DNA of 64,000 nucleotides, taken from the NCBI RefSeq assembly GCF_000331305.1, contig NZ_KB217482.1:124001-188000 (forward strand), read 5' to 3'. A program made the position numbers and the translations under genes. The notes below the pieces were generated by a model. The model was not told where the DNA came from, ran no database searches, and saw only the letters and a list, made by a program, of their open reading frames with translations. Of the stretch, positions 1 through 64,000 are shown piece after piece. This DNA comes from Calothrix sp. PCC 7103 (GTDB lineage Bacteria > Cyanobacteriota > Cyanobacteriia > Cyanobacteriales > Nostocaceae). Positions within the stretch are counted from its first letter, which is position 1; the number at the start of each line of letters is the position of its first letter.

Positions 1-1082
1 GTAGCAATTTCATAAAAAACTTTGCCTTCCACAGGTAGCACTTGCGTCAATATTGACTGAATATGCTTAACTCCAATGCAACCTAAAGCAGCAGAGTCAA
101 AGCGAGGACTGTGACGGTACAATATCCGGTACAGTTGGTTAGCAGATGAACTTTCGATATCATTTACCGTCAATCCATCCTGCCCAAATAAATCAATTAT
201 TTTACTAATAGATACAGTCTTGCTATCAAAGCCAGCAAAACAGTCACATATCGTTTCAACAGATAACTCATCAGCATTTTGCTTTCGATATAAAGCACCC
301 AATAAATCCTGAAATGCCGTTAGCGAATACCACTGCACAGGTGCAATTCCTCGAAACTTACCTACCCAACTTGCATCAGCAGGATACTCCCTTATCCACT
401 CCTGTCCCTGAATTTCTACCGTCCAGCTAAACCGTGCATGAGGGTTGCATAAGTGATATTTCTCCGCCAAACTTTGGATTTGGTCTAGCGTGCGAGGTAT
501 TTCTTGAACAAAATGATCAACGCCAAGCCTAATTACCGTTCCCTCCACAAATTTACATGGATTTTCCAGACACTCAAAATTGATAGTTTGGGCAGTAGAG
601 TCTATCACATAGCGGGGTAAATACTCCACTCCGTTACAACGAATAGATAACGGCTTAAGTTCCGGACTCCAATCGCCAGCAACACGATGGCGTAATGCAT
701 AAGGAATTCCCAGCAAAGTTTTAAGAGCATTGCCCAAAGCACCGCGCATCAAACCTTTAAAAAACGCTTTACGTGACGTATAAGATTTTGTAGCAAAAAT
801 ATCCTCTAGCTTTGACACAGGAAAAAGTGCCTTATTAGTAACTTGAATAAATAATTGCTGAGACTGACGTTCTGGTATGCTGATATATTCTATACGGATA
901 TGTTGAACAGGTAACTGGGTTACATCATCTCGCCATAAACTCTCATCAGCATCCAAAGCATTATCAATCAACTCTTTGACTATATATATATCCCACTCAT
1001 GAGCTGGTTGACCAGTAGCTCGGCGCAAACCGTCCAAGCGGACAAAATCGAATTCGCGGTTGAACGAAAACGCCTCTCCCAT
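1..1082 (-). CDS. GHKL-type ATPase, topoisomerase VI B-like (3' end outside window)
   Basis: Reading the minus strand from an ATG at 1082 gives about 360 codons with no stop up to the window edge, so the C-terminus is missing. Residues 36-46 (KELIDNALDAD) match the N-box of GHKL ATPases (E and N for Mg-ATP). A basic, glycine-containing stretch at about residues 96-125 (KSYTSRKAFFKGLMRGALGNAL) resembles the ATP-lid region of topoisomerase VI B-type proteins. I did not recognise the rest. The assignment to the GHKL fold is reasonably safe; whether it has topoisomerase, MORC-like or anti-plasmid function cannot be told. It is convergent with nothing nearby; the recombinase gene upstream (1446-2456) runs in the same direction, separated by about 360 bases of repeats. 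Confidence 0.6.
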   Translation of the reverse strand, partial: MGEAFSFNREFDFVRLDGLRRATGQPAHEWDIYIVKELIDNALDADESLWRDDVTQLPVQHIRIEYISIPERQSQQLFIQVTNKALFPVSKLEDIFATKSYTSRKAFFKGLMRGALGNALKTLLGIPYALRHRVAGDWSPELKPLSIRCNGVEYLPRYVIDSTAQTINFECLENPCKFVEGTVIRLGVDHFVQEIPRTLDQIQSLAEKYHLCNPHARFSWTVEIQGQEWIREYPADASWVGKFRGIAPVQWYSLTAFQDLLGALYRKQNADELSVETICDCFAGFDSKTVSISKIIDLFGQDGLTVNDIESSSANQLYRILYRHSPRFDSAALGCIGVKHIQSILTQVLPVEGKVFYEIA

Positions 1083-1198
1083 CGTCGCAACTATTACGTA
1101 TGATTAGCGTACTATGTTTTAAATATTATACAGATTTTCAAATAGCTCCAGATTTCATTAGGCAAATTTAAGCATCTACCTTCAAAAGGCGCCTTACT

Positions 1199-1355
1199 TT
1201 ACAAAAGCCAACGCACCCGAAGAGATTTCCCTCCCATATCGATAATAAAAACAAATGCACCTGACAGGGATTTCCTACACTCGTGGTAAAAACCAACGCA
1301 CTTCCCACACTCGTGATAAAAACTAACGTACCAGACAAGCGTTTCTTATACCTAG
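1199..1355. repeat. Degenerate direct repeats between ATPase and recombinase genes
   Basis: Four imperfect copies of a unit containing AAAA(C)CAACGCAC lie in tandem: AAAAGCCAACGCACC, AAAACAAATGCACC, AAAACCAACGCAC and AAAACTAACGTACC, separated by about 30-45 bases. The two middle spacers share CACTCGTGGTAA/CACTCGTGATAA. The 363-base gap 1083-1445 has no credible ORF. Such an array next to a tyrosine recombinase could be accessory binding sites or iterons; this is inference only. Confidence 0.5.
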
Positions 1356-1404
1356 AGGACTAGTGAACCCGTTCGCAAGGCTCTCCGTTGAACAAAATAG
1401 TTTA

Positions 1405-1447
1405 TCTACAAAGATTTTATTACTATTACGCTACCGGATATAATATC
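1405..1447. repeat. Dispersed repeat, second copy at 38795-38840
   Basis: The stretch beginning CTACAAAGATTTTATTA and continuing through GCTACCGGATATAATATC recurs near 38795-38840 with a few substitutions (CTACAAAGATTTTATTA, GCTACCGGACATG, ATAATATC). It overlaps the 3' end of the recombinase gene region. The second copy follows a GAGACGCG palindrome; the first does not. Confidence 0.6.
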
Positions 1448-2456
1448 AATTCTTCCTCCGCTTCCTACCAAGGCGCGCAGCAAGCTTATCCGACAACTCC
1501 AACTGGTACTGATTCTTATTATCCTCATACGCCAAAATAACGCGCGGGTCAGCATGTCTACTAAGATGCTGTACCTTCCGGTAATCACCCTTCGCCAAAT
1601 CCAGCGCTTCCGTAATACCGCTATGTCTAATCCTGTGCGGAGACATCCTTTTACTAATCCCCGCACGCGCGCAAGTCATCCTCACAATTGCATACAACCC
1701 ATCCCCGCTCAACGGGCGCCCAAAATTATGAAAATCCATCGCAATAAACAGCGGGTCACTAGGCTTCACACTACTACGACAACGTAACCAACCATATATA
1801 GCGTCCGCAACATTCCTATTCAAATCCACCTTAACATCATCATTCCTCTTACCCTTCCCATACACACGCAACACCGACTCCTGATAATTAAAATCACTCA
1901 CCTTCAACTTGGCAATCTCACACCGTCGCAATACATTCGACCAAAACAACAAAAACAAAGCATAATCGCGCTTACCCTTATCAGTACTCACATCAATAAC
2001 ATCAAACACCTTATTATATTCATCCACCCTCACCCCAGAAGTATCCCTGTACTTAGTCACCCGCATCGACTCAATCCGGTCACTATCAAACCTATAATTA
2101 CACCGTTTCAAATTCCTACCTGCTTTAATCAAAAACTTAATCGCCGCAAGATACCGATTAACCGTTGCCGACTTCCTACCCTCCGCAACCAAATAATTCT
2201 TAAACTTCAAAATCAAAGTATTCGCAGACTCCTCATCCAACCCCCAAAACTCCTCAACATCATCATCATGAGTAGGCGCCCGATGCAAAAAATAATGAAA
2301 AAACACCTTAATATTCCCCGCATACCCTCGCTGCGTAGTTCCCGCCTTCTGCTGTAACTCCGTCAAAAAATCACTACCATATCGCAACTCGTCAGCTATA
2401 GCGCCAAGCTGACCCGACCTATAAGTAACGATTTCTTGGGACTTTCCAGCGCTCAT
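1446..2456 (-). CDS. Tyrosine recombinase / integrase
   Basis: A 336-aa site-specific recombinase of the lambda-integrase/XerC-D superfamily, which cuts and rejoins DNA through a 3'-phosphotyrosine. An N-terminal SAM-like core-binding domain (about 30-120) is followed by the catalytic domain with R177 (in LRRCE), a lysine in GKGKR near 201-203, H274-x-x-R277 (HRIR), H301 (SRHADP) and the nucleophile Y310 (ILAYED). The full catalytic set is present, so it should be active. Length is normal for the family. It lies alone, 250 bases from a small ribbon-helix-helix gene and next to a direct-repeat array, which fits a plasmid resolvase or an island integrase. The ATG at 2456 gives the complete SAM-like domain. 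Confidence 0.92.
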   Translation of the reverse strand: MSAGKSQEIVTYRSGQLGAIADELRYGSDFLTELQQKAGTTQRGYAGNIKVFFHYFLHRAPTHDDDVEEFWGLDEESANTLILKFKNYLVAEGRKSATVNRYLAAIKFLIKAGRNLKRCNYRFDSDRIESMRVTKYRDTSGVRVDEYNKVFDVIDVSTDKGKRDYALFLLFWSNVLRRCEIAKLKVSDFNYQESVLRVYGKGKRNDDVKVDLNRNVADAIYGWLRCRSSVKPSDPLFIAMDFHNFGRPLSGDGLYAIVRMTCARAGISKRMSPHRIRHSGITEALDLAKGDYRKVQHLSRHADPRVILAYEDNKNQYQLELSDKLAARLGRKRRKN

Positions 2457-2500
2457 AAAGACACCTTGAGTTCATGACAATGCACATTTTCATTAACGCC

Positions 2501-2658
2501 TAACTCACATCTTGCACCAAAGTATAAATACTTAATTTTTTTTTTAATAAACATACATTTTTATCAACAAGACGTTAAATTAGCATTTATAGCCTGCGTA
2601 GGCAGGCTTTGTTTGTATAGTCTAGCCCTTCTAGGGTGTAGGTGCAAGATATGAGCTA
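2501..2658. repeat. Small non-coding element with terminal inverted repeats (MITE-like)
   Basis: TAACTCACATCTTGCACC at 2501-2518 is mirrored by GGTGCAAGATATGAGCTA at 2641-2658 (16 of 18 positions complementary). Between them are an AT-rich stretch and a perfect hairpin AGCCTGC-gtag-GCAGGCT at 2591-2608 followed by TTTG. No ORF. This lies between the recombinase start and the next gene. I infer a small dispersed cyanobacterial element; the internal hairpin could also terminate transcription. Confidence 0.55.
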
Positions 2659-2708
2659 ACCCTCCACACACTGGCATCCGTTTGTCGGTTCTACAATTTA
2701 TCCGTGTG

Positions 2709-3023
2709 TTAATCTTGGTTTGTCCATTCGGCGCCTTGCTTGAGTAGCTTATTTTGTGGGAGGTTTGGTCGCTTGCCTACGTACCATTCGATAAAGTGAG
2801 TTAAAGCGTCTTTCATGTTTGTTCCGTTCATGGCGGTCATGCCTTTGAATTGCGTTCTTAGTTTTTTGGGCAATTCAAGATGGTAGGCTATGGGATTGGT
2901 TATTAGGTAGGTAGGGTTGAAAACTTTGTTAAGTGGTGGTTGAAAGGATTCTATTAAGAGAACTCCACGAAAAAAATGCCCAATGGCATCTAAACGCAAC
3001 TCACGTAAAATAAAGAATCTCAT
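2709..3023 (-). CDS. Small ribbon-helix-helix-like protein
   Basis: 104-aa frame. The likely functional part is the C-terminal half starting at about residue 40 (AYHLELPKKLRTQFKGMTAMNGTNMKDALTHF split here: a beta strand, then two helices), which has the spacing of a ribbon-helix-helix DNA-binding fold. The N-terminal 40 residues look unlike the rest and the true start may be internal. The C-terminus GAEWTNQD resembles GAEWAKQD at the end of the 66-aa protein at 3389-3589, which suggests the two are related plasmid regulators or copy-number/partition proteins. A GIY-YIG gene lies between them on the same strand. Confidence 0.55.
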   Translation of the reverse strand: MRFFILRELRLDAIGHFFRGVLLIESFQPPLNKVFNPTYLITNPIAYHLELPKKLRTQFKGMTAMNGTNMKDALTHFIEWYVGKRPNLPQNKLLKQGAEWTNQD

Positions 3024-3096
3024 TGAAATGGTCGCGTTAAGCTTTGAGATGCTTCGTTACTCTTACGCTACACTCAGCATGACAACATTGGATCAA

Positions 3097-3372
3097 TTAT
3101 TCTGTGGGGTTCTCTAAGGCTTTTTCTAGTTCTGGCAGTTTTTCTGGTGGGGAAATCTCAAGCCAAGCAATTCTAATGTTACCTATGCGGGACAAGTTTA
3201 TGTAGTGGTGATGGTGTATCCATCGCTGTCTGGGGTTTATTGATTTACCGATGTATTGAGTTTTACCTGATGTGTCGATGGCAAAGTATATAGCTGGTTT
3301 TTCTGGTAGTTGCGCTCTCATTGACAATGATACTGATGGCAACTCCAGGGGATTGATGGAAGCTGGGTTCAT
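3097..3372 (-). CDS. GIY-YIG domain protein
   Basis: 91 aa. Residues 27-55 show the GIY-YIG fold signature in the variant form AIYFAID...QYIGKSINPRQRW followed by a histidine-rich stretch; the final glutamates (ALENPTE) could provide the metal ligand. The family includes homing endonucleases and UvrC-type nucleases; this short stand-alone form is seen on cyanobacterial plasmids. It sits between two small ribbon-helix-helix genes on the same strand. Function unknown; nuclease activity is inferred from the family only. Confidence 0.7.
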   Translation of the reverse strand: MNPASINPLELPSVSLSMRAQLPEKPAIYFAIDTSGKTQYIGKSINPRQRWIHHHHYINLSRIGNIRIAWLEISPPEKLPELEKALENPTE

Positions 3373-3388
3373 TTATTTGTTTTGTTTG

Positions 3389-3589
3389 CTAAGTTTTGGG
3401 GTCTTGCTTTGCCCATTCGGCGCCTTCTTTCTTTGCTTCTGCTACGGCGCGTTCTAAAAGGTAGGCAGCAAGATTTGACAATGGGCGCCCGTCGTAATTC
3501 GCCCATTTCTCTAAGTCTTCTGCAAGCCTGTCTGGTAGTGTGACTTGGATACGTTTGCTCATACCCGACATCATACTGCCTTGGGTCAA
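3389..3589 (-). CDS. Ribbon-helix-helix (CopG-like) regulator
   Basis: 66 aa. MSKRIQVTLPDRLAEDLEKWA and the following helix LSNLAAYLLERAVAEA are a clear ribbon-helix-helix: one strand with alternating basic/hydrophobic residues, then two helices. The CopG/MetJ-type family binds operators as dimers. The more likely start is the internal ATG at 3562 (MSKRIQ); the nine residues before it are not typical. Only weak Shine-Dalgarno candidates precede either start. It probably regulates its own cluster (GIY-YIG and second RHH gene). Confidence 0.7.
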   Translation of the reverse strand: MTQGSMMSGMSKRIQVTLPDRLAEDLEKWANYDGRPLSNLAAYLLERAVAEAKKEGAEWAKQDPKT

Positions 3590-4106
3590 ATTATTATTAT
3601 TTTACATCAATTTAACACATATTTGAGTAATAATTACATTTTTGTGTGTTATTATGATGTAATATTTGTTTGAAGGTTAGGAGAAATATAGTTGGCAACT
3701 TAAAGGGGGAGTACTAATTTATTGGTAGTCAATCTTATTTGTTTTAATGGTATTTTTTTACCACAGAGACGCAGAGGCACAGAGATAAGTAGTCAGACAA
3801 AATTAATTACACAAAATTGGACTTGAATCCCTTGCCCAGTTTAAAAATCAACGTGTAATTATTTCTGTCCAGGTACTTAAGAGAGTTAATTAGAGGCGCC
3901 TGTTGTTCTATGTTGTAAGTTTTGGAGGGTGGGAGGGATGAACCACAAAGGCACATAATCCGGAGGATTTCCCGCAGGGTAGGACACAAAGGAAGAATTA
4001 TTCAGGAAGCAATATGTACGTTATTTACGTATTTATTAGAGAATGGGATTTTGCGTGGGGGCGCTTTGTTGTGCATTATGGAGGCGATGAATTCAAATAA
4101 CTAAAA
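3590..4106. other. Gene-poor interval with a dispersed repeat
   Basis: About 517 bases without a convincing gene. It holds ACCACAGAGACGCAGAG at 3760-3776 followed by GCACAGAGA (a dispersed repeat also near 18372 and 36629) and a related ACCACAAAGGCACA at 3941. Two opposite 60-codon frames here have no recognisable features. A run of AT-rich DNA at 3596-3680 upstream of the RHH gene probably carries its promoter. Confidence 0.5.
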
Positions 4107-4358
4107 TTGGAACCGCTTGATTTTTGTCGAAAATGGATTAAGTCACTGCTGCCGGGAGAACGTGGATACTATAAGGTGTGTGTGAAGCTGTTGGCTAAGG
4201 CTACTGGGCTTTCGGAGCGCACTGTGGAGGGTTGGGGTTCGGATTTTTCTAACCGCCCTGACTATGTTCTTACGACTTTGAAGAAGGAGGATATTATTCT
4301 TCAAATTCGAGAATTGGTAAAACGAAGTGATTTATCTGATTTTATTGATGAGTTATAA
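4107..4358 (+). CDS. Small HTH-like protein, paralog of 5832-6218
   Basis: 83 aa from a TTG start. Residues about 19-47 (GYYKVCVKLLAKATGLSERTVEGW) have the pattern of a helix-turn-helix, and the same core (YMKACVVTLCKLTGYSECTVEGW) occurs in the protein at 5832-6218, together with the preceding PGER/DGER. The two flank the 438-aa coiled-coil gene. Likely plasmid-borne DNA-binding proteins. TTG at 4107 is used because no ATG or GTG precedes the conserved core in frame. Confidence 0.5.
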   Translation: MEPLDFCRKWIKSLLPGERGYYKVCVKLLAKATGLSERTVEGWGSDFSNRPDYVLTTLKKEDIILQIRELVKRSDLSDFIDEL

Positions 4359-4404
4359 ATACGTATTTTACGTATAATATTATTGGAGTAAGTTTGCTCA
4401 AACG

Positions 4405-4449
4405 CCAAAACCCCCCGCAACGACTCGCAATCAAGACGGAGGGCTTTGG
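4405..4449 (+). terminator. Stem-loop between two + strand genes
   Basis: CCAAAACCCCCC at 4405-4416 pairs with GGAGGGCTTTGG at 4438-4449 (10 of 12), loop 21 bases. No long T run follows, so it may be a weak terminator, attenuator or processing site before the 4485 gene. Confidence 0.4.
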
Positions 4450-4484
4450 TTGACCCATATAAATGTTAAGGGGCACTATATATT

Positions 4485-5801
4485 ATGAACGTTACGGCGC
4501 CTTTTGTACTGGGTTACGGCTTTGATTATGGTCAGTTTGATAGCTCTGAGATGCAAGGCAGGGCTAAAAGTACGCTTAGTAACTTTTTAGGTTTTGTTCG
4601 CTCGTCTTTTGATGGGTTGCTGGAAAATGGTCGAGCGTTGCAGGAGTTGTATTGTGATTGTTTGGCTTTGTGTGCGAATGGTAAGAAGGTTTTTGATGAT
4701 TGGTTGGCAAGTTCTGATTTTGGGGTATCCGCGTATTTAGCCAAAAGTGCGATGGAGATTTATGTTTGGTTTGAGAAGCTGCCTAAGAGGGTACAGCGTT
4801 TGGTACGGCAAAATGTTCAAAGTTGGTCGGTGTCTGCGCTACGGCAATTGACTAAGGTAAGCGCTGATTTGGTAAAGGAGTTGACGTGTACGGGTAAGAA
4901 AACCGCAGCCCAGGTCAAACAACATCTCTCAAAACAGGTAGGGAATTTATCTAGTACTCCTGTTTCTGCAATTCCCGCTCCTCAGTTGGCGCCTGGTATG
5001 AGGGTTACGGTGACGGGAGATAATAATGGTTGGAATGGGCATAGTGGGATAATTATGTCTAGTCAAGAAGATGAGTTTTGGGTTCTTTTTGACCATACTG
5101 TTGCTACTGGTACAGATGTTAGGTATTTGCTTAAAGCAGACCAGATGCAGTCGGAGGTTAAGGGGTCTGGGATGGTTACTAAGTCAGGTTCAAATGAAAT
5201 GTTTACTGCTGCTGAGGTGGAGCAGAAAATACAAGAAGCTTTGACGCAACGTGATAAAGAGAAGGCAGAGGAGGAGTTGGGACGTTTTGTGGAGATACGT
5301 GATGCAGCGCTACAAGCTGCGAAGGAGGAAATGAGAGCGGCAGAACAGTATGCGACTAAGATGGCGCAAAAGAATTCGGAGTTAGTTCAGCAGTTGGCAA
5401 TGAAGGAACGTGAGATAGAGGAATTACGTGGTTTACGAACTAAGAATCAGCTGTTAGAGGAACGAGTGGCTCAATTAGAAAAGGCTCTTGATGATGCGAA
5501 TGTGAGTAGATGGGATAATACGTTTAATCGTCAAGCCGCTAAGGTTGTGAATTCTGAGTTGGAAAAGACTATTGCGCCGTTGATGTCAGAAGTTGAGCGG
5601 TTGCAGAATTTAGTGGAGGAACAGAAAGGGAAGTTGAGTCAGCTTGAAGATGTTAATTGTAAGCAGCAGGAAGAGTTGATTTTTTGGCGCCAGTCTTCTG
5701 AAAATAAGTTTGATGTTGGGGGAGGGAAGTCGTTTTGTGTTGTTAATCAGGGGTGGGATGGAAGGTTTGTTAGGGGGCAGGGAGTAAACGGTATAAATTA
5801 A
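4485..5801 (+). CDS. Plasmid protein with SH3-like domain and long coiled coil
   Basis: 438 aa. The N-terminal 150 residues are helical and of unknown family. Residues about 170-215 (PGMRVTVTGDNNGWNGHSGIIM...VLFDH) form a KOW/SH3-like beta domain that resembles the one in the 108-aa protein at 38230-38556 (GAKVIVTGYDAY...GQTGVIDG...VYFKNF). From about 240 to 400 it is a heptad-rich, highly charged coiled coil. No membrane segment. It opens the + strand run of 4.5-13.3 kb. Function not recognised; a structural or nucleic-acid-associated role is possible. Confidence 0.6.
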   Translation: MNVTAPFVLGYGFDYGQFDSSEMQGRAKSTLSNFLGFVRSSFDGLLENGRALQELYCDCLALCANGKKVFDDWLASSDFGVSAYLAKSAMEIYVWFEKLPKRVQRLVRQNVQSWSVSALRQLTKVSADLVKELTCTGKKTAAQVKQHLSKQVGNLSSTPVSAIPAPQLAPGMRVTVTGDNNGWNGHSGIIMSSQEDEFWVLFDHTVATGTDVRYLLKADQMQSEVKGSGMVTKSGSNEMFTAAEVEQKIQEALTQRDKEKAEEELGRFVEIRDAALQAAKEEMRAAEQYATKMAQKNSELVQQLAMKEREIEELRGLRTKNQLLEERVAQLEKALDDANVSRWDNTFNRQAAKVVNSELEKTIAPLMSEVERLQNLVEEQKGKLSQLEDVNCKQQEELIFWRQSSENKFDVGGGKSFCVVNQGWDGRFVRGQGVNGIN

Positions 5802-5831
5802 TGCTTTATGTTGTGATTTTGGCTTTACCTT

Positions 5832-6218
5832 ATGGAACCTCGACAAAAACAGCGGAGTGATGGTGTTAAGATTCCGCAGTGGTTTTGGAAGTTTGTTTTG
5901 TGTGAGACGCACGGGTGTCAGCAAAATGAGCAATTTTTTTTGGCGATTCTTAAACCGATGGCGCCTCAAGATTGGTGTCGAATTTGGGTGCCGATAATTC
6001 ATCCTGATGTGGAGGCGCCGTTAGATGGAGAACGTAGTCCACCAGGTTACATGAAGGCTTGTGTTGTCACGTTGTGTAAATTAACGGGATATAGCGAGTG
6101 TACTGTGGAGGGGTGGTTCTATGGTAAGTCGTATCATCATACGGTAGGGATTTTGCTGCGCTGTATCCATATATTGTTTAAGTTTCAACGAGTTACTAAA
6201 ATTTCAGATGTTGTTTGA
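5832..6218 (+). CDS. HTH-like protein, paralog of 4107-4358
   Basis: 128 aa. The C-terminal half holds the same core as the 83-aa protein at 4107 (GYMKACVVTLCKLTGYSECTVEGW), suggesting a shared helix-turn-helix. The N-terminal half, rich in Trp and Pro (IPQWFWKFVL, DWCRIWVPIIHP), is absent from the shorter paralog. It follows the coiled-coil gene by 30 bases and is probably co-transcribed. Function unknown. Confidence 0.5.
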   Translation: MEPRQKQRSDGVKIPQWFWKFVLCETHGCQQNEQFFLAILKPMAPQDWCRIWVPIIHPDVEAPLDGERSPPGYMKACVVTLCKLTGYSECTVEGWFYGKSYHHTVGILLRCIHILFKFQRVTKISDVV

Positions 6219-6399
6219 TTACCTTGATGTAAATTTACGTTGGGGTATTTTATTTAGCTGTTTAATTACCCTAAATTTACTGGAATTGTAACTAAAGTTA
6301 CTGAGTTAGCGCTTTAATAAAATTATTGTGCATTTTGATTGTAATTGCAATTCAGATAAACCTTATTTGAAGTTGCAGTTAAGGAGAGTTTGAAGTGTA

Positions 6400-6807
6400 A
6401 TGTTAGTGGATTACATGAAAAAGATTCAACAGCTTTATACCCAATGTAAGTTAGCCCAGCAATGCGATGTTAGTCCGCAGACGATTAAAAATTGGTGTGT
6501 TTGGGCAGGACTTACGCCACCGAAGAAAGGAACTTATTTTAGTTGCGATGAGTTGGAGGCACTGGCTGATTTTTACCTTGCTTACAAGTTTCTACGAGTT
6601 GAACAGGAGAATTATATTGATACTGTTTTGGGAATGGGTGGGTTAAAGAAGTACATTCTCAAGGTACGTCGGATGACTTTACATGAGTTTGTTGCTGAGT
6701 TTTTAACGGCAGAAGAGAAGGTTCATTTGTTAGTCAAGATTTTGGTGGATAAGTTAGAGGAGGAGAATCAAGATGATAAATTTAACGTTAGTAGCGCAGC
6801 AGCTTGA
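6400..6807 (+). CDS. MerR-like HTH protein
   Basis: 135 aa. Residues about 12-45 (TQCKLAQQCDVSPQTIKNW) look like the winged or MerR-type helix-turn-helix. The rest is helical with an acidic C-terminus. AAGGAG at 6382 precedes the ATG at 6400 by about 12 bases; the internal ATG at 6415 (MKKIQQLY) is equally possible. The 3' end overlaps the next gene by 35 bases, indicating coupled translation. Confidence 0.55.
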   Translation: MLVDYMKKIQQLYTQCKLAQQCDVSPQTIKNWCVWAGLTPPKKGTYFSCDELEALADFYLAYKFLRVEQENYIDTVLGMGGLKKYILKVRRMTLHEFVAEFLTAEEKVHLLVKILVDKLEEENQDDKFNVSSAAA

Positions 6808-7405
6808 GATTCCTTTAGAGGAGTTAAAATCGATTTGTCAGGTTTTGAGAATTGAAATCGTTAAGGAAGCTATAGCTCCATCTGAAAGGCAGAGAATTCA
6901 AGATTTTATTAATGTTTGTAGGGAGAGAGGAGTAAGCATTGCTCAAGGTCTTGAGGAAATACAACGGTTGCAGCAAGAAGCCCAAGCTCAACAGAAGGTG
7001 ATGGGTGAAAGGTTTGATATAAAAACTTTTTTCCAGCAACGTATAGGTGTAGACCCTTTACAATTAAATCCTGGGAGTTATCACTATGATTTATACGAGT
7101 TGCTGCTAAAATCTCAATCGATATCTCAAGTAGGTTATGCTTTGTTTCGAGAAGCTTTTCTACGCCAAACTCATGATTTAATTATGAACGGCGCCACTGA
7201 TACAGGAATTGAAAATAATCAAACTGTTGGTGGGTTTGAAACTGTTTTTGAAAATATAGAGGCGACTTTTGACCAAAATTTTTTGGGGACTTCGGTAAAT
7301 TGGGACTCAGGAGAACATCTACATCTGGCGCCGGGTGTAACCAAAACATCGTTACCAAGAGCGCAGAAGACGGATATATCGTCCCCGCAGTCGTCGAAGA
7401 AGTAG
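6773..7405 (+). CDS. Hypothetical plasmid protein, helical
   Basis: 210 aa, not recognised. It begins with a motif like an initiation-factor/MerR-type N-terminal helix pair (MINLTLVAQQLEIPLEELKS split), then a coiled coil about 55-85 rich in Gln, then a domain with FFQQRIGVDPLQLNPGSYHYDLYELL. It overlaps the upstream gene by 35 bases and the downstream membrane-protein frame by about 100, which suggests a tight operon. The C-terminal 40 residues, which overlap the next frame, are low complexity. Confidence 0.5.
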   Translation: MINLTLVAQQLEIPLEELKSICQVLRIEIVKEAIAPSERQRIQDFINVCRERGVSIAQGLEEIQRLQQEAQAQQKVMGERFDIKTFFQQRIGVDPLQLNPGSYHYDLYELLLKSQSISQVGYALFREAFLRQTHDLIMNGATDTGIENNQTVGGFETVFENIEATFDQNFLGTSVNWDSGEHLHLAPGVTKTSLPRAQKTDISSPQSSKK

Positions 7406-7704
7406 TTGAGACGGCGCCTGATTTTGCTGTTGAAAGTATGAAGTTGATGGCGCCGAGTTTTAACAAAGCTATGATTAGTGACCGTCGGACGGTTGCTAAT
7501 TATATGACTGAAGGGAGCGCTATTGCAATTGGCACAGCTATTACTACGAGTGGTTCTATAGCAACTGTTGCTGTTGTAAGTACTGCTCCGCCAAAACCTA
7601 TTTTTATAAAGATTATGGTGGGGGGTGTTATTGGGACGGTGTTGGGAGGTTTGTTTGCATGGTTGGTTATTTTGTATTACAGGAAAGAGGTTTTGCGAAG
7701 GTAA
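7300..7704 (+). CDS. Small membrane protein
   Basis: 134 aa frame from a TTG at 7300 (GGGGA 10 bases upstream); an ATG at 7438 (MKLMAPSF) is the alternative and would avoid the long overlap with the preceding gene. The C-terminal half has two hydrophobic segments (about 73-92 and 100-126) ending in a basic cap YYRKEVLRR, so it is an inner-membrane protein with a short cytosolic tail. Unknown function; in this context possibly part of the transfer module. Confidence 0.5.
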   Translation: MGLRRTSTSGAGCNQNIVTKSAEDGYIVPAVVEEVVETAPDFAVESMKLMAPSFNKAMISDRRTVANYMTEGSAIAIGTAITTSGSIATVAVVSTAPPKPIFIKIMVGGVIGTVLGGLFAWLVILYYRKEVLRR

Positions 7705-7741
7705 GATTGGCAACGGATATAACGGATGTAACGGATGGTTT
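7705..7741 (+). repeat. Short tandem repeat AACGGATRT
   Basis: Three copies of AACGGAT in nine-base steps (GGCAACGGATATAACGGATG...). The same array appears at 10107-10138. Both lie immediately after a gene end, overlapping a stop or intergenic space, typical of cyanobacterial short tandemly repeated repetitive sequences. Confidence 0.7.
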
Positions 7742-7761
7742 ATTATGCGGGGTGGGAGTTT

Positions 7762-8685
7762 ATGGAGTCTCGATATCCGCGTTTTGATGATGTTGATAAA
7801 CGTGAAAAGTTGGAGGATTATTTGAGTGAGGATTGGGCGCCTGAACCTCGTGGTAGAAAACAAGCTTCGGAGACTGGGTTTTTAGGGATTTTGAAGCGGG
7901 ATAAGTTGGATTCTTTGCTTTTACATCCTTGGCTGGTTTCAATTTTGGTTGGGGTTGTCATTTCGGTGATAATATCAATTGTTGCTTTGATGTTGAGAAA
8001 ACCGCAGCAGGTGGAGATTACACCAGAAGAGCGCGCGCAGCAAGAAGTTTTGGGTGCGGCTAAAAGTTTAGAAGCTCAAGAGTCTAAGTTTTTAGAGTAT
8101 GTTACTCGGAATGATTATAGTCCGGGAGTGGTGACAAATCCAGGTTTGTTGCAAGCGGCTATTTTGGAGGGTGCAACAAGGTATCGTAATCGTGTAATTC
8201 AAAATCAAAATAATCCTCAAAGTCCAAGTTATAATCTTCACGAGGAGATTATCAATAATGGGTCTGAAATTGAGGCTTTGAAGCGGATTAATCTTGGCGC
8301 CTCTGTGAAGGAAGCGGAGTTAAGATATATTGACCCGGCGACTAATACTTGGACTGTGGTTCCTTTAGATTCAGCGGAGTTGGTCGCTAGTGGATTGGTA
8401 AAATTAAATATCATTACCAATAGCCGTAATGGTATAAATCAAAAGTTTGAGCTTATAACAATTGCTCAAAATAGTCGCAAGGCTTTGGATGAAATTAAAT
8501 CATTGCGCTTGACTTCTTTACGCTCGAAAGGGTTGGCGCCTATTGCTGATGAACTTGATAAGATTGATTGGTTTGGGAATAAGGCAAAACCGCAAGAGGC
8601 AGAAATTAGTAATTACGGTAAGTTGGATGAGCAACCTAATTTACCTCCTGAGCCAAAACCTTCTATTCCAAAGAGAAAAGAGTGA
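7762..8685 (+). CDS. Single-pass membrane protein, possible transfer component
   Basis: About 307 aa from the ATG at 7762 (MESRYPRFDD), which has GGGAG close upstream; the longer frame from 7735 lacks a ribosome site. A cytosolic acidic/basic N-terminus of about 50 residues is followed by one TM helix (WLVSILVGVVISVIISIVAL) and a long C-terminal domain predicted outside the cytoplasm or as a stalk, ending in a proline-rich tail. This type II topology is like that of T4SS VirB8/VirB10-type proteins, but I see no family-defining motif. Neighbouring genes include a coupling-type ATPase. Confidence 0.5.
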   Translation: MESRYPRFDDVDKREKLEDYLSEDWAPEPRGRKQASETGFLGILKRDKLDSLLLHPWLVSILVGVVISVIISIVALMLRKPQQVEITPEERAQQEVLGAAKSLEAQESKFLEYVTRNDYSPGVVTNPGLLQAAILEGATRYRNRVIQNQNNPQSPSYNLHEEIINNGSEIEALKRINLGASVKEAELRYIDPATNTWTVVPLDSAELVASGLVKLNIITNSRNGINQKFELITIAQNSRKALDEIKSLRLTSLRSKGLAPIADELDKIDWFGNKAKPQEAEISNYGKLDEQPNLPPEPKPSIPKRKE

Positions 8686-8702
8686 ATTTTAGTTGGAAAA
8701 AC

Positions 8703-8740
8703 GAACCACAAAGACACAAAGGACACAAAGAAAGAAGAAA
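8703..8740 (+). repeat. Dispersed repeat ACCACAAAGACACAAAG
   Basis: AACCACAAAGACACAAAGG followed by ACACAAAGAAAG; a near-identical copy lies at 36667-36700. It belongs to the CACAGAG/CACAAAG repeat family dispersed in this window (3760, 18373, 36630). Confidence 0.65.
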
Positions 8741-8762
8741 GAAGTTTTGAGAGATTACCCTT

Positions 8763-10118
8763 TTGTATAAAGCAATGAGTATTAAATTTGCACTGGCGCC
8801 AATACCGTTTTTACTGGGTGGCTGGATGTTTGCTTCTAGTTTTAGTACTACGGAAGTGCAGCAGTCAGTTACTCCTTATTCTACTGAGCAGCAAGTTACT
8901 TTGGTAGAAATGCCTGAACCTGCTAAGTCATTTTTGCGTTATGGAGGTGCTGCAATTGCTGTGGTTGCTCCATCGGGGTTGGTATTTTGGGGACTTCAAG
9001 ATGTGAGGAGGAGAAAAGAAAGAAGAGTTCAACGACCTGTGGCTTATTTGGCGCCAGCTAATACTCATGAACGGGAAGTTGTTGATAGGGTTCCTATTCA
9101 AAGGGAAGAAATTGAACAACCTTTACAGGAACAAAGGAGACAACCAAGCACAATTGAGGTTCCAAATTTCTATATGAATAATGATCGCTTTGGAGCATGG
9201 GAGGAGAAGGGTAGTAACATTGTTTCAGAATTTAAGCCTCAAAATAGTTCGCAAGATAAATATGCTGAGGTATCTTCTTTGGTTTATGAGAATACGGTGG
9301 GAATTGTTGGTAAGGAAAAGGGGAGTGGGAAAACTTCAAAACTTGGTTATCTAATTGCTGAACATATTAAGTTAGGTCATTTAGTATGGATGGTTAACCC
9401 TTTTGCAAAAGGTCAACATTGGAAGGGTATTAAAGTTTTTGGACGCGGTTATAATTTTGTCGAGGCTACAAGTGCTATCCGTGAATTTACTCGTGTTGCA
9501 TTCTGGAGAATCGCTGAAGCTGGGGATGAAATGAAAGATTACGAGCCATTCGAGGATTATCATTTGCATCTTTCTCTTGATGAAATGTCTAATTATTCAA
9601 GTGAGGTGGATACTATTGATGCTACTGTGATGCCTAAATTTTGGGAAGCGGTGGTGCAATTTCTGCGACAAGCAAATATGTCAGTATCTTTTGCGAGTCA
9701 TGGTGATACGCAAGCGATGCTTGGTGGCGCCAAGGCTCTTGCAGGTAAGTCGGAAACCATAAAGGATGCGATTATTTGGTTGTATGCTCAGGCGGTTACA
9801 GATAAAAATGTTGAGGGTAATAAACGGTGTGCAGGTTGGGCTTATTTAATTCGTCCTGATGGTGGAGAACGGCAGAAGTTGAGAGTGGAAATTCCAAGGT
9901 GGATGCAAGGACCGCCTGCAACTCGACTTGATGGTAAGGATAAGTATAACTATATTCAATTGGTGCAAAAATATTGTCCTCAGTTTTTATATGCTCCACC
10001 GTCGGTTCAAAGTTGTGGGGAAGATGCTCGTTCGTCGGAGATGGATGCGGAGCAGTTTCGTCAAAAGTTGATTGAGCAAGAGGATATTTGGGGATGGGAT
10101 GAGGGTGGCAACGGATAG
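8763..10118 (+). CDS. P-loop ATPase with two N-terminal TM helices (coupling-protein type)
   Basis: 451 aa from TTG 8763 (or ATG 8775, MSIKF). TM1 about 7-26, TM2 about 58-78, then a basic cytosolic linker. Walker A is GKEKGSGKT at 183-191; a Walker B-like hhhhDE occurs in HLHLSLDEMSN. Membrane-anchored N-terminus plus one RecA/HerA-type ATPase domain is the layout of type IV coupling proteins (VirD4/TraD) that hand DNA or protein substrates to a conjugation channel. The VirD4 all-alpha domain is not obvious, so the family call is an inference from topology and context (downstream putative peptidoglycan-cleaving proteins). Confidence 0.6.
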   Translation: MYKAMSIKFALAPIPFLLGGWMFASSFSTTEVQQSVTPYSTEQQVTLVEMPEPAKSFLRYGGAAIAVVAPSGLVFWGLQDVRRRKERRVQRPVAYLAPANTHEREVVDRVPIQREEIEQPLQEQRRQPSTIEVPNFYMNNDRFGAWEEKGSNIVSEFKPQNSSQDKYAEVSSLVYENTVGIVGKEKGSGKTSKLGYLIAEHIKLGHLVWMVNPFAKGQHWKGIKVFGRGYNFVEATSAIREFTRVAFWRIAEAGDEMKDYEPFEDYHLHLSLDEMSNYSSEVDTIDATVMPKFWEAVVQFLRQANMSVSFASHGDTQAMLGGAKALAGKSETIKDAIIWLYAQAVTDKNVEGNKRCAGWAYLIRPDGGERQKLRVEIPRWMQGPPATRLDGKDKYNYIQLVQKYCPQFLYAPPSVQSCGEDARSSEMDAEQFRQKLIEQEDIWGWDEGGNG

Positions 10119-10138
10119 AACGGATGTAACGGATGGTT
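10107..10138 (+). repeat. Short tandem repeat AACGGATRK, second array
   Basis: AACGGATAGAACGGATGT then AACGGATGG, the same unit as at 7705. The first unit encodes the last residues of the ATPase (GGNG) and the stop, so the array is partly coding. Confidence 0.7.
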
Positions 10139-10245
10139 GGTTTTGTGGCATCGGTAGCCTAATGCCTGGATGATGCAGGAGTGGCTTGCCTGCGGATGCT
10201 TTGCTCTGTTGAGAGCTTTTGATGAAGATTATTAAGGAGGTTTTT

Positions 10246-10920
10246 ATGGCGAGAGATAAACGAGGTAAGTCTTATAACAGACGGTTGCCTTCGCTGAATA
10301 TGGATTTTAACCCTGATGATGTTTATGATGTGGACTGCTATGTGACTGAAGAGGAGGAAGAACCTCGGTGGCGCCGTCGCGCTCGTAATACTGGACGATT
10401 TGTAGATTCTGCTTATAGTGCTGGTTCGCGATGGGGTCGGGGATATGTTCAGGGTATTAGTCCAGCGATGGAGGAGGGATCACATGCTGCAATTGGAACT
10501 CTTGGTACTGTTGCTAGTCATACGAATCCTTTACGACCTTGGCGTTCTTTTGCTTTCTGGAGTATGGGAGTGGGGACTTTGGTAGTTGGTGGATGGGTGT
10601 GTCAATTCTTTTTAGGTAGTGTTATGGCTGCTCGCAATCCTCAACCGTTACCTCAAAATGCTCCTGTTTCGATGCGGTTTGGACATGGTGTTGTGACTAC
10701 AGGTAAGCCTGTTGCTTCTGGTGTAGTTAGTGGAGTTCAAGAAGTTGGTTCTGGAGCTACGAACAGTTTAGACCGAGCAGTACGGTTACAGCTTGTAGAT
10801 AATGATGGCTGGCGCCAGCCAAGTAATGTGGCTAGACGGCAGTCGCAGCAACCAGTTACGACGCTTCCTTTAACTAGCTGGACTGGTGGCACAGATTACC
10901 AGTCGAATCAAAGGAAATAG
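10246..10920 (+). CDS. Single-TM protein of the transfer-like operon
   Basis: About 224 aa from ATG 10246 (MARDKRGK), which is preceded by AAGGAGG at ideal spacing; this overrules the upstream ATG. N-terminus very charged with EEEEEPRWRRRAR, then a glycine-rich amphipathic stretch, one TM helix (about residues 102-125: FAFWSMGVGTLVVGGWVCQF) and a low-complexity C-terminus. No family recognised. Position between the ATPase and another TM protein suggests it belongs to the same membrane complex. Confidence 0.55.
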   Translation: MARDKRGKSYNRRLPSLNMDFNPDDVYDVDCYVTEEEEEPRWRRRARNTGRFVDSAYSAGSRWGRGYVQGISPAMEEGSHAAIGTLGTVASHTNPLRPWRSFAFWSMGVGTLVVGGWVCQFFLGSVMAARNPQPLPQNAPVSMRFGHGVVTTGKPVASGVVSGVQEVGSGATNSLDRAVRLQLVDNDGWRQPSNVARRQSQQPVTTLPLTSWTGGTDYQSNQRK

Positions 10921-10935
10921 GTGGAGGACGGGACA

Positions 10936-11262
10936 ATGCCTTGGGTGATAATACCTCGACGCAGCGCTTTTTTAACTGGGGGAATGTTTGTTGTGTTTAT
11001 TTTAGACATGATGAAACCTGGATATCGACAGTTTGCGCTGATTCCAGAATTAAAACCGCAAATTGCAACGCTAACATCTGATGTTCGTTCAGACGTGGAG
11101 AATTTGCTGCGCGAGGTATCTTCACCTGCTCAAACAAAACAAGCATCAGAAAAGCGCAGTATTAAACTATTCCCTAGTAACTGTCAAACGCTTTTGGATG
11201 GTTACAAACCTGAGAAACAATGTCACTTCGCTCCAACAAATTACTTAAATATCTCCCCTTAG
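10936..11262 (+). CDS. Small membrane-anchored protein
   Basis: 108 aa from ATG 10936 (MPWVIIPRR) with GTGGAGGAC upstream; a GTG at 10921 is in frame but lies on the Shine-Dalgarno region itself. One TM helix near the N-terminus (AFLTGGMFVVFILDMM), then a polar domain. Its 3' end overlaps the next gene by about 40 bases. Unknown function. Confidence 0.5.
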   Translation: MPWVIIPRRSAFLTGGMFVVFILDMMKPGYRQFALIPELKPQIATLTSDVRSDVENLLREVSSPAQTKQASEKRSIKLFPSNCQTLLDGYKPEKQCHFAPTNYLNISP

Positions 11263-12080
11263 AAATCCAGTATCAGGAGTTAAAAGCATCTGAAGAAGCA
11301 CTTCAAGCGATTGGTAATGCTCGTCAACGTGGTCAAGTCATTTGTCTTGCTCTTTCTCTATGTATGGCAGCAGTAATACTACACCCAAGACTCAATCAAC
11401 AAGCAGAACAGATACTTCAGTTAGACCGTATTGGAGGTATCAATTTTGCTTCTTCTCCGAATCAACCAAATGAAGACAAAATAGCTGATGCACTGGCTAA
11501 TTACGCGCGCTCTAAGGGATGGCAATTACGTACTGGCAAACATCGTTACAACATTTTTTATACGCAAGGAATGTTACCTAACGGCGCCCGTAATGATAAC
11601 GCTCCTAACCAATTTAATGACAGTCGGTTTCTAGTTGAAATTAATCCAACACCTCGATTGGTAGGCGCCTGGGAAGCGTCAGTTGAGCCAGGGAATCACT
11701 ATACGAAACAACCGATGAATAAAGGAGGCGCCGCGCATATACGAGTACCGGGATATTACCAAGCATGGCGTATTGGAATGCACAAGGGACGCGAACAGGC
11801 TTTAGTTCAAGTCGTGCCAATCGATATAGTGCGTGACAGAAATCGTAACGGCAAGGTTGATGAAAGTGATTCTTCAGAGCGTGCTTTAATTGGCGCCAAT
11901 CAACATAGTGCATATGACCAGCAGTTAGTAGATGGCGCCAGTGCAGGGTGTCCGGTAGGACGTACATCAAAAGGACACATGGAATTTATGGGACTACTGC
12001 AACAAGATGCAGATTATAAGGTTTCTAAGGATTTTATTTTTTCAACTGGTTTCGTTCCAGGTAATGAATTGAGGTTTTAA
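11220..12080 (+). CDS. Secreted or anchored protein with His and Ser-x-Gly-Cys motif (L,D-transpeptidase-like?)
   Basis: 286 aa with an N-terminal TM helix at about 37-53 (GQVICLALSLCMAAVIL). The C-terminal half has GANQHSAYD followed 9 residues later by GASAGCPVG, a His...Ser-x-Gly-Cys arrangement like the active site of YkuD-type L,D-transpeptidases; RDRNRNGKVDESD in between resembles a calcium-binding loop. I cannot confirm the family. Being anchored and followed two genes later by a lysozyme-like protein, it may remodel peptidoglycan for an envelope-spanning machine. Stop-start spacing to the next gene is 2 bases. Confidence 0.5.
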   Translation: MSLRSNKLLKYLPLEIQYQELKASEEALQAIGNARQRGQVICLALSLCMAAVILHPRLNQQAEQILQLDRIGGINFASSPNQPNEDKIADALANYARSKGWQLRTGKHRYNIFYTQGMLPNGARNDNAPNQFNDSRFLVEINPTPRLVGAWEASVEPGNHYTKQPMNKGGAAHIRVPGYYQAWRIGMHKGREQALVQVVPIDIVRDRNRNGKVDESDSSERALIGANQHSAYDQQLVDGASAGCPVGRTSKGHMEFMGLLQQDADYKVSKDFIFSTGFVPGNELRF

Positions 12081-12082
12081 TT

Positions 12083-12460
12083 ATGTCAAGAATACTACAT
12101 AGATACCAGCATAATTTTACGCAGCAAGCAGTACATGAGACGCTTGAGGAAATTATGCCAATTCTCATTAGATTATATGCAGCGGCTTACGAGTTTAAAA
12201 ATTTGGAGTATCAAGAAAATATCGAGTTAGATGCTGCGTTGTCTCAAACTGAGGAATTATTAAAGCAGCTTCCCTTCGGTATGGAAGGGCAATTTATTGG
12301 TAATGGTGTATCGTTTGGAACAGCATACAGAATAATCTCCGCTTTAAATCAAGAAGATTATAACCGTGGTATCAAAATTATTAATAGCATTCCCGACTCT
12401 AAAGTGAGAAATACTGCGAGTAACATATTTTATCGCATGGCGCATTCAGCAGGACTATAG
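12083..12460 (+). CDS. Hypothetical protein in transfer-like operon
   Basis: 125 aa, soluble, helical, no motif recognised. The start lies 2 bases after the preceding stop and its stop lies 2 bases before the next start, so it is a bona fide operon member between two putative cell-wall enzymes. Confidence 0.55.
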   Translation: MSRILHRYQHNFTQQAVHETLEEIMPILIRLYAAAYEFKNLEYQENIELDAALSQTEELLKQLPFGMEGQFIGNGVSFGTAYRIISALNQEDYNRGIKIINSIPDSKVRNTASNIFYRMAHSAGL

Positions 12461-12462
12461 TA

Positions 12463-13257
12463 ATGAGGCACCAATCTTGGCTACAAAATAATTTCAACTG
12501 GGATTTTTTAAACTTCGCAGTGCTATTCGGCTGTTGCTCAATAGCACTTTCTGAACCAGTTATAAAAATTGGTAGTGCAGCAGGGGATAATATAGTTGAA
12601 GTTTTGACTCCAGCTTACAAAGGTGACTTAAATAACTTATTCGCGAATAATTCTTCTCCTGGTGTGATTGCAATTTGCGCTGCTGAAGGAAATTGTCAGC
12701 CAGATGGGAAGAAAACATCGCTGTATTACGGTCACATCGATGATGGGAACAGGAAAGTGAACCGAGGATGGTGTTCAGATCAAGGTCGCGGAGGTACTAA
12801 TTTGGAGAATGCTGATGCTGGCTGTTTGAGCCGAACTCAAAGCCGTGTCTCTCGCTTAGTTCAAAGGATGCGCGCGGAATCAGTAGACCCAGAACAACAT
12901 ATCGAAGCTTTTATAAATGCGTCAGACCTTTGGAACCAAGCATCGCCTCGTGTCTCTGATGCTTTTGGAAAAAATTACGCAGAGGCTCTCAAGAAAGGAT
13001 TGAAGAATAAAGAAGCAATTTTGTGGGCGCGGGTAGAGTCATTCCGCAAAAGCGACGGAGAACTTGAGGCAGGTAATTCAAAGTATGGACTATTTTCAAT
13101 TTGTGCCAATCCCCGTAATACTTTTTATACAACAAGATTGCGGCAGTACCCAATGTGGTCAGAACGCTGGCGCTGGAATTGCATTGCTTTAGACCAGCGG
13201 CGGCGCCTTGAGCAAATTAATGTTGTTTTGACAAGATTTAACGAAAAAAGCAGTTAA
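12463..13257 (+). CDS. Lysozyme-like protein
   Basis: 264 aa with a hydrophobic N-terminal segment (FLNFAVLFGCCSIALSEP) that could be a signal peptide. Residues about 67-100 (PGVIAICAAEGNCQPDGKKTS then YYGHIDDGN) fit a pattern seen in cyanobacterial lysozyme-like proteins in which the Glu after AA would be catalytic (A-E-G...G..T..Y.GH.D.GN). Family membership is from memory of this pattern. As in conjugation systems (VirB1), such an enzyme could open peptidoglycan locally. Last gene of the + strand run. Confidence 0.5.
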   Translation: MRHQSWLQNNFNWDFLNFAVLFGCCSIALSEPVIKIGSAAGDNIVEVLTPAYKGDLNNLFANNSSPGVIAICAAEGNCQPDGKKTSLYYGHIDDGNRKVNRGWCSDQGRGGTNLENADAGCLSRTQSRVSRLVQRMRAESVDPEQHIEAFINASDLWNQASPRVSDAFGKNYAEALKKGLKNKEAILWARVESFRKSDGELEAGNSKYGLFSICANPRNTFYTTRLRQYPMWSERWRWNCIALDQRRRLEQINVVLTRFNEKSS

Positions 13258-13417
13258 CATCAATTCAATACGTATGAATACGTTTTCACCAAAAACAGTT
13301 GGTCATTTTTGTATAAAAAAAAAAGTTTCTAATTAAATAGCTTCTTGGAATTAATATTCCGATTTGTCTTATACTTTCAAAATAGCCACTAATATGCAGC
13401 ACAGTGGCGCTCTATTA

Positions 13418-14188
13418 TTAAGCGGCTAGGCGAATGGCTTCATTAATTTGATTTAATCTTCCTAACCAAAGATTTTTATAAAGATTCATCTGATTTTTTT
13501 TGAAAATAAACTCATTATATGAACTATCTCTGATTAAGTAAATTAAAGCAGCTTGTTCAACATGATACAAGGTTTCAAGTGGAATGTAATAAGCAGCCAA
13601 TTGAAGTATTTTGTCTTGAATAAAATTTAAAGAAAACTTTGGTTTTAGAGATATTTTTAAATCACTAACAGTCAAAGCCTCTCGATAGTAACCTACCTGG
13701 TCAAATTTTCCAAAGTATTTATGCTTGAAGCTCACCACAAATTGTTCTGAGAAAAGACAGGTGCCAAAATTAGGTAGTACTTTTTCAAGAGCTTCAACGT
13801 AGCTTTTATGCGAGTTACTAACTGCCTTCAATTCTCCGTCTGTCAAATAAGAGTGAAGATAATAATGAACAGCATTTCCGGCACAAATTGCTTCATTCCG
13901 AATACGCTTGGCTTCTCTAATGCCGACTCTATCTTCCCATTGACGAAGAGCCTCTATAGTTTTGTTATCTTGTGTTCGTCTAAGAATATTACTAACGCTA
14001 TAAAAGACGTTCTGATGAGTGACGGTTGCACTTTGAGGCACATAGCAAGGCTCACCAGCAAATTTTGCTCTAGTTAAAATAGGTAAATTTTTTTCTATAT
14101 TGTTTAGAGGATGAAGTGTACCATCGTTACTATAACGATATAACGCGGCTTCTGGTAGCAATTGTTTTTCATTCATATACATTAACAC
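13418..14188 (-). CDS. PD-(D/E)XK nuclease, MGME1/RecB-like (retron-associated effector candidate)
   Basis: 256 aa. G104-x-x-x-H108 (CAGNAVHYYLHSYL), D163 (GKFDQVG), D176-x-K178 (TVSDLKIS) and Q196...Y200 (QLAAY) are the ordered motifs of the MGME1/RecB exonuclease group of PD-(D/E)XK nucleases, so a metal-dependent exonuclease on single-stranded ends is likely. The frame overlaps the upstream reverse transcriptase stop by 7 bases, so the two are translationally coupled. In a retron it would be the effector or a processing enzyme acting on msDNA. The start at 14188 could alternatively be the next ATGs 2-4 codons in (MYMNEK or MNEK). The link to defence is inference. Confidence 0.8.
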   Translation of the reverse strand: MLMYMNEKQLLPEAALYRYSNDGTLHPLNNIEKNLPILTRAKFAGEPCYVPQSATVTHQNVFYSVSNILRRTQDNKTIEALRQWEDRVGIREAKRIRNEAICAGNAVHYYLHSYLTDGELKAVSNSHKSYVEALEKVLPNFGTCLFSEQFVVSFKHKYFGKFDQVGYYREALTVSDLKISLKPKFSLNFIQDKILQLAAYYIPLETLYHVEQAALIYLIRDSSYNEFIFKKNQMNLYKNLWLGRLNQINEAIRLAA

Positions 14189-15093
14189 TCAGTATCTATA
14201 TAAGTTTCATTTGCTTTCCTAATTTGTTGTGCTTGTGATTCTAAGCCCTTTAAAGTCCGCATCAAAATATAGCGTTTGTCAGCATCGGTTTCTTGACGAA
14301 TCGCTTGGCGGCACTCATGCATTTTTTTATATTGTGAATTAGGAAGCATTAACTGGCCATTATCAATAATGATTCCAGTCGTTTCACGTGGCTTATTACC
14401 AACATAATGCTTTTCTTTTTTCCTACTATCATGTAGTCCACAACGGTAAAACTCCTTCTTAATTAGCCAAATCAGCTTACCTGATACGAATGAACCCGAA
14501 ATCGTGACATCATCCATATATACAGTTAAAACACATCCAGCACTTTCTACAAGTTCATTGATTGCCTTCCACATATCTAAATGAGCAAAGTAGGAAAGCA
14601 TGGGACTCGATGGACTTCCAGTTGGCAGATGATTTTTGAAAGTAGAGAGTTTTGTTAAAATACCAGCAACATCTGAAGAACATTCCATTTGCTTGTGGAA
14701 GAACCAGTAAACACGTTGCGATTGTGTAGAAGGAAAATATTTTTCAATATCAAGACTCCTTACTACAAAACCATTTATATGTGCTTTAGCATTACTTATA
14801 TAGGAACGCCCCTTTGCTGGGGCATGTATATAGTTAGGCACTTCTATTCGCTTTAAAAGCTCTCCAATCCGCTTTTGAACTTGCTTTAATAATGGTTTTG
14901 GTTCTTCCACACGAAAGAACTTTTTCTTTTTCAAGTTAAATCTGTCTTGCTCGATATAAAGTTGCTCTGTACTGGTAAGAATTTCAAGTGTTTTTTGACT
15001 TATATGCAGTAGCTTTGCAAGTTTATCTTTAGATTTCAAATAGTAAAAAGGTGACTGGTGTAATGGATATTGTTTGCATTTATCTTTCTTCAT
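14182..15093 (-). CDS. Retron-type reverse transcriptase
   Basis: 303 aa, normal for a retron RT. Motifs in order: NAKAH at 101-105 (the NAxxH of retron region X), RSLDIEKYFPS 112-122 (RT motif with catalytic Asp), LPTGSPSSP 156-164 (in the position of retron PQGAPTSP), YMDD 192-195 (catalytic Asp pair), and TTGIII at 238 (variant of the retron VTG triplet). The short 100-residue N-terminal extension matches stand-alone retron RTs; there is no group II intron maturase domain. It overlaps the XRE gene by 14 bases upstream and the nuclease by 7 downstream. Expected activity: reverse transcription of part of the structured leader RNA encoded upstream, giving msDNA. Confidence 0.88.
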   Translation of the reverse strand: MKKDKCKQYPLHQSPFYYLKSKDKLAKLLHISQKTLEILTSTEQLYIEQDRFNLKKKKFFRVEEPKPLLKQVQKRIGELLKRIEVPNYIHAPAKGRSYISNAKAHINGFVVRSLDIEKYFPSTQSQRVYWFFHKQMECSSDVAGILTKLSTFKNHLPTGSPSSPMLSYFAHLDMWKAINELVESAGCVLTVYMDDVTISGSFVSGKLIWLIKKEFYRCGLHDSRKKEKHYVGNKPRETTGIIIDNGQLMLPNSQYKKMHECRQAIRQETDADKRYILMRTLKGLESQAQQIRKANETYIDTEC

Positions 15094-15388
15094 AAGAATG
15101 ACCAGACCTTTCAGCTATGAGATTAAGAATTGCAAGAATTTTAGAAGATACAAAATTCCTCAATTTCTCCGTTTTTACGTCTTGATTTAAATTTTCAGAA
15201 AAGAACATGATGGATGATACAGGTATATCAAACACCTCTGAATAGCGATTAAGTAGGTCAAGCGTAGGAGTTTTTTTACCGGATTCTATCTCCGAAAGAT
15301 ACGACTTGGATATTCCTAGCTTTTCAGCCAATTGTTTTTGTGCTAAATCATGGAACACTCTCATCAATCTTAGAGCTTCATTTAGCAT
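15080..15388 (-). CDS. XRE-family HTH regulator of the retron-like operon
   Basis: 102 aa. Residues about 15-55 (LAQKQLAEKLGISKSYLSEIE...) are a classical Cro/C1-type helix-turn-helix. The rest is helical and may bind the RT or sense the msDNA. AGGAG lies 8 bases before the ATG. The stop overlaps the RT start. HTH genes next to retron RTs are known in several retron types, where they form part of the antitoxin or regulatory complex; whether this one regulates the promoter near 16090 is inferred. Confidence 0.85.
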   Translation of the reverse strand: MLNEALRLMRVFHDLAQKQLAEKLGISKSYLSEIESGKKTPTLDLLNRYSEVFDIPVSSIMFFSENLNQDVKTEKLRNFVSSKILAILNLIAERSGHSYEER

Positions 15389-15443
15389 ATCTAAGCTCCT
15401 AAGTGAGAAGGATTAAAAAGGTTTGTATAGAAAAGTTAGCAGT

Positions 15444-15608
15444 CTAGTCTTGCCAAAAATCGACCAGCCACTTCAGTATGCGGAAAATAACAGGTCCGTA
15501 TTGAAATAGCAGACGGAGCGTTTGTGGTTTGCGGAGCCATCTAAGATACCGCTTATACTTACGCTTTTTTGACTGCTGCTGCCGTTTGTCGGGGTCTTGA
15601 TTGTTCAT
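15444..15608 (-). CDS. 54-aa basic amphipathic protein upstream of the XRE-RT operon
   Basis: An ORF below usual size limits. The ATG at 15608 is preceded by TTAGGAGTTCTGT, a strong Shine-Dalgarno at 7 bases. The first half is very basic (DKRQQQSKKRKYKRYLRW), the second hydrophobic/aromatic (LRLLFQYGPVIFRILKWLVD then FWQD). This pattern fits a short membrane-active or nucleic-acid-binding peptide. It ends 55 bases before the XRE start and shares the operon direction, between the structured leader and the regulator. I know no homolog. It could be a toxin, an accessory subunit, or unrelated. Confidence 0.6.
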   Translation of the reverse strand: MNNQDPDKRQQQSKKRKYKRYLRWLRKPQTLRLLFQYGPVIFRILKWLVDFWQD

Positions 15609-15638
15609 ACAGAACTCCTAAGTTTTGGTTTAGTTGCG

Positions 15639-16090
15639 CTGATTCATAGTTAGTGAATCAGTGTTGCCTCAAACAAACCGGAGAACGGCAGTTTTTAACT
15701 TTTCCTATACATAACGCAGCAGTTTGCCTTGGCTGCGCCTGTGCGTGTGCTAGTAGATTTCTTATATAGTAGTTATAATTGTTTCTGCTTTTACTCGTAT
15801 TACTTTACTTGTACTATTGGCTACATTTAGCTTACTCGCTTAGTTAAGATGGCTATGTTTAGCTTACTTGACTGATACGATAGCTGCTTTTAGCTACATT
15901 TAGCTAACTTATATAGAAATATAGCTACGTTTCGCTCACGCCTATAATACGATGCATAATACTACTTACCAGCACTATTACAACAATAAAAATTACTAAC
16001 AAACACGGTAGAAGGTGGTTTCCCATCTTCCTCAGTTCACAAGAGTGAACCAGTGAGTGGCAAATATCTCCTTTACCCGACTAAAGATAA
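15639..16090 (-). ncRNA. Candidate retron ncRNA (msr-msd) leader
   Basis: The 480 bases between promoter and the 54-aa gene hold ordered minus-strand hairpins. First, CTCA-ctg-GTTCAC-tctt-GTGAAC-TGAG (16031-16057), immediately followed by GAAGaTGG-GAAA-CCAcCTTC with a GNRA tetraloop (16011-16030). Then a pair CGTATTA/TAATACG (15945-15951 and 15796-15802) encloses three copies of a small hairpin GCTA-N4-TAGC (15893-15904, 15852-15863, 15820-15831). Finally a perfect CTGATTCA-N7-TGAATCAG at 15639-15661. Retron ncRNAs sit directly upstream of RT operons; I could not fix the a1/a2 repeats or the branching G, so the exact RNA ends are unknown. Confidence 0.5.
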
Positions 16091-16129
16091 TATAGCATAA
16101 TTTTGCAAACTGTGTTCGCTATTAGCGAA
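16089..16129 (-). promoter_or_regulatory. Promoter and operator-like palindrome for the retron-like operon
   Basis: On the minus strand TGCTATATT (16089-16097) is an extended -10 box (TGnTATAnT) a few bases before the structured leader. The perfect palindrome TTCGCTATTAGCGAA lies at 16115-16129, just upstream. It is a good candidate operator for the XRE protein encoded in the operon. Confidence 0.45.
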
Positions 16130-16351
16130 TTTATTTTAAAATTTATTGATAAGACTTGAGACTAAAGCATAAAAGCAGTAATACTGAGTTATTATAGGCA
16201 CTAATGAACTTATTGATGTGTAATTTAGTGACAGGAGCAGAAATTCTTACTTTAGCAGGAAATCAGCAAATTTAAATCATTTGTACTGCTGAGTTTAGGC
16301 ACAAGTAGGTGCTTAACTAAAAATAGTAGAACTAGATGGCAAATAAGAGTT

Positions 16352-16444
16352 AAGACCTTCATTCGCATTAGATTGGTAGGTAGAGACACGATTAAATCGC
16401 GTCTCTTTATGGTCTAGAATCACGTAAAGTTTCTGAATGAAGGG
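16352..16444. repeat. Nested inverted-repeat element containing a GAGACGCG palindrome
   Basis: ACCTTCATTC near 16355 pairs with GAATGAAGG near 16435; the interior contains AGAGACACGATT/AAATCGCGTCTCT at 16382-16406, and GGTCTAG...CTAGACC at 16411-16442. The central palindrome recurs at 21569, 38771 and 62919. It lies just downstream of the 16459-17442 gene stop and may act as its terminator. Confidence 0.6.
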
Positions 16445-16458
16445 CTAGACCGTTTAAA

Positions 16459-17442
16459 TTAAAACGGAATTTCTTGATTTATGTCAAGTTCGTCTTCGTT
16501 TGTAGCTTGATGTTTTTTAGTGTGATTTACAACTGCTACACCTACTATTTCTCCATCTGGGTCTATACCGTGTTGTTTGAGGAAAGCTTCAGCTTCAGCT
16601 TGTTTCGCGGAACGTGAGTTTTTACGAGGTTTTTTGGAGCCAAGATTGTTTGAGTGCAAACCAACTTTGATTTCTGGAGGTGTTGAGTTAGCTTCTACTA
16701 GTTTTTCAGTTTGCTTGTGAATAATTTGGATTATTTGTGAAGCATGATTAGGAACTTTGCAGTTAATCTCTAAGTCGCTTAATTCTTCATCTTCGGTAGA
16801 TTCTAAATCAGGGTCTTGTACATATTGTTTGGACATGAGTGTTTCTGCGTGTTCAAGACTGACTCTTTCTTCAATTGCATTTGCAACTGTTTCTTTGTCT
16901 TGACGGTTCCATTGTTGCAATGCCTGTTTGACTTGCTCAGTCGGCGCCATTCGGGAGCGTTTGCTTACAAGTAGGTCTGTAAATTCTTCTGCGAAAAACT
17001 CTAAAATTTCGCGCGTTCTTTCTATTAAAAGGTCTATTTCGCTTTTACCACGAAGTTTTATTTCGGTGTTTAATTCGATATCGATTTCGGGCATGGCTAT
17101 AATACCGTTACCAAAACTTTCCCAGTACATTTTGATAAAATCTTCCCATTCGGGTTTCCAAACTTCAGCAAAGCGACGCTCTTCGTCGTATGTTGCAGTT
17201 ATCCATTCGCCTGTTGCATCAAATTTTCCTTTGGATACTTGGTAATCTTGATAGGCGCCGGATTCGTAGTGTTCAGCCTTTATTTCCATTTTTCGTAAGC
17301 CCCACCACAGCTTTAGTCCGCCGTAATAGTAAGCGTTGAATTCGTAGCGAAGCTTTTTGATAGTGGCTTCGATTTCTCTAGATTTTTTAGCTGCTAGTAA
17401 GCATTTAGGGTCATATTTGCGGGTTAAGTTAGGTTTCGGCAT
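16459..17442 (-). CDS. Plasmid protein with SSB-like acidic C-terminal tip
   Basis: 327 aa, no family recognised. N-terminal basic segment, a Trp/Tyr-rich region (about 35-115), a charged coiled region and a basic lysine/arginine stretch near 265-280. The last residues (EDELDINQEIPF) resemble the DDDIPF-type tip with which single-stranded DNA-binding proteins recruit repair and replication partners. AAGGAGAAACAA precedes the ATG at ideal distance. It lies in a plasmid-like neighbourhood. An SSB-like or replication-associated role is a guess based only on the tail. Confidence 0.5.
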   Translation of the reverse strand: MPKPNLTRKYDPKCLLAAKKSREIEATIKKLRYEFNAYYYGGLKLWWGLRKMEIKAEHYESGAYQDYQVSKGKFDATGEWITATYDEERRFAEVWKPEWEDFIKMYWESFGNGIIAMPEIDIELNTEIKLRGKSEIDLLIERTREILEFFAEEFTDLLVSKRSRMAPTEQVKQALQQWNRQDKETVANAIEERVSLEHAETLMSKQYVQDPDLESTEDEELSDLEINCKVPNHASQIIQIIHKQTEKLVEANSTPPEIKVGLHSNNLGSKKPRKNSRSAKQAEAEAFLKQHGIDPDGEIVGVAVVNHTKKHQATNEDELDINQEIPF

Positions 17443-17532
17443 TTGTTTCTCCTTGGTATATTGAATTATTGATTTTTCACCCCATTAATGTTTTACTTTT
17501 CTATTTTTTACTTTTTTATTTTTGATGGGATG

Positions 17533-17566
17533 AAAAAGCCTCCGGAAATTAGATAATTCCGAAGGC
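17533..17566 (-). terminator. Rho-independent terminator (minus strand)
   Basis: On the minus strand GCCTTCGGAAT pairs with TTTCCGGAGGC across a short loop, followed directly by TTTTTC. It would end transcripts coming from 19.2-18.0 kb on the minus strand before the 17442 gene. Confidence 0.7.
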
Positions 17567-17572
17567 GTAAGT

Positions 17573-17602
17573 TTGTTGGTTTCGTAGTTTGTGGTGTATA
17601 GA
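17573..17602 (+). promoter_or_regulatory. Possible promoter for the four-way-junction RNA
   Basis: TTGTTG (17573-17578), 18-base spacer, TATAGA (17597-17602) on the + strand, about 60 bases before helix P1 of the structured RNA. Sequence match only. Confidence 0.3.
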
Positions 17603-17661
17603 GAGTTAGCAATAGGTGTTGAGAAACCTGGTTACTTTTTTACTGCTGCTAACGCTGGGGG

Positions 17662-17890
17662 TTTACGGGGGAAAATATGGCGCCTAGTGCGGTCAAAATC
17701 GCTACAGAGATTTTGGGCACCGCACTTGGTGCAGCAAGCGAGTGGGGCGAACGTGGAATAAATGACCAACAGGACATTTATGCCGCGAAAGTCGCCCTAC
17801 GACACTTGCTGTCTCAAAAATTGGGTGAGGTGTATAAAGTTCAATGTGACACCTAGCCAATTTTTGATGACCATGTTTTCTCCCGTAAAA
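17662..17890 (+). ncRNA. Predicted large structured RNA with a four-way junction
   Basis: P1: TTTACGGGGGAAAATATGG (17662-17680) pairs over 19 bp with CCATGTTTTCTCCCGTAAA (about 17872-17890); both non-Watson-Crick positions are G-U on the + strand but would be A-C on the minus strand. Inside lie three side-by-side hairpins. P2: AGTGCGGT + CAAAATC closing with GATTTTG + ACCGCACT. P3: GCAGCAAG/CTTGCTGT, TGGGGCGA/TCGCCCTA and ATAAATG/CATTTAT stacked around internal loops. P4: CAAAAATTGG/CCAATTTTTG and AGGTGT/ACACCT. Wobbles in P1 and P3 again favour + strand transcription. A further hairpin GTGTGAGGG/CCCTCACAT follows at about 17918-17947. Class unknown; HEARO/omega-RNA-like RNAs of cyanobacteria are one thing to test. 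Confidence 0.7.
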
Positions 17891-17981
17891 TGAAGGAACC
17901 AGCAGCACGCCTGGGTGTGTGAGGGGTGGCGCGAACGCCCTCACATGTAGACAAATGGCGTGTCAGCGCTAACAAAATTCT

Positions 17982-18326
17982 TTACAGGGTGGATAAGATT
18001 TTTTCTTCAGGTTTTTCTTGGTATCCAGGGCGAAGAAGTTTCATTTTTAACTGTCCTTGGTCGATGTAAAAGGCGCCTTCGCTTAATAAATTTTCTAGTT
18101 CGTCTTCCATTTTGAAAGTAATATTATTAGCTTCAATTACAGTTTGGATAAAAGTTTTATCTGCTCCATCGGAGGATTGAAGAAAATATCTGATGCTGAT
18201 AAGTTCGGCGCCTTCGATAACATAATCAAGTAGAACTTTATCAGTATTTTGGGAGTTGACGATTATTTTGATACCTATGGGGTTTTGCATTTTGTAGGGA
18301 AGGGTAAAATATAATCTTGAATACAA
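17982..18326 (-). CDS. Hypothetical small protein
   Basis: 114-aa frame from TTG 18326; an ATG at 18290 (MQNPIGIKII) is the other candidate. It has alternating strands and acidic helices, no membrane segment, no motif recognised. It follows the 262-aa gene at 18408 in the same direction with one repeat between, and ends just beyond the structured RNA on the opposite strand. Confidence 0.45.
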   Translation of the reverse strand: MYSRLYFTLPYKMQNPIGIKIIVNSQNTDKVLLDYVIEGAELISIRYFLQSSDGADKTFIQTVIEANNITFKMEDELENLLSEGAFYIDQGQLKMKLLRPGYQEKPEEKILSTL

Positions 18327-18371
18327 GAATCTTGTTTTCTGCTTTTATGCCTCTGTGGGAAAGATGTTATT

Positions 18372-18400
18372 ACCACAGAGACGCAGAGGACACAGAGAGG
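18372..18400 (+). repeat. Dispersed repeat ACCACAGAGACGCAGAG
   Basis: TACCACAGAGACGCAGAGG then ACACAGAGAGG. Same family as 3760 and 36630. Confidence 0.7.
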
Positions 18401-18407
18401 AAGGTGG

Positions 18408-19196
18408 TTATGCTGTGAATTTTGTGATGGCTTCTTTTAGCGCGCGGTGACGGTCGGAATCTTTGAGAAACAGCATTTTGGTGTTAGAGATAAGTTTTTG
18501 TAGGTCAGATTGGAATTTTTCTTCGTCTGCTGCTGCTTGGTCGGCTTGGGGATTGAGACGTAGAGCTTCTGGGATTAAAATTTTATAGCTGTAGGGTATA
18601 GATAGCTTTACTTCGTCGTCATCTCGCTCAAATTTAGACACCCATTTGTAGCATTCTGCTATTGCTTGTTTCATTTGGTCTATTCTATAGAATTCGCTAT
18701 ATTTGAATCTAGGTATATCGTAATCAAAGTATCTTTGTATTGATACATAATATTCGCCTTTAAAAAAGCCACGCATGATTAATAATCTGGGTTCTCCTTT
18801 TAGAGGTTGGTGTGCGATACCATTGACTATAATTCTGGATGCTGCCCACCGTTTAGCTAGTTCTTGATGTTGAGCTAAAGATTGATAAGAACTACCACAA
18901 CCGTTTGATACTGGTTGAATTGGCTCGCATTGAATATCTCTAAAAGGGTCGATTTGATGATCGCACCAAAGTTGATTATTGTACCATCGGTATTGACGAA
19001 CCCGTGTACAGCGCTTGCCTCCTGGTACATCTGGTGAAGCGTCATGGTCAGTTTCGATGATGGCTACAGGCGCCTCTATTTCGGTTAATGAGGGTATTTC
19101 AACAGTGAATTTTCCTTCAAATTTTTCTGGTCTTGGTTTACGGCAGCGTGGTGGAATAATATCTTCGGTGTAAGTAAAATTCCAAGTAACTTGCAT
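18408..19196 (-). CDS. Hypothetical plasmid protein
   Basis: 262 aa, soluble, not recognised. The N-terminal 60 residues are Pro-rich; a central region is rich in Cys, Trp and Tyr (RQYRWYNNQLWCDH, CEPIQPVSNGCG), and the C-terminal 70 residues are helical and charged. No catalytic pattern is evident. It contains one GGCGCC site like most older genes of the window. Confidence 0.5.
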   Translation of the reverse strand: MQVTWNFTYTEDIIPPRCRKPRPEKFEGKFTVEIPSLTEIEAPVAIIETDHDASPDVPGGKRCTRVRQYRWYNNQLWCDHQIDPFRDIQCEPIQPVSNGCGSSYQSLAQHQELAKRWAASRIIVNGIAHQPLKGEPRLLIMRGFFKGEYYVSIQRYFDYDIPRFKYSEFYRIDQMKQAIAECYKWVSKFERDDDEVKLSIPYSYKILIPEALRLNPQADQAAADEEKFQSDLQKLISNTKMLFLKDSDRHRALKEAITKFTA

Positions 19197-19601
19197 AACT
19201 GGTATACCTGTCTTAATTTTTCACCCCAAATAGAAGTAGAATATAATATTTCTATTAGTATTTATAAACTACAAAATTTTTATAATCGCATTAATAGTAA
19301 GTGTATTAACATGTTTTGTTTGATAAAAGCGCATATTGCACTCCTATGCGATATTAAGCTTCTGAATAGGAAAGGTAACGCCCAGTTATGTTTGAGTATA
19401 ATTTTTACCTTGTTTTCCGATAATAAAGTTTGACACTTACGTCATTATACTTAAATGTTCCATATAATAGATACAGGGTGCTTTCACAGGTATTTATAAA
19501 CGATGTGTCTTAAAAATTTGTCTGTGGAAGTTTGGTATCCAAGCTTTTGCTGAAGAAGCTACCTTCCCAGATCGCTTCTAAACAACGATTTGGTCTAATC
19601 A
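19197..19601. other. AT-rich intergenic interval
   Basis: About 400 bases with no supported gene. An 80-codon + strand frame (19191-19433) has no recognisable feature. The stretch probably contains the promoter of the 18408-19196 gene and of the truncated 19602 gene. Confidence 0.4.
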
Positions 19602-19775
19602 ATGTATCAAAAAATCCTGACTTTAGCTGCAAATCCAAAAAATACTTCGCATTTAAGGCTAGAACAAGAGGTGCGAGCAATCGATGAAGGGTTGAGGCGT
19701 TCTAAGAACCGAGACCGATTCCGGTTGGTAAGCAAGGGGGCGGTACAGACGGATGATTTAAGGCGCTCCCTCCTC
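19602..19775 (+). pseudogene. Truncated CHAT/NACHT-type N-terminal fragment
   Basis: The 58 residues up to the insertion point (MYQKILTLAANPKNTSHLRL then EQEVRAIDEGLRRSKNRDRF...DDLRRSLL) match the conserved N-terminal segment of large cyanobacterial signalling proteins carrying CHAT, NACHT or AAA domains (pattern ILILAANP...RLDEEVREI.EGLRR). The frame is cut by the inverted repeat of the insertion sequence right after RRSLL. The remainder of the gene is not found after the right end of the element. Confidence 0.65.
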
Positions 19776-20094
19776 AGGGGAAACGCACCTAAAAAATGTT
19801 AAAGGATATTGACAAAAGTCAATATTAATGCATTAAAAATGATTTGAGTTTATTTGAGTTATCAAAGTAAATCATTTTAGTAATTCAATGCTTTTGCATG
19901 TGGGCTATCCCCAAAATGTCTTATTTTTACTATTGTATGAATTGCAACAAAAAATATTTTTTTTAATAGTATATTTTTGGTTGACAGAATTGCAACTTAA
20001 TGTTTTGATATCTAAATTAGTAATGCTTTGAGCAATTTACACCTGATGATGGTATTTTAAATTTTAACAAAACACTGAAAATTAAAATTTACAG

Positions 20095-21274
20095 ATGAAG
20101 CTAAAACCAAAAATCACTATCGCAGACCATTTTGACTTAATTGAAGACCCAAGAATTGAACGAACAAAATTGCATGATTTAAATGATATTATCACCATTG
20201 CAATTTGTGCTGTGGTCTGTGGTTCAGAAACATGGGTTGACATTCAAGAATATGGCAAATCAAAACAAAAATGGCTAAAAAAATTTCTAAAGTTATCTAA
20301 TGGTATACCTTCACATGATACTTTCTCCCGTGTATTTACACGTATCAATCCAGAACAGTTTCAAAGAAGTTTTATAAATTGGATTCAATCAATTAGTAAT
20401 TTAACTGAGGGAGAAATTGTTGCAGTTGATGGTAAAACACTACGTCATTCATATGATAAAGGTAAGGACAAAGCAGCTATCCATATGATTAGCGCATGGG
20501 CTACAAATGCGCGATTGGTTTTAGGTCAACTAAAAGTTGATGAAAAATCAAATGAAATAAGCGAAAAGTTTGCGCGTCCGGGTTTCCCGGCGCAAAACTT
20601 TTCAAGACACAGCAATTCCAGAATTGATTAAGTTACTATCACTTAAAGGTTGTATTGTTTCTATCGACGCTATAGGTTGTCAGAAAGCAATCGTTAAACA
20701 AATTATAGAGCAAGAAGCTGATTATATTATCGCTCTTAAGAAGAACCAAAAAAACTTGTATAATCAAGTAGAAGCGATATTTAAAAATGCAGTTATTTCT
20801 AAATATAAAGAATATAAACATACCGAATATCGTTTTGTTGATGAAAGCCACGGGCGTACAGTTACTAGATATTACAGTGTGCTAAATAATGTTGGGCATC
20901 TAGTAGACCCAAACAACGAATGGGCTAATTTAAATAGTATTGGTAAAGTCGATACTTTGAGGATTGCAAATGGTGAAGTAAAATTAGAAAGTCGTTATTA
21001 TATTTTAAGTGTAAACCGTAATGCAGAATTTTTTGGTAATTCAATACGTAGTCATTGGCAGATAGAAAATTGCTTACATTGGGTTTTAGATGTTCAGTTC
21101 CATGAGGACGATTCTAGAATTCGTAAAGATAATGCTCCGGCTAACTTTGCCGTTTTAAGACATATTGCCCATAGCCTTTTAACTCACGAAAAATCGTTGA
21201 ATACAGGAGTAAGTAATAAGCGAAAAAAAGCTGGCTGGGATGATAAATATTTATTAAATGTGTTAAATATCTAA
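20095..21274 (+). pseudogene. ISAs1-family transposase, frameshifted by a palindromic insertion
   Basis: The first part (to VDEKSNEI) and the second part (from TAIPELIKLLSLKGCIVSID) are contiguous segments of an ISAs1/H-repeat DDE transposase: VAVDGKTLRHSYD carries the first Asp, IVSIDAIGCQ the second, and SHWQIENCLHWVLDVQF the catalytic Glu. Exactly 49 bases (20560-20608) separate them, shifting the frame by one and adding a stop. Without that insert the protein would be about 375 aa, normal for the family. The element cannot move unless supplied in trans. Confidence 0.85.
20560..20608. repeat. 49-base palindromic repeat inserted in the transposase
   Basis: GAAAAGTTTGCGC and GCGCAAAACTTTTC flank CCGGGtttCCCGG, forming a near-perfect hairpin. 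Flanking codons join perfectly (NEI | TAIP) when it is removed, so this is a mobile palindrome captured in a datable host. Confidence 0.75.
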
Positions 21275-21592
21275 TTTTTATAACAATTTTGATTATACAT
21301 AAAGACTGTAAGTATGTTTATGCTTACAACCTTTTTTGGCTGTGATTTTTAGTGAAAATACTTGTATTTTAAAAATTATTATTGAAATTTATATCACATT
21401 TTTTTATTTGACAAAAACGATACCAAATTACTCTTTTTTATTGTTCAAAACGCTTATTTATCTTAGATTGTGACTATTAAGATGCGTTTCCCCTGGGTTA
21501 TATCCCCTTCCTTAAGGATACTGCCAACGATTCGGGAGTGGTGCCCATTATTTCATAAAAACAGACGTGTAGAGACGCGAAATTTCGGGTCT
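21275..21592. other. Right part of the insertion sequence and flank
   Basis: About 318 bases with no gene: AT-rich 3' part of the element to its right inverted repeat at 21495, then CCTTCCTTAAGG and a GAGACGCG palindrome at 21569. Confidence 0.5.
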
Positions 21593-21596
21593 CTAC
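21569..21596. repeat. GAGACGCG palindrome, copy 2
   Basis: GTAGAGACGCGAAA/TTTCGGGTCTCTAC. It covers the stop codon of the small gene ending at 21593. Related copies: 16382, 38771, 62919. Confidence 0.75.
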
Positions 21597-21802
21597 ATTC
21601 CCGGAAACAACGCAAAATCGTGATGCCAGGGGTCTGAACTATTATTCGCCAGCCGAGCAAAGTCATTGCTGGAAATAGCAAAGCTTAAGTGCAAACCAGC
21701 ATCTTCCAATTCGTTAATAATTAAGTAATATGCTGCGGAGTCTTTGGAGTTATCGAAATTGCCAATTTTTTGTGAGAAGCGGATTAGGTAACAGTAACCC
21801 AT
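21593..21802 (-). CDS. Hypothetical 69-aa protein
   Basis: MGYCYLIRFSQKIGN...AAYYLIINELEDAGLHLSF looks like a small alpha/beta fold and not random coding, but I do not recognise it. No clear Shine-Dalgarno before the ATG. The last residues and stop codon lie inside a GAGACGCG palindrome, which may have changed the original C-terminus. Confidence 0.45.
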   Translation of the reverse strand: MGYCYLIRFSQKIGNFDNSKDSAAYYLIINELEDAGLHLSFAISSNDFARLANNSSDPWHHDFALFPGM

Positions 21803-21974
21803 AATTTACTTGTTAATTTTGAGAAATTTTTTAACCAGATAAAAGCCAAATTTATGGTTATATTAAAAACGAGTTAAGATTTTACTTTTAAAGTGAGTGA
21901 AGAGCTTAAATATGCTCGGTTTTTCAGCATGAAAGAAGTCAAATTTTACCCGTTTGCAGTATAAATTGGTTATT

Positions 21975-24900
21975 TTATTGGTGTATTCCTAATTCTTTAT
22001 CAAGAGTAGTTTGTTCAGCTATCAATGTTTTTAGCTGTGTTAAGTTTGAGAAAGGTTGTTGTTTTTGACTAGATAGTTCATCGAAAGCTTGTTTTAATTT
22101 TTGAAGTTGATTTTCAATCTGTTTTAATTCTTTATCGATACCATTATTGACACAATGTTCTAGAGCGGAGATTGTAGCTATTGGGGTTTGTTTTATAGGA
22201 ATGTTGTATGTGGCATTTTTGACTAGTTGAAGTGTGCAACCTGCTATGTCGTGATGAATGAGCAATTCAAAGTTAGCGAAATGACCTAGTGGAAAGGTGC
22301 CGTATTGTTTATTGGTTTGCAAATTGCGTGCGTATGTATTAATTATTTCGCCTGCTACTATGCGTTTATTGAGTTGCAATGTTGTACCGTCGTATGTACG
22401 GAGTTTGATGGTGAATTTATTACCTGTAGTGGATACGGCGCCGTTTTTATCAGCTTGGTGTTTGGCAAGTTTGGCGGTTGCTTGTTCTATTTTGCGGGGG
22501 AGATGTTCTAGTTCTCGTTGGATGGTTATTTGCTGGTTGATATGGTCGCGTTCTTCTTGGAGTAGTTTTGCGACTTGAGCGTCTAGTTCGACTTTTCTCA
22601 TTAAGCGAGGGTCGCCGCTGGCTGTTGCCATGACTTCGGCGTAGGATAGGACGATATCTGTACAGTCTTCGATGCTGCGGGCTGTGTTTTTACCTGTTAG
22701 GGCAGCTTCGATAAATTCGGCTTTGATTTTGGAAGTTTGGTAAAGGTAGCCATCGGGACTTAAGCCTGCTATTTTTTTACCTTGAGCATCTTGGTAAGGT
22801 TTGCCTTGGGTGACGTATCTATATATTGTGACTTTGGAGTTGTGGTTGCCTTGACGAACGGAACGTCCCGCACGCTGGGTGTGGTCGGTAGGGCGCCAAG
22901 GACAATCTAAGTCATGAGCGCTGATAACATAGTTTTGAACGTTTGTCCCAACTCCCATTTTGGCTGTGGAACCAATGAATACACGAATTTTTCGCTGTCG
23001 GACGGCTCGGAATAGTGCTGATTTTTGTTCGTCGGTTTTGGCATCGTGAATAAAGGCGATTTCTTCAGGAGGGACACCACGCTGTATAAGTTGATTTTTG
23101 ATATAGCTGTAAACGGAAAATCTATCTGAGGAGTTTTCTTTTGGTGTACCGATATCACAAAATATTAGTTGAGTTAAACGTTCGACTTCGGTAGATTTCC
23201 AAATATTAAATACGTTGTTAATTGCGGCATCAACTTTGCTGTAAGATTGGTTTAGAGATTGTATTTGCTCTGAATCAAGAAATTCAGATAGTACGTCTAA
23301 AGGTAAGCAGCGCAGGTCTACCACTCCTTGACGAATGTGAGTTGTGATACGAGGCATGTTGTCAATTGTGGGGTCTACTCTTCCTGCTTTGATTGTTTCT
23401 GCACGTTGAGCAACGTAATTAAAAAATTCAAGTTGTTCGGGTGTAGCTGGTACTTCTTGAGTAATATATTCTTTTTCTGGTTTGGGTAGGTTTAAGTCAT
23501 CGTCAGTCAAAATATCAGCAACTTGCCAGAAAAGTTGGCGCCATTCGGGAAGGTTATTAAATACAGCAAGTCGGCTTTTGATTTCTAAAGTTCCTTGTGG
23601 TGTAATTTCGGCGCCTACTTTTACTTCAGCAAAGTTAGATACCCAAGCATCGAAGTGTAATAAATTTTTGGCTTGTAAAGTTTCGTATTGTAAGTAAACT
23701 TGATTCACCCATGCTTCAGCTAATGTGTTAGTGATAGGAGTAGCGGTCATTAAGGTGATACCTCGACCAGCGCCGTGTTTGTAACTCATGTAACGGGTTT
23801 TCATGAAGAAATCTTTGGCACGATAAGAGGCGCCGCTGGGAATTCCAAGAACTCGGTTTAATTTGGTATTGAGTTCGAGGTTTTTGACTTGTTGTGATTC
23901 GTCGTAAAATATCCAATCTATGCCTAATTCATCGAAAAATACTGTGTTATCTTTGGTTTCGGCATTAGCAACTGCATCAATATTTTCTTCGAGTCGTGCG
24001 AGTTTCTTTTCAAGGTTTTTCGTAACTCTTCTAGTGCGCTGACCGTTACTTTTTGCAGCAAGGTAGTCGGCTTCTACCATTTCTGATTCTTCTTCTAAAA
24101 ATTGACTTATGGTATCTGGATGTAAAAGCAATTTACTAAAAGCTGTGTGGCTAATAATGATTAAATCCCAGTCTCCAGTTGCAATACGAGAAGCTAATTC
24201 ACGCCGCTTTTTCGCTTCCATCTCGGCACTACCTGCTATTAATAAGCGCATTTGAGGGTACATTTGAATTGCTTCGCTTGCCATCTGTTCGGGTAGGTGA
24301 TCCATCACAACTAAACAAGGTTTGTAGGAAATTCCTAAACGTTTAAGTTCTTGGCTAGCTGCAATTGCTATACTCGTTTTACCTGCTCCGACAGTATGAC
24401 CAATCAAAGTATTACCAGAAGCAATAATGCGCCAAATAGCGTTAAGTTGATGAGGGCGTAATTTGCTACACCATTCTGGATTCATCAACGGAAATTCTAA
24501 GTGTGAACCGTCAAATACACGCGCGCGAAGGCTGTTATATTGTTGGTTGTAAATTTTAGTAAGTCTTTCAGCGCGCGCTAAGTCACTCCATATCCAACGT
24601 TTGAAAAGCTCCTTTAAGTTTTCTTGTTTAGATTGGGCAATGCGTGTAGCTTCAGAGTTTTCAACATATTGGTCTTCTACTTTGTCACGAACTACAGGAA
24701 CGCGCAGGTTTAGTGCTAACTCGATAAGTTCGTGTGCCATTACCCGCGTTGTACCATAAATCTGAGTGTTGTTTTGCGAAGTGATAAGATTTTTACTGAC
24801 TTCGACTTCCCAGGTAGCGGTAGATTTGTAGTGGTAAACGTGAATATCTTGGGGTGAGACGTTAAGAGTTTGAGCAATAAAATCTGCAACATCTTGACTG

Positions 24901-26843
24901 GGAATCCAAGGAGAACCCAAACGCACGTAAATATCTCCTGGTAATAATTCAGGAGGTTGTACTTTTTCTAGTGCTTCGACGTTGACTATTAATTCTGCAT
25001 TTCTTTGTACGGCGCCACGGACTATTCCAAGTTTACTTCTAACGTTACCCGATAAATATTCATCTTCAGTTACCCATTGGTTATTTTGTGGGTCAAGATA
25101 AATCAAATTCTCTTTTTGTAATTCTTCAATAATAAGTTGTGAAGGTTGTAACCTTAGCGCTGCCATGAAATCAATATCAACTCGTCCCTTCTCGCTTAAG
25201 CTGTAGATTAATGCATCTTTTGCAGTCGCAGCAACAGTTTTAGGTTGATATTCACGAATTGTACGCTTATTAAAAATATCTGTTTTGGTAGCTGTTTCTG
25301 TATCTGGGTCATAGTTTTCGAGTGCAAGTAACAGCGGATATTCTGGGTCTTCAGAAAAAACACGACGATTACCTAGAGAATGTAAATATCCATAGCGTTT
25401 GATAAAAATATCGTAAGTATTATTAAGGTGTTTTTGTACTTTGGATAACTGAGTATCACAGGCGCCGTTAATTTGGGCTTGAAAGACTTTTTTAACAGCT
25501 TCTCGCAGTTGAATTAACCAGTACAAACGTAGCCTTGGTACGCCAGTAATATTTAAGCGTTGTAACCGTCCTTCAATAACTTGCCAAGATTCGTTGTTAT
25601 ACCAGACATATGAATATGGTTTGGTTTTTGCTTGCAGTTCTTGGGGGATAAGAATTGATGTTGATTTTTTAGATAATCTTTCCTGGCGCCGATAAATATC
25701 TGTAGGGAGGTAAGAAAATGCTGTTTTGATGGCAGTACTTAAATCTCGTCCGTCACTTTCTAAACCAAGACGACTGGCGCCACCGTAAAGTTTATCTATA
25801 CTAAGTTTACCTAGCAGCATCTCAGGATGATTTTGGTAGTAGCAAGGCATCATTAGTGGGGAACCGTCAGACTCGGTAAGTTGACTTTCACAAAGATTAA
25901 ACCAATCAAGCGAGGATGCTTCTGAATGCGCGCGTTTTTGGAGAATAATTAAGTCGGTAGTAACTTGAGTGTTGGTGAATGCTGAAAAAGCGGTGTTAGG
26001 TAAACGCATTGCCCCTATCAAATTGGCACTTTTTGCTAATAATTCGCGTACTGGTTGGCTACGACGAGATTGTAAAGTTCCTACCGAGGTGATAAAAGCA
26101 ATTAATCCACCAGGACGGATGAGGTCGAGTGCTTTGATAAAAAAGTAGCCGTGCAAAGTGTAGATTGGCAGATTGTTATACTTTGGGTCGTGAGGGGTGA
26201 CAGTACTAAAAGGTACATTGCCAACAGCCAAATCAAAATAGTCTTGAGGAAGCATCACATCCTCGAATCCTTTGATATAAATATCAGCTTCTGGATAAAG
26301 TTGCTGGGCAATGCGACCTGTAATAAAGTCAACTTCTATACCTGTCCATTGTGATGCTGCGTTAATTTGTGGAGGCGCCAATCCCAGGAATAAACCAGAA
26401 CCCATACTTGGTTCCAAAATGCGACCTCCGTTAAAACCTAGGTGTATGAGACCTTGGTAAATTGCTGTGATAATTTCTGGTGCGGTGTAATAGGCGTTAA
26501 TAATACTTTTTCTCGCTGCTTGGTACTCAGCAGGTGTAAGTAGTTCTTTTAACTGTGTACCGAGATGGTGCCAGTCTGGTTTTAACGGTTCTGAGAAAAT
26601 ATCAGGTGCGGCGCCCCAACCTAAATATTCAGAGAGGATTGCTTGTTCTGCGGGTGTGGGGTGACGGTGTTCTTGGTCAAGTTTTTTGCTTAACTCAATT
26701 GCTTTGAGATTGTTGGCAGCTTTGGTTTTTATACCTCCCTTTCCTACTTGTTGAGTAATTTGGAAGTTTTTGGGAAGGGTAGTTAGGGGAAGAGAGGTAT
26801 TTAGGGGTTGGTCGAATAAGGATAGCTGGTATGCTTGAGTCAT
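21975..26843 (-). CDS. Methyltransferase-helicase fusion of plasmid/phage type (DarB-like)
   Basis: 1622 aa. The N-terminal third is a class I N6-adenine methyltransferase-like domain: LEPSMGSGLFLG (SAM-binding motif I, about 143-155) and VGNVPFS (in the place of NPPF/Y). Residues about 790-1350 form a superfamily 2 helicase: GHTVGAGKTS (Walker A), FYDESQQVKN (a DExx variant), and a C-terminal motif VI region with HTQRAGRSVRQGN. A coiled region follows. Such giant methylase-helicases occur on plasmids, conjugative elements and phages (P1 DarB is one), where they help protect incoming DNA from restriction. The V in VGNVPF replaces the usual Pro, so methylation may be altered. Confidence 0.8.
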   Translation of the reverse strand: MTQAYQLSLFDQPLNTSLPLTTLPKNFQITQQVGKGGIKTKAANNLKAIELSKKLDQEHRHPTPAEQAILSEYLGWGAAPDIFSEPLKPDWHHLGTQLKELLTPAEYQAARKSIINAYYTAPEIITAIYQGLIHLGFNGGRILEPSMGSGLFLGLAPPQINAASQWTGIEVDFITGRIAQQLYPEADIYIKGFEDVMLPQDYFDLAVGNVPFSTVTPHDPKYNNLPIYTLHGYFFIKALDLIRPGGLIAFITSVGTLQSRRSQPVRELLAKSANLIGAMRLPNTAFSAFTNTQVTTDLIILQKRAHSEASSLDWFNLCESQLTESDGSPLMMPCYYQNHPEMLLGKLSIDKLYGGASRLGLESDGRDLSTAIKTAFSYLPTDIYRRQERLSKKSTSILIPQELQAKTKPYSYVWYNNESWQVIEGRLQRLNITGVPRLRLYWLIQLREAVKKVFQAQINGACDTQLSKVQKHLNNTYDIFIKRYGYLHSLGNRRVFSEDPEYPLLLALENYDPDTETATKTDIFNKRTIREYQPKTVAATAKDALIYSLSEKGRVDIDFMAALRLQPSQLIIEELQKENLIYLDPQNNQWVTEDEYLSGNVRSKLGIVRGAVQRNAELIVNVEALEKVQPPELLPGDIYVRLGSPWIPSQDVADFIAQTLNVSPQDIHVYHYKSTATWEVEVSKNLITSQNNTQIYGTTRVMAHELIELALNLRVPVVRDKVEDQYVENSEATRIAQSKQENLKELFKRWIWSDLARAERLTKIYNQQYNSLRARVFDGSHLEFPLMNPEWCSKLRPHQLNAIWRIIASGNTLIGHTVGAGKTSIAIAASQELKRLGISYKPCLVVMDHLPEQMASEAIQMYPQMRLLIAGSAEMEAKKRRELASRIATGDWDLIIISHTAFSKLLLHPDTISQFLEEESEMVEADYLAAKSNGQRTRRVTKNLEKKLARLEENIDAVANAETKDNTVFFDELGIDWIFYDESQQVKNLELNTKLNRVLGIPSGASYRAKDFFMKTRYMSYKHGAGRGITLMTATPITNTLAEAWVNQVYLQYETLQAKNLLHFDAWVSNFAEVKVGAEITPQGTLEIKSRLAVFNNLPEWRQLFWQVADILTDDDLNLPKPEKEYITQEVPATPEQLEFFNYVAQRAETIKAGRVDPTIDNMPRITTHIRQGVVDLRCLPLDVLSEFLDSEQIQSLNQSYSKVDAAINNVFNIWKSTEVERLTQLIFCDIGTPKENSSDRFSVYSYIKNQLIQRGVPPEEIAFIHDAKTDEQKSALFRAVRQRKIRVFIGSTAKMGVGTNVQNYVISAHDLDCPWRPTDHTQRAGRSVRQGNHNSKVTIYRYVTQGKPYQDAQGKKIAGLSPDGYLYQTSKIKAEFIEAALTGKNTARSIEDCTDIVLSYAEVMATASGDPRLMRKVELDAQVAKLLQEERDHINQQITIQRELEHLPRKIEQATAKLAKHQADKNGAVSTTGNKFTIKLRTYDGTTLQLNKRIVAGEIINTYARNLQTNKQYGTFPLGHFANFELLIHHDIAGCTLQLVKNATYNIPIKQTPIATISALEHCVNNGIDKELKQIENQLQKLKQAFDELSSQKQQPFSNLTQLKTLIAEQTTLDKELGIHQ

Positions 26844-26994
26844 TTTGTGCTTTGCTTGATTTATTTTTCAACCACGGCAAAGCATCAAAAATAAGTCTTA
26901 AACAACAATACAAAATGTCTGTATGTTCTAATTGGCTGAATATGACATTCATAATATCCAGCCAATCTTTGGTCAAGGTTAATTAATGAGAAAT

Positions 26995-29229
26995 CTACCA
27001 AGGGATATTAGCAAAGAACTGATATAATGCTTTAAGCTTGTCAAGAATATTTTTGATGGTATCTTGTGATTCGATTTTTTCAGCACTTATCTCATGCAAG
27101 TGTTCAAAATGTTTATTCCAATCAGATTCTACTGCATTAGCACCTTTATCAAAACTATTTGCTGTATCTTGCCAGAAGTTTTCAATTCCTTCTATAAACT
27201 TTTTACATACAGACTGTTTTTCAAAATATTTAACAGTCTGCTTTGCTAAACGTGTTTGCCAAGAATCACCAAATAAGCTCCATACTCCAAAAGCTAATGC
27301 TGCTGCTAAACCTACGGCAAGCACTATAGGACCACCAATCGCAGCAACAAAAGAAATTACTCCAGCCGTGCCACCAGTAAAACCAAAACCAATGCCGAGC
27401 GCGGATAATAAGCTCACTAATTTCGCAACTAAAATGTAACTACCAAGGTTTCCAAGCGCTGCTGCCCATGCAGACAAAGCTCCTATACTACCAAGACCAG
27501 CAATTCCACCTAGAAAAGATCCTTTAGCATCAAATGGAATGTTGATACTTACATTTAAATTTGGAAGTTTCAAAATAGCTTCCGTATATGTTCCAAGAAA
27601 TTCTTCTATATAGGGCCTTAAATTGTCAGAGTTAGTTTTTATTAATTGCTCAGTTTGGTTTTGAAGCTTTTCTACTAAATAACCAGCTAAACATTCCTTT
27701 GCTTCTCTTTTATCATCATACTTATTATGAATAATTGCTTTTACTGAATCTACGGTTAGTAATTTTCGTGCATAAGTAGAAAATGAAGCTATCGTATCTT
27801 GTTTTAATTCTTGAATACGTTCATGTACTGTCTCAAATTTTTGCTTAGTTTCGTGCAAGCGTGAAGGCTCATTAGCTTCTAGTGCTTTTAATTGTGCTAG
27901 CTGTATACTTCTTGCTTCTACATCATGAAGACTCTTCTCATATCGTTCAATTAAATCAAGATACTTTTTTGTGTTATCCTCCTTTATTGCTTTCATCTCT
28001 CTATCTATACGGGATATGCGCGCTTTCGGGATAAATTCACAGAGTGTTTTTGTTAATTCATCGAATAAATGCTGACATCTATCAGGTCTTTCTGACCAAA
28101 AGGAGAAAAATCTATTTTGCAAAATTGTTTGAGTGATAGGGCGCCCTGTTTGTTCTTGACGACGTTCTAAAACTGTTTCACTTAAGTTGTTATATAACCT
28201 TTTTGCAGCTTTTTCTAAAATTAATTTAAGCTGCTCATTAGAAATACTAGGGTCAGCGTGGGTTGCAACAATGAAAAAATTACCCAATGTTGGAAAATCG
28301 TCGCATTCATTTTCTGGAGAAGGAAGTAAACGCATTAAACCAGCAAGACGAATCATATCCTGACCGTTAATATGACCCTTAGCTGGCGAAGCATATAGTA
28401 AGACATCTGCTATTTGTGCGGCACTATTAGCCTTTTCAACATCCTTTGACACTTCATCTGGTTGATCTGAATATCCAGGCAGGTCTATCAAGTTGCAAGC
28501 TTTAAGTAAAGGAGAATCCATATAAACTACGGCTGCATGGGCTGCAATATTTTCATATTCACCATGTACCCCATACTTTTGCAAAATATCATAGCTTCCT
28601 GCTTGTATTGAATATTTATTGCAACGTTCTTGATTATCTAAAAGTAGTAAATCAATTATTTGCTTACTTTTTTCATCTTTTAACCAAAAATCCTCATTAA
28701 AAATTAACACATCTTTTTTCAACCATTCAGGACGATCTTCGATGTGACGAATAAATGTAATGACTCTTGTAGCAGGTTGATAACCTACAGGCAAGTTTTG
28801 ACTACCTAGAAGAGCATTAGCCATATGTGATTTACCAGCGTCAAATCCTCCAGTTAATACAACATTAGGCTTTTGTTTGTAAAGCTTTAGTTGGTTTTTG
28901 AGATTATCCGGGGTGCCTAACTGAGTTGGTAGTTCTAATGTATTTGTGTACGTAGCATCAATATATTTATTTAATGAGTCCAGCCTAGAATATAGTTCAA
29001 CATATGGTGTTCCTGGGTCAATGGCTTTCAATGGTGGTGCAGGTGTGGACATAGCAGTAGCAATATCAACCCCCAAAATTTGCAGCCACTTTACCAAAAG
29101 ACCCATTGGAACAGTTTCAGGAGCTTGCTCATAAAGGTCAACCTCTTCGTGAGATATACTCAATATGCTGGCAATCTCTACTTGACCCTTACCAACCTTC
29201 TCACGATATCCACGTAAGTTAATATTCAT
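26995..29229 (-). CDS. HTH-dynamin-like GTPase with membrane segment
   Basis: 744 aa. An N-terminal XRE-type helix-turn-helix (about 4-55: LRGYREKVGKGQVEIASILS...) is followed by a dynamin/GTPase domain with G1 GGFDAGKS (127-134), G3 DLPG near 250 and a G4-like THAD near 327. Next come long coiled-coil stalk helices (about 410-560), a glycine/alanine-rich hydrophobic hairpin (about 580-665) able to insert in membranes, and a C-terminal helical bundle. Bacterial dynamin-like proteins act on membranes; some serve in phage defence. Fusion to a DNA-binding domain is unusual. Stand-alone gene, flanked by the methylase-helicase and a small gene. Confidence 0.75.
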   Translation of the reverse strand: MNINLRGYREKVGKGQVEIASILSISHEEVDLYEQAPETVPMGLLVKWLQILGVDIATAMSTPAPPLKAIDPGTPYVELYSRLDSLNKYIDATYTNTLELPTQLGTPDNLKNQLKLYKQKPNVVLTGGFDAGKSHMANALLGSQNLPVGYQPATRVITFIRHIEDRPEWLKKDVLIFNEDFWLKDEKSKQIIDLLLLDNQERCNKYSIQAGSYDILQKYGVHGEYENIAAHAAVVYMDSPLLKACNLIDLPGYSDQPDEVSKDVEKANSAAQIADVLLYASPAKGHINGQDMIRLAGLMRLLPSPENECDDFPTLGNFFIVATHADPSISNEQLKLILEKAAKRLYNNLSETVLERRQEQTGRPITQTILQNRFFSFWSERPDRCQHLFDELTKTLCEFIPKARISRIDREMKAIKEDNTKKYLDLIERYEKSLHDVEARSIQLAQLKALEANEPSRLHETKQKFETVHERIQELKQDTIASFSTYARKLLTVDSVKAIIHNKYDDKREAKECLAGYLVEKLQNQTEQLIKTNSDNLRPYIEEFLGTYTEAILKLPNLNVSINIPFDAKGSFLGGIAGLGSIGALSAWAAALGNLGSYILVAKLVSLLSALGIGFGFTGGTAGVISFVAAIGGPIVLAVGLAAALAFGVWSLFGDSWQTRLAKQTVKYFEKQSVCKKFIEGIENFWQDTANSFDKGANAVESDWNKHFEHLHEISAEKIESQDTIKNILDKLKALYQFFANIPW

Positions 29230-29416
29230 ATGTATGTTATAAATGCAACAGTATTACTATTTTAACTGTCGTATAAAAAGTAGTATGCGACGAGTAGAGA
29301 TTTCCCACCCTTTTGGAGGTAGTTTAAGGCTTTTGAGAATTCAAATTTTATAATTTGGTTGTAGAAAGAAACTTTGTATGCCACGGCACACAAAGTTCTT
29401 TCATAAATAAACGCTA

Positions 29417-29665
29417 CTAAACTTGGTTAAGTGAAGAGTTAATTTCTAGCTGATATTCCTTGTCGTAATAGCCACTCATATACCATTGATTATCAGGATA
29501 TTGAGGTTGCAACCTTAAACTACAATCTTTCTCACCTTTTTCAAACCAGTAAAGTATCAAGTTATCTAGCTGGGACTTTAAAGAAGCTATTTCTTGGCTC
29601 AGTTCTTGGATTTGGTTAAGCATTTGACTAATTATTTTGAGATTTTTCACCCAAAACAAGTGCAT
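29417..29665 (-). CDS. Small coiled-coil protein
   Basis: 82-aa frame; the ATG at 29623 (MLNQIQELSQEIASLKSQL) gives a more natural protein of 68 aa beginning with a heptad coiled coil, followed by an aromatic-rich segment. Not recognised. It is upstream of the HTH-dynamin gene on the same strand with 187 bases between. Confidence 0.45.
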   Translation of the reverse strand: MHLFWVKNLKIISQMLNQIQELSQEIASLKSQLDNLILYWFEKGEKDCSLRLQPQYPDNQWYMSGYYDKEYQLEINSSLNQV

Positions 29666-29849
29666 TTATATTAACTTAATTAAATTTATTTTTTATATTT
29701 CCAGTTTCTAAGGGCGTGAGTTGTAGGGCACAAAGTTACAAGTAAGTATTAGCACTTTGTTTTTAAGCTAAATTTAGTAAAAATCGATACAGTAAAAGTA
29801 TCCTTATTTTGGGCGGTACGCAGTTTGTAGATTAGTATATTGTGGAGAC

Positions 29850-30005
29850 GTGCCTGAAGGGTTAGCGCACGATAAAACTCTAGACGAGTTGCCTGCTCAA
29901 GTGGAGCGGTTGCGCGGTAAGCTTCAACGAGTTACTGAGATTTTAAGTGTTTTTTGGAATGCACAATTAGCACTCCTGTTCCTCGGAGTACCACACGTAA
30001 AGTAA
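29850..30005 (+). CDS. Possible 51-aa protein
   Basis: A GTG-start frame encoding a charged helix (LDELPAQVERLRGKLQRVTEI split) and a short hydrophobic end. GGAGAC lies directly before the GTG, too close for a good Shine-Dalgarno. It is the only candidate in the 434-base gap 29666-30099 and faces the convergent pentapeptide gene. Weak. Confidence 0.25.
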   Translation: MPEGLAHDKTLDELPAQVERLRGKLQRVTEILSVFWNAQLALLFLGVPHVK

Positions 30006-30099
30006 TATTTAGCTCCCACGTCTGTCCGTTGTTAATTACCGATAACTTGGTACTTCCGGTGCAGTGGCCTATTATGCTGCGGGGTATGCATCAGCTAAT

Positions 30100-32130
30100 T
30101 CAAGGTAACGGAATACCTGCTGAACGAATAGCAAGCTTGACAGTTCCTTTAACAACATCACTCACTGTTGCGCTTCCCAATGACTGCCCCCACTTCACAA
30201 GCTTATTCTTCATTGTCGGATTTTTCTGGGCTTCGGTCGCCATCTCGTTTGCTACTTGCTCTTTAGCAATATCGACTGTCAAGCCCTGATTTTGTAGCTG
30301 CTCAATTAAGTCCTGAATTTGAGATGCTGCTTGAAGGAGGTCTTGGCTCATATTGATATAGCTACCCTGAACATAAGTACCAGTGTTTGATTCAACATAA
30401 TTTCCGCCACCTGTATTAATAATCCGAGAACTTTCTTTTTCAGCCATGATTTTAATTGTCTCCGATGATTTCGTTTGATTTTCAGCTAATATTTTAATTA
30501 TGGACGAAAACTCCGTGTTTTTCTGTCTTTCATGTTCTAGTTGCTGACAGTAAAAACTTAATTGCTCTTCTTGGAGAGCCATTTTGTTATAAATGGCTGC
30601 AAGCTGCATCTTGTATAATTCATGATGCTGCTCTTCAATAGCTGTTTTGTCAATTTCAGATGGAACCTCTAATCGGATAACAAAAACATCGCCTGATTTC
30701 TTTTCAATTGCCTGTACAGATATATTTCCACTGTACCGTGTTCTTAGCTCTTGAAAAGACAGAAAAAAAGCTTGCCAATCAACTCCATCAATAAAAATAA
30801 GATCAACAGTTTCTATTGCTTTCTGAAATAAAGCTGTAAACTCTCCAGGAGCAAACTTACCATTTCTAGGACGACGTTCCTTTTTACAGAGTTTTTTGTA
30901 CACATAGTCACAAATTACTCCGTCCAATTTAGTATCATAATTAATACTCCAATCCTCCAAGCAGGCGCCTGTCAGTCTCGCTTCAGTAAAATTAGCCTCC
31001 ATTGCTTGTGTATGCCTCAAATTAGCTTGCTCCAAATAAGCTTTAGATAAATCTGCTCTAACAAGATTTGCTTCTGTAAGGTCTGCTCGACGTAAATCTG
31101 CCTCCCTTAAGTTGGCTCTAAACAGCTTGGCTCTAAATAAGTTTGCTTCAAAGAGACAGGCTCTAGAGAGGTCTGCTCCCTCTAAGTCTATTCTTACAAT
31201 ATTTCCACTAATATCACATCCTGAAAGGTTTGCATTGCTAAGAGTAGCAGACATTAGATTTGCCTCTTTTAAATTTGCTTCAAGCAAGGTTGCTCCGTTT
31301 AGACAAGCACCATATAGATTAGCTTTAGATAAATTTGCACCTGTAAAATTGACTTGGCTAAGATTAGCTTCACTAAGATTAGCTGTGCTGAAATCAAAAT
31401 AGCTAAGATCTGAGCCGCTAAAGTTTACCCGCCTAAGATCTATACCACATAAATTTTTGACTTTACCTACCTCGTTAACAACTGCCCAAACAAAAAGCCA
31501 CTTTGCCTCTAAAAATGTTGCCTGATCAATTTGAGTTTTATGTAAAAAAGCTCTGCTTAAGTCTGCGTGTTTTAGATTAGCTCCACATAAATTAGCTTCT
31601 TTTAAATCAGCTTGATAAAGATTTGTAGCAAGAAGAATAGCTCCATTCAGATAAGTACCGTTAAGTTTCGCTAGGCTTAGATCACTGTAGCTTAGATCGA
31701 CTCTGCTTAAATTAGCCCGATTAAGTTCAGCACCTTGAAGATTAGCTCTTCTTAAATTTACCTGACTTAAATCGACGTTTATGAGGTTAGAACAGCTAAG
31801 TACTGCTTCTTCTAAATTAGCGTTGCCAAAAACAGTTGATTGCAAATTAATACCACTTAATCCAGCGCGACACAGATTAGCGCCATCAAGAATAGTCCCA
31901 TTGAGAAGGGCTTGATTAATATTCGCACCGCTTAAATTGGTTCCACCAAAATTAACTTGCCGCAGATCACTTTGAGTAAGGAAGATGCCTTGGAGATTCA
32001 TTCCACTAAGGTTTGCTTCACTAATATCCGGCTTAATCGACCAACTTTCTTTTCTCCAAAGGTTCCAATTATCAACCCCCTTCATTAGCTGAATAAGATG
32101 TTCTTGATTAGCCACTTCACGTTCCTCCAA
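30100..32130 (-). CDS. Pentapeptide-repeat protein with cyanobacterial C-terminal domain
   Basis: 676 aa. Residues about 35-395 are A(D/N)LXX pentapeptide repeats (LSGANINQALLNGTILDGA-like), interrupted once near 205-225, which fold as a right-handed quadrilateral beta helix. The C-terminal 270 residues contain a conserved module (FTALFQKAIETVDLIFIDG...), a coiled coil and a short NTGGGNYVESNTGTYVQG repeat, then a helical end; this combination is common in filamentous cyanobacteria. Function of such proteins is unknown; no transmembrane or enzymatic motif is seen. Confidence 0.85.
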   Translation of the reverse strand: MEEREVANQEHLIQLMKGVDNWNLWRKESWSIKPDISEANLSGMNLQGIFLTQSDLRQVNFGGTNLSGANINQALLNGTILDGANLCRAGLSGINLQSTVFGNANLEEAVLSCSNLINVDLSQVNLRRANLQGAELNRANLSRVDLSYSDLSLAKLNGTYLNGAILLATNLYQADLKEANLCGANLKHADLSRAFLHKTQIDQATFLEAKWLFVWAVVNEVGKVKNLCGIDLRRVNFSGSDLSYFDFSTANLSEANLSQVNFTGANLSKANLYGACLNGATLLEANLKEANLMSATLSNANLSGCDISGNIVRIDLEGADLSRACLFEANLFRAKLFRANLREADLRRADLTEANLVRADLSKAYLEQANLRHTQAMEANFTEARLTGACLEDWSINYDTKLDGVICDYVYKKLCKKERRPRNGKFAPGEFTALFQKAIETVDLIFIDGVDWQAFFLSFQELRTRYSGNISVQAIEKKSGDVFVIRLEVPSEIDKTAIEEQHHELYKMQLAAIYNKMALQEEQLSFYCQQLEHERQKNTEFSSIIKILAENQTKSSETIKIMAEKESSRIINTGGGNYVESNTGTYVQGSYINMSQDLLQAASQIQDLIEQLQNQGLTVDIAKEQVANEMATEAQKNPTMKNKLVKWGQSLGSATVSDVVKGTVKLAIRSAGIPLP

Positions 32131-32321
32131 ATTTTCTTAAAGTTTTTGACATTAATGTCAATATGGTCAATCATGGCTTTTGCTCTCCCTAAAGCCCAAA
32201 CGCTTATCTAAGTTTATTAAAACGCTAAACTATATATTCAGTATCTACCAATGACACTCACATAGCTAAATGTGGTTCCTGAATTATGTGTAGAAATATT
32301 ACATGTAATGTTTCTACAATA

Positions 32322-33914
32322 TTAAAATTGAATATTAGTCGGATGTAAATAGATAACAGCATTTCCTAGCTCTTTTGGCTCTAACTTGTGTAGTCCACCT
32401 CCGTATACACGGCCGGAAGAAATTAGAGCTTCGCTATCAATATGATTAAGAATTAGCCATATTTCTTTAAGTAGCGAGGGTTGATGTAGAAGCGCTTCTT
32501 TTAAAATAGGTTTTGGATATAGCATTAGGTAAACGTTGGAAACAATGGCGTTAGAGTGATTGAAGATAAATCGGAAAGGTTTACCTCGACTAGTGTCAAC
32601 ACGTCCCATGTATGTACAAAGGTACGGCACCGGAGAACGATTTTCTTGTGAGTACCAAAGGTTACGATGTTTACATAAATAGCGGGAGCTAATACCGTTA
32701 TCTACACCTGTTTGAAGATATTTGTAGAGTGGGGGATAATTGGTTTGTACTTCAGATAAGGGTAAATTACAATCTAGTAAAAATAGCTGTTGTTTTAATA
32801 GGGGATTACCTATATTATCTGCTGGGATTTCATCTACTGTTAAATATCTTGGGCTTGGTAGAATTGGTTTTAAAAATTTAGTAGGTATTTGGTGGGTATC
32901 TATTTGTTCAGGTGTTAGTATAAAAAAATCGTTTGCTCCTGTTGCTATTCCGCGTTTTACGGTAAATAATTCTTTAAGTTGAAATTGCTTTAAATCGGAG
33001 TTATTGTACTGTGGGATGTAATGCTGTGCGGGATTATTGAGATTCTTCGCTACGCTCAGAATGACATTTTTGGATTTTGCAATAATTGTTGTCCATTTGG
33101 GAGTTTTTTGTAGTATTTCGGATGAAACAAGTGTTCTCTGTTGAGGTGCCTTCAAGCTACCACCATAAGTAAATTCGATTGTATGATTAGAGGGTGGTAA
33201 AGCTTTCTTGAACCAAACAACTGCACTTGATACGAGTGCATCATCAAATTGTACGTCACTTGGGCAGAAACGATGGACGCGCAATAATGTGGTACTATTT
33301 AGTAAATATTTTTTAATTTGCTCTCCATAATTTACGTCCATAAACCCGCTAGGAATTAACCAACCAGCAATTCCTTCTTCAGCTATCCATTTTGATGCAA
33401 TGCATAAGAAGTGACAGTATAAAGAAGCTAACTGACTAAGCTTTACCCCTGCTAAATAAAAACTTTGGTTTTGTAAACGAATTTTATCACTACGACTTAA
33501 ATGATGATGACGCACGTAAGGAGGGTTACATATAAGTAAGTTAGCTTTTTCATCTTCACTTAAAGGAGGTGTTGCTTGAGTAAAGTCACAAATATTTAAT
33601 TGTAGGGATGTATTACGCCAAAGTGAAATAGCTTCTAAAGCATAGTAAGGGTCAATTTCATATCCTGTTACTGTTTCTATTTGCGATGATGAAAAAACTT
33701 GTAGCAGTGCTGAATAAAATGAACCAGTGCCAAAGGCAGGGTCAAGAAAGCGGATTTTTTGGTTAGCTGGAATTAAACTTTTAGCGTATTCTAAAATCTC
33801 GGTTGCTAAGTTTGTTGGCGTCGCAAACTGACCAAGCTTGTTACGGTCAAGTTGGGTTTTGGCGCCATCAAGTCGTGTTTGTAGTAGTAATCTTGCTGTT
33901 TCAAATGTTGTCAT
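32322..33914 (-). CDS. DNA adenine methyltransferase of a XamI-like R-M system
   Basis: 530 aa. LGQFATP at about 27-33, SAM motif LDPAFGTGSFY (about 57-67) and the catalytic NPPY (about 129-132) define an N6-adenine methyltransferase of the gamma class; the C-terminal 230 residues are the target-recognition domain. The nuclease fragment lies 5 bases upstream (33920-34660) on the same strand. Residues about 283-293 (NVILSVAKNLN) are the translation of a dispersed cyanobacterial repeat (33043-33067) inserted in frame between two domains. Modification function should be intact. Confidence 0.85.
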   Translation of the reverse strand: MTTFETARLLLQTRLDGAKTQLDRNKLGQFATPTNLATEILEYAKSLIPANQKIRFLDPAFGTGSFYSALLQVFSSSQIETVTGYEIDPYYALEAISLWRNTSLQLNICDFTQATPPLSEDEKANLLICNPPYVRHHHLSRSDKIRLQNQSFYLAGVKLSQLASLYCHFLCIASKWIAEEGIAGWLIPSGFMDVNYGEQIKKYLLNSTTLLRVHRFCPSDVQFDDALVSSAVVWFKKALPPSNHTIEFTYGGSLKAPQQRTLVSSEILQKTPKWTTIIAKSKNVILSVAKNLNNPAQHYIPQYNNSDLKQFQLKELFTVKRGIATGANDFFILTPEQIDTHQIPTKFLKPILPSPRYLTVDEIPADNIGNPLLKQQLFLLDCNLPLSEVQTNYPPLYKYLQTGVDNGISSRYLCKHRNLWYSQENRSPVPYLCTYMGRVDTSRGKPFRFIFNHSNAIVSNVYLMLYPKPILKEALLHQPSLLKEIWLILNHIDSEALISSGRVYGGGLHKLEPKELGNAVIYLHPTNIQF

Positions 33915-33919
33915 AGCGT

Positions 33920-34883
33920 TTATAACCCAAATAATTCCAAGTAATCAATTCGATGCTCCCACAGCCAATCTATTCCTTCTGCTGCTTCGTATCCTAAGTA
34001 ACCACTGTCGAAGTAGCCGCAGAGAAATAAAATAAATCTTATATTATCGCTGTAAGTATTCTTTAATTGTCCTGCTTTAACAGCTTCTTCTTTACGTCGT
34101 TTGTTAGGGTTCGTAAAATCTCCGGCTGACTTTGCTTCAATTAGCAAAGGTAAGTCTTGAATAGAAGATTGCAGCGGCTTAATTACGGCATCTATAGGAA
34201 TGTTGACTTGTTTACTGCCAGTCTGTAAGTTTACAGGAATATTAAGTCTAAATGTAAACGTTCCCGGTTGCATAGTATCAAATCGCAATCCAGGACGTAT
34301 TGGGGCGTAAGAATAACCACGATTTTCTAACCACTGCCGGATTAAAGCAAGTTGTCTTTGCTCTTGAGCGTTGCGAATAATCGGGTCTGCAACGGCGCCG
34401 CAAAGTCGGTCTGCTACAATTGTTGCTGCTCTATAAATTTGGGCTTCGGTCGGCGCCACTCCTGTATCGAGCCAAGAAAATATATCTTTATCAATCAAAC
34501 GTGCTAAAACTTGGCTAACTTTTTGTAGTTCTGTATCTACCAACGCACTTTCCATTTTTGGTGGAATACGCTGCCTTTCCTCCATATTTTTTACGAGGTT
34601 GGGTAAAACACCAGCTAATCCAATGAGACGGTCACGGGCAATTGGTGGCGCCGTTGCCATTCTGAGTATAGGTAATACAGATAGGATGCTGTCGTAAGGT
34701 AGCGGCTGTAATATTAGTTAAATTAGTCGTCCAAGTTAGCGCTGACTCAACTTGTTGCGTTGTTGTGACACGAGTTTGACGGTACGCCACTGGCGCAAAC
34801 TGCATAAACCAAGTGTTATATAGGTCAACTGATAGGGCAATATCCTGCTTCCATAAATGTGGTTTGTCAGCATTAACGGGCAC
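33920..34883 (-). pseudogene. XamI-family restriction endonuclease, frameshifted
   Basis: Two overlapping frames make one XamI-type protein: the first (34883 to about 34700) gives MPVNADKPHLWKQDIALSVD...LRQHP, the second, read about one base out of frame, continues ILSVLPILRMATAPPIARDRL and runs to 33920. The join lies near 34690-34700, around CATCCTATCTG. The intact protein would be about 320 aa, the usual size. The 246-aa ORF starting at the internal ATG (34660) has lost the N-terminal domain. Candidate nuclease residues near IDAVIKP...LLIEAKSAG (D...E-x-K) remain. Either a genuine inactivation with the methylase retained, or a sequencing error. Confidence 0.75.
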
Positions 34884-34941
34884 TACTAAACTTCCTTTAG
34901 GTGATAGGGGTTGTATAAATTAAGGTTTTTCTGTTGTTGAT

Positions 34942-35625
34942 TTACTGTAAATACTTGGCTTTCATAGTTTGCATTGTTTTTTCTTGTCCTGCCATGAGCC
35001 TTTGTACTCGTAGTTGTTTAGCTTGCTGTAGGTAAGAGTTCTGTGTGCGTTGAGGCAGGTTTTCCCAGTTACGAACCATGACATCAACTAAAATTTCGTA
35101 GGGTATACCTGATGACGCGCGGAATTGCTGCAATTTAGCAACTGCTTCACCAGAAAGCCGCATTGCTACTTTCTTGAATTCTGTATCTTGTAGGTAAGAT
35201 TCTTGATAGGTATATTCTTGAAGACTAGATTCTGGAAAACTAGATTCTTGGTTGGTTGAATCTTTTGTTGATTTGGTAGTTTCTTGGGTTTGAGGATTTT
35301 GTACATCTGGAATTATAGTATCTAACTTACTAGCTTCTATAAAACTAGTTTCTTGATTAGCAGATTCTTGTTTTTGAGATTCTGCTATATGTTTACCAGA
35401 TTCTTGTGGCGCGATAATTGCAGTATCGTTACTAGTTTCGAGGATTGTTTCTAATGTAGATGATTCTGGTTTAGTAGATTCTTGTTTTATAGTTTCTAGA
35501 TTTGTGATTTCTTCTAAATTAGTATCTAGATCTAAAGCTTGCACAGTAGGCGTTTCAGTTTTTTTACTGACAGGCGCCTGTATACGTATAGGTCCAGTGG
35601 GCAACTTCTTTTTAGGTGTTGTCAT
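34942..35625 (-). CDS. ParB-like partner protein with low-complexity linker and C-terminal RHH
   Basis: 227 aa, immediately downstream of the ParA gene (12-base gap). Residues about 35-140 are a low-complexity region built from repeated QES/ESS/QET units. The C-terminal 85 residues (KVAMRLSGEAVAKLQQFRAS then IPYEILVDVMVRNW) look like a ribbon-helix-helix DNA-binding domain. In plasmid partition loci with ParA of this type, a small RHH protein binds the centromere. The repetitive linker is unusual. Assignment rests on position and fold pattern. Confidence 0.6.
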   Translation of the reverse strand: MTTPKKKLPTGPIRIQAPVSKKTETPTVQALDLDTNLEEITNLETIKQESTKPESSTLETILETSNDTAIIAPQESGKHIAESQKQESANQETSFIEASKLDTIIPDVQNPQTQETTKSTKDSTNQESSFPESSLQEYTYQESYLQDTEFKKVAMRLSGEAVAKLQQFRASSGIPYEILVDVMVRNWENLPQRTQNSYLQQAKQLRVQRLMAGQEKTMQTMKAKYLQ

Positions 35626-35637
35626 AATTTATCTCTG

Positions 35638-36462
35638 TTATTTTTTTAATTCTGACTTCCGACTTTTTCTTATTGCGTCAACAGCTTCTATATAAGGTTG
35701 TGCTAAAGACTTCTCTCCAGCTTCCAGCAGTGACCACCCAGCATGGTTTGTTTGCTGAACTACTGTACTTTGACGAACGGAACTAAATATATGGACTTCT
35801 GGAAGTGCTTCTTTGAGTGCTGTTATTGCTGCTTTAGAAATACGGGTTTGATTGGCGCCTGCCCAAGCGTCTCTGGTAGGTATAATTCCTAAAAGACGCG
35901 GCACCTGAAAGTCAAGTTCTTCGAGTTCTTGAACTAAAACTGAAGTACTAACTGCGCCAGTGACTCCTTTGGGGGTACATTCGGTAGGAATAACCAAAAA
36001 GTCAGCGGCGAGAATTGCGTTATATGTAAGGATACCTTTCGAGGGTGGAGCATCGATGACGATAAAGTCGTACTCGGAAAGGATAGGTTTCAACGCACGC
36101 TTGAGAAAACGCTCGCGTCCTGGTTCCATTGCAATTGCATCGGCTGCCCTCGATAAACTATAGTCACTGGGTGCAAGTAGTAGGCGCCCTTTGCGGTCTT
36201 CGTTGGTCGGGAGTAAAATAATTTCCTTAATTTGTACGCGGTCGGTGTCAGGTAAAATAGTCTCCGCGATGGTAGCAGATTCGGAAAGGTCGTTTATACC
36301 AAGCCATTGACTCAAGTTTCCTTGCGGATCGAAATCGACAGCTAGAGTTTTACCTTTATCTGAAAGCATCGTGGCGATGTTTAAGACGGTGGTGGTTTTG
36401 CCAGAACCTCCGCTTAGACAAGAAATAGCGATAACAGTTGCTAGTTTAGATGATTCTTCCAT
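35638..36462 (-). CDS. ParA-family partition ATPase
   Basis: 274 aa, the usual ParA/Soj size. The nucleotide loop is SGGSGKTTT at 17-25: a deviant Walker A with the second lysine, but the signature lysine normally preceding GG is Ser. VDFDPQGNLSQWLG (switch I) and FIVIDAPPSKGIL (Walker B) are intact. Together with the RHH partner it is the best plasmid-maintenance candidate of the window. It would segregate the replicon by patterning on the nucleoid. The upstream region contains tandem dispersed repeats. Confidence 0.85.
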   Translation of the reverse strand: MEESSKLATVIAISCLSGGSGKTTTVLNIATMLSDKGKTLAVDFDPQGNLSQWLGINDLSESATIAETILPDTDRVQIKEIILLPTNEDRKGRLLLAPSDYSLSRAADAIAMEPGRERFLKRALKPILSEYDFIVIDAPPSKGILTYNAILAADFLVIPTECTPKGVTGAVSTSVLVQELEELDFQVPRLLGIIPTRDAWAGANQTRISKAAITALKEALPEVHIFSSVRQSTVVQQTNHAGWSLLEAGEKSLAQPYIEAVDAIRKSRKSELKK

Positions 36463-36857
36463 CTAGTTAGGTAGATTATATAAAGTAGAAAACAAGATTC
36501 TTGAAAAGAAGAATAGCATATAATGTTGCATAGTCAACATAAGGAGGGGAAAATATAGGTAATTAGTGGTCTGTGTCATTAATTTTGAGGAGTTGTGTAA
36601 CAGGAATCCAGTGATATATATTTTTTTTACCACAGAGACGCAGAGTACACAGAGAGTAAGAGGATTGAACCACAAAGACACAAAGAACACAAAGTAAAGA
36701 AGAAAGAAAAGAGAACACACCAAAACTATTGACACAGACCATTAGTTTAATGCGGGAATCTAAATATCCTGTATACCAAGGAGTCAGTGAGGAAAACCAG
36801 TTTTGATGTTTTTGTTTTGAAAGTGGTAAAGTCAAATAAATGTGGAGGTGGTAAGTT
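36463..36857. repeat. Gene-free interval with two joined dispersed repeats
   Basis: 395 bases without gene. TACCACAGAGACGCAGAGT then ACACAGAGAG at 36628-36656, followed at 36667 by AACCACAAAGACACAAAG and AACACAAAG. The flanks GGTCTGTGTCA (36568) and TGACACAGACC (36731) form an inverted pair around both, suggesting a composite element of about 175 bases. GTGGAGGTGG precedes the Uma2 start at 36858. Confidence 0.6.
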
Positions 36858-37514
36858 ATGACCCAAGCCCAAACACAAACCGAAACAAAATTATACACGT
36901 TCGATGAGTTTATCGAATGGTATCCGGAGAACTCGGAAGTCCGGTACGAATTATATGATGGAGTAATTGTTGAGATGCCTAAACCTAGGGGAAAGCATTC
37001 AAAGTTAACAGGCTCTCTTGGTGGAAAATTACTTAAAGTCATTGATAAAATGGGTAAAACCAATATTTGGTTTATTCCCAGAGAATCAATCGTTAGGCCT
37101 TTTCGCGACAAGTCTGGGTACGAACCGGATATCATTGTTTTGGATGAAGACACTATCGGTGCTGAGACACGTTGGGAAAGTGAGTCAGTTATTGAAAAAG
37201 CTACTTCAGTCAAATTGATAGTAGAAGTTGTGAGTACTAATTGGCAGGATGATTACCACGACAAACGTCGCGATTATGAAATTATGGGTATTCCAGAATT
37301 TTGGATTGTAGATTATGCTGCCTGGGGAGGGCGTGAATTTATTGGCTATCCCAAGCAACCTACTGTCTTTGTATATGAGCTAGTTGACGGGGAATACGTA
37401 AAAACAACGTTCAGGGAAAATAAGGTAATTGTCTCCCCCACATTCCCTGGTTTTAATATGACCGCACAACAGGTTTTTGATTTAGCTTTGAAACCTGGAA
37501 CTGCCGAAGCATAA
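36858..37514 (+). CDS. Uma2-family (DUF820) nuclease-like protein
   Basis: 218 aa. The pattern GYEPDIIVLDED...LIVEVVSTNW...DDYHDKRRDYEIMGIPEFWIVDY is the PD-(D/E)XK-like core of the Uma2 family: Asp in EPDI, Glu in VEVVS and Lys in DKRRDY. The family is hugely expanded in cyanobacteria, often several per genome, with unknown biological role. GGAGGTGG precedes the ATG by 8 bases. A second, divergent member lies convergently at 37524-38165. Confidence 0.85.
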   Translation: MTQAQTQTETKLYTFDEFIEWYPENSEVRYELYDGVIVEMPKPRGKHSKLTGSLGGKLLKVIDKMGKTNIWFIPRESIVRPFRDKSGYEPDIIVLDEDTIGAETRWESESVIEKATSVKLIVEVVSTNWQDDYHDKRRDYEIMGIPEFWIVDYAAWGGREFIGYPKQPTVFVYELVDGEYVKTTFRENKVIVSPTFPGFNMTAQQVFDLALKPGTAEA

Positions 37515-37523
37515 AGTTAGCAA

Positions 37524-38165
37524 TTATTGCAAAGCTGATGTTAAAGAACTGCGTAATTCACGAATGGCGACACCTGTACCACGCGCGCTCGCTGCGTCTA
37601 AGCATTGAGTTATGAGAGTTTGCAAATCTACATTAGGGAAGTAACGACTGGTTGGTTGTAGCTGGTATTTATTTTGCTGCAAGCTGTAAATTAATAATTG
37701 ATTACGTTTGAATAGCCAAACTTCTGGGACACAATACGGTGCATAGTCATCGACATCGGTATACGAAGTAACATCAATTTCGATTGCTAAATCTGGTGAT
37801 GGGTCGGTTTTCCAATCCAACCTGTCGCGTCCGACCACTGCTTGCCAATTGTCTATATAAAAACAATAATCTGGTTCAATGCCACTTTCAGAGGGCAGTT
37901 CCATTGTAATGGGAGTAAATGCTTCGTAGTTGCGGCTCTGGGTATCAAGTAAAACTTTTACAACATCTGCCAAAATATTTGCTTCTCGTCCGTGTTTTGG
38001 CAGTGGTGACATTAATAAAATTTCTCCAGAGCGGTACTTAATGCGTGGAATGGAAGAATCGCCTCGGCTATCACAGAGGGTACGATATAGTTGCCAAGAA
38101 CCAGGCACTCGCACCAACATTCCGGAAGGTAGCTGAATTTTTTCAGTTGAAATTAAGGCGTACAT
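37524..38165 (-). CDS. Uma2-family (DUF820) nuclease-like protein
   Basis: 213 aa. GIEPDYCFYI...SPDLAIEIDVTS...YAPYCVPEVWLF gives the Uma2 core; the Lys of the canonical DKxxDY segment is replaced (TDVDDYAPYCVPE), so catalytic competence is uncertain. Convergent with the Uma2 gene at 36858, with 9 bases between the two stops. Confidence 0.8.
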   Translation of the reverse strand: MYALISTEKIQLPSGMLVRVPGSWQLYRTLCDSRGDSSIPRIKYRSGEILLMSPLPKHGREANILADVVKVLLDTQSRNYEAFTPITMELPSESGIEPDYCFYIDNWQAVVGRDRLDWKTDPSPDLAIEIDVTSYTDVDDYAPYCVPEVWLFKRNQLLIYSLQQNKYQLQPTSRYFPNVDLQTLITQCLDAASARGTGVAIRELRSSLTSALQ

Positions 38166-38229
38166 AGTTTTGGTGGGGCAATTCTTTGATTGTAGCTCTC
38201 ATGGTTCAATATTAATTGGGCAGATAAAT

Positions 38230-38556
38230 TTATTTAGGTTTACGTGACTTCTTTATCTCTCGTTCTACTACACTTTGCCAACTACAACGACCTTTGGCGC
38301 CTGGTATGGGTTGAAGTTGTTCGCGACAGTAGTATAGTATGAGATGCTTGGCGCCGAATAATCCTGAAAAATTCTTGAAATACACTGAATAATAACCGTA
38401 TTGCCTTGAGTATCCGTCAATTACTCCAGTTTGTCCACTCATATCTCGAAGGTTGTAGGCATCGTATCCGGTAACGATAACCTTGGCGCCGTTACTCAGA
38501 ATGGAAAAATCTAATTCAAGCTGGGTTAAGTTGGGGTGCGTTTTTTTAATTGACAT
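38230..38556 (-). CDS. SH3/KOW-like small protein
   Basis: 108 aa. Residues about 22-75 (NGAKVIVTGYDAY...GQTGVIDGYSRQYGYYSVYFKNF) are a five-stranded beta-barrel type sequence resembling the SH3-like domain in the coiled-coil protein at 4485-5801. The C-terminal 30 residues are strongly basic. It could bind nucleic acid or protein; function unknown. Confidence 0.5.
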   Translation of the reverse strand: MSIKKTHPNLTQLELDFSILSNGAKVIVTGYDAYNLRDMSGQTGVIDGYSRQYGYYSVYFKNFSGLFGAKHLILYYCREQLQPIPGAKGRCSWQSVVEREIKKSRKPK

Positions 38557-38916
38557 GGTGATTGCGTAAAAACTTCACCCCATGCAATTAATAACGCTAT
38601 TTTAAATACTTACATTTCAATATAGTTTAATTTATTACACGTTTACATGATTCCATACTTAAGAACTTGTTCTATGCTAGGTGACAATTATAAGTTGGTG
38701 CGATCAGGCTACGGCTCAATAGAGTCAAAATTTATTTTTTGGTAGTTTATTCTGCGCTTTCACTACTATTAAAGACGCGAGGAACATCGCGTCTCTACAA
38801 AGATTTTATTATGGTTATGCTACCGGACATGATATAATATCGCTCTTCCTTCTGCTCTCTGTCCTCTGCCTTTTATTCGTGCCATTTGGCTATAAGGCTA
38901 AGGAGATTTTGTAAAT
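38557..38916. repeat. Intergenic interval with GAGACGCG palindrome and dispersed repeat
   Basis: 360 bases without gene. AAAGACGCGAGG/ACATCGCGTCTCT (38771-38796) is copy 3 of the GAGACGCG palindrome; it runs directly into the repeat of 1405-1447 (38795-38840), then GCTCTCTGTCCTCTGCC. It separates the plasmid-type genes from the biosynthetic cluster and lies downstream of the synthase stop. Confidence 0.6.
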
Positions 38917-41900
38917 CTAAAGTCGTGATTCTTGCAAACAAATGGCTATATCTTTAACTTCATAAATTCTTAAATTTGGTTTCCACAAACTAGCATCACC
39001 GACTATAATAACTTTGTCCTGTGTTTCATCTATTTTAGTTAGATGAATTTCCAAGCACATGTTAGTTTCACTATGAGGAATTTGACCACGGTATTTCCAA
39101 ATAGTTTTATGGTCTGTTAAGGATGTAAATTGTGGCGATTTTAGATGTTTGCCTAAACCGAGTTCTAATGCATATGCTTGCATCGCCTGGATAATTGATT
39201 CTATACCTAAAGAACCTGGCATTACAGGGTCTAGGTAAAAATGGCATTTAAAGAACCAATCAGTTAATTTAACTTTTTTAGTTGCGTAAATATAACCGTA
39301 GTTATACTTTCCTCCACCTGGGATAATCATAACTTCATTCAGTAAATCTAGTTGGTTATTTGCTAAACGATAATAAGGTTTATCAAAATGATTATGGTAA
39401 TATTTACTACGGCTATCTATAGCTTTTAAATCAATTTTGATTTCGGGTAGCTGCTTGATATTCTCATGCTTGTACCAAGGTTGAATATATCTACCCCTAT
39501 CTAGCCCTATCTGATTTTCTAAAGCTGTAGCGCTAAAATGACCAAAGGTCGCATCTCCTTGATAAAATACTTCCCCATCACAAGACATTTGAAAATCAAA
39601 GCTTTGAATAATTGAACCTTGAACGCTTGCTGAAGATAATAGTTGTGATGTGTTGGTAATAGTTTTTCCTCGAATATCTATATCTTTGATGAGATGACCT
39701 TTCCCATCTAAGTTACGAAAGAATAAGCTCTTATTTGGATACTGTAAAGTACTACCTAAGTAAGCTGAAAGGAAACCACAAGGTTGTAGAGCCATCTCCA
39801 TTAAAATTGAGTAAGGTACATTTGGAGATGAATTTTGGCGATAGTACCAGGGTTCTAAAGGAGTATCATATTCTGTGATTATTGTTGACCCTTTGGTAAG
39901 TTGACGGCGTTGGCCTCGCACTTCTAAAACTCTATGCACCAAATTTAGATGGGTATTAGGCATTCGCGAGGTTTTAATGTTTCCTTGTCCGTAAATTTCA
40001 TATTCCTTACCAAAACACTTAGAAATATCACCTATACAAAACTCACGGATATGTTCTTCATTCAATAAAGCTGTTTTTTCATGATTTGTTTTAGGGAAGT
40101 TAAGAGAAATTTTTTGGTTAGAAGTCGAGTGAAACTGGGTAGGATTATTTTCTGATAATTGCAACCCTAAATCTTGAAAATAAACAATAACTTTATCATT
40201 CAAAATTATTTCAACATTACATTTCGCATAAGGTTTAGGCGCCACGCCAATTTCGGTTACCTCCATCCGATAAATTAACTTGGCTGTCATTGGGGTAACT
40301 TGTCCCCGGCAACGCACTACCTGACGCAAGCCTGGAATTGGTTGAAAACGTGCATCGGTAGTACAAGTCTGTAAGCCTAAATATAAGAGATAAAGTTGTA
40401 ACAGTTGACCACAACCTTCAGCCATCAAAGAACCAGCCATTACTTGGTCGTTTTTGAAGTGGCAAGGAAAATACCAGTCTTCCGGCTCAAGGTCTTTCTC
40501 TGCAATAATTAAACCTAATCCCCAGGCGCCTCCTGTTGGGTCAACTGAAGGAACACGGTCGAGCATTAAAATATTTTTGGGAGGCAGATGTAAGGAAGGA
40601 TTTAAGCCATCTTGTCTATAATGTTCACCAAAACAAGCTGTAACATTTCCTTGTGTTAAAGATAATAAATCGGTAATATCAAAGCTGGTTTTTTGACAGA
40701 TAAGTAATGGCTCAAAGTACTGTTTTTTCACTTGTTTTTTTGCAGCAATTTCTTTTTCAGAGAAAAGAACACCTCTCCCTTGTTCTAATTGCTCATCCGA
40801 GAAGAAGCCAGCACAACCCCCATCCATTTTCAAAACCATCTTATCGCCAACAAAACATTCGTAGCTAAAAAAGAAGAGTAAATTATCTCCACTTTTCACA
40901 AAAGAATTAATTTTGATATCGTATCTAAGGGTTTCTCCTTCCTTTGGCAAATCATCGAGAAACGTTAAGGTACAATCAAGAAGACGATAAACTAGGCGCC
41001 CTTTATTTTCAAAGTCAATTCCTAAATAACTAATTAGCAATAAATCACATTGCCCAGATTCTACGGCGACTGCCCAAGGAATTTGTCTATCAACTGAGTA
41101 CCAAGCATTCTTAGGAATATCATATTCAGTTGTCATCGAACATGATTTAAAAATATCTTTTTTTGCATCTAATTTTGTGACTCTACTAACTAACAAGTAA
41201 GGTGGCATTGGTAGCCTTACTCTTCGGGAGTATGAATCAATAATTTTATATTCCTCACCAAATACATTAGATATTTTACCTTCAGCAAACTCTAGTAAAT
41301 CAGCTTGATTCCAAATACATTGTTTAGATTCTACTGGAGCAGATTGAGATTCGACGATAGAATGCTGGGAGTTAGCTATCTGTAATTGAAATATCTTAAT
41401 ATTTTGTTGCATAGTAGTTTGAGAGAGTTTATGTTGAAAAAAAAGTTTATTTTCTGCTGTTAAGATACTTGGCATAATTCTATTGCCACCTAAAGTAATT
41501 TTTTTGATAAGCGATTTCTTTACTTTTAGATTTTCTGCGCTAGGAGAATAGAGTGGGGATAAGTCTACAGTTATACCATGACTGACTAATTTCGCTAGGA
41601 CTCTGACTATATTGATGTGGTCATTTACTCCTGGGACATTAATGGGCATGGCAACATATTCTTTACCTTTTAAATTTTCTCGAAGCCATCGAGAACAGCT
41701 ATTTTTTGCCCCTAACTCGATAAATATTCTGGCGCCGTCTTCATAAACGCGATTACATATTTTAGGGAAGTCAACTGTTTGACACACAAGTCTGGCAGCA
41801 TTGTTTGCAAGAGTATCGATATCAAGAGAGATAGGAGTTCCATCAATTCCAGAATAAAATTGAATATTTGGCGCCTTGTGGATGGGAATAGTATGGAGTT

Positions 41901-44900
41901 TCACCAATCCTTCGTACTCAGGTTCTGAAACTTCGCAGTGCAAAGCGTTTTTAAATTTGATTGGGAAATACTTACAATTGAGGTTAGCGATAACTCTTAA
42001 ACAAGCATTAGGTTCACCTGCGATAACTGCCTCTTTAGGTGTATTAATGAAAGTAATGTAAACAAATTTCTCTTGTTTAACTGCTTCTTTCACAAACAAT
42101 ACTGATGTTTTAATTAGGTAACAAGCCCAATTTTCTTTATGCTGACCAGATTGTAGTGATTTTTTAAAGAATTTATCAATTCCGAAACAATCACCACATA
42201 GCTCAGTTTTAAATATGGGAGACTCGGCTAATGCATAACTTAAATTTCCATCATCGCGCCATACCTCTAAAGCAAACATCATACTGCTGGCTTCACCCAA
42301 ACTATATCCAAATGCCATTTCGGGTTGAACTTGAAAATAATTTTTAATAATTAAGGTGTAAAGCACAGCTAAACTGATTCCACTTTGACACATTGCTACG
42401 CCATTTTGTAAAAACTCTGCTTGCTTGTCACTTAATCTGGAAGCAGAAAGTTTTTCTAAGCTTCTTGGATAGAGAAGTTTTTCATGTAATACTTGAGGGA
42501 TTTCTTTAGTAAGTGTAGAAAATTTATTGTATAATTCGGGAAATAATCTAAATACGTCTTTTCCTATCCCAATATCGGAACTACCCATACCAGGGTAAAT
42601 AAAAGCAATTTTACCTCTCTTACCCAAAGGTTTAGCTGTAAAGTAACTACCTAGTGGTGTTTGCCATTCACCTTGTTGCTCGAAGGCATTTTTTATACCA
42701 GTAATTGCAAATTCAATTTCTTTAATCAATTCATCTTTATTACTACCAACAATTGCTGCAATATAGTCGGCATTAGGATATCGTGTAAAGTTTGTAAATG
42801 CCTGTTGTGCTGTAGTAGAGATATTTATACTATTTGTAATTGTATATTTTAATAAAGTAATTTTTTCTATTAAATTAGCTTGATTATTCGCTGCAATGGG
42901 AAATAAATAAAATGGAGTTTGTTCTAGATATTTGCTATAGCGCCTTTTTTGGTTTACTTCTTCAGATAATATTATATGGCAGCAGGCGCCATCCAAACCT
43001 AAACTGTTAATTGCTGCAATTCTCTTTGATTGACCTTTTTCTAAAAACCAAGTTTTTGATTCAGTCGCGACATAAAAAGGACTTCCTTCCCACATTTCTG
43101 GCATTTTTGGGCTTGTCCATTGGGGAACAGCAGGAATATATCGATGATATAGACACAAAGAAGTTTTAATTAAACTGGCAATTCCTGAAGCTGCATAGGT
43201 ATTACCGATATTAGCTTTAATGCTTCCTATTGCACAAGTTAACGAGTTTTGATTAGCTTGATATGCCGAATTTAAACCTTTGATTTCGGCTGTATCTAAA
43301 TCTGTAACTCCGGCGGCAAAAACCTCCAAATAGCCAATATATTCAGATTTAATACCTGTGTTTTTTAAAGCTGTAATACAACTTGTTTTGATAGCTTTTG
43401 ATGAGATGGACTTTGGTAATTTTTCTAAATGTACACTATTAGTATTTTCTTGAATACAACTAATGCCTTCAATAATAGAATATATTCGCTTATTTTCCAC
43501 TAAAGCTGTATCGCGCAGTTTTAAAACTACGGCGCCAGCACCCTCACCAACCATCCATCCGTTATTATTAGTGTCAAAACTAAAAACACTTATGTTTTGG
43601 TTAAGAGAAGATGTTTGATTACGTAATAAAACGTTTTCAAAACTTCCTGCTAAATCAACTGCTCCAACAACAACAGCCTCAACTTCACTATTACTTAAAA
43701 GTAACTGAGCAACTTCTAATGCTTGAAAAACAGAGTTCTCGTCTGCGGAAATAGTAAAAGAGGGACCGGAGAAATCCCAAAGGGCAGAAATTCGACTAGC
43801 CATAACATTACCAATAAAGCTGGTATATTGATTTAGCTGTGCTGCTGGATGTAGGCTATCTTTAGCGATGTTTTCTAGCTGGGTAATTTGTTTTGGCGAT
43901 AAAATAATATTTGCTTGTTTAAGGCTTTCTTTAATTTGCCAAGATAAATCGCAACGACCGCGAAATTGGTGTAGTGATAATTCCGTACCTGTTGCAATAA
44001 TAACAGCAATATTTTCCCCTTCTTTAATTTTTGCATCTCTGATTGCATTATCAGCTACCTTTAACATTAATAGCTGTTGAGGAATTAGTTTATCTTCTTC
44101 ACGGGGGGGAATTTTAAAACGAAGAAAATCCATCTCAAAGTCTTGAATATATGCTCCCAACGGCGCCTCATTAAAACCGTACTTCTTTAATAATTCTGGT
44201 ACTTCCTCAATCCCTTGCCATCGCTGTGAAGGCAAAGGAACAAAATGTTGTTTACCTTCATAAATAGTGCGGTCGAAAGCATCTAATCCCTCACAGTCAC
44301 CAAAATGAGCATCCATACCTACAATTGCGAGAGGATGTACTTTCCGTGGTTTTTCCCAATCTTTTTCTACTTGATTACTAATTGATGATTCTAAAATTAG
44401 ATGAGCATTAGTTCCACCAAAGCCGAAGGCGTTAATTGCAGCACGTTTTACTTTACTTTGTGAATTCCAATGAGTATTATTACTTACAACTTTTTCCGTT
44501 AAAGGTGTACTAATTTTAATTGTGGCTGGAATTAATTCTTGCTGCATACTCAAAATAACTTTAATTAATCCAGCCATTCCCGCAGCAGTAAGCAAGTGTC
44601 CTAAATTCGATTTCACCGAACCAATTAAAGGAGAAGCTTGATGTTGTCCGAAAAAAGTCTGTATCGAGTCAATTTCTGTTATGTCACCTAGAGATGTTCC
44701 TGTGGCATGGCATTCAATATAATCAATAGTGTTGGGATTAATGTTTGCTTGTGCGTAAGCTCGTTCAAAGGCTAATATTTGTCCTTTAGAATTGGGACTA
44801 AGAACAAATTTACCTTTACCATCGTTGGATAAACCAATTCCCGATATTGTGGCGTAAATGTGGTCGCCATCTCGAACAGCATCGTCATATCGCTTCAAAA

Positions 44901-45708
44901 CCGCCATTCCTGCACCTTCTGCGGCAATTAACCCTCCTGATGATTTATCTAGAGGACGAGTTACTCCATCTGTTGGGTAAGCTTGGAAGATAGAAAAACC
45001 CATGTTGATAAATAAAGGGTCAGCACAACTCACGGCGCCTGCTAACATTAAGTCAGCTTTTCCTGATAATAAGTAATCGCACGCCAGTTTAATCGCGTAA
45101 AGTGATGAAGCGCAAGCTGCGTCTAAAGAGAAAGTAATACCAGATAAACCGAGCGCTTGACTAATTAGAGTTGCTGGATATCCAGATATATTGGTATTTA
45201 GAGGGGAGATATTACCAGGTGAAGGTAGGCTAGCCAGCTCAAATGATTCTACTTGTAAAAGTTCTTTTATGGCTGAATCAAGTGTTTGTTGATAAATTGG
45301 TGCGAATAAGTGATGAGAAAATCGGGTAGGGAAAGAAAGATTTCCTAATATAACCCCACATTTTTCAAGTATCTGTTTATTGTCTAAGTACTTACTATCT
45401 TGTAGTGCCTCTTTTGCAACATAAAGCGACCATTTATGAATATTATCCAAATCAACAAGTGAATCTGGAGCAATTTTATACCCATTCGCATCAAATGTGA
45501 CATTTTTAACATATCCTCCACGCGAACAATAATATTTATCTTTTGTATTTTTGTTTTTGTCATAGAATATATTGTTATCTACTCCTATTTCTTTAGCAGT
45601 TACTAGACTAGATACGTCTTTGTTCTCAATCAAATTTTGCCAGTACTGTTCAAGGTTTGCGGCGCCAGGAAACAAGCAAGATATACCAATAATTGCTACT
45701 TTGTTCAT
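38917..45708 (-). CDS. PfaC/HglC-like synthase: KS-CLF-AT-multiple DH
   Basis: About 2263 aa from the ATG at 45708 (MNKVAIIGIS), preferred over an in-frame TTG 21 bases upstream. Domains: ketosynthase (to about 450) with Cys206 in DAACASS, HATGT (His341) and NLGH (His378); a second KS-like domain (about 460-930) with SADENSV instead of the active-site Cys, i.e. a chain-length factor; an acyltransferase (about 1030-1350; GYSLGE); then four hotdog dehydratase-like segments to the end, two with FabA-like CHFKNDQVMAGSL and CHFYLDPVMPGSL. This is the layout of PUFA synthase PfaC with an added AT and extra DH. It elongates and dehydrates chains on the tandem ACPs of the 62947-64000 gene. It lies 7 bases downstream of the PaaK-like gene. 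Confidence 0.88.
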   Translation of the reverse strand: MNKVAIIGISCLFPGAANLEQYWQNLIENKDVSSLVTAKEIGVDNNIFYDKNKNTKDKYYCSRGGYVKNVTFDANGYKIAPDSLVDLDNIHKWSLYVAKEALQDSKYLDNKQILEKCGVILGNLSFPTRFSHHLFAPIYQQTLDSAIKELLQVESFELASLPSPGNISPLNTNISGYPATLISQALGLSGITFSLDAACASSLYAIKLACDYLLSGKADLMLAGAVSCADPLFINMGFSIFQAYPTDGVTRPLDKSSGGLIAAEGAGMAVLKRYDDAVRDGDHIYATISGIGLSNDGKGKFVLSPNSKGQILAFERAYAQANINPNTIDYIECHATGTSLGDITEIDSIQTFFGQHQASPLIGSVKSNLGHLLTAAGMAGLIKVILSMQQELIPATIKISTPLTEKVVSNNTHWNSQSKVKRAAINAFGFGGTNAHLILESSISNQVEKDWEKPRKVHPLAIVGMDAHFGDCEGLDAFDRTIYEGKQHFVPLPSQRWQGIEEVPELLKKYGFNEAPLGAYIQDFEMDFLRFKIPPREEDKLIPQQLLMLKVADNAIRDAKIKEGENIAVIIATGTELSLHQFRGRCDLSWQIKESLKQANIILSPKQITQLENIAKDSLHPAAQLNQYTSFIGNVMASRISALWDFSGPSFTISADENSVFQALEVAQLLLSNSEVEAVVVGAVDLAGSFENVLLRNQTSSLNQNISVFSFDTNNNGWMVGEGAGAVVLKLRDTALVENKRIYSIIEGISCIQENTNSVHLEKLPKSISSKAIKTSCITALKNTGIKSEYIGYLEVFAAGVTDLDTAEIKGLNSAYQANQNSLTCAIGSIKANIGNTYAASGIASLIKTSLCLYHRYIPAVPQWTSPKMPEMWEGSPFYVATESKTWFLEKGQSKRIAAINSLGLDGACCHIILSEEVNQKRRYSKYLEQTPFYLFPIAANNQANLIEKITLLKYTITNSINISTTAQQAFTNFTRYPNADYIAAIVGSNKDELIKEIEFAITGIKNAFEQQGEWQTPLGSYFTAKPLGKRGKIAFIYPGMGSSDIGIGKDVFRLFPELYNKFSTLTKEIPQVLHEKLLYPRSLEKLSASRLSDKQAEFLQNGVAMCQSGISLAVLYTLIIKNYFQVQPEMAFGYSLGEASSMMFALEVWRDDGNLSYALAESPIFKTELCGDCFGIDKFFKKSLQSGQHKENWACYLIKTSVLFVKEAVKQEKFVYITFINTPKEAVIAGEPNACLRVIANLNCKYFPIKFKNALHCEVSEPEYEGLVKLHTIPIHKAPNIQFYSGIDGTPISLDIDTLANNAARLVCQTVDFPKICNRVYEDGARIFIELGAKNSCSRWLRENLKGKEYVAMPINVPGVNDHINIVRVLAKLVSHGITVDLSPLYSPSAENLKVKKSLIKKITLGGNRIMPSILTAENKLFFQHKLSQTTMQQNIKIFQLQIANSQHSIVESQSAPVESKQCIWNQADLLEFAEGKISNVFGEEYKIIDSYSRRVRLPMPPYLLVSRVTKLDAKKDIFKSCSMTTEYDIPKNAWYSVDRQIPWAVAVESGQCDLLLISYLGIDFENKGRLVYRLLDCTLTFLDDLPKEGETLRYDIKINSFVKSGDNLLFFFSYECFVGDKMVLKMDGGCAGFFSDEQLEQGRGVLFSEKEIAAKKQVKKQYFEPLLICQKTSFDITDLLSLTQGNVTACFGEHYRQDGLNPSLHLPPKNILMLDRVPSVDPTGGAWGLGLIIAEKDLEPEDWYFPCHFKNDQVMAGSLMAEGCGQLLQLYLLYLGLQTCTTDARFQPIPGLRQVVRCRGQVTPMTAKLIYRMEVTEIGVAPKPYAKCNVEIILNDKVIVYFQDLGLQLSENNPTQFHSTSNQKISLNFPKTNHEKTALLNEEHIREFCIGDISKCFGKEYEIYGQGNIKTSRMPNTHLNLVHRVLEVRGQRRQLTKGSTIITEYDTPLEPWYYRQNSSPNVPYSILMEMALQPCGFLSAYLGSTLQYPNKSLFFRNLDGKGHLIKDIDIRGKTITNTSQLLSSASVQGSIIQSFDFQMSCDGEVFYQGDATFGHFSATALENQIGLDRGRYIQPWYKHENIKQLPEIKIDLKAIDSRSKYYHNHFDKPYYRLANNQLDLLNEVMIIPGGGKYNYGYIYATKKVKLTDWFFKCHFYLDPVMPGSLGIESIIQAMQAYALELGLGKHLKSPQFTSLTDHKTIWKYRGQIPHSETNMCLEIHLTKIDETQDKVIIVGDASLWKPNLRIYEVKDIAICLQESRL

Positions 45709-45715
45709 AATCAAT

Positions 45716-47044
45716 TTATTCAAATACAATCAAATTAAATTTTCCTGTCCTAGCATCAACATTGAGTGATTCAACTTCCTTTATCTCAAATTTAACATTA
45801 TGCATCTTTTTTTGAGCTAATATTTGCTCTAATTTTTCTTGAATATCTTTCTTTATTTTCAACTTTTTATCTTCAGCAGTACAAGGCTTGGCTATAAAAT
45901 TAAAGATAAATTTTTCAGAATTTACAACTTTAATTTGAAATTTATCAAAATTTTCTATTTCTATAAACAAATCATCCAACATAAAATAAGAAAAAAAATC
46001 AGTTTTGCCATCCACATTTTTAAAGATTGGCATATTGTCATTTCTTCCACAAAACTTTTCAATCTCTATAAACGGGGATTGGCTATCTAAAATTTTTTTA
46101 GGAATGAGAACATCATTCATTTTGTATCGAATGAGTGGCATAGTGTAGTTATAGAGGTTTGTCACGCATAAGTGATCGCTATGGAATTCAAATATTAGAT
46201 CATCCTCAAATAAAGATAAGCAATCGCTATGTATATTACTCATTCCTAAAAGTAGATGTTCGGAACAAGCATAACAATTAATAATGGAAGAATTAAAATT
46301 ATTTTGAATGAAAGTTTTATCCTGTTTCAATAAAACTTCTCCACTGCTTTCAATTACCTCTGGTTGAATCTTTAATTCTCCTTTCTGCTGCTTTTCTGCC
46401 AACAAACGAAGAATTCCTGCATAACTCACAAGAATATCTGGTTGGAATTTATTAAGTTGATTAGCAATATCTTCAAAAGAATCATTGATTTCAAAACATT
46501 GAAGCTGAAACAAGACTTTACTTGCAAAATGTTGGGAACTACTAGCCATACTAATACCTGCGAAGTGTCCTGTCGTTGCAGCAACAAATGCTATCTTTTT
46601 TCTCAAACCAATTGAATGAAACTTCAGACTATGTGCTAATCCTTTTAACCACTCGCGCCGAGAATAAATAAAATAACCAATATTTCCAGATGTACCTGAT
46701 GTAGTAATTACATAATACCGATTTTTGAACAGTTCATTTGGATTAGTTGAATTTGCCAAAAACTTAGCTATCTGTTCTTTAGTAATGTCTGGATTAGTAA
46801 TAATCTCATCAAAATGATTGTTGACGTCGGTCTTTGTTATTTCTGGAAAGTCTAAGGGAGTACAATGCTTAATGTCAATTTTTTGTTCTTGAATAATACG
46901 AGCATAGAAGGGAGAATGTTGATAGGCGAAAGCAACTAACTTTCTAAATTTCTTGATTTGCTTCGCTTGCAGTTGCTTGCGGCTAAGTTTAGTATTAGCT
47001 TTATGTTCTAAAATAGTTTTAGCAAGTGTTAAAAGATGCAGCAT
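45716..47044 (-). CDS. PaaK-like adenylate-forming enzyme
   Basis: 442 aa, the length of phenylacetate-CoA ligase relatives. TTSGTSGNIG (about 113-122) is the ATP-phosphate loop of adenylating enzymes; ACSEHLLLG and YNYTMPLIRYKMNDVL match the later core motifs, and the C-terminal 100 residues are the mobile lid. Such enzymes activate carboxylates as AMP esters for transfer to CoA, to ACP, or to reductases. Because it is co-transcribed with the synthase just downstream, it may prime or release the chain. Substrate unknown. Confidence 0.75.
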   Translation of the reverse strand: MLHLLTLAKTILEHKANTKLSRKQLQAKQIKKFRKLVAFAYQHSPFYARIIQEQKIDIKHCTPLDFPEITKTDVNNHFDEIITNPDITKEQIAKFLANSTNPNELFKNRYYVITTSGTSGNIGYFIYSRREWLKGLAHSLKFHSIGLRKKIAFVAATTGHFAGISMASSSQHFASKVLFQLQCFEINDSFEDIANQLNKFQPDILVSYAGILRLLAEKQQKGELKIQPEVIESSGEVLLKQDKTFIQNNFNSSIINCYACSEHLLLGMSNIHSDCLSLFEDDLIFEFHSDHLCVTNLYNYTMPLIRYKMNDVLIPKKILDSQSPFIEIEKFCGRNDNMPIFKNVDGKTDFFSYFMLDDLFIEIENFDKFQIKVVNSEKFIFNFIAKPCTAEDKKLKIKKDIQEKLEQILAQKKMHNVKFEIKEVESLNVDARTGKFNLIVFE

Positions 47045-47560
47045 TTTTATTTTTCTCCTGATAGTCTTGATACAACGCTTTTATGATTTTCTTATAAAAA
47101 ATTAAAACTTATAAATTTGGTACACTAGTATTAGTGTTTAATTAAGTGCAAATATATTGTTAGATACGCTCTACTTAAAAAATGATTGTATTCAATTTTT
47201 TTAAGATTATCTTTAATTGATGTAATTAGCACTCAGCAAAATCACTGAAAATCAGCTAGAGCGATTAATCTCCCTATATTATCTCTACTTTAGAAAATAA
47301 TCTAGATCGTGGAGGCATGATTATTTTTTTTGTAAGTATAATTTCTTACAAAAAAGTAGTACTAATACATAAGGTTTGCAAAAAAAACTTTACGAAAACA
47401 ATCTAGTACCGCTCGGCGTAAATGTATATACCTTTTTCAAGGGTTATAAACCACAGCTTTTTCGTTGATTCCAATGGTATGCTTACTTGCGCCAAGCGGT
47501 ACTAGACGCATTCAAAATATAAAAAAATGCTTAACGTTTAACACTTTTAATTGGTAACGG
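47045..47560. other. Intergenic interval with an inverted-repeat element
   Basis: 516 bases without gene, strongly AT-rich. 47403-47505 holds a MITE-like inverted repeat (separate entry). The rest probably contains the promoter for the 47044 operon; TTGGTACACTAG near 47116 and several TA-rich boxes are present but nothing decisive. Confidence 0.4.
47403..47505. repeat. 103-base inverted-repeat element (MITE-like)
   Basis: CTAGTACCGCTCGGCG at the left end pairs with CGCCAAGCGGTACTAG at the right (15 of 16), and the pairing continues imperfectly to ATACC/GGTAT. A hairpin-forming non-coding element in the promoter region of the PaaK-synthase operon. Confidence 0.65.
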
Positions 47561-48844
47561 TTAACCAAATGCATCTGGTAATTCGTCTTCTACTAGACGC
47601 AGACGCGGATATGTATAGGCTGCAATCGTTATCACCATTATCAACAAACCCATGACAATAAATAATAGCCCAATACCGCGCCCTTTACCAAAACCAATAA
47701 TGTCTCCCAAACTGTTAGCTAAAAGTCCTCCTTCCATCATGATTGGCTCAAAAAGCCTATCTGCTAATGTTCCAGCCGAAAGATAGGCGAGCGGAAATGA
47801 TAACCAACAAATCATACCTCGCATTGCGAAAACACGTCCTTGTAAATCTGGCGCCACTTTATCCTGCCAAATAGCATGACTAGAACTAATAATGATTGGC
47901 ATACTAAAAAAGCCAATAAAAGCTGCAACTGTAATTAGTACAGGTTCTGGTCGCAAACCCATAAATAAAATAGCAATTCCTAGCAGAAATTCAAAAATGA
48001 ATATTCCATATATTCGACGTTTCATACCTCCCCAAATTATCATAGTCATGCTACCAAATAGCCAGCCGCTACCGCCAATAGACATAATAATTCCTAATAC
48101 TTTAGTATTCGTAAAACTTAATATCATTGGAGTCAGTAAAACCTGAACAATACCAATAAATAAGTTAGTGGAAGTGAAAAAAAACACCATTGCTAACAGT
48201 CCAGGATGTGCTGCAATATATTTCCAACCATAAATTGCCTCACTCCATACAGACCCTTTGGCTAATTCGCCATCTTTACTTTGTTCTGGTTGAGGAAATT
48301 TAATAAATAACAAAGATAATATAGCGAATATAAAAGAGATAAAATCAATAAAAATCACACCATGAACATTAATTATTGCTACTAATAAACCTGCTAATAC
48401 AGGTGAAAAAAGTTGTTCAGCAGCTTTCCCCATTTGAATCATGCCACTAGCCCGACCAAAATGCTGTTTAGGAACAAGTAGGGTCGTACTAGCAAAGTAG
48501 GCATATTCTAGAAAACTTTTACAAGTGGAATGAATCGCCGTCGCTAGATAAATATGCCAGATTTGTAGTTTACCGACATACAATAGTAATACTAAAATAG
48601 CCGTACTGATACCTGCTCCCAAATTACTAACAATCATTACCTGGCGCCTGTCATACCTATCTACAATTGCTCCGGCAATTGGTGCAACAATAGTTCCTGG
48701 TAGCTCTGCAAATAAGTAGATTAGAGCAAAATCAGTAATAACTCCCGTGCTTTGGTATACCCATATACCTAATGCAAAGGCTGTGAGTCCAGAGCCAACC
48801 ATAGATATAAGTTGACCAAACCACATAAAAAAGAAAATTATCAT
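47561..48844 (-). CDS. MFS transporter
   Basis: 427 aa with about 12 hydrophobic helices and the loop-2/3 signature GAIVDRYDRRQVM (MFS motif A, about 58-71). Best fit is the group of drug/macrolide-type exporters of the major facilitator superfamily (enterobactin exporter/MefA type). In this cluster it may export the product or an intermediate or flip a lipid. The N-terminus MIIFFFMWFGQLISMVGSGL lacks the usual charged leader, so the true start could be further upstream of 48844 with a non-ATG codon. Confidence 0.85.
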   Translation of the reverse strand: MIIFFFMWFGQLISMVGSGLTAFALGIWVYQSTGVITDFALIYLFAELPGTIVAPIAGAIVDRYDRRQVMIVSNLGAGISTAILVLLLYVGKLQIWHIYLATAIHSTCKSFLEYAYFASTTLLVPKQHFGRASGMIQMGKAAEQLFSPVLAGLLVAIINVHGVIFIDFISFIFAILSLLFIKFPQPEQSKDGELAKGSVWSEAIYGWKYIAAHPGLLAMVFFFTSTNLFIGIVQVLLTPMILSFTNTKVLGIIMSIGGSGWLFGSMTMIIWGGMKRRIYGIFIFEFLLGIAILFMGLRPEPVLITVAAFIGFFSMPIIISSSHAIWQDKVAPDLQGRVFAMRGMICWLSFPLAYLSAGTLADRLFEPIMMEGGLLANSLGDIIGFGKGRGIGLLFIVMGLLIMVITIAAYTYPRLRLVEDELPDAFG

Positions 48845-48978
48845 GCTGGTTAAATAAATGCTTAAATTGCTTAGGCTTTTCTTCCGATTTGGCTACCCGT
48901 TAAAACATGAACCTGAAAATTAGCTGTTAAATGTCGGATTAAATGAGTTGGAGTGCTAGTATATTTATGCATTAAATA

Positions 48979-49611
48979 TTACCAATCCTTGAGCAATTTT
49001 GCCCCTTGATAAAACATATAAAAAGCTACCATTTTAACAAGGTGATACAAATCATTATGATTGAAATTTATATTTAGTTTGAAACCACTTTGTTGGATAC
49101 CTGCTGCAACAAGAGAAACTAAAATTCCACTGATAATCCATAAAGCACTACGGCTCCTAAATAAATGAATAATTCTTAATTGGATTCCCAATACTATTAA
49201 CATATCCAATAAGTAACTAGCTATAAAATAACGGGTATCATCTGTTTTAAAGGATAAATTAATATAAAATATAAATTTTAATCCAATAGCAATAAAAAGC
49301 GATTTATGATTTTTTTTGTATGTAGAGGAAAGTACAGTAGCTAATAACATAATACTACTAGCTGAACTAACCAAATAATCAGTTGCTTTCCATAATATAA
49401 ATCGATTATACTTATCTAAGTAAAAAAAGAATCCATGATAGGTTCCTCCTAAAATTGCAGCTATGCCAATTGTGCTAAAAGCTATACTCCAAAACCTTAT
49501 AGAGGTTTGTTTCTTTAAACTACTAATCCAAAAAAGTGATAAAGCAAAAATAAAACTTTCTATTGCAATTATGTAGTCAGTAAGCATTGTCATAGGTTCA
49601 TTAATATTCAT
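48979..49611 (-). CDS. Seven-TM membrane protein
   Basis: 210 aa with about seven hydrophobic helices. Conserved-looking polar residues sit at membrane edges: GGTYHGF near 53-59 and NHNDLYHLVKMVAFY near 186-200. Polytopic proteins with such His/Asp sites include the CREST hydrolases (alkaline ceramidase type); this is only a resemblance. The ATG overlaps the stop of the upstream 52-aa gene (ATGA), so the two are co-translated. May act on the lipid product. Confidence 0.55.
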   Translation of the reverse strand: MNINEPMTMLTDYIIAIESFIFALSLFWISSLKKQTSIRFWSIAFSTIGIAAILGGTYHGFFFYLDKYNRFILWKATDYLVSSASSIMLLATVLSSTYKKNHKSLFIAIGLKFIFYINLSFKTDDTRYFIASYLLDMLIVLGIQLRIIHLFRSRSALWIISGILVSLVAAGIQQSGFKLNINFNHNDLYHLVKMVAFYMFYQGAKLLKDW

Positions 49612-49766
49612 GATTTACTCACTATAATTTCCTCAACATATACTCCTATAAAAGTTAATGCACTAAGTGAAAAAACTGCGTACCAAATACCGCGAGGTTT
49701 AACCATCTTAAAGCCAGATGCCATAGCTATTGCTAGAATTCTGACTGGTTCGTTTTCTTGAGCCAT
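49608..49766 (-). CDS. 52-aa single-TM protein coupled to the seven-TM gene
   Basis: Short ORF MAQENEPVRILAIAMASGF... with one hydrophobic helix (GIWYAVFSLSALTFIGVYV) and a charged N-terminus. Its stop overlaps the ATG of the 210-aa gene by 4 bases (ATGA), typical of coupled genes, which is the main evidence it is real. No Shine-Dalgarno seen. Likely a small subunit of the downstream membrane protein. Confidence 0.6.
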   Translation of the reverse strand: MAQENEPVRILAIAMASGFKMVKPRGIWYAVFSLSALTFIGVYVEEIIVSKS

Positions 49767-50261
49767 TATTTATATGTTATATATTTCATCGATTCCTATA
49801 CATAACTTTATGATTAGATATTGTCAATATTTTTTTAAATATAGATTAAAAGTTAGTTATAATTTCGTATATACTTTTTTGTGAAATAAATTTTGTAAGT
49901 AATAATGCTGAAGCTACACGAATAAATAAAGATTATAATGTCAAAATATAGTATCCATAAATTATTCGTGTTCACGTAAACGTAAACAAAGTTTTCCAGC
50001 AGGATAGTGAGTGCTTTGGTTAAAATTGTGTGTTGCAGACACACAATCGATTGCTTTTTTGGGTAAATAAACGTATACAAAAATACATTTTTTACAAGCT
50101 ATAAATAATTGCGTTTACATGCAATACATGTATAAACACTAATTACACTTCTGGTATACTCCGTGAACATGTATTTACAGGGTTCTGGATATTATATACG
50201 TACCTCATGTACTTAAAACTTTCTGTCTTGATTTAAATGTAATGATTATAAAGGTTTAACG
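49767..50261. promoter_or_regulatory. Divergent control region of the two biosynthetic operons
   Basis: 495 bases between divergent genes, with no credible ORF. It holds recurring GTTTAC/GTAAAC words: CACGTAAACGTAAAC (49974-), AAACGTATAC (50068-), and the inverted pair GTTTACATG-caata-CATGTATAAAC at 50113-50137; GTGAACATGTATTTAC follows at 50163. TTATAAAG at 50246 is a possible -10 for the + strand operon. This looks like a multi-site operator region, inferred from word repetition. Confidence 0.4.
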
Positions 50262-51881
50262 ATGCGAAAAACTACGTTATTAAAAAATTTACTTAAGAAT
50301 GAATCACTAGAATTTTTAATGGAATCTCACAATGCTATCAGTGCTAAAATAGCTGAGGAAGCAGGATTCAAAGGAATTTGGGCAAGTGGACTATCGATTT
50401 CTGCTCAATTAGGTGTAAGAGATAATAATGAAGCGAGTTGGACTCAAATATTAGAAGTTATTGAGTTTATGTCTGATTCTACTTCAATTCCAATTCTGTT
50501 AGATGGGGATACAGGTTACGGAAACTTTAATAATGTGCAGCGGCTGGTCAAAAAGTTAGAGCAACGTGATATTGCTGGAGTATGTATTGAGGATAAATTA
50601 TTTCCAAAAACTAACAGCTTTATTAACGGCGCCGCCCAACCTTTAGCTGATATTCAAGAATTTTGTGGCAAAATCAAAGCTGCAAAAGATGCCCAAACAG
50701 ATGATGATTTTGTAGTAATTGCGCGTGTGGAAGCATTAATTGCTGGTTGGGGTTTATCTGAAGCTCTCCGGCGCGCGTCAGAATATCACCAAGCAGGGGC
50801 AGATGGTATTTTAATTCATAGTTCAAAGCATACAGCAGATGAAATTTTAGAGTTTAAACAGGAGTGGGGTACCCGCTGTCCGGTAGTAATTGTGCCAACA
50901 AAATATTATACTACACCCGTCCACGTTTTCCGAGATTACAAATTTTCGATTGCGATTTGGGCAAATCAAATGTTGCGTACTGCCATTACAGCGATGAAGC
51001 AGATGGCTGAAAATCTTGCAGCAACAGAAAACATTCTTACCGTTGAAGAATCAATTGTTCCCGTTGCAGAAGTTTTTCGTTTGCAAGGCGCCACAGAACT
51101 TTTGGAAGCAGAAAAGCGTTATTTACCGTGTATTACAGACTCAGTTAGCGTCACTCTTCTAGCGGCTTCACGAGGAATAGAGCTAGGAGAATTAACTTTA
51201 GACTTGCCTAAGTGCATGTTGAATTTATCTGGTAAGCCAATCCTTGGACGGATAGTTGACACTTATCAAACCATAGGTGTCAAAGACATTACCGTAGTTC
51301 GTGGTTACAAAAAAGACATGGTAAATTTGCCTGGTTTACGCTGCGTGGATAATGATGAATTTAGTAATACTGGAGAACTATTGTCCCTATATAAAGGTTT
51401 AGCTTCGGTAACTACTGGCGAAAAAGATTGGATTATCGGCTACGGAGATGTTTTATATAAAAAATATATTTTGCAAATGCTGTTGGAAGCTAACCATGAT
51501 TTAGTCATGGTAGTTGATTCTAAGTGGAGCGGGCGCCCTCATCAAGTCCGACCAGATTATGTGATGAACTCGCTACCAAACTCTCAGCAAACATTTTATA
51601 CCGACGTATATTTCAAGCAGATTGCTTCAAAAATGCCAGTAGAAAATAGATGTGGGATATGGACGGGTCTGCTTAAAGTCTCTCGTATTATGCAACCTGT
51701 GTTATGGGATACACTCAAGATGTTGTTGAATCAGGATGAAATGACAATAGCAGGACGAATGCCAGCATTACTCAATGAGTTAGCAGTATTAGGATATCCT
51801 ATCCACGTCGTTTATATTACTGGTGATTGGCTAGATGTAGACGAAATACAAGATGTAATTACAGCAGGAAACTTTTCATGA
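50262..51881 (+). CDS. pepM: Phosphoenolpyruvate mutase fused to a nucleotidyltransferase
   Basis: 539 aa. Residues 1-290 are a PEP mutase/isocitrate-lyase superfamily barrel: [10 protein letters not shown] (79-88, Mg ligands) and the diagnostic [10 protein letters not shown] at 110-119, which separates true C-P-forming mutases from lyases. It converts PEP to phosphonopyruvate, the entry to phosphonates. Residues about 300-539 are a sugar-type nucleotidyltransferase with [13 protein letters not shown] and LPKCML, the variant loop seen in PEP mutase fusions; it may activate the phosphonate or head group with CTP. First gene of the + strand operon; the stop overlaps the next start (ATGA). Confidence 0.93.
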
Positions 51882-53017
51882 TTGAGGCAAAAGATTTTAT
51901 TCAGGCAGCTTCTTCACGGGGTTTTGGTTTGTATACGGGAGTACCCTGCTCTTTTCTTCAACCGTTTATTAACTACGCAATTAACTCCCATGAACTGCAA
52001 TATATAGGGGCAGCAAATGAAGGAGATGCGATTGCAATTGCTTCTGGTGCAGAATTGGGTGGAGTACGAAGTGTCGTGATGTTTCAAAACTCTGGTTTAG
52101 GAAATGCAGTCAACCCACTGACTTCTTTGAACCAAACTTTTAAAATTCCCATTCTTATAATCGTTACCTTGCGCGGAAACACCCAAGAAGGCGCCGATGA
52201 ACCACAGCACTATCTCATGGGCGCAATAACTCAGCCATTATTGGAATTAATGCAAATACCTTGGGAATATTTTCCAACACAAACCGAGGAAATTGAAACT
52301 GTTCTTGACCGAGCTATAAGTTATATGGAGGAGCATCAACGTCCTTACGCATTGGTGATGAAAAAAGGTTCGGTGTCAAAAAACAGTTTATCAAAAGAAG
52401 TTACTTGCAAGCCCCAACCAGTTAGTAGTGATATAGCAATTAACAAACAAATTTCTGAATATACTCGTAACAACATTTTACAAGCAGTCCAAGCTGCAAG
52501 TCGCTTCACAGACATAATACTGGCAACAACAGGCTATTGTGGACGAGAATTATATGCACTTGCAGACCGAGAAAATCAATTTTATATGGTTGGTTCAATG
52601 GGTTGTGTATCTAGTTTGGGGCTAGGTTTAGCATTAGCTCAACCTCAACGACGAGTAATAGTTATAGATGGAGACGGTGCAGCACTAATGCGATTAGGCG
52701 CCATTTCAACTATCGGTTATTCAAGACCTGCTAATTTATGTCATATTTTATTAGATAACCAGTGCCACGAATCTACTGGGGGACAAGCAACCGTATCTCA
52801 CTCAGTCAACTTCGGTGCCATTGCTGCTAGCTGTGGTTATGAAAACGTCTTGTCAACCAATACTCCAGAAACTGTAAAAGGCTGGCTCCAAAATCATAAA
52901 CAAGGGTTATCATTTTTGCACGTCAAAATTAAACCTGGTACTCCTCAAGGATTACCCCGTCCTGATATTACACCCCCTCAAGTTGCTCAACGCCTACGTG
53001 AATTTATAAATAATTAG
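51878..53017 (+). CDS. ppd: Phosphonopyruvate decarboxylase
   Basis: 379 aa from ATG 51878 ([10 protein letters not shown]), overlapping the mutase stop by 4 bases. A ThDP enzyme with the two halves typical of the family: an N-terminal PYR domain ([20 protein letters not shown] with the catalytic Glu) and a C-terminal PP domain with the ThDP-Mg motif [14 protein letters not shown]...LDNQCHEST (GDG..N). It makes phosphonoacetaldehyde from phosphonopyruvate, pulling the unfavourable mutase reaction forward. A longer in-frame start at 51827 lies inside the mutase and is unlikely. Confidence 0.93.
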
Positions 53018-53031
53018 TTCTCTATTCGCTT

Positions 53032-54135
53032 ATGAAACGTACAATTTTACTTAACCCAGGTCCTGTGATTTTATCAGAAAGGGTTCGCCGTGCCTTATTA
53101 CAAGAAGACTTATGTCATCGGGAACCAGAATTTGCCTCTCTCACCTTAGATATCAAGCATCGTTTAGCTAACGTTTACCCAGAAGCAGCAAGTAATTACG
53201 AAGCCATACTATTAACGGGTTCTGGTACTTGCGCGGTGGAAGCAATGCTTGAGAGCCTTATACCTAAGCAGGGCAAAGCTTTAATTGTTAGCAATGGTGT
53301 ATATGGTGAGCGAATAGCATCTATGGTTTCTGTCCATGCAAAAGCAAACTCAGTTGTTAGTTCTCAATGGCATGAAGCAATAAATTTGCAAAACGTGGAA
53401 AATTGCCTTGCTAACGACCCTGCAATTACCCATGTGATTGCCGTTCACCACGAAACCACTACTGGACGATTAAATAATATTGCAGCACTAGGATTATTGT
53501 GTAAACGCTATCAGGTAGCTTTGTTACTAGATTGCGTATCGAGTTTTGGTGCAGAAGAAATCGCTTTTGCTGATTGGAATTTAGAGGCTTGTGCAGCAAC
53601 CGCTAACAAGTGCTTGCATGGTGCCCCAGGTGTATCATTTGTACTAGTTAAACGAGGAGTTTTTACTGAACGTCCATCAGGCGCCAGTACACTTTATTTA
53701 GATTTGTATCGCTATTACCAAGAACAAAAACAAGGTTATTCTCCTTTTACTCAAGCAGTCCATGTTTATTATGCTTTATTAGAAGCATTAAAGGAATTAG
53801 AAGAAAGTGGAGGTTATCTAGCTCGACATTGTAATTACAAAATTCTTTTACAAAAAATCTATCGCGGATTAAAAGAGTTGGGTATACAACCTTTTCTGGA
53901 TGAACAAGTTACAAGCTGCGTTTTAAGGTCATTTAAGTTACCACTTGGCTATAGCTACGAACAAATGCATGACGGTTTAAAGCAAGCTGGTTTTATCATT
54001 TATGCAGGGCAAGGAGGACTAAAAAATGACATTTTTCGCATAGCTAATATGGGTGATTTACAGTTGGAAGATGTAAATCGGTTGTTAGAGTATTTTAAAA
54101 TTTTGCTTGACCGTAATAGAACTACTTTAATATGA
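53032..54135 (+). CDS. phnW: 2-aminoethylphosphonate aminotransferase
   Basis: 367 aa, class V PLP aminotransferase of the PhnW/serine-glyoxylate type. MKRTILLNPGPVILSERVRRAL is the family N-terminus; GSGTCAVEA binds the PLP phosphate; Asp167 (LLLDCVSSFG) and Lys193 (TANKCLHGAPG) are the PLP ligands. In this setting it works in the biosynthetic direction, from phosphonoacetaldehyde to 2-aminoethylphosphonate. The start follows the decarboxylase stop by 12 bases. Confidence 0.92.
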   Translation: MKRTILLNPGPVILSERVRRALLQEDLCHREPEFASLTLDIKHRLANVYPEAASNYEAILLTGSGTCAVEAMLESLIPKQGKALIVSNGVYGERIASMVSVHAKANSVVSSQWHEAINLQNVENCLANDPAITHVIAVHHETTTGRLNNIAALGLLCKRYQVALLLDCVSSFGAEEIAFADWNLEACAATANKCLHGAPGVSFVLVKRGVFTERPSGASTLYLDLYRYYQEQKQGYSPFTQAVHVYYALLEALKELEESGGYLARHCNYKILLQKIYRGLKELGIQPFLDEQVTSCVLRSFKLPLGYSYEQMHDGLKQAGFIIYAGQGGLKNDIFRIANMGDLQLEDVNRLLEYFKILLDRNRTTLI

Positions 54136-54279
54136 TGTTTAAATAAGATGTAATTACTAAAGCTTATTGTGGAGCAGAGAGCAGCGCTGTGCGAAAGTTT
54201 CCCCTTGAGAGAAGTGGTGTGCGACTGTAGGGTATATTTACCCGCCCTTCAATTATTAAAAAAATAGGTATTTAAATAT

Positions 54280-55023
54280 ATGGCAGTTACAACGGCAGTT
54301 ATTCTTGCGGCTGGGATGGGGACTCGTCTTAAAGAATTAGGAAAATTAGCTCCCAAAGGGTTCTTACAATTAGGCACAATTCCGATTGTAGAAGAGTCTG
54401 TTATCAAATTGCTAGCATGTAATATCCAACGCATCATTATTATTACTGGACATCTATCTGAGTTTTATGAGCAATTACAAAAGCGCTATCCTCAGAACAT
54501 TATTACTATTCATAACCCCAAATATGCTTGCTCAGGTAGTATGTATTCTCTCTACTGTGCCCGTAGTTGGCTTAATGACGATTTTATATTATTGGAATCA
54601 GATTTAATTTATGAGAAACGTGCGTTAGAGAATGTCTTAAACTTTCCTAAAGAAAATGTCATTTTATTGTCTGAAAAGACAAATGCAGGTGATGAAGTTT
54701 ATGTAGAAACAAGTGGTGAAATAATAATTGGAATGTCTAAAAATTTAGAAAAATTTACTAATAAACCTACAGGCGAACTAGTTGGAATTTCTTTAATTTC
54801 TAAATTTTTATTTCAGCAAATGCTTCAATACGCGGAAAATTATTTTAGTCACACCCTTAGTATAGACTACGAAACCGATACATTAGTTTCTATTGCTCAG
54901 TCATATGCTGTTTATTACAAAGTAGCTAGCAATTTAATTTGGGCAGAGATTGATGATGCAAATCATCTTGATAGAGCTAAAAGCTTAATTTATCCAAAAA
55001 TTATCCTTAAAGATATATTCTAA
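54280..55023 (+). CDS. pntC: PntC-like aminoethylphosphonate cytidylyltransferase
   Basis: 247 aa. AVILAAGMGTRLKEL (7-21) is the nucleotidyltransferase signature with the Lys in LAPKGFLQLG; ESDLIYEKRALE carries the metal Asp. It resembles LicC/PntC-type choline or AEP cytidylyltransferases. Following AEP synthesis genes, it should form CMP-2-aminoethylphosphonate. 144 bases separate it from the preceding gene; no terminator is obvious. The relation to the nucleotidyltransferase domain on the mutase is unclear: one may be redundant or act on another substrate. Confidence 0.82.
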   Translation: MAVTTAVILAAGMGTRLKELGKLAPKGFLQLGTIPIVEESVIKLLACNIQRIIIITGHLSEFYEQLQKRYPQNIITIHNPKYACSGSMYSLYCARSWLNDDFILLESDLIYEKRALENVLNFPKENVILLSEKTNAGDEVYVETSGEIIIGMSKNLEKFTNKPTGELVGISLISKFLFQQMLQYAENYFSHTLSIDYETDTLVSIAQSYAVYYKVASNLIWAEIDDANHLDRAKSLIYPKIILKDIF

Positions 55024-55040
55024 TAAAACTAAATAAAAAT

Positions 55041-55715
55041 ATGTCTAAAATTGCTTCTTTTTTCGATATAGACGGTACATTACTTAAAAGTAATGCAATC
55101 GACCACTATCTTTTTCTTAGTCGGCAGAATATTTCAACAATTGCTCAATATAAAGTAATAGCATTGTTAGCGTGCAAAATTCCATATTATTTTTTGCTTG
55201 ATAAGATAAATAGAACTCTTTTTAATCACGCTTTTTATAAGAATTACAAAGGCATGTCAGTAGAGCAAATGGCAGAATTCAGTCACAAATATTTTGAAAA
55301 ACACTTGAAATATTCGATATTTCCATCTGCGAATAATTGTGTTTATCTACATAAACAACAGGGTCACAAAGTAATTTTTGTAACTGGGTCTTTGGATTTT
55401 ATTATTGCACCTTTGGCAAGTTTTCTTGGCGCCGATGCGGTTTTAGCAACAAGTCTGAAAAGTCAGAATGGATGCTATACGGGGGATATTGAGAATTCTA
55501 GCCTCACTGGTCAAGAAAAAGCAAATACCATCAAAAATTTGTCTGCACAATTGACAATAGATTTAAGTCAAAGCTATGCTTATGGAGATAGTGCTTCAGA
55601 CTTTGCGATGTTAAACTTGGTTGGGAATCCTGTTGCGGTTAATCCAGATAACTTTTTAGCTAGAAAGGCAAAAAAGAAAGGCTGGCTTGTTAATAAATGG
55701 AACTTGATTGATTAA
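55041..55715 (+). CDS. HAD-family phosphatase (PSP/IB type)
   Basis: 224 aa. Motif I FFDIDGTLL with Asp9 (nucleophile) and Asp11; motif II FVTGS; Lys in QEKANTIKNL; motif IV YGDSASDFAML. The IB subgroup (phosphoserine phosphatase-like) has a helical cap, present at about 25-95. In a phospholipid context such enzymes dephosphorylate lipid or head-group phosphates; here it could remove phosphate from the acylated glycerol phosphate to give the alcohol acceptor. The exact substrate is inference. Confidence 0.85.
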   Translation: MSKIASFFDIDGTLLKSNAIDHYLFLSRQNISTIAQYKVIALLACKIPYYFLLDKINRTLFNHAFYKNYKGMSVEQMAEFSHKYFEKHLKYSIFPSANNCVYLHKQQGHKVIFVTGSLDFIIAPLASFLGADAVLATSLKSQNGCYTGDIENSSLTGQEKANTIKNLSAQLTIDLSQSYAYGDSASDFAMLNLVGNPVAVNPDNFLARKAKKKGWLVNKWNLID

Positions 55716-55746
55716 ATTATAACAGTAAAATATTCAGGGAACAGTT

Positions 55747-56397
55747 ATGGATAGTAGTAAAACTGTGGAAAAAATTATTCCTAGTATTTTTGAAAGAAAA
55801 TTTGATTTACTTGTTAGTAAAATTTTGTTGCCTATATTCCCTTTATTTGTTAAGCCTAATCATATTACTTTTGCAGGGTTTGCTGGAGGATTATTTGCAG
55901 CACTTTCTTTTTATTTAGCCAGTTGGCATAAAATTTGGTTAGTTGCAGCAGCATTTGGTGTATTTATTCATCTAGTTGCAGATAGTTTAGACGGAGCAGT
56001 AGCTAGAGAACGCAACCAAACATCAACACGAGGTTATTTCTTAGACCAATTCTTAGATATATTATTCTTTGTTGCTATTTGTATATGTATAGGATTTTCA
56101 TCTTACGCTCAGTTTGAAATTGCTGGTTTAGGAGCTATTTTGTATCCTTTTCATATGGTAATCATATTACATTGGATTAATTTAAAAAATCGCTGGCCAT
56201 TTCCTAAATTTGGTCCATTTGAAGGACATGTGTCTTTGATAGCAATAGCTATTTTGACTTTGTATTCTCCTAATACAATTTTTGAATTAAATGGTTTTTC
56301 ATTAGGATGGTTTGATTTAGCTATTGCCTTGTCTACATTTTTTTCTTTTATAGAGCTATTATTTTCGGCATATCAACTATTTCAGGAACTGGACTAA
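55747..56397 (+). CDS. CDP-alcohol phosphatidyltransferase (phosphonolipid-forming candidate)
   Basis: 216 aa with about six TM helices. The full family signature D-x2-D-G-x2-A-R-x8-G-x3-D-x3-D is present (D79, D82, G83, A86, R87, G96, D100, D104). The family joins a CMP-activated group to an alcohol. Directly after AEP and CMP-AEP genes it most likely transfers aminoethylphosphonate to a diacyl- or alkylglycerol-type lipid, as proposed for Treponema phosphonolipids. Last gene of the + strand operon, followed by a hairpin. Confidence 0.88.
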   Translation: MDSSKTVEKIIPSIFERKFDLLVSKILLPIFPLFVKPNHITFAGFAGGLFAALSFYLASWHKIWLVAAAFGVFIHLVADSLDGAVARERNQTSTRGYFLDQFLDILFFVAICICIGFSSYAQFEIAGLGAILYPFHMVIILHWINLKNRWPFPKFGPFEGHVSLIAIAILTLYSPNTIFELNGFSLGWFDLAIALSTFFSFIELLFSAYQLFQELD

Positions 56398-56423
56398 TTA
56401 CACGCTGTAATAGCAGTTCGTAG

Positions 56424-56458
56424 GTTGGGTTACGCGATAGCATAACCCAACGTGTATT
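56424..56458. terminator. Hairpin between convergent operons (dispersed repeat)
   Basis: GTTGGGTTA (56424-56432) and TAACCCAAC (56443-56451) form a perfect 9-bp stem followed by GTGTATTTTT. The same sequence type is widespread in cyanobacteria. It lies between the + operon end (56397) and the - gene end (56465) and is suited to stop both. Confidence 0.65.
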
Positions 56459-56464
56459 TTTGGC

Positions 56465-59155
56465 TTAAAGCAGTATTGCCAGAGATTTTACTGCTTGATA
56501 CAAATGTTCAGTTAAACAGTTTTCTGCTTCTAATCCTCCTTGAGGTGGCTTTATCGGCACCCCAAATGCTATTTGTAGTTTGTAACGTTGTAATTGTTTC
56601 CAATTGAACAAGCTGGGAATAGCACGATGTGGAGGAAAAATTTCATAAGCACCAATAATTCTTACTGGGATAAGGGGAACACCAGTTGTAATTGCCAACT
56701 TGGCGGCGCCTCGACGAAATGGTAACATTGTACCCGTGCGGGTTCTTGTTCCTTCTGGATGAATGAGAAGAGGACGGTTACTACCCAAGGTTTTGGCACC
56801 AGCACGGAGAGTTGGCAGGATATCACCATCACGGTCTGTAGGAATAGCGCAAGCAATTGTGGCTATAAACTTAGTGAATGAATTATTAAAATGTTCTTGT
56901 TTGGCAAAGCAACAAAGACGATTGCGAATTTCTCTAGGTAAGCAAGAAGCAACCCAGAAAATATCGAGGTGAGATTCATGGTTAGGGCAAAGAATAAATG
57001 CTCCCGTTGCTGGAATATGTTCGGTGCCACTTACTTCAAACCGCCAGAAAATTCGTGATATTATCGTAAAAATAGTCAAAGCTAACTTTGCCCAGAAACC
57101 TCGTGGTGCTGGTATAGGTGCTGTGCGCTCTCCCATTAGCAAATCATTTTCTGACGGTGTTTGAGCATTACCAACATTTTCTACACTAATTGCTGTTCGT
57201 ATAACTGCAACTAAATTATCTACGGTATAGATAGTAGGAAGACTCTGCTCAATCAGCTTTATATCAAAAGCATCTTCTAGTTTGAAAGCTAATTCAACCA
57301 AACCAAGAGAATCTATTCCCAAATCAAACTGAAGCGTTGAACTCAATTTCACCTTTGAAAATCCACTAACTGCACTGACTACTGCAATTACCCTTTGATA
57401 AATTTCATCTACCTTTATTTCAGTTTCAGTAGTTTTATGACTTAACTGCGTAGAACTACTTAAAATTTGTCTCAATTCAGTACGCTTAACTTTCAAAGTT
57501 GATGTTTTTGGTAGTTGTTCCAGCAAATGAACCTTTTGAATACGAAGATGAGAGGGTATTTCAGGAGCCAGGTTATTAATTGCAATTTCAATTTCTCCGC
57601 ATCTCTGTTCTTGAGTAAATTTATTGTTAAAAACAGTTTCATTTAAAACCACAGCACAATGAATCTCATCACCACCACCAGTAACTTGTGGTATACCCAC
57701 GACTGCTAACTCTTTAACTCCTGGTAAACCTTGGTAATATTCCTCAATTGTAAGAGGAGAAGCTTTTTTACCTCCCGGAGTGACAATTAGTTCCTTGATG
57801 CGACCAGTAATCAGTAAGTTTCTCTCGGAATCAAAACGTCCCAAATCTCCAGTGTGAAACCATCCATCACGAATAGCTTCCTCTGTTACTTCTATATTAC
57901 GAAAGTAACCCCGCATTAAAGTGTTACCACGCAAGCAAATTTCTCCTTCTCCCGACGAAGGGTTTGGTTGAGATATGCGTATATCAACACCTAGAAAAGG
58001 TTTACCCACATGACCAAGCCTAGACTTTTGTTGGTCGTTACACACAGCAACTCCTGTTTCTGTCAACCCGTAAGCTTTAAGAATAGTAAAACCCAGTCTT
58101 TCTAAACCACGCTCTACTTCTATTGGTAAAGGTGCCGCACCGCAAAAACAGACTTTTAACGAGCCGCCAAAGGTTTGATGCACTTGTCGAAAAAACAATG
58201 AGCCAAAATTCCAAGGGGTGAAAATACAAATACTTTCATTTAAATGTCTCAATATCTTAAAAGCTAGATTTGTTAGTAGACCTTTTGCCTTTACCTGCTG
58301 CATAATTTCTTTATAAAATAATTCAAAAAGGCGAGGTACCCCAGGCAAAATAGTTGTTTGGGTTACTTGCATGGCAGCAATAATTGTATCTCCCCGTACT
58401 TCTGACAAAAAAGTAACCGTTGCTCCTGCAAATAGTGGCGCCAGTAAGGTAGTAATTAGTCCAGCGCAATGATTAAGTGGAAGTACACCAATAACTTGGT
58501 GTTGTTGGTTCTTTAACTTATGAGTAGCATCAACGCAACAATTAGCACTATGAATTAAGCTGCGATGTTCTAGTAACACTCCTTTTGGTTCACCTGTAGT
58601 ACCAGAGGTAAATAAAATGGAAGCAATCTCATCATCTGGGTCTGGAGTTACTTGTATGTTTGAATTTACAATCGCAGGAGTTACCTCAAAACAAGCTAAA
58701 TTATCCTGAATATTAAGCACAGGAACTTCTAATTTTATATTTAATGCCAGCTTTTCGTAAATCCTCGGTGAAGTAAGAATCCCGCGCGGGTCGGAAATTT
58801 TGATTAACTGTACTAATTCAGATGCACTTAAAGTTGGGTCGAGTAACACAATAGTCATTTTGGCAGAAATCCCAGCGAAATAAGCAATTCCCCATTCCGG
58901 ACAATTTTCTGCTATTAAAACTATTCTGTCACCAGTTTTTAAACCATATTCTTCAAGTCGCTTTGCTCCAGATTGGAAGCATTCTACTAACTCTTTATAG
59001 GTATATTTGTTAGTCAATTGACCGTTAGAATGCATTTGCAATGCCACATGTTCTGGGCAAATTAATGACTGATTTTGAACAATTTCATCAATTTTTTTTA
59101 GGTTTTTCATTTTCCAGAAATATAATTTAACAATTGAATATTCTGTATCATTCAT
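56465..59155 (-). CDS. Trifunctional AMP-ligase / ACP / PlsC acyltransferase
   Basis: 896 aa. The ANL adenylation domain spans about 20-560 with ILFTSGTTGEPKG (phosphate loop) and GLTETG; an acyl carrier domain at about 590-660 has the phosphopantetheine Ser in DLGIDSLGL; a PlsC glycerolipid acyltransferase domain spans about 690-890 with NHESHLD (H-x4-D) and HPEGTRTRTG. The natural reading is that an acid is activated as AMP ester, loaded on the internal ACP and transferred to a lysophosphatidate-type acceptor. This places it between the synthase and the phosphonolipid steps. An internal start at 59107 (MKNLKKIDEI) is possible. Its start lies 10 bases after the FAD enzyme. Confidence 0.88.
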   Translation of the reverse strand: MNDTEYSIVKLYFWKMKNLKKIDEIVQNQSLICPEHVALQMHSNGQLTNKYTYKELVECFQSGAKRLEEYGLKTGDRIVLIAENCPEWGIAYFAGISAKMTIVLLDPTLSASELVQLIKISDPRGILTSPRIYEKLALNIKLEVPVLNIQDNLACFEVTPAIVNSNIQVTPDPDDEIASILFTSGTTGEPKGVLLEHRSLIHSANCCVDATHKLKNQQHQVIGVLPLNHCAGLITTLLAPLFAGATVTFLSEVRGDTIIAAMQVTQTTILPGVPRLFELFYKEIMQQVKAKGLLTNLAFKILRHLNESICIFTPWNFGSLFFRQVHQTFGGSLKVCFCGAAPLPIEVERGLERLGFTILKAYGLTETGVAVCNDQQKSRLGHVGKPFLGVDIRISQPNPSSGEGEICLRGNTLMRGYFRNIEVTEEAIRDGWFHTGDLGRFDSERNLLITGRIKELIVTPGGKKASPLTIEEYYQGLPGVKELAVVGIPQVTGGGDEIHCAVVLNETVFNNKFTQEQRCGEIEIAINNLAPEIPSHLRIQKVHLLEQLPKTSTLKVKRTELRQILSSSTQLSHKTTETEIKVDEIYQRVIAVVSAVSGFSKVKLSSTLQFDLGIDSLGLVELAFKLEDAFDIKLIEQSLPTIYTVDNLVAVIRTAISVENVGNAQTPSENDLLMGERTAPIPAPRGFWAKLALTIFTIISRIFWRFEVSGTEHIPATGAFILCPNHESHLDIFWVASCLPREIRNRLCCFAKQEHFNNSFTKFIATIACAIPTDRDGDILPTLRAGAKTLGSNRPLLIHPEGTRTRTGTMLPFRRGAAKLAITTGVPLIPVRIIGAYEIFPPHRAIPSLFNWKQLQRYKLQIAFGVPIKPPQGGLEAENCLTEHLYQAVKSLAILL

Positions 59156-59165
59156 TATTTAAAGA

Positions 59166-60407
59166 TTAAAAAAACTTTTTGACCAAGGCATATGAATATT
59201 CTATTACTCCTTCTACATAAGAAAAATTCAGCAGTTCACCTGTAAAATAAGTATTATTGATTCCTTGTAAACTTTCTAAGCGCTCGTAAAATTTATTTTG
59301 CATAGCTTCAGTGCTTACATGAGGAAAATACTTCCATTTAGCATAAATATATTTTTCTTTTATTGTTGCTCCTATTTTATTTAAATCTTTTATTATTATT
59401 TCTTCTACATCCTCTATTTTTTGTTCATTATTTGCAATTGCATAAAAAATATAAAGATTAATATCTGGATATTTGCGAAACCAACACATAGTATGACCTT
59501 GATTATTTCGAGAACAATTTTCAGGAAAATAACCTCTATCTTTATCAGGCATATTATCTACGATGAAAGCAAAACTATAATATGTATTATAGTTAATTTG
59601 GGAAAATAAGTGTTGTTCTTCTACAGTTGTATCTAAAAAATCTAAGCAATTATCTAAAGGACAAGCTAGAATAAGTTTGTCAAATTTAAAAATTTCATCT
59701 TGAGTAGTAACTTGTATTATTTCATTTCTTTTTATACTTATTATTTCTTGTTTATAGCGAACATCAAACTGTATAGCTAATTTTTTACAAATAGTAGCAG
59801 TACCATCTGCAAATGTAAAAACTTCTTGTTTTAGAATCGCTAATATTATGGACAATTTGAGATATTTTAAATAATATGCTGTCGGAACTTTATCAAAATA
59901 TCCATATCCAAAAGCGCTACAAATAGTATTTGCAAATTTAGCGAACAATTGGAGATTGTTTTTCTCACAGAATGTCTCGAATGATTGATATAAATCTTCA
60001 TAAACATGTTTGTACCCTGGCTGAAATATTTTTCTATATTTTAAAAATAGATATGGCAAAACTATGAAAACTTCCCAGTAAAACTTAATTAAGTCTAATT
60101 TATCTATTAATTTAATCTCAATTCCATTTGTATTTAAAAAAACTCGATTATTCTTTCTTAAAGAAACAACTTTTAATCCTAACTCAGCCATGATAGATAA
60201 AGTGTTTTTATAAGCCGGAGTCAGAAAAACTGCTCCAAGTTCAAAAGGACGATTTTGATAATAAAAAGTATGGCATTTCCCACCGACAATTGCTTCTTTT
60301 TCTAGTAAAGTAATATTTTTATATCCTTTATGTTTTAAAGCCCAAGCTGTACTAAGACCTGCTGCACCAGCACCGATAATACCTATTCTAATATTGCTAT
60401 CTAGCAT
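59166..60407 (-). CDS. FAD-dependent amine oxidase-type oxidoreductase
   Basis: 413 aa. IGIIGAGAAGLSTAWALKHK and LLEKEAIVGGKCHTF are the Rossmann GxGxxG and the flavin second motif of the amine oxidase/desaturase group; FELGAVFLTP and the C-terminal FTGELLNFSYVEG are also typical. It may oxidise or desaturate the chain or a precursor. Same operon as the ligase-PlsC and KR-DH genes (gaps 10 and 26 bases). Substrate unknown. Confidence 0.78.
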   Translation of the reverse strand: MLDSNIRIGIIGAGAAGLSTAWALKHKGYKNITLLEKEAIVGGKCHTFYYQNRPFELGAVFLTPAYKNTLSIMAELGLKVVSLRKNNRVFLNTNGIEIKLIDKLDLIKFYWEVFIVLPYLFLKYRKIFQPGYKHVYEDLYQSFETFCEKNNLQLFAKFANTICSAFGYGYFDKVPTAYYLKYLKLSIILAILKQEVFTFADGTATICKKLAIQFDVRYKQEIISIKRNEIIQVTTQDEIFKFDKLILACPLDNCLDFLDTTVEEQHLFSQINYNTYYSFAFIVDNMPDKDRGYFPENCSRNNQGHTMCWFRKYPDINLYIFYAIANNEQKIEDVEEIIIKDLNKIGATIKEKYIYAKWKYFPHVSTEAMQNKFYERLESLQGINNTYFTGELLNFSYVEGVIEYSYALVKKFF

Positions 60408-60433
60408 TTTTACCCTTTCTCCTTATTAAGCAA

Positions 60434-62734
60434 TTAATTTTGTTTTAAAAATAATCTATTAAGATGTTTGCTAATAGCTACTTCTGCTCCAAATACTCGT
60501 GAGTAAACTTGCCCTTGAGTATTATAAGCTATGATATTAGCAATTAATTTGCTTTGATTGGAATTAACTACTTCCATCGAAACATAAAAAGTCTCCTCAT
60601 ATGGAATATTTTGAAAAAGTTCTCCTAGTTGGCAATATAAAGGTAAACTTGCCGCTTGATGGTAATAATTTACCCAAATCAACATACTTTGATATTGCAC
60701 GTCTATAGCAATTGCATTAAATGCTTGTATTGGAAATTGTCCCATCATTCTTTCTTCTATAGATGGCAAAGAGCATTCCAGTACAAGTTTTGTACTACTT
60801 ATATCTAAAATGTTTTTGATACCGTGAAAGCTTGAACCATGAAATAAAGTCCCATTCTCATAAGGTAGAAGATTAACTTTTTTGTAATTGTTTTGATTAT
60901 CTAATACTTGATATGTTGGAGCTTTTACTATCTGACATACTAGTTTTACCTGAGCAGTGTAATGATAGCGAATTTTTTTTGTTGTATTTTCGCTCCAAAT
61001 CGTTGCAGTTAATATAACTTCATTTTCCTGTAATTTAGTAATTTGTTTCAAATCGATAATGTATTCACTAGCTAAAGTTTCATCAAAAACAATTCCTTTT
61101 AGTACTTTGTAATTTTCACAACTAAAAAACTTGTAACCAGGATACAGTTGTTCGCTAACGTTGGCTACCCAAGCAACAGCAAAAGTCATTGGCAATACAG
61201 ATTTACCACCAATTACATGGTCATTTAAAAAAGGATTTGTTTCTAAAGTTAACTTACGACGAATACGATAGGTTTTTAATTCTGAACCGAAATTTGCTTT
61301 GAGAGTTGCTAGAGAACCTCCAACTAAAATTTGTACTGCATCTTCTTGCTTAACTGCTGTTAGCTCATTAACCAGTATTCGTGTACCAACTTCAACGGAA
61401 ATTACTTCGATGTTACGTTGAGCAAAAATCTGCTTTAATTCTGGTGTCACCATTCCCCCATTCCAAGGGCCCCAGTTAAAAGCAGTTACATGACATTTAG
61501 GATAACGATGTTGAAATACATGAGCAAATTTATTCAGGATTTCGTTAGCGATTGCGTAATCCGATTGTCCAATATTTCCGTAAAACCCAGCAGCAGAAGA
61601 AAACAATACTAAATGCTGTAATTGATTGATATTTACACAGCTAAGTAAGCTTTCTAAACCTTGAATTTTGGCAGCATATACAGCTACAAAATCTTGTATT
61701 GACTTCTTCTCGATTAATTTATCTGCAAGATTACCGGCGCCATGTATTATTCCAGTGACCCCTCCCAATTTATTAACTACAGGTATAAGTTTCTCTTGTA
61801 ATTCCAGAGAATTGGTAACATCTGCACTTATATACTCTGCTTTTCCACCAACTTGTTCGATGGCTTCTAAGGTTGCAGTAATTTCTCGTTGAGATAAAAT
61901 CCCTTTGAGTATGGTTTGAACTTTAATTGGTGTAGGTTTTTCTCCTGAACTAGTTATATTGGCGATAATCAGTTTTTTCAATTCCGCTTCATCAACACAA
62001 CCTTTTGCCCATATTGGTTCATCGATAAGTTTTGAGCGCCCAATTAAGATAAACTTACATTTTGCTTGCTGTGCTAACTTAATAACGCATTGGGCTGTAA
62101 TTCCTTTGGCGCCACCACTGACGAGAAATACTGATTTTGTGCCTATATAGGGACTTTGAGTATTTCTAATTACAGTCGATTGTTCACCTACTAAGGTATT
62201 TCGTTCTTGCAAAGTATATCCAACTTCAACGAGCAAGCGATTAGGGTCGTGAAGTTCAGCAATAATATTTTCTGCGGCTTGTTGAGCATCCAACTGCGGA
62301 TGTAAATCAATCGCACGACAGAATACACCTTCCCATTCCAGATTAACTGTTTTAGTTAAGCCAAATAAACCACCAGTGATTACACCAAAATTATTGTCTG
62401 CACTCAAACCAAATTTCCCATCCAAACGAGTCACCGTTAAAAAACAGCTACGCCCTTTTGTTGCTGCATCATTCAAAGACTTTTTCAAATGTTTAGCCAT
62501 TAAGAAAACATGTTGGAGAATAGTTTTTTCGGATGCATTACTTAAGAGATGACTTTCGTTGGTTGGAGTAAAAGCATTCACGTGGACAAAGGCGCCAACA
62601 GAACCGTATTTTGTTGCAATCGCATTAATTTGTTGTTGTAAATGCTCTTCGGTTATATCTGCTAATACAACTCCAGCAACTTCTGCAGGTAGAGTTGAAG
62701 TGTATTGAATTAGCGATTCTGGAAACCTTAACAT
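60434..62734 (-). CDS. PfaA-type KR-DH module (coding extends in frame to about 62950)
   Basis: 766 aa from ATG 62734, but the same frame is open a further 72 codons to the A-run at 62951-62960, and that stretch (KLKPLTAPDFLEFSLPDGY, then CLVTDDGT and REWKVV) is family-like N-terminal KR sequence. Domains: ketoreductase with VFLVSGGAKGITAQ (about 200-213), catalytic Ser/Tyr in LVLFSSAAGFYGNIGQSDYAIAN; then a product-template/dehydratase-type hotdog region (about 510-766) with NPFLNDHVIGGKSVLPMTFA (His of HxxxGxxxxP). In PfaA these follow the tandem ACPs in one chain. Here the ACP frame ends at the A-run, so a -1 frameshift would join both. Confidence 0.88.
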   Translation of the reverse strand: MLRFPESLIQYTSTLPAEVAGVVLADITEEHLQQQINAIATKYGSVGAFVHVNAFTPTNESHLLSNASEKTILQHVFLMAKHLKKSLNDAATKGRSCFLTVTRLDGKFGLSADNNFGVITGGLFGLTKTVNLEWEGVFCRAIDLHPQLDAQQAAENIIAELHDPNRLLVEVGYTLQERNTLVGEQSTVIRNTQSPYIGTKSVFLVSGGAKGITAQCVIKLAQQAKCKFILIGRSKLIDEPIWAKGCVDEAELKKLIIANITSSGEKPTPIKVQTILKGILSQREITATLEAIEQVGGKAEYISADVTNSLELQEKLIPVVNKLGGVTGIIHGAGNLADKLIEKKSIQDFVAVYAAKIQGLESLLSCVNINQLQHLVLFSSAAGFYGNIGQSDYAIANEILNKFAHVFQHRYPKCHVTAFNWGPWNGGMVTPELKQIFAQRNIEVISVEVGTRILVNELTAVKQEDAVQILVGGSLATLKANFGSELKTYRIRRKLTLETNPFLNDHVIGGKSVLPMTFAVAWVANVSEQLYPGYKFFSCENYKVLKGIVFDETLASEYIIDLKQITKLQENEVILTATIWSENTTKKIRYHYTAQVKLVCQIVKAPTYQVLDNQNNYKKVNLLPYENGTLFHGSSFHGIKNILDISSTKLVLECSLPSIEERMMGQFPIQAFNAIAIDVQYQSMLIWVNYYHQAASLPLYCQLGELFQNIPYEETFYVSMEVVNSNQSKLIANIIAYNTQGQVYSRVFGAEVAISKHLNRLFLKQN

Positions 62735-62918
62735 TACAACTTTCCATTCTCGTGATGTAAGTAATTGAGCTAATGCAATACTCGTATCAGTACCATCATC
62801 GGTAACTAAACAGATATAGCCATCAGGTAAACTAAATTCAAGAAAATCTGGCGCCGTTAAAGGTTTAAGCTTGGCTCGACTACGTTGGATATTTTGATAT
62901 TGTTCGATATCTGGTTTA

Positions 62919-62946
62919 GGGACGCAATATATCGCGTCTCTACATT
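62919..62946. repeat. GAGACGCG palindrome inside a coding frame, copy 4
   Basis: GGGACGCAATATATCGCGTCTCT, related to 16382, 21569 and 38771. It is read through in the KR frame as CRDAIYCVP and lies 4 bases from the A-run that breaks the ACP frame. Confidence 0.7.
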
Positions 62947-64000
62947 CTAATTTTTTTTTTCTGGCGCCAGTTGCTTTCCCATGTGCTGAACAATTTCTCC
63001 CAAGGTGCGAAGTTCACCTAATTCTTCAGGGTTAACTGGTGGTAAATTAGAGAATAACTCTTGCATCGCACCCAAAATTTCTACACGCTTAATCGAGTCA
63101 ATACCTAAATCAGCTTCCATATCCATTGAAAGCTCCAACATTTCTGTTGGATAACCAGTTTTTTCGCTGACTACTTGTAACATTGCTTGAGTTAATGGAG
63201 CTAAATCTACCTGCGATGCAACACTCTCGTTGGTGGAAGGTTGGGTAGTTTGTATCTCTACTTTTGGTTCTACTTTTGTTTGTGTTTGTACTTCTTGTGG
63301 TGAGGACTGTTTACCCATATACCCAACAATTTCACCCAAAGTACGTAGTTCACCTAAATCTTCAGGATTAACTGGTGGTGGTAAATTGGGGAATAACTCT
63401 TGCATCGCACCCAAAATTTCTACACGTTTAATCGAGTCAATACCCAAATCAGCTTCCATATCCATTGAAAGCTCTAGCATTTCTGTTGGATAGCCAGTTT
63501 TTTCGCTAACCACTTGCAACATTGCTTGGGTCAATGGAGCTAAATCAATTGCTGCCGTTTGTACTGGCGCCTTTTCTAATACGTGTTGAGAAGTAAAAAC
63601 CTGTTGTTGTAGCGATGCTTCTAGTTTTTCTATTGTAGGTGAAGCGGATGCAATAATTTCTTTAGCATCACTATTATCTTGGATATTTTGGACAAAACTA
63701 TTACTTAAATTCTGATTTAAATTTCCAGTGCTTAATAAAGAATACTGTTGTTGCAAAATTTTAAAAAAATTTTGTGAGTGTGAGTGTTGATTGTCCAAAA
63801 ATTGTTTGTGAACTCGTAAAATTTCCGCTTGATGCTGTTGAAAATGCATCAAAACTTTTTCTAATGAAATTAAAACTTGTTGTTGATGGTCGATAGATGA
63901 TTGTGACATGGTAGATACCTCTGATTCTGTGGTTGATAATTTTGTAATTGGAGTTGGTTGGTTGTTATCTTTAGTTGGAGAATTTTCTTTTTCTGTTCTT
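62947..64000 (-). CDS. PfaA/HglE-type synthase C-terminus with tandem ACPs (5' end outside window)
   Basis: The frame is open to the window edge, so the usual KS-AT part must lie beyond 64000; an internal ATG at 63909 should not be taken as the start. Visible: the linker after AT (QQHQAEILRVHKQFLDNQ), then two nearly identical acyl carrier domains with the phosphopantetheine Ser in DLGIDSIKRVEIL, about 63410-63560 and 63030-63200. The stop TAG is reached at 62947 right after a ten-A run (PEKKN). Multiple identical ACPs with LGIDSIKRVEIL are a hallmark of PUFA-type synthases. Confidence 0.88.
   Translation of the reverse strand, partial: RTEKENSPTKDNNQPTPITKLSTTESEVSTMSQSSIDHQQQVLISLEKVLMHFQQHQAEILRVHKQFLDNQHSHSQNFFKILQQQYSLLSTGNLNQNLSNSFVQNIQDNSDAKEIIASASPTIEKLEASLQQQVFTSQHVLEKAPVQTAAIDLAPLTQAMLQVVSEKTGYPTEMLELSMDMEADLGIDSIKRVEILGAMQELFPNLPPPVNPEDLGELRTLGEIVGYMGKQSSPQEVQTQTKVEPKVEIQTTQPSTNESVASQVDLAPLTQAMLQVVSEKTGYPTEMLELSMDMEADLGIDSIKRVEILGAMQELFSNLPPVNPEELGELRTLGEIVQHMGKQLAPEKKN
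63029..63560. repeat. Duplicated ACP-coding segment
   Basis: About 165 bases at 63029-63194 and 63365-63548 are nearly identical at DNA level, differing mainly at synonymous sites plus a 3-base difference (PPP versus PP). A recent or homogenised tandem duplication. Confidence 0.75.

Follow-up and report, generated by a model that had tools for sequence, protein, structure and literature searches.

A plasmid cluster of Calothrix sp. PCC 7103 that joins a Pfa-like synthase to aminoethylphosphonate genes: a candidate phosphonolipid pathway

The cluster lies on a circular plasmid of ~208 kb, which we analysed through one stretch of 64,000 nt, hereafter the window (Table 1). Its forward strand carries genes for PepM fused to a nucleotidyltransferase (NTase) domain, Ppd, PhnW, a second, stand-alone NTase (NT2), a HAD phosphatase and a CDP-alcohol transferase, all of them open and family-matched. 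On the reverse strand are genes for a KS-CLF-AT-DH-DH protein, a PaaK/F390-like enzyme, an MFS protein, a DUF6962 protein, AMP-ligase-ACP-PlsC, an FAD enzyme and KR-DH, likewise all open. The genes named in the original prediction, an aminoethylphosphonate (AEP) operon flanked by a synthase set, are thus all present, open and matched to their families. One was misjudged: what was read as an "ACP gene" at the window edge codes for the end of a KS-AT-PilZ-ACP-ACP protein of 1426 aa, and the cluster continues for ~5.5 kb with the rest of this protein and PfaD. The PaaK-like enzyme, whose gene overlaps that of the PfaC-like protein by 14 bases, is less securely assigned than predicted, having no Pfam match at E 0.001 and only sub-cut-off NCBIfam matches. 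The HAD gene lies 17 bases from NT2 and 31 from the CDP-alcohol transferase gene. Scans for regulatory boxes gave one Pho-box match versus 2.4 expected and 18 NtcA-box matches versus 12.3 expected, a count reached in 9 of 100 shuffles. The single-sequence structure model of the DUF6962 protein was of low confidence (pLDDT 48.7).

Table 1. Features of the cluster, in window coordinates unless stated otherwise
Feature	Position	Strand	Evidence or source
Window	64,000 nt, NZ_KB217482.1 124,001 to 188,000	forward	Calothrix sp. PCC 7103, GCF_000331305.1
PfaC-like KS-CLF-AT-DH-DH, 2270 aa	38917..45729	-	Pfam KS x2, FabA x2
PaaK/F390-synthetase-like adenylate-forming enzyme	45716..47044	-	TIGR02304 115 bits, below cut-off 252
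MFS exporter-like protein	47561..48844	-	MFS_1 93.5 bits; TIGR00900 197 bits, cut-off 320
DUF6962 membrane protein, seven predicted helices	48979..49611	-	PF22285 157 bits
PepM fused to NTase domain	50262..51881	+	TIGR02320 383 bits, cut-off 320
Ppd, phosphonopyruvate decarboxylase	51827..53017	+	TIGR03297 430 bits, cut-off 313
PhnW-type AEP aminotransferase	53032..54135	+	TIGR03301 382 bits, cut-off 361
NT2, PntC-like CTP:AEP cytidylyltransferase	54280..55023	+	6pd1/6pd2 E 1.6e-53; GMGTR...PK intact
HAD-IB phosphatase, proposed lipid phosphatase	55041..55715	+	TIGR01490 153 bits, cut-off 98
CDP-alcohol phosphotransferase, proposed AEP transfer to diacylglycerol	55747..56397	+	PF01066
AMP-ligase-ACP-PlsC, proposed acyl loading/glycerol transfer	56465..59155	-	Pfam AMP-binding, PP-binding, Acyltransferase
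FAD enzyme, proposed polyunsaturated fatty acid isomerase type	59166..60407	-	2b9w group E 7e-60, residues 4-413
KR-DH, C-terminal half of split PfaA	60434..62734	-	TIGR02813 positions 1786-2582, 628 bits, below whole-PfaA cut-off
PfaA-like KS-AT-PilZ-ACP-ACP, 1426 aa	62947..64000, start outside window at window-equivalent 67227 (L004:947-5227)	-	TIGR02813 1662 bits, cut-off 1010
PfaD enoyl reductase	contig 191852-193507 (L004:5852-7507), beyond window	+	TIGR02814 671 bits, cut-off 449

PepM, Ppd and the AEP aminotransferase each score above their curated cut-offs, and motif patterns place EDKxxxxxNS in PepM and GDG in Ppd. Since PepM and PntC are biosynthetic, we set aside phosphonate catabolism as the role of these genes. 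Among characterised structures, NT2 is nearest to 6pd1 from Treponema; 6pd1 and 6pd2 are Tde-PntC, which has the PntC signature GXG(T/S)R...PK and in which replacement of the Arg by Ala left <10% of activity (PMC6697681). NT2 carries this signature and the fused NTase does not: its catalytic Arg is Glu in the window protein, and in the best 120 of 8000 scored homologues, window included, the position is Glu in 109, Gln in 10 and Ala in one, with the Lys kept in 120/120. The fused NTase was therefore set aside as the CMP-AEP enzyme. The CDP-alcohol transferase carries the signature DGxxAR...D...D and is nearest in sequence to cholinephosphotransferase (CPT1, E 2e-6); its family fold is confirmed, with the fold subclass tied. 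The PntC-like NT2, the CPT1-like transferase and its fold support the prediction that an AEP lipid is made via CMP-AEP by a CDP-alcohol transferase.

A PfaA-like protein, a PfaC-like protein (KS-CLF plus two FabA-type DH/I domains) and PfaD are features of a Pfa synthase, and this domain set supports the dedicated iterative synthase that had been predicted. Motif patterns show DAACAS in both KS proteins and GHSFG in the AT of the PfaA-like protein, together with KR YxxxN, PKS-DH HxxxGxxxxP and three ACP serines. The patterns for Rossmann GGxxGxG in KR-DH and for GHSxG in the AT of the PfaC-like protein were not found, and the strict FabA pattern is present in one FabA domain of the latter protein, not in the other; its fused AT region scores 109 bits against the PfaB family TIGR02816, below the cut-off of 144. 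The excerpt of PMC13291983 gives four to six tandem ACPs for Pfa synthases. The PfaA-like protein has only two PP-binding matches, and we therefore call the synthase Pfa-like rather than canonical Pfa. TIGR02813 does not discriminate Pfa, since a protein of the C7 island in the same genome also passes it (1741 bits, cut-off 1010). The PfaA-like protein further contains a PilZ domain (PF07238, 42 bits, cut-off 22.5). Its residues RHWER and NISSGG agree with the c-di-GMP-binding PilZ motif, RxxxR and (D/N)xSxxG, and the synthase may respond to c-di-GMP.

The original prediction placed the synthase in a PUFA/heterocyst-lipid type, of which the PUFA (Pfa)-like part is upheld by the FabA-type pair and the heterocyst-lipid part is less well supported. 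Chromosomal hgl or hgl-like islands (PMC11804610; kind assumed) contain homologous KS-AT, KR-DH, CLF-AT and ER genes. The FabA-type region is absent from all 10 islands of relatives with a CLF-AT-type match (11 read), where the matches stop no later than residue 1465 of 2270, and in a KS-AT tree, which included no named Hgl reference, the islands form a separate clade (100/98). Because of the FabA-type pair and this separate branch, a heterocyst-glycolipid synthase was set aside. Known hgl islands carry the transporter homologues hgdC and hgdB (PMC11804610); a scan by domain model detected neither an ABC nor an HlyD domain in the cluster proteins that it covered.

The predicted "FAD oxidase" has its nearest structures in the 2b9w group. 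The database names 2b9w a putative aminooxidase; we take it to be P. acnes PAI, a fatty-acid double-bond isomerase, and propose that the window enzyme is of the polyunsaturated fatty acid isomerase type. Homologues at 64% identity occur in two genus relatives, one interrupted by a stop, and none of the matches listed for the surrounding 40-52 kb was to a Pfa gene; the enzyme is thus not exclusive to this cluster. AMP-ligase-ACP-PlsC contains TSGTTGEPK and HxxxxD by motif pattern, with EGTR of PlsC visible in the sequence, and its Pfam domains make the predicted role of PlsC in installing the acyl chain likely. It was matched in 1/386 genomes of the phylum at E 1e-100 (this genome) and in 2/217 of the family at E 1e-70 (this one, and Nostoc sp. 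PCC 7524, where the match is limited to the ligase-ACP part), cut-offs that miss distant forms such as the Dulcicalothrix copy, found only by reading its neighbourhood. Likewise, the search for the CDP-alcohol transferase at E 1e-8 (4/386 phylum genomes) missed distant transferases, which we saw by motif beside PepM in genomes G360, G167 and G125.

The closest known synthase is that of Nostoc sp. PCC 7524, whose cluster has been published, according to the excerpt, as hybrid NRPS-PUFA synthase-like (PMC13291983). Protein searches listed the best 120 matches, and neighbourhoods were compared by BLAST against ORFs called in this analysis, some comparisons giving only the matches listed. Identities to the window are 72-76% for PfaA, 74% for PfaD, 63% for the PfaC-like protein (residues 8-2270), 59% for KR-DH, 57% for MFS, 53% for HAD and 52% for the FAD enzyme, and trees of KS-AT (96/93) and PfaD (100/98) join the two clusters. 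The exits differ: AMP-ligase-ACP-C-A-PCP-TE (NRPS) in PCC 7524 versus AMP-ligase-ACP-PlsC in the window, the ligase-ACP part of the window protein being 49% identical to the protein that continues into the NRPS module. In addition, the PCC 7524 cluster includes a GNAT gene and one more FAD enzyme, and no PilZ is listed for its PfaA. Among the matches listed in its cluster stretch there is no EDK-type PepM, and for the PaaK-like enzyme none above 100 bits; the whole genome yields two PEP-mutase-family hits, both without the EDK-type motif. The HAD, which carries DxDGT, has at E 1e-5 one match in this genome and one in PCC 7524, the latter inside the synthase cluster, which also holds a weak PlsC domain. 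With one match per genome, each within a cluster, we regard this as more than chance. In the window, NT2 and the CDP-alcohol transferase thus flank the counterpart of a synthase-cluster HAD, which points to integration of the two halves and bears out the prediction of a synthase wrapped around the AEP operon.

The AEP half has its closest known relative in Dulcicalothrix desertica PCC 7102, with identities of 91% for PepM-NTase, 64% for NT2, 46% for the CDP-alcohol transferase and 47% for the MFS, the latter being common to the clusters of all three strains. This locus also carries a HAD and an AMP-ligase-ACP-PlsC (23% to that of the window). Where the window has Pfa genes, it has fatty-acyl-reductase-type proteins, a match to alkyl-DHAP synthase (AGPS, E 9.5e-152) and a desaturase; no Pfa genes were matched in it, and its Ppd and PhnW are truncated and mostly lost. 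Since most of its genes have lipid-assembly functions, it gives independent support to the AEP-lipid reading.

We suggest that this plasmid-borne pathway probably leads to an AEP-headed glycerophosphonolipid with a Pfa-derived, perhaps conjugated, chain. PepM would convert phosphoenolpyruvate to phosphonopyruvate, Ppd this to phosphonoacetaldehyde, and PhnW the latter to AEP, from which NT2 would make CMP-AEP. Meanwhile, the Pfa synthase would build a long polyunsaturated chain, in which the FAD enzyme could move a double bond that might thereby become conjugated. The AMP-ligase would load the free acid onto its own ACP, PlsC would pass the acyl group to glycerol-3-phosphate or lysophosphatidate, and HAD would dephosphorylate the product to diacylglycerol. 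In a Kennedy-type last step the CDP-alcohol transferase would move AEP onto this diacylglycerol, and the MFS protein might export or flip the lipid. Of the earlier interpretation, the AEP-lipid route, synthase, PlsC and interleaving are supported by sequence; its heterocyst type, novelty and conservation fare less well.

The two halves might instead be mere neighbours, an AEP operon inserted into a Pfa cluster, with AEP conjugated to ordinary diacylglycerol or a glycan and the Pfa lipid made separately. Each half does occur apart: the PCC 7524 synthase and the Dulcicalothrix AEP genes are cases already described, and four cyanobacterial genomes with a full PepM-NTase (G157, G360, G167 and G125) gave no match to Pfa genes across the 40-50 kb covered in each. 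We nevertheless consider this reading unlikely, given the position of the HAD, the shared MFS, the fusion of PlsC to AMP-ligase-ACP where PCC 7524 has an NRPS module, and the presence of AMP-ligase-ACP-PlsC, though at 23% identity, in both 91%-type PepM loci (window and Dulcicalothrix C5). It seems more improbable that the product is an exported N-acyl AEP or lipopeptide-like compound, in which a polyene chain would acylate the AEP amine, perhaps with the PaaK-like enzyme. The PntC-like NT2 and the CDP-alcohol transferase indicate an ester at phosphorus, and no condensation domain or N-acyltransferase was seen among the scanned cluster proteins; the idea draws on analogy with the amide expected from the condensation-adenylation-PCP-thioesterase end of the sibling cluster, and on the presence of an MFS exporter together with an extra adenylating enzyme. 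Least probable, by a little, is a broken or silent pathway, a recent plasmid mosaic with no product. Mixed strands, the split PfaA and the decay of Ppd and PhnW in Dulcicalothrix would fit it, but all named window genes are open, most checked motifs are present, and metagenomes hold relatives of PfaA and AMP-ligase-ACP-PlsC at 75-78%.

If the AEP-lipid reading is true, it links two usually separate fields, secondary lipid synthases, many of them with products yet to be identified, and the tailoring of bacterial phosphonates, for which few acceptors are known. With head-group and acyl-chain genes in one cluster, the class of product can be predicted and put to the test. A wider and more tentative view, which we regard as possible though doubtful, is of a modular lipid factory, in which a Pfa-type core would have interchangeable exits (NRPS in PCC 7524, PlsC and an AEP head-group operon here). 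The plasmid would then encode a phosphonolipid that has a conjugated polyene chain, is exported and is made under c-di-GMP control, and the Dulcicalothrix locus would represent another form, for an AEP ether lipid. The clusters would also serve as a natural experiment on how exit modules are exchanged on a PUFA-type synthase, provide a candidate c-di-GMP-controlled synthase, and help to show which of the two nucleotidyltransferases found in clusters of this kind makes CMP-AEP.

The KS-CLF-AT-DH-DH order with a PlsC-type exit is known from myxobacterial Pfa with a fused AGPAT domain and without AEP genes; here, PlsC is instead fused to AMP-ligase-ACP, and AEP genes are present. The original claim that no such cyanobacterial pathway had been described was too strong: the excerpt of PMC5987646 proposes an AEP phosphonolipid cluster in a lichen Nostoc, with a Burkholderia homologue. 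As in the window, pepM, ppd and genes for an AEP aminotransferase, an NTP transferase and a CDP-alcohol transferase occur together there, and the figure legend adds hpnL and OG-Fe(II) genes, a difference from the window (PMC5987646, excerpt). Identity to the window proteins is 26% for the Burkholderia NTase and 32% for its CDP-alcohol transferase, and Mycetohabitans and Roseomonas have similar AEP gene sets with hopanoid genes nearby. AEP-lipid clusters and the PCC 7524 cluster are thus already published; the combination of Pfa with an AEP lipid did not turn up in our literature searches. As to whether the gene sets are conserved together, the whole set was seen only in this genome and its halves elsewhere apart, with Dulcicalothrix pairing the AEP genes, CDP-alcohol transferase, AMP-ligase-ACP-PlsC, HAD and MFS. 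Plasmid searches with AMP-ligase-ACP-PlsC and PepM-NTase gave only distant hits among the best 20, and neither Pfa nor AEP genes are annotated within 12 kb of the Ilyobacter and Rubrobacter loci. Chance matches in size are expected among so many metagenome rows; equal-sized contigs hint at linkage of PfaA with AMP-ligase-ACP-PlsC (11,352) and of pairs that include PepM-NTase (9,631 and 19,294).

The original prediction had placed a synthase of PUFA or heterocyst-lipid type around an aminoethylphosphonate (AEP) operon and proposed a phosphonolipid pathway. All the genes it listed were found in the window, and its observation is not only confirmed but also extended: the cluster reaches beyond the window, the edge gene encoding a 1426-aa KS-AT-PilZ-ACP-ACP protein (1662 bits against the PfaA model, cut-off 1010), followed by PfaD on the + strand (671 bits, cut-off 449). 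The KR-DH protein also aligns to the PfaA model, at its positions 1786-2582, and PfaA is therefore split in two. Along with KS, CLF and an AT region, the PfaC-like protein has a pair of FabA-type domains.

The PfaA model cannot settle the class of the synthase, since a protein of a chromosomal island of the host (contig C7, 1.94 Mb) scores 1741 bits too. We compared eleven chromosomal islands, which we class, without a named reference, with the hgl and hgl-like islands of PMC11804610. Ten have a CLF-AT-type match, which in all ten ends by residue 1465, ahead of the FabA-type region; the PfaC-like match of Nostoc sp. PCC 7524 spans residues 8-2270. Judging from these alignments, the FabA-type pair does help to tell the synthase class. 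In the KS-AT tree (28 rows), the window protein groups with two metagenome proteins (100/100), this group next joins Nostoc PCC 7524 and Nostoc NMS4 (96/93), and the chromosomal islands fall apart from it (100/98); the PfaD tree (12 rows) places the window and PCC 7524 together (100/98). Because of the FabA-type pair and both trees, we consider that the synthase is of the Pfa kind, albeit with two PP-binding matches in its PfaA-like protein versus the four to six ACPs of canonical PfaA (PMC13291983). Between AT and ACP this protein carries a PilZ domain in which both c-di-GMP motifs are present; of the 120 PfaA homologues listed, 3 have a PilZ annotation, the window protein counted.

The AEP operon has the order PepM-Ppd-PhnW-NT2-HAD-CDP-alcohol transferase, NT2 being a stand-alone PntC-like nucleotidyltransferase distinct from the NTase domain fused to PepM. 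PepM, Ppd and PhnW are all above curated cut-offs. NT2 matches (E 1.6e-53) the PntC of Treponema denticola, whose CTP:AEP cytidylyltransferase activity has been measured (PMC6697681), and its own GMGTR...PK motif is intact. For the fused NTase, no PntC structure matched at E 0.001, and the top structure match is LicC (E 1.4e-5). Among the 120 homologues listed, the PepM-fused NTases have Glu (109), Gln (10) or Ala (1) at the catalytic Arg position, and Lys is kept in every one. Given the PntC match and motif of NT2, versus no PntC match and a replaced Arg in the fused domain, CMP-AEP is likely made by NT2; the fused domain may have undergone a conserved change of role.

Do the two halves form one pathway? 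The HAD gene lies 17 bases downstream of NT2 and 31 bases upstream of the CDP-alcohol transferase. At E 1e-5 its protein has one match in the host genome and one in PCC 7524, the latter within the synthase cluster. That the counterpart of a synthase-cluster HAD sits within the AEP operon argues for a single pathway. Against this, among the 386 genomes sampled, four others have a full-length PepM-NTase match, and no Pfa gene matched in the 40-50 kb around it in those four. A phosphonolipid is the best-supported reading and a moderately probable one; a joint product of both halves is inferred.

The sibling cluster of PCC 7524, singled out in a JACS Au 2026 paper (PMC13291983) whose main text does not contain 'phosphon', holds in one row PfaA, KR-DH, an isomerase-like FAD enzyme, a second FAD enzyme, PfaC-like, HAD, a 2005-aa protein, PfaD and MFS. 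The 2005-aa protein is an AMP-ligase-ACP-condensation-adenylation-PCP-thioesterase, whereas its window counterpart is AMP-ligase-ACP-PlsC (common part 49% identical). The KR-DH protein of PCC 7524 ends in a weak PlsC domain (26.1 bits, cut-off 23). An EDK-type PepM is absent from the cluster stretch and from the two PEP-mutase-family hits of this genome. Further downstream of the 2005-aa protein lies a GNAT gene with a weak match to the N-acyl amino acid synthase FeeM.

The AEP locus of Dulcicalothrix desertica PCC 7102 is, in our view, the best independent argument for a lipid product. Near its PepM-NTase (91% identity to the window's) are NT2, CDP-alcohol transferase, MFS, AMP-ligases, a monooxygenase, fatty-acyl-reductase-type proteins, a desaturase and AMP-ligase-ACP-PlsC, together with a FAD-linked enzyme matching alkyl-DHAP synthase (E 9.5e-152). 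At E 1e-5 the window HAD matches that genome only once (29%), 21 kb from PepM. No Pfa gene matched at the locus. From this gene content, similar assembly enzymes recur with a different chain source, ether-lipid genes, and the locus is a candidate for an AEP ether lipid in a cyanobacterium. Its Ppd and PhnW are cut down to a 76-aa and a 116-aa ORF; elsewhere in the genome, on a different contig (L119, L120), a second AEP set has both intact, with neither an AMP-ligase nor a Pfa match.

AEP phosphonolipid clusters have already been proposed for lichen Nostoc, and a homologue noted in Burkholderia (PMC5987646), terpene-linked phosphonate clusters are described in Acetobacteraceae (PMC8776678), and PepM-NTase fusions and PntC (PMC6697681) and secondary lipid synthases (PMC3098273) have been treated; in the open-licence literature we found no description of the phosphonate/PUFA-synthase combination seen here. 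At E 1e-70, AMP-ligase-ACP-PlsC occurs in 2 of 217 family genomes (the host, and PCC 7524 through the ligase-ACP part), and at E 1e-100 in 1 of 386 phylum genomes. The CDP-alcohol transferase is found in 4/386 genomes at E 1e-8 and, within the genus, in 2/7 at E 1e-10. Metagenome relatives of PfaA and of AMP-ligase-ACP-PlsC (75-78%) are known from the proteins alone. Mycetohabitans and Roseomonas carry PepM-NTase, Ppd, an aminotransferase, an NTase and a CDP-alcohol transferase close to hopanoid genes. Another cyanobacterial genome has a different CDP-alcohol transferase, a methyltransferase and an Fe-ADH_2 protein, presumably glycerol-1-phosphate dehydrogenase-like, adjoining its AEP genes.

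Among solved structures, 2b9w and its five sister entries lie closest to the FAD enzyme of the window (E 7e-60, residues 4-413), the next following only at E 6e-7. We take this group to be the Propionibacterium acnes polyunsaturated fatty acid isomerase; in the database the entries are titled putative aminooxidase. Homologues (64%) occur in two genus relatives, one broken by a stop, and no Pfa match adjoins them in either.

Coordinates of features in and around the cluster and in related loci
Feature	Location	Remark
PfaA-like KS-AT-PilZ-ACP-ACP protein	L004:947-5227 (stretch across the window end)	PilZ at residues 901-990
PepM-NTase	window 50262-51881	fused NTase in C-terminal half
Nostoc PCC 7524 2005-aa protein	L122:7160-13174	
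Dulcicalothrix desertica PCC 7102 AEP locus	L117:2003-14074 and L007:1514-12901	
AEP-adjoining genes, other cyanobacterial genome (G360)	L031:15407-18552	
ParA gene	window 35638-36462	
Eco57I-type methylase + XamI-type endonuclease pair	window 32322-34660	
676-aa pentapeptide protein	window 30100-32130	adjoins the methylase/endonuclease pair
DUF6962 membrane protein	window 48979-49611	

The host genome (11.58 Mb, 12 contigs) shares its genus with that of Dulcicalothrix desertica. The contig carrying the cluster, C11, is 209,850 bases long, and its first and last 2154 bases match at 99.6%, which indicates a circular replicon of ~207.7 kb. The window covers positions 124001-188000 of C11. The window PepM-NTase has one match in its own genome (E 1e-60). 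EDKxxxxxNS is absent, by motif check, from two further PEP-mutase-family hits on C7, one of which carries KKCGH, which we take to be an isocitrate-lyase-type motif. DUF6962 is above the family cut-off in 2 of the 120 genomes searched, the host counted.
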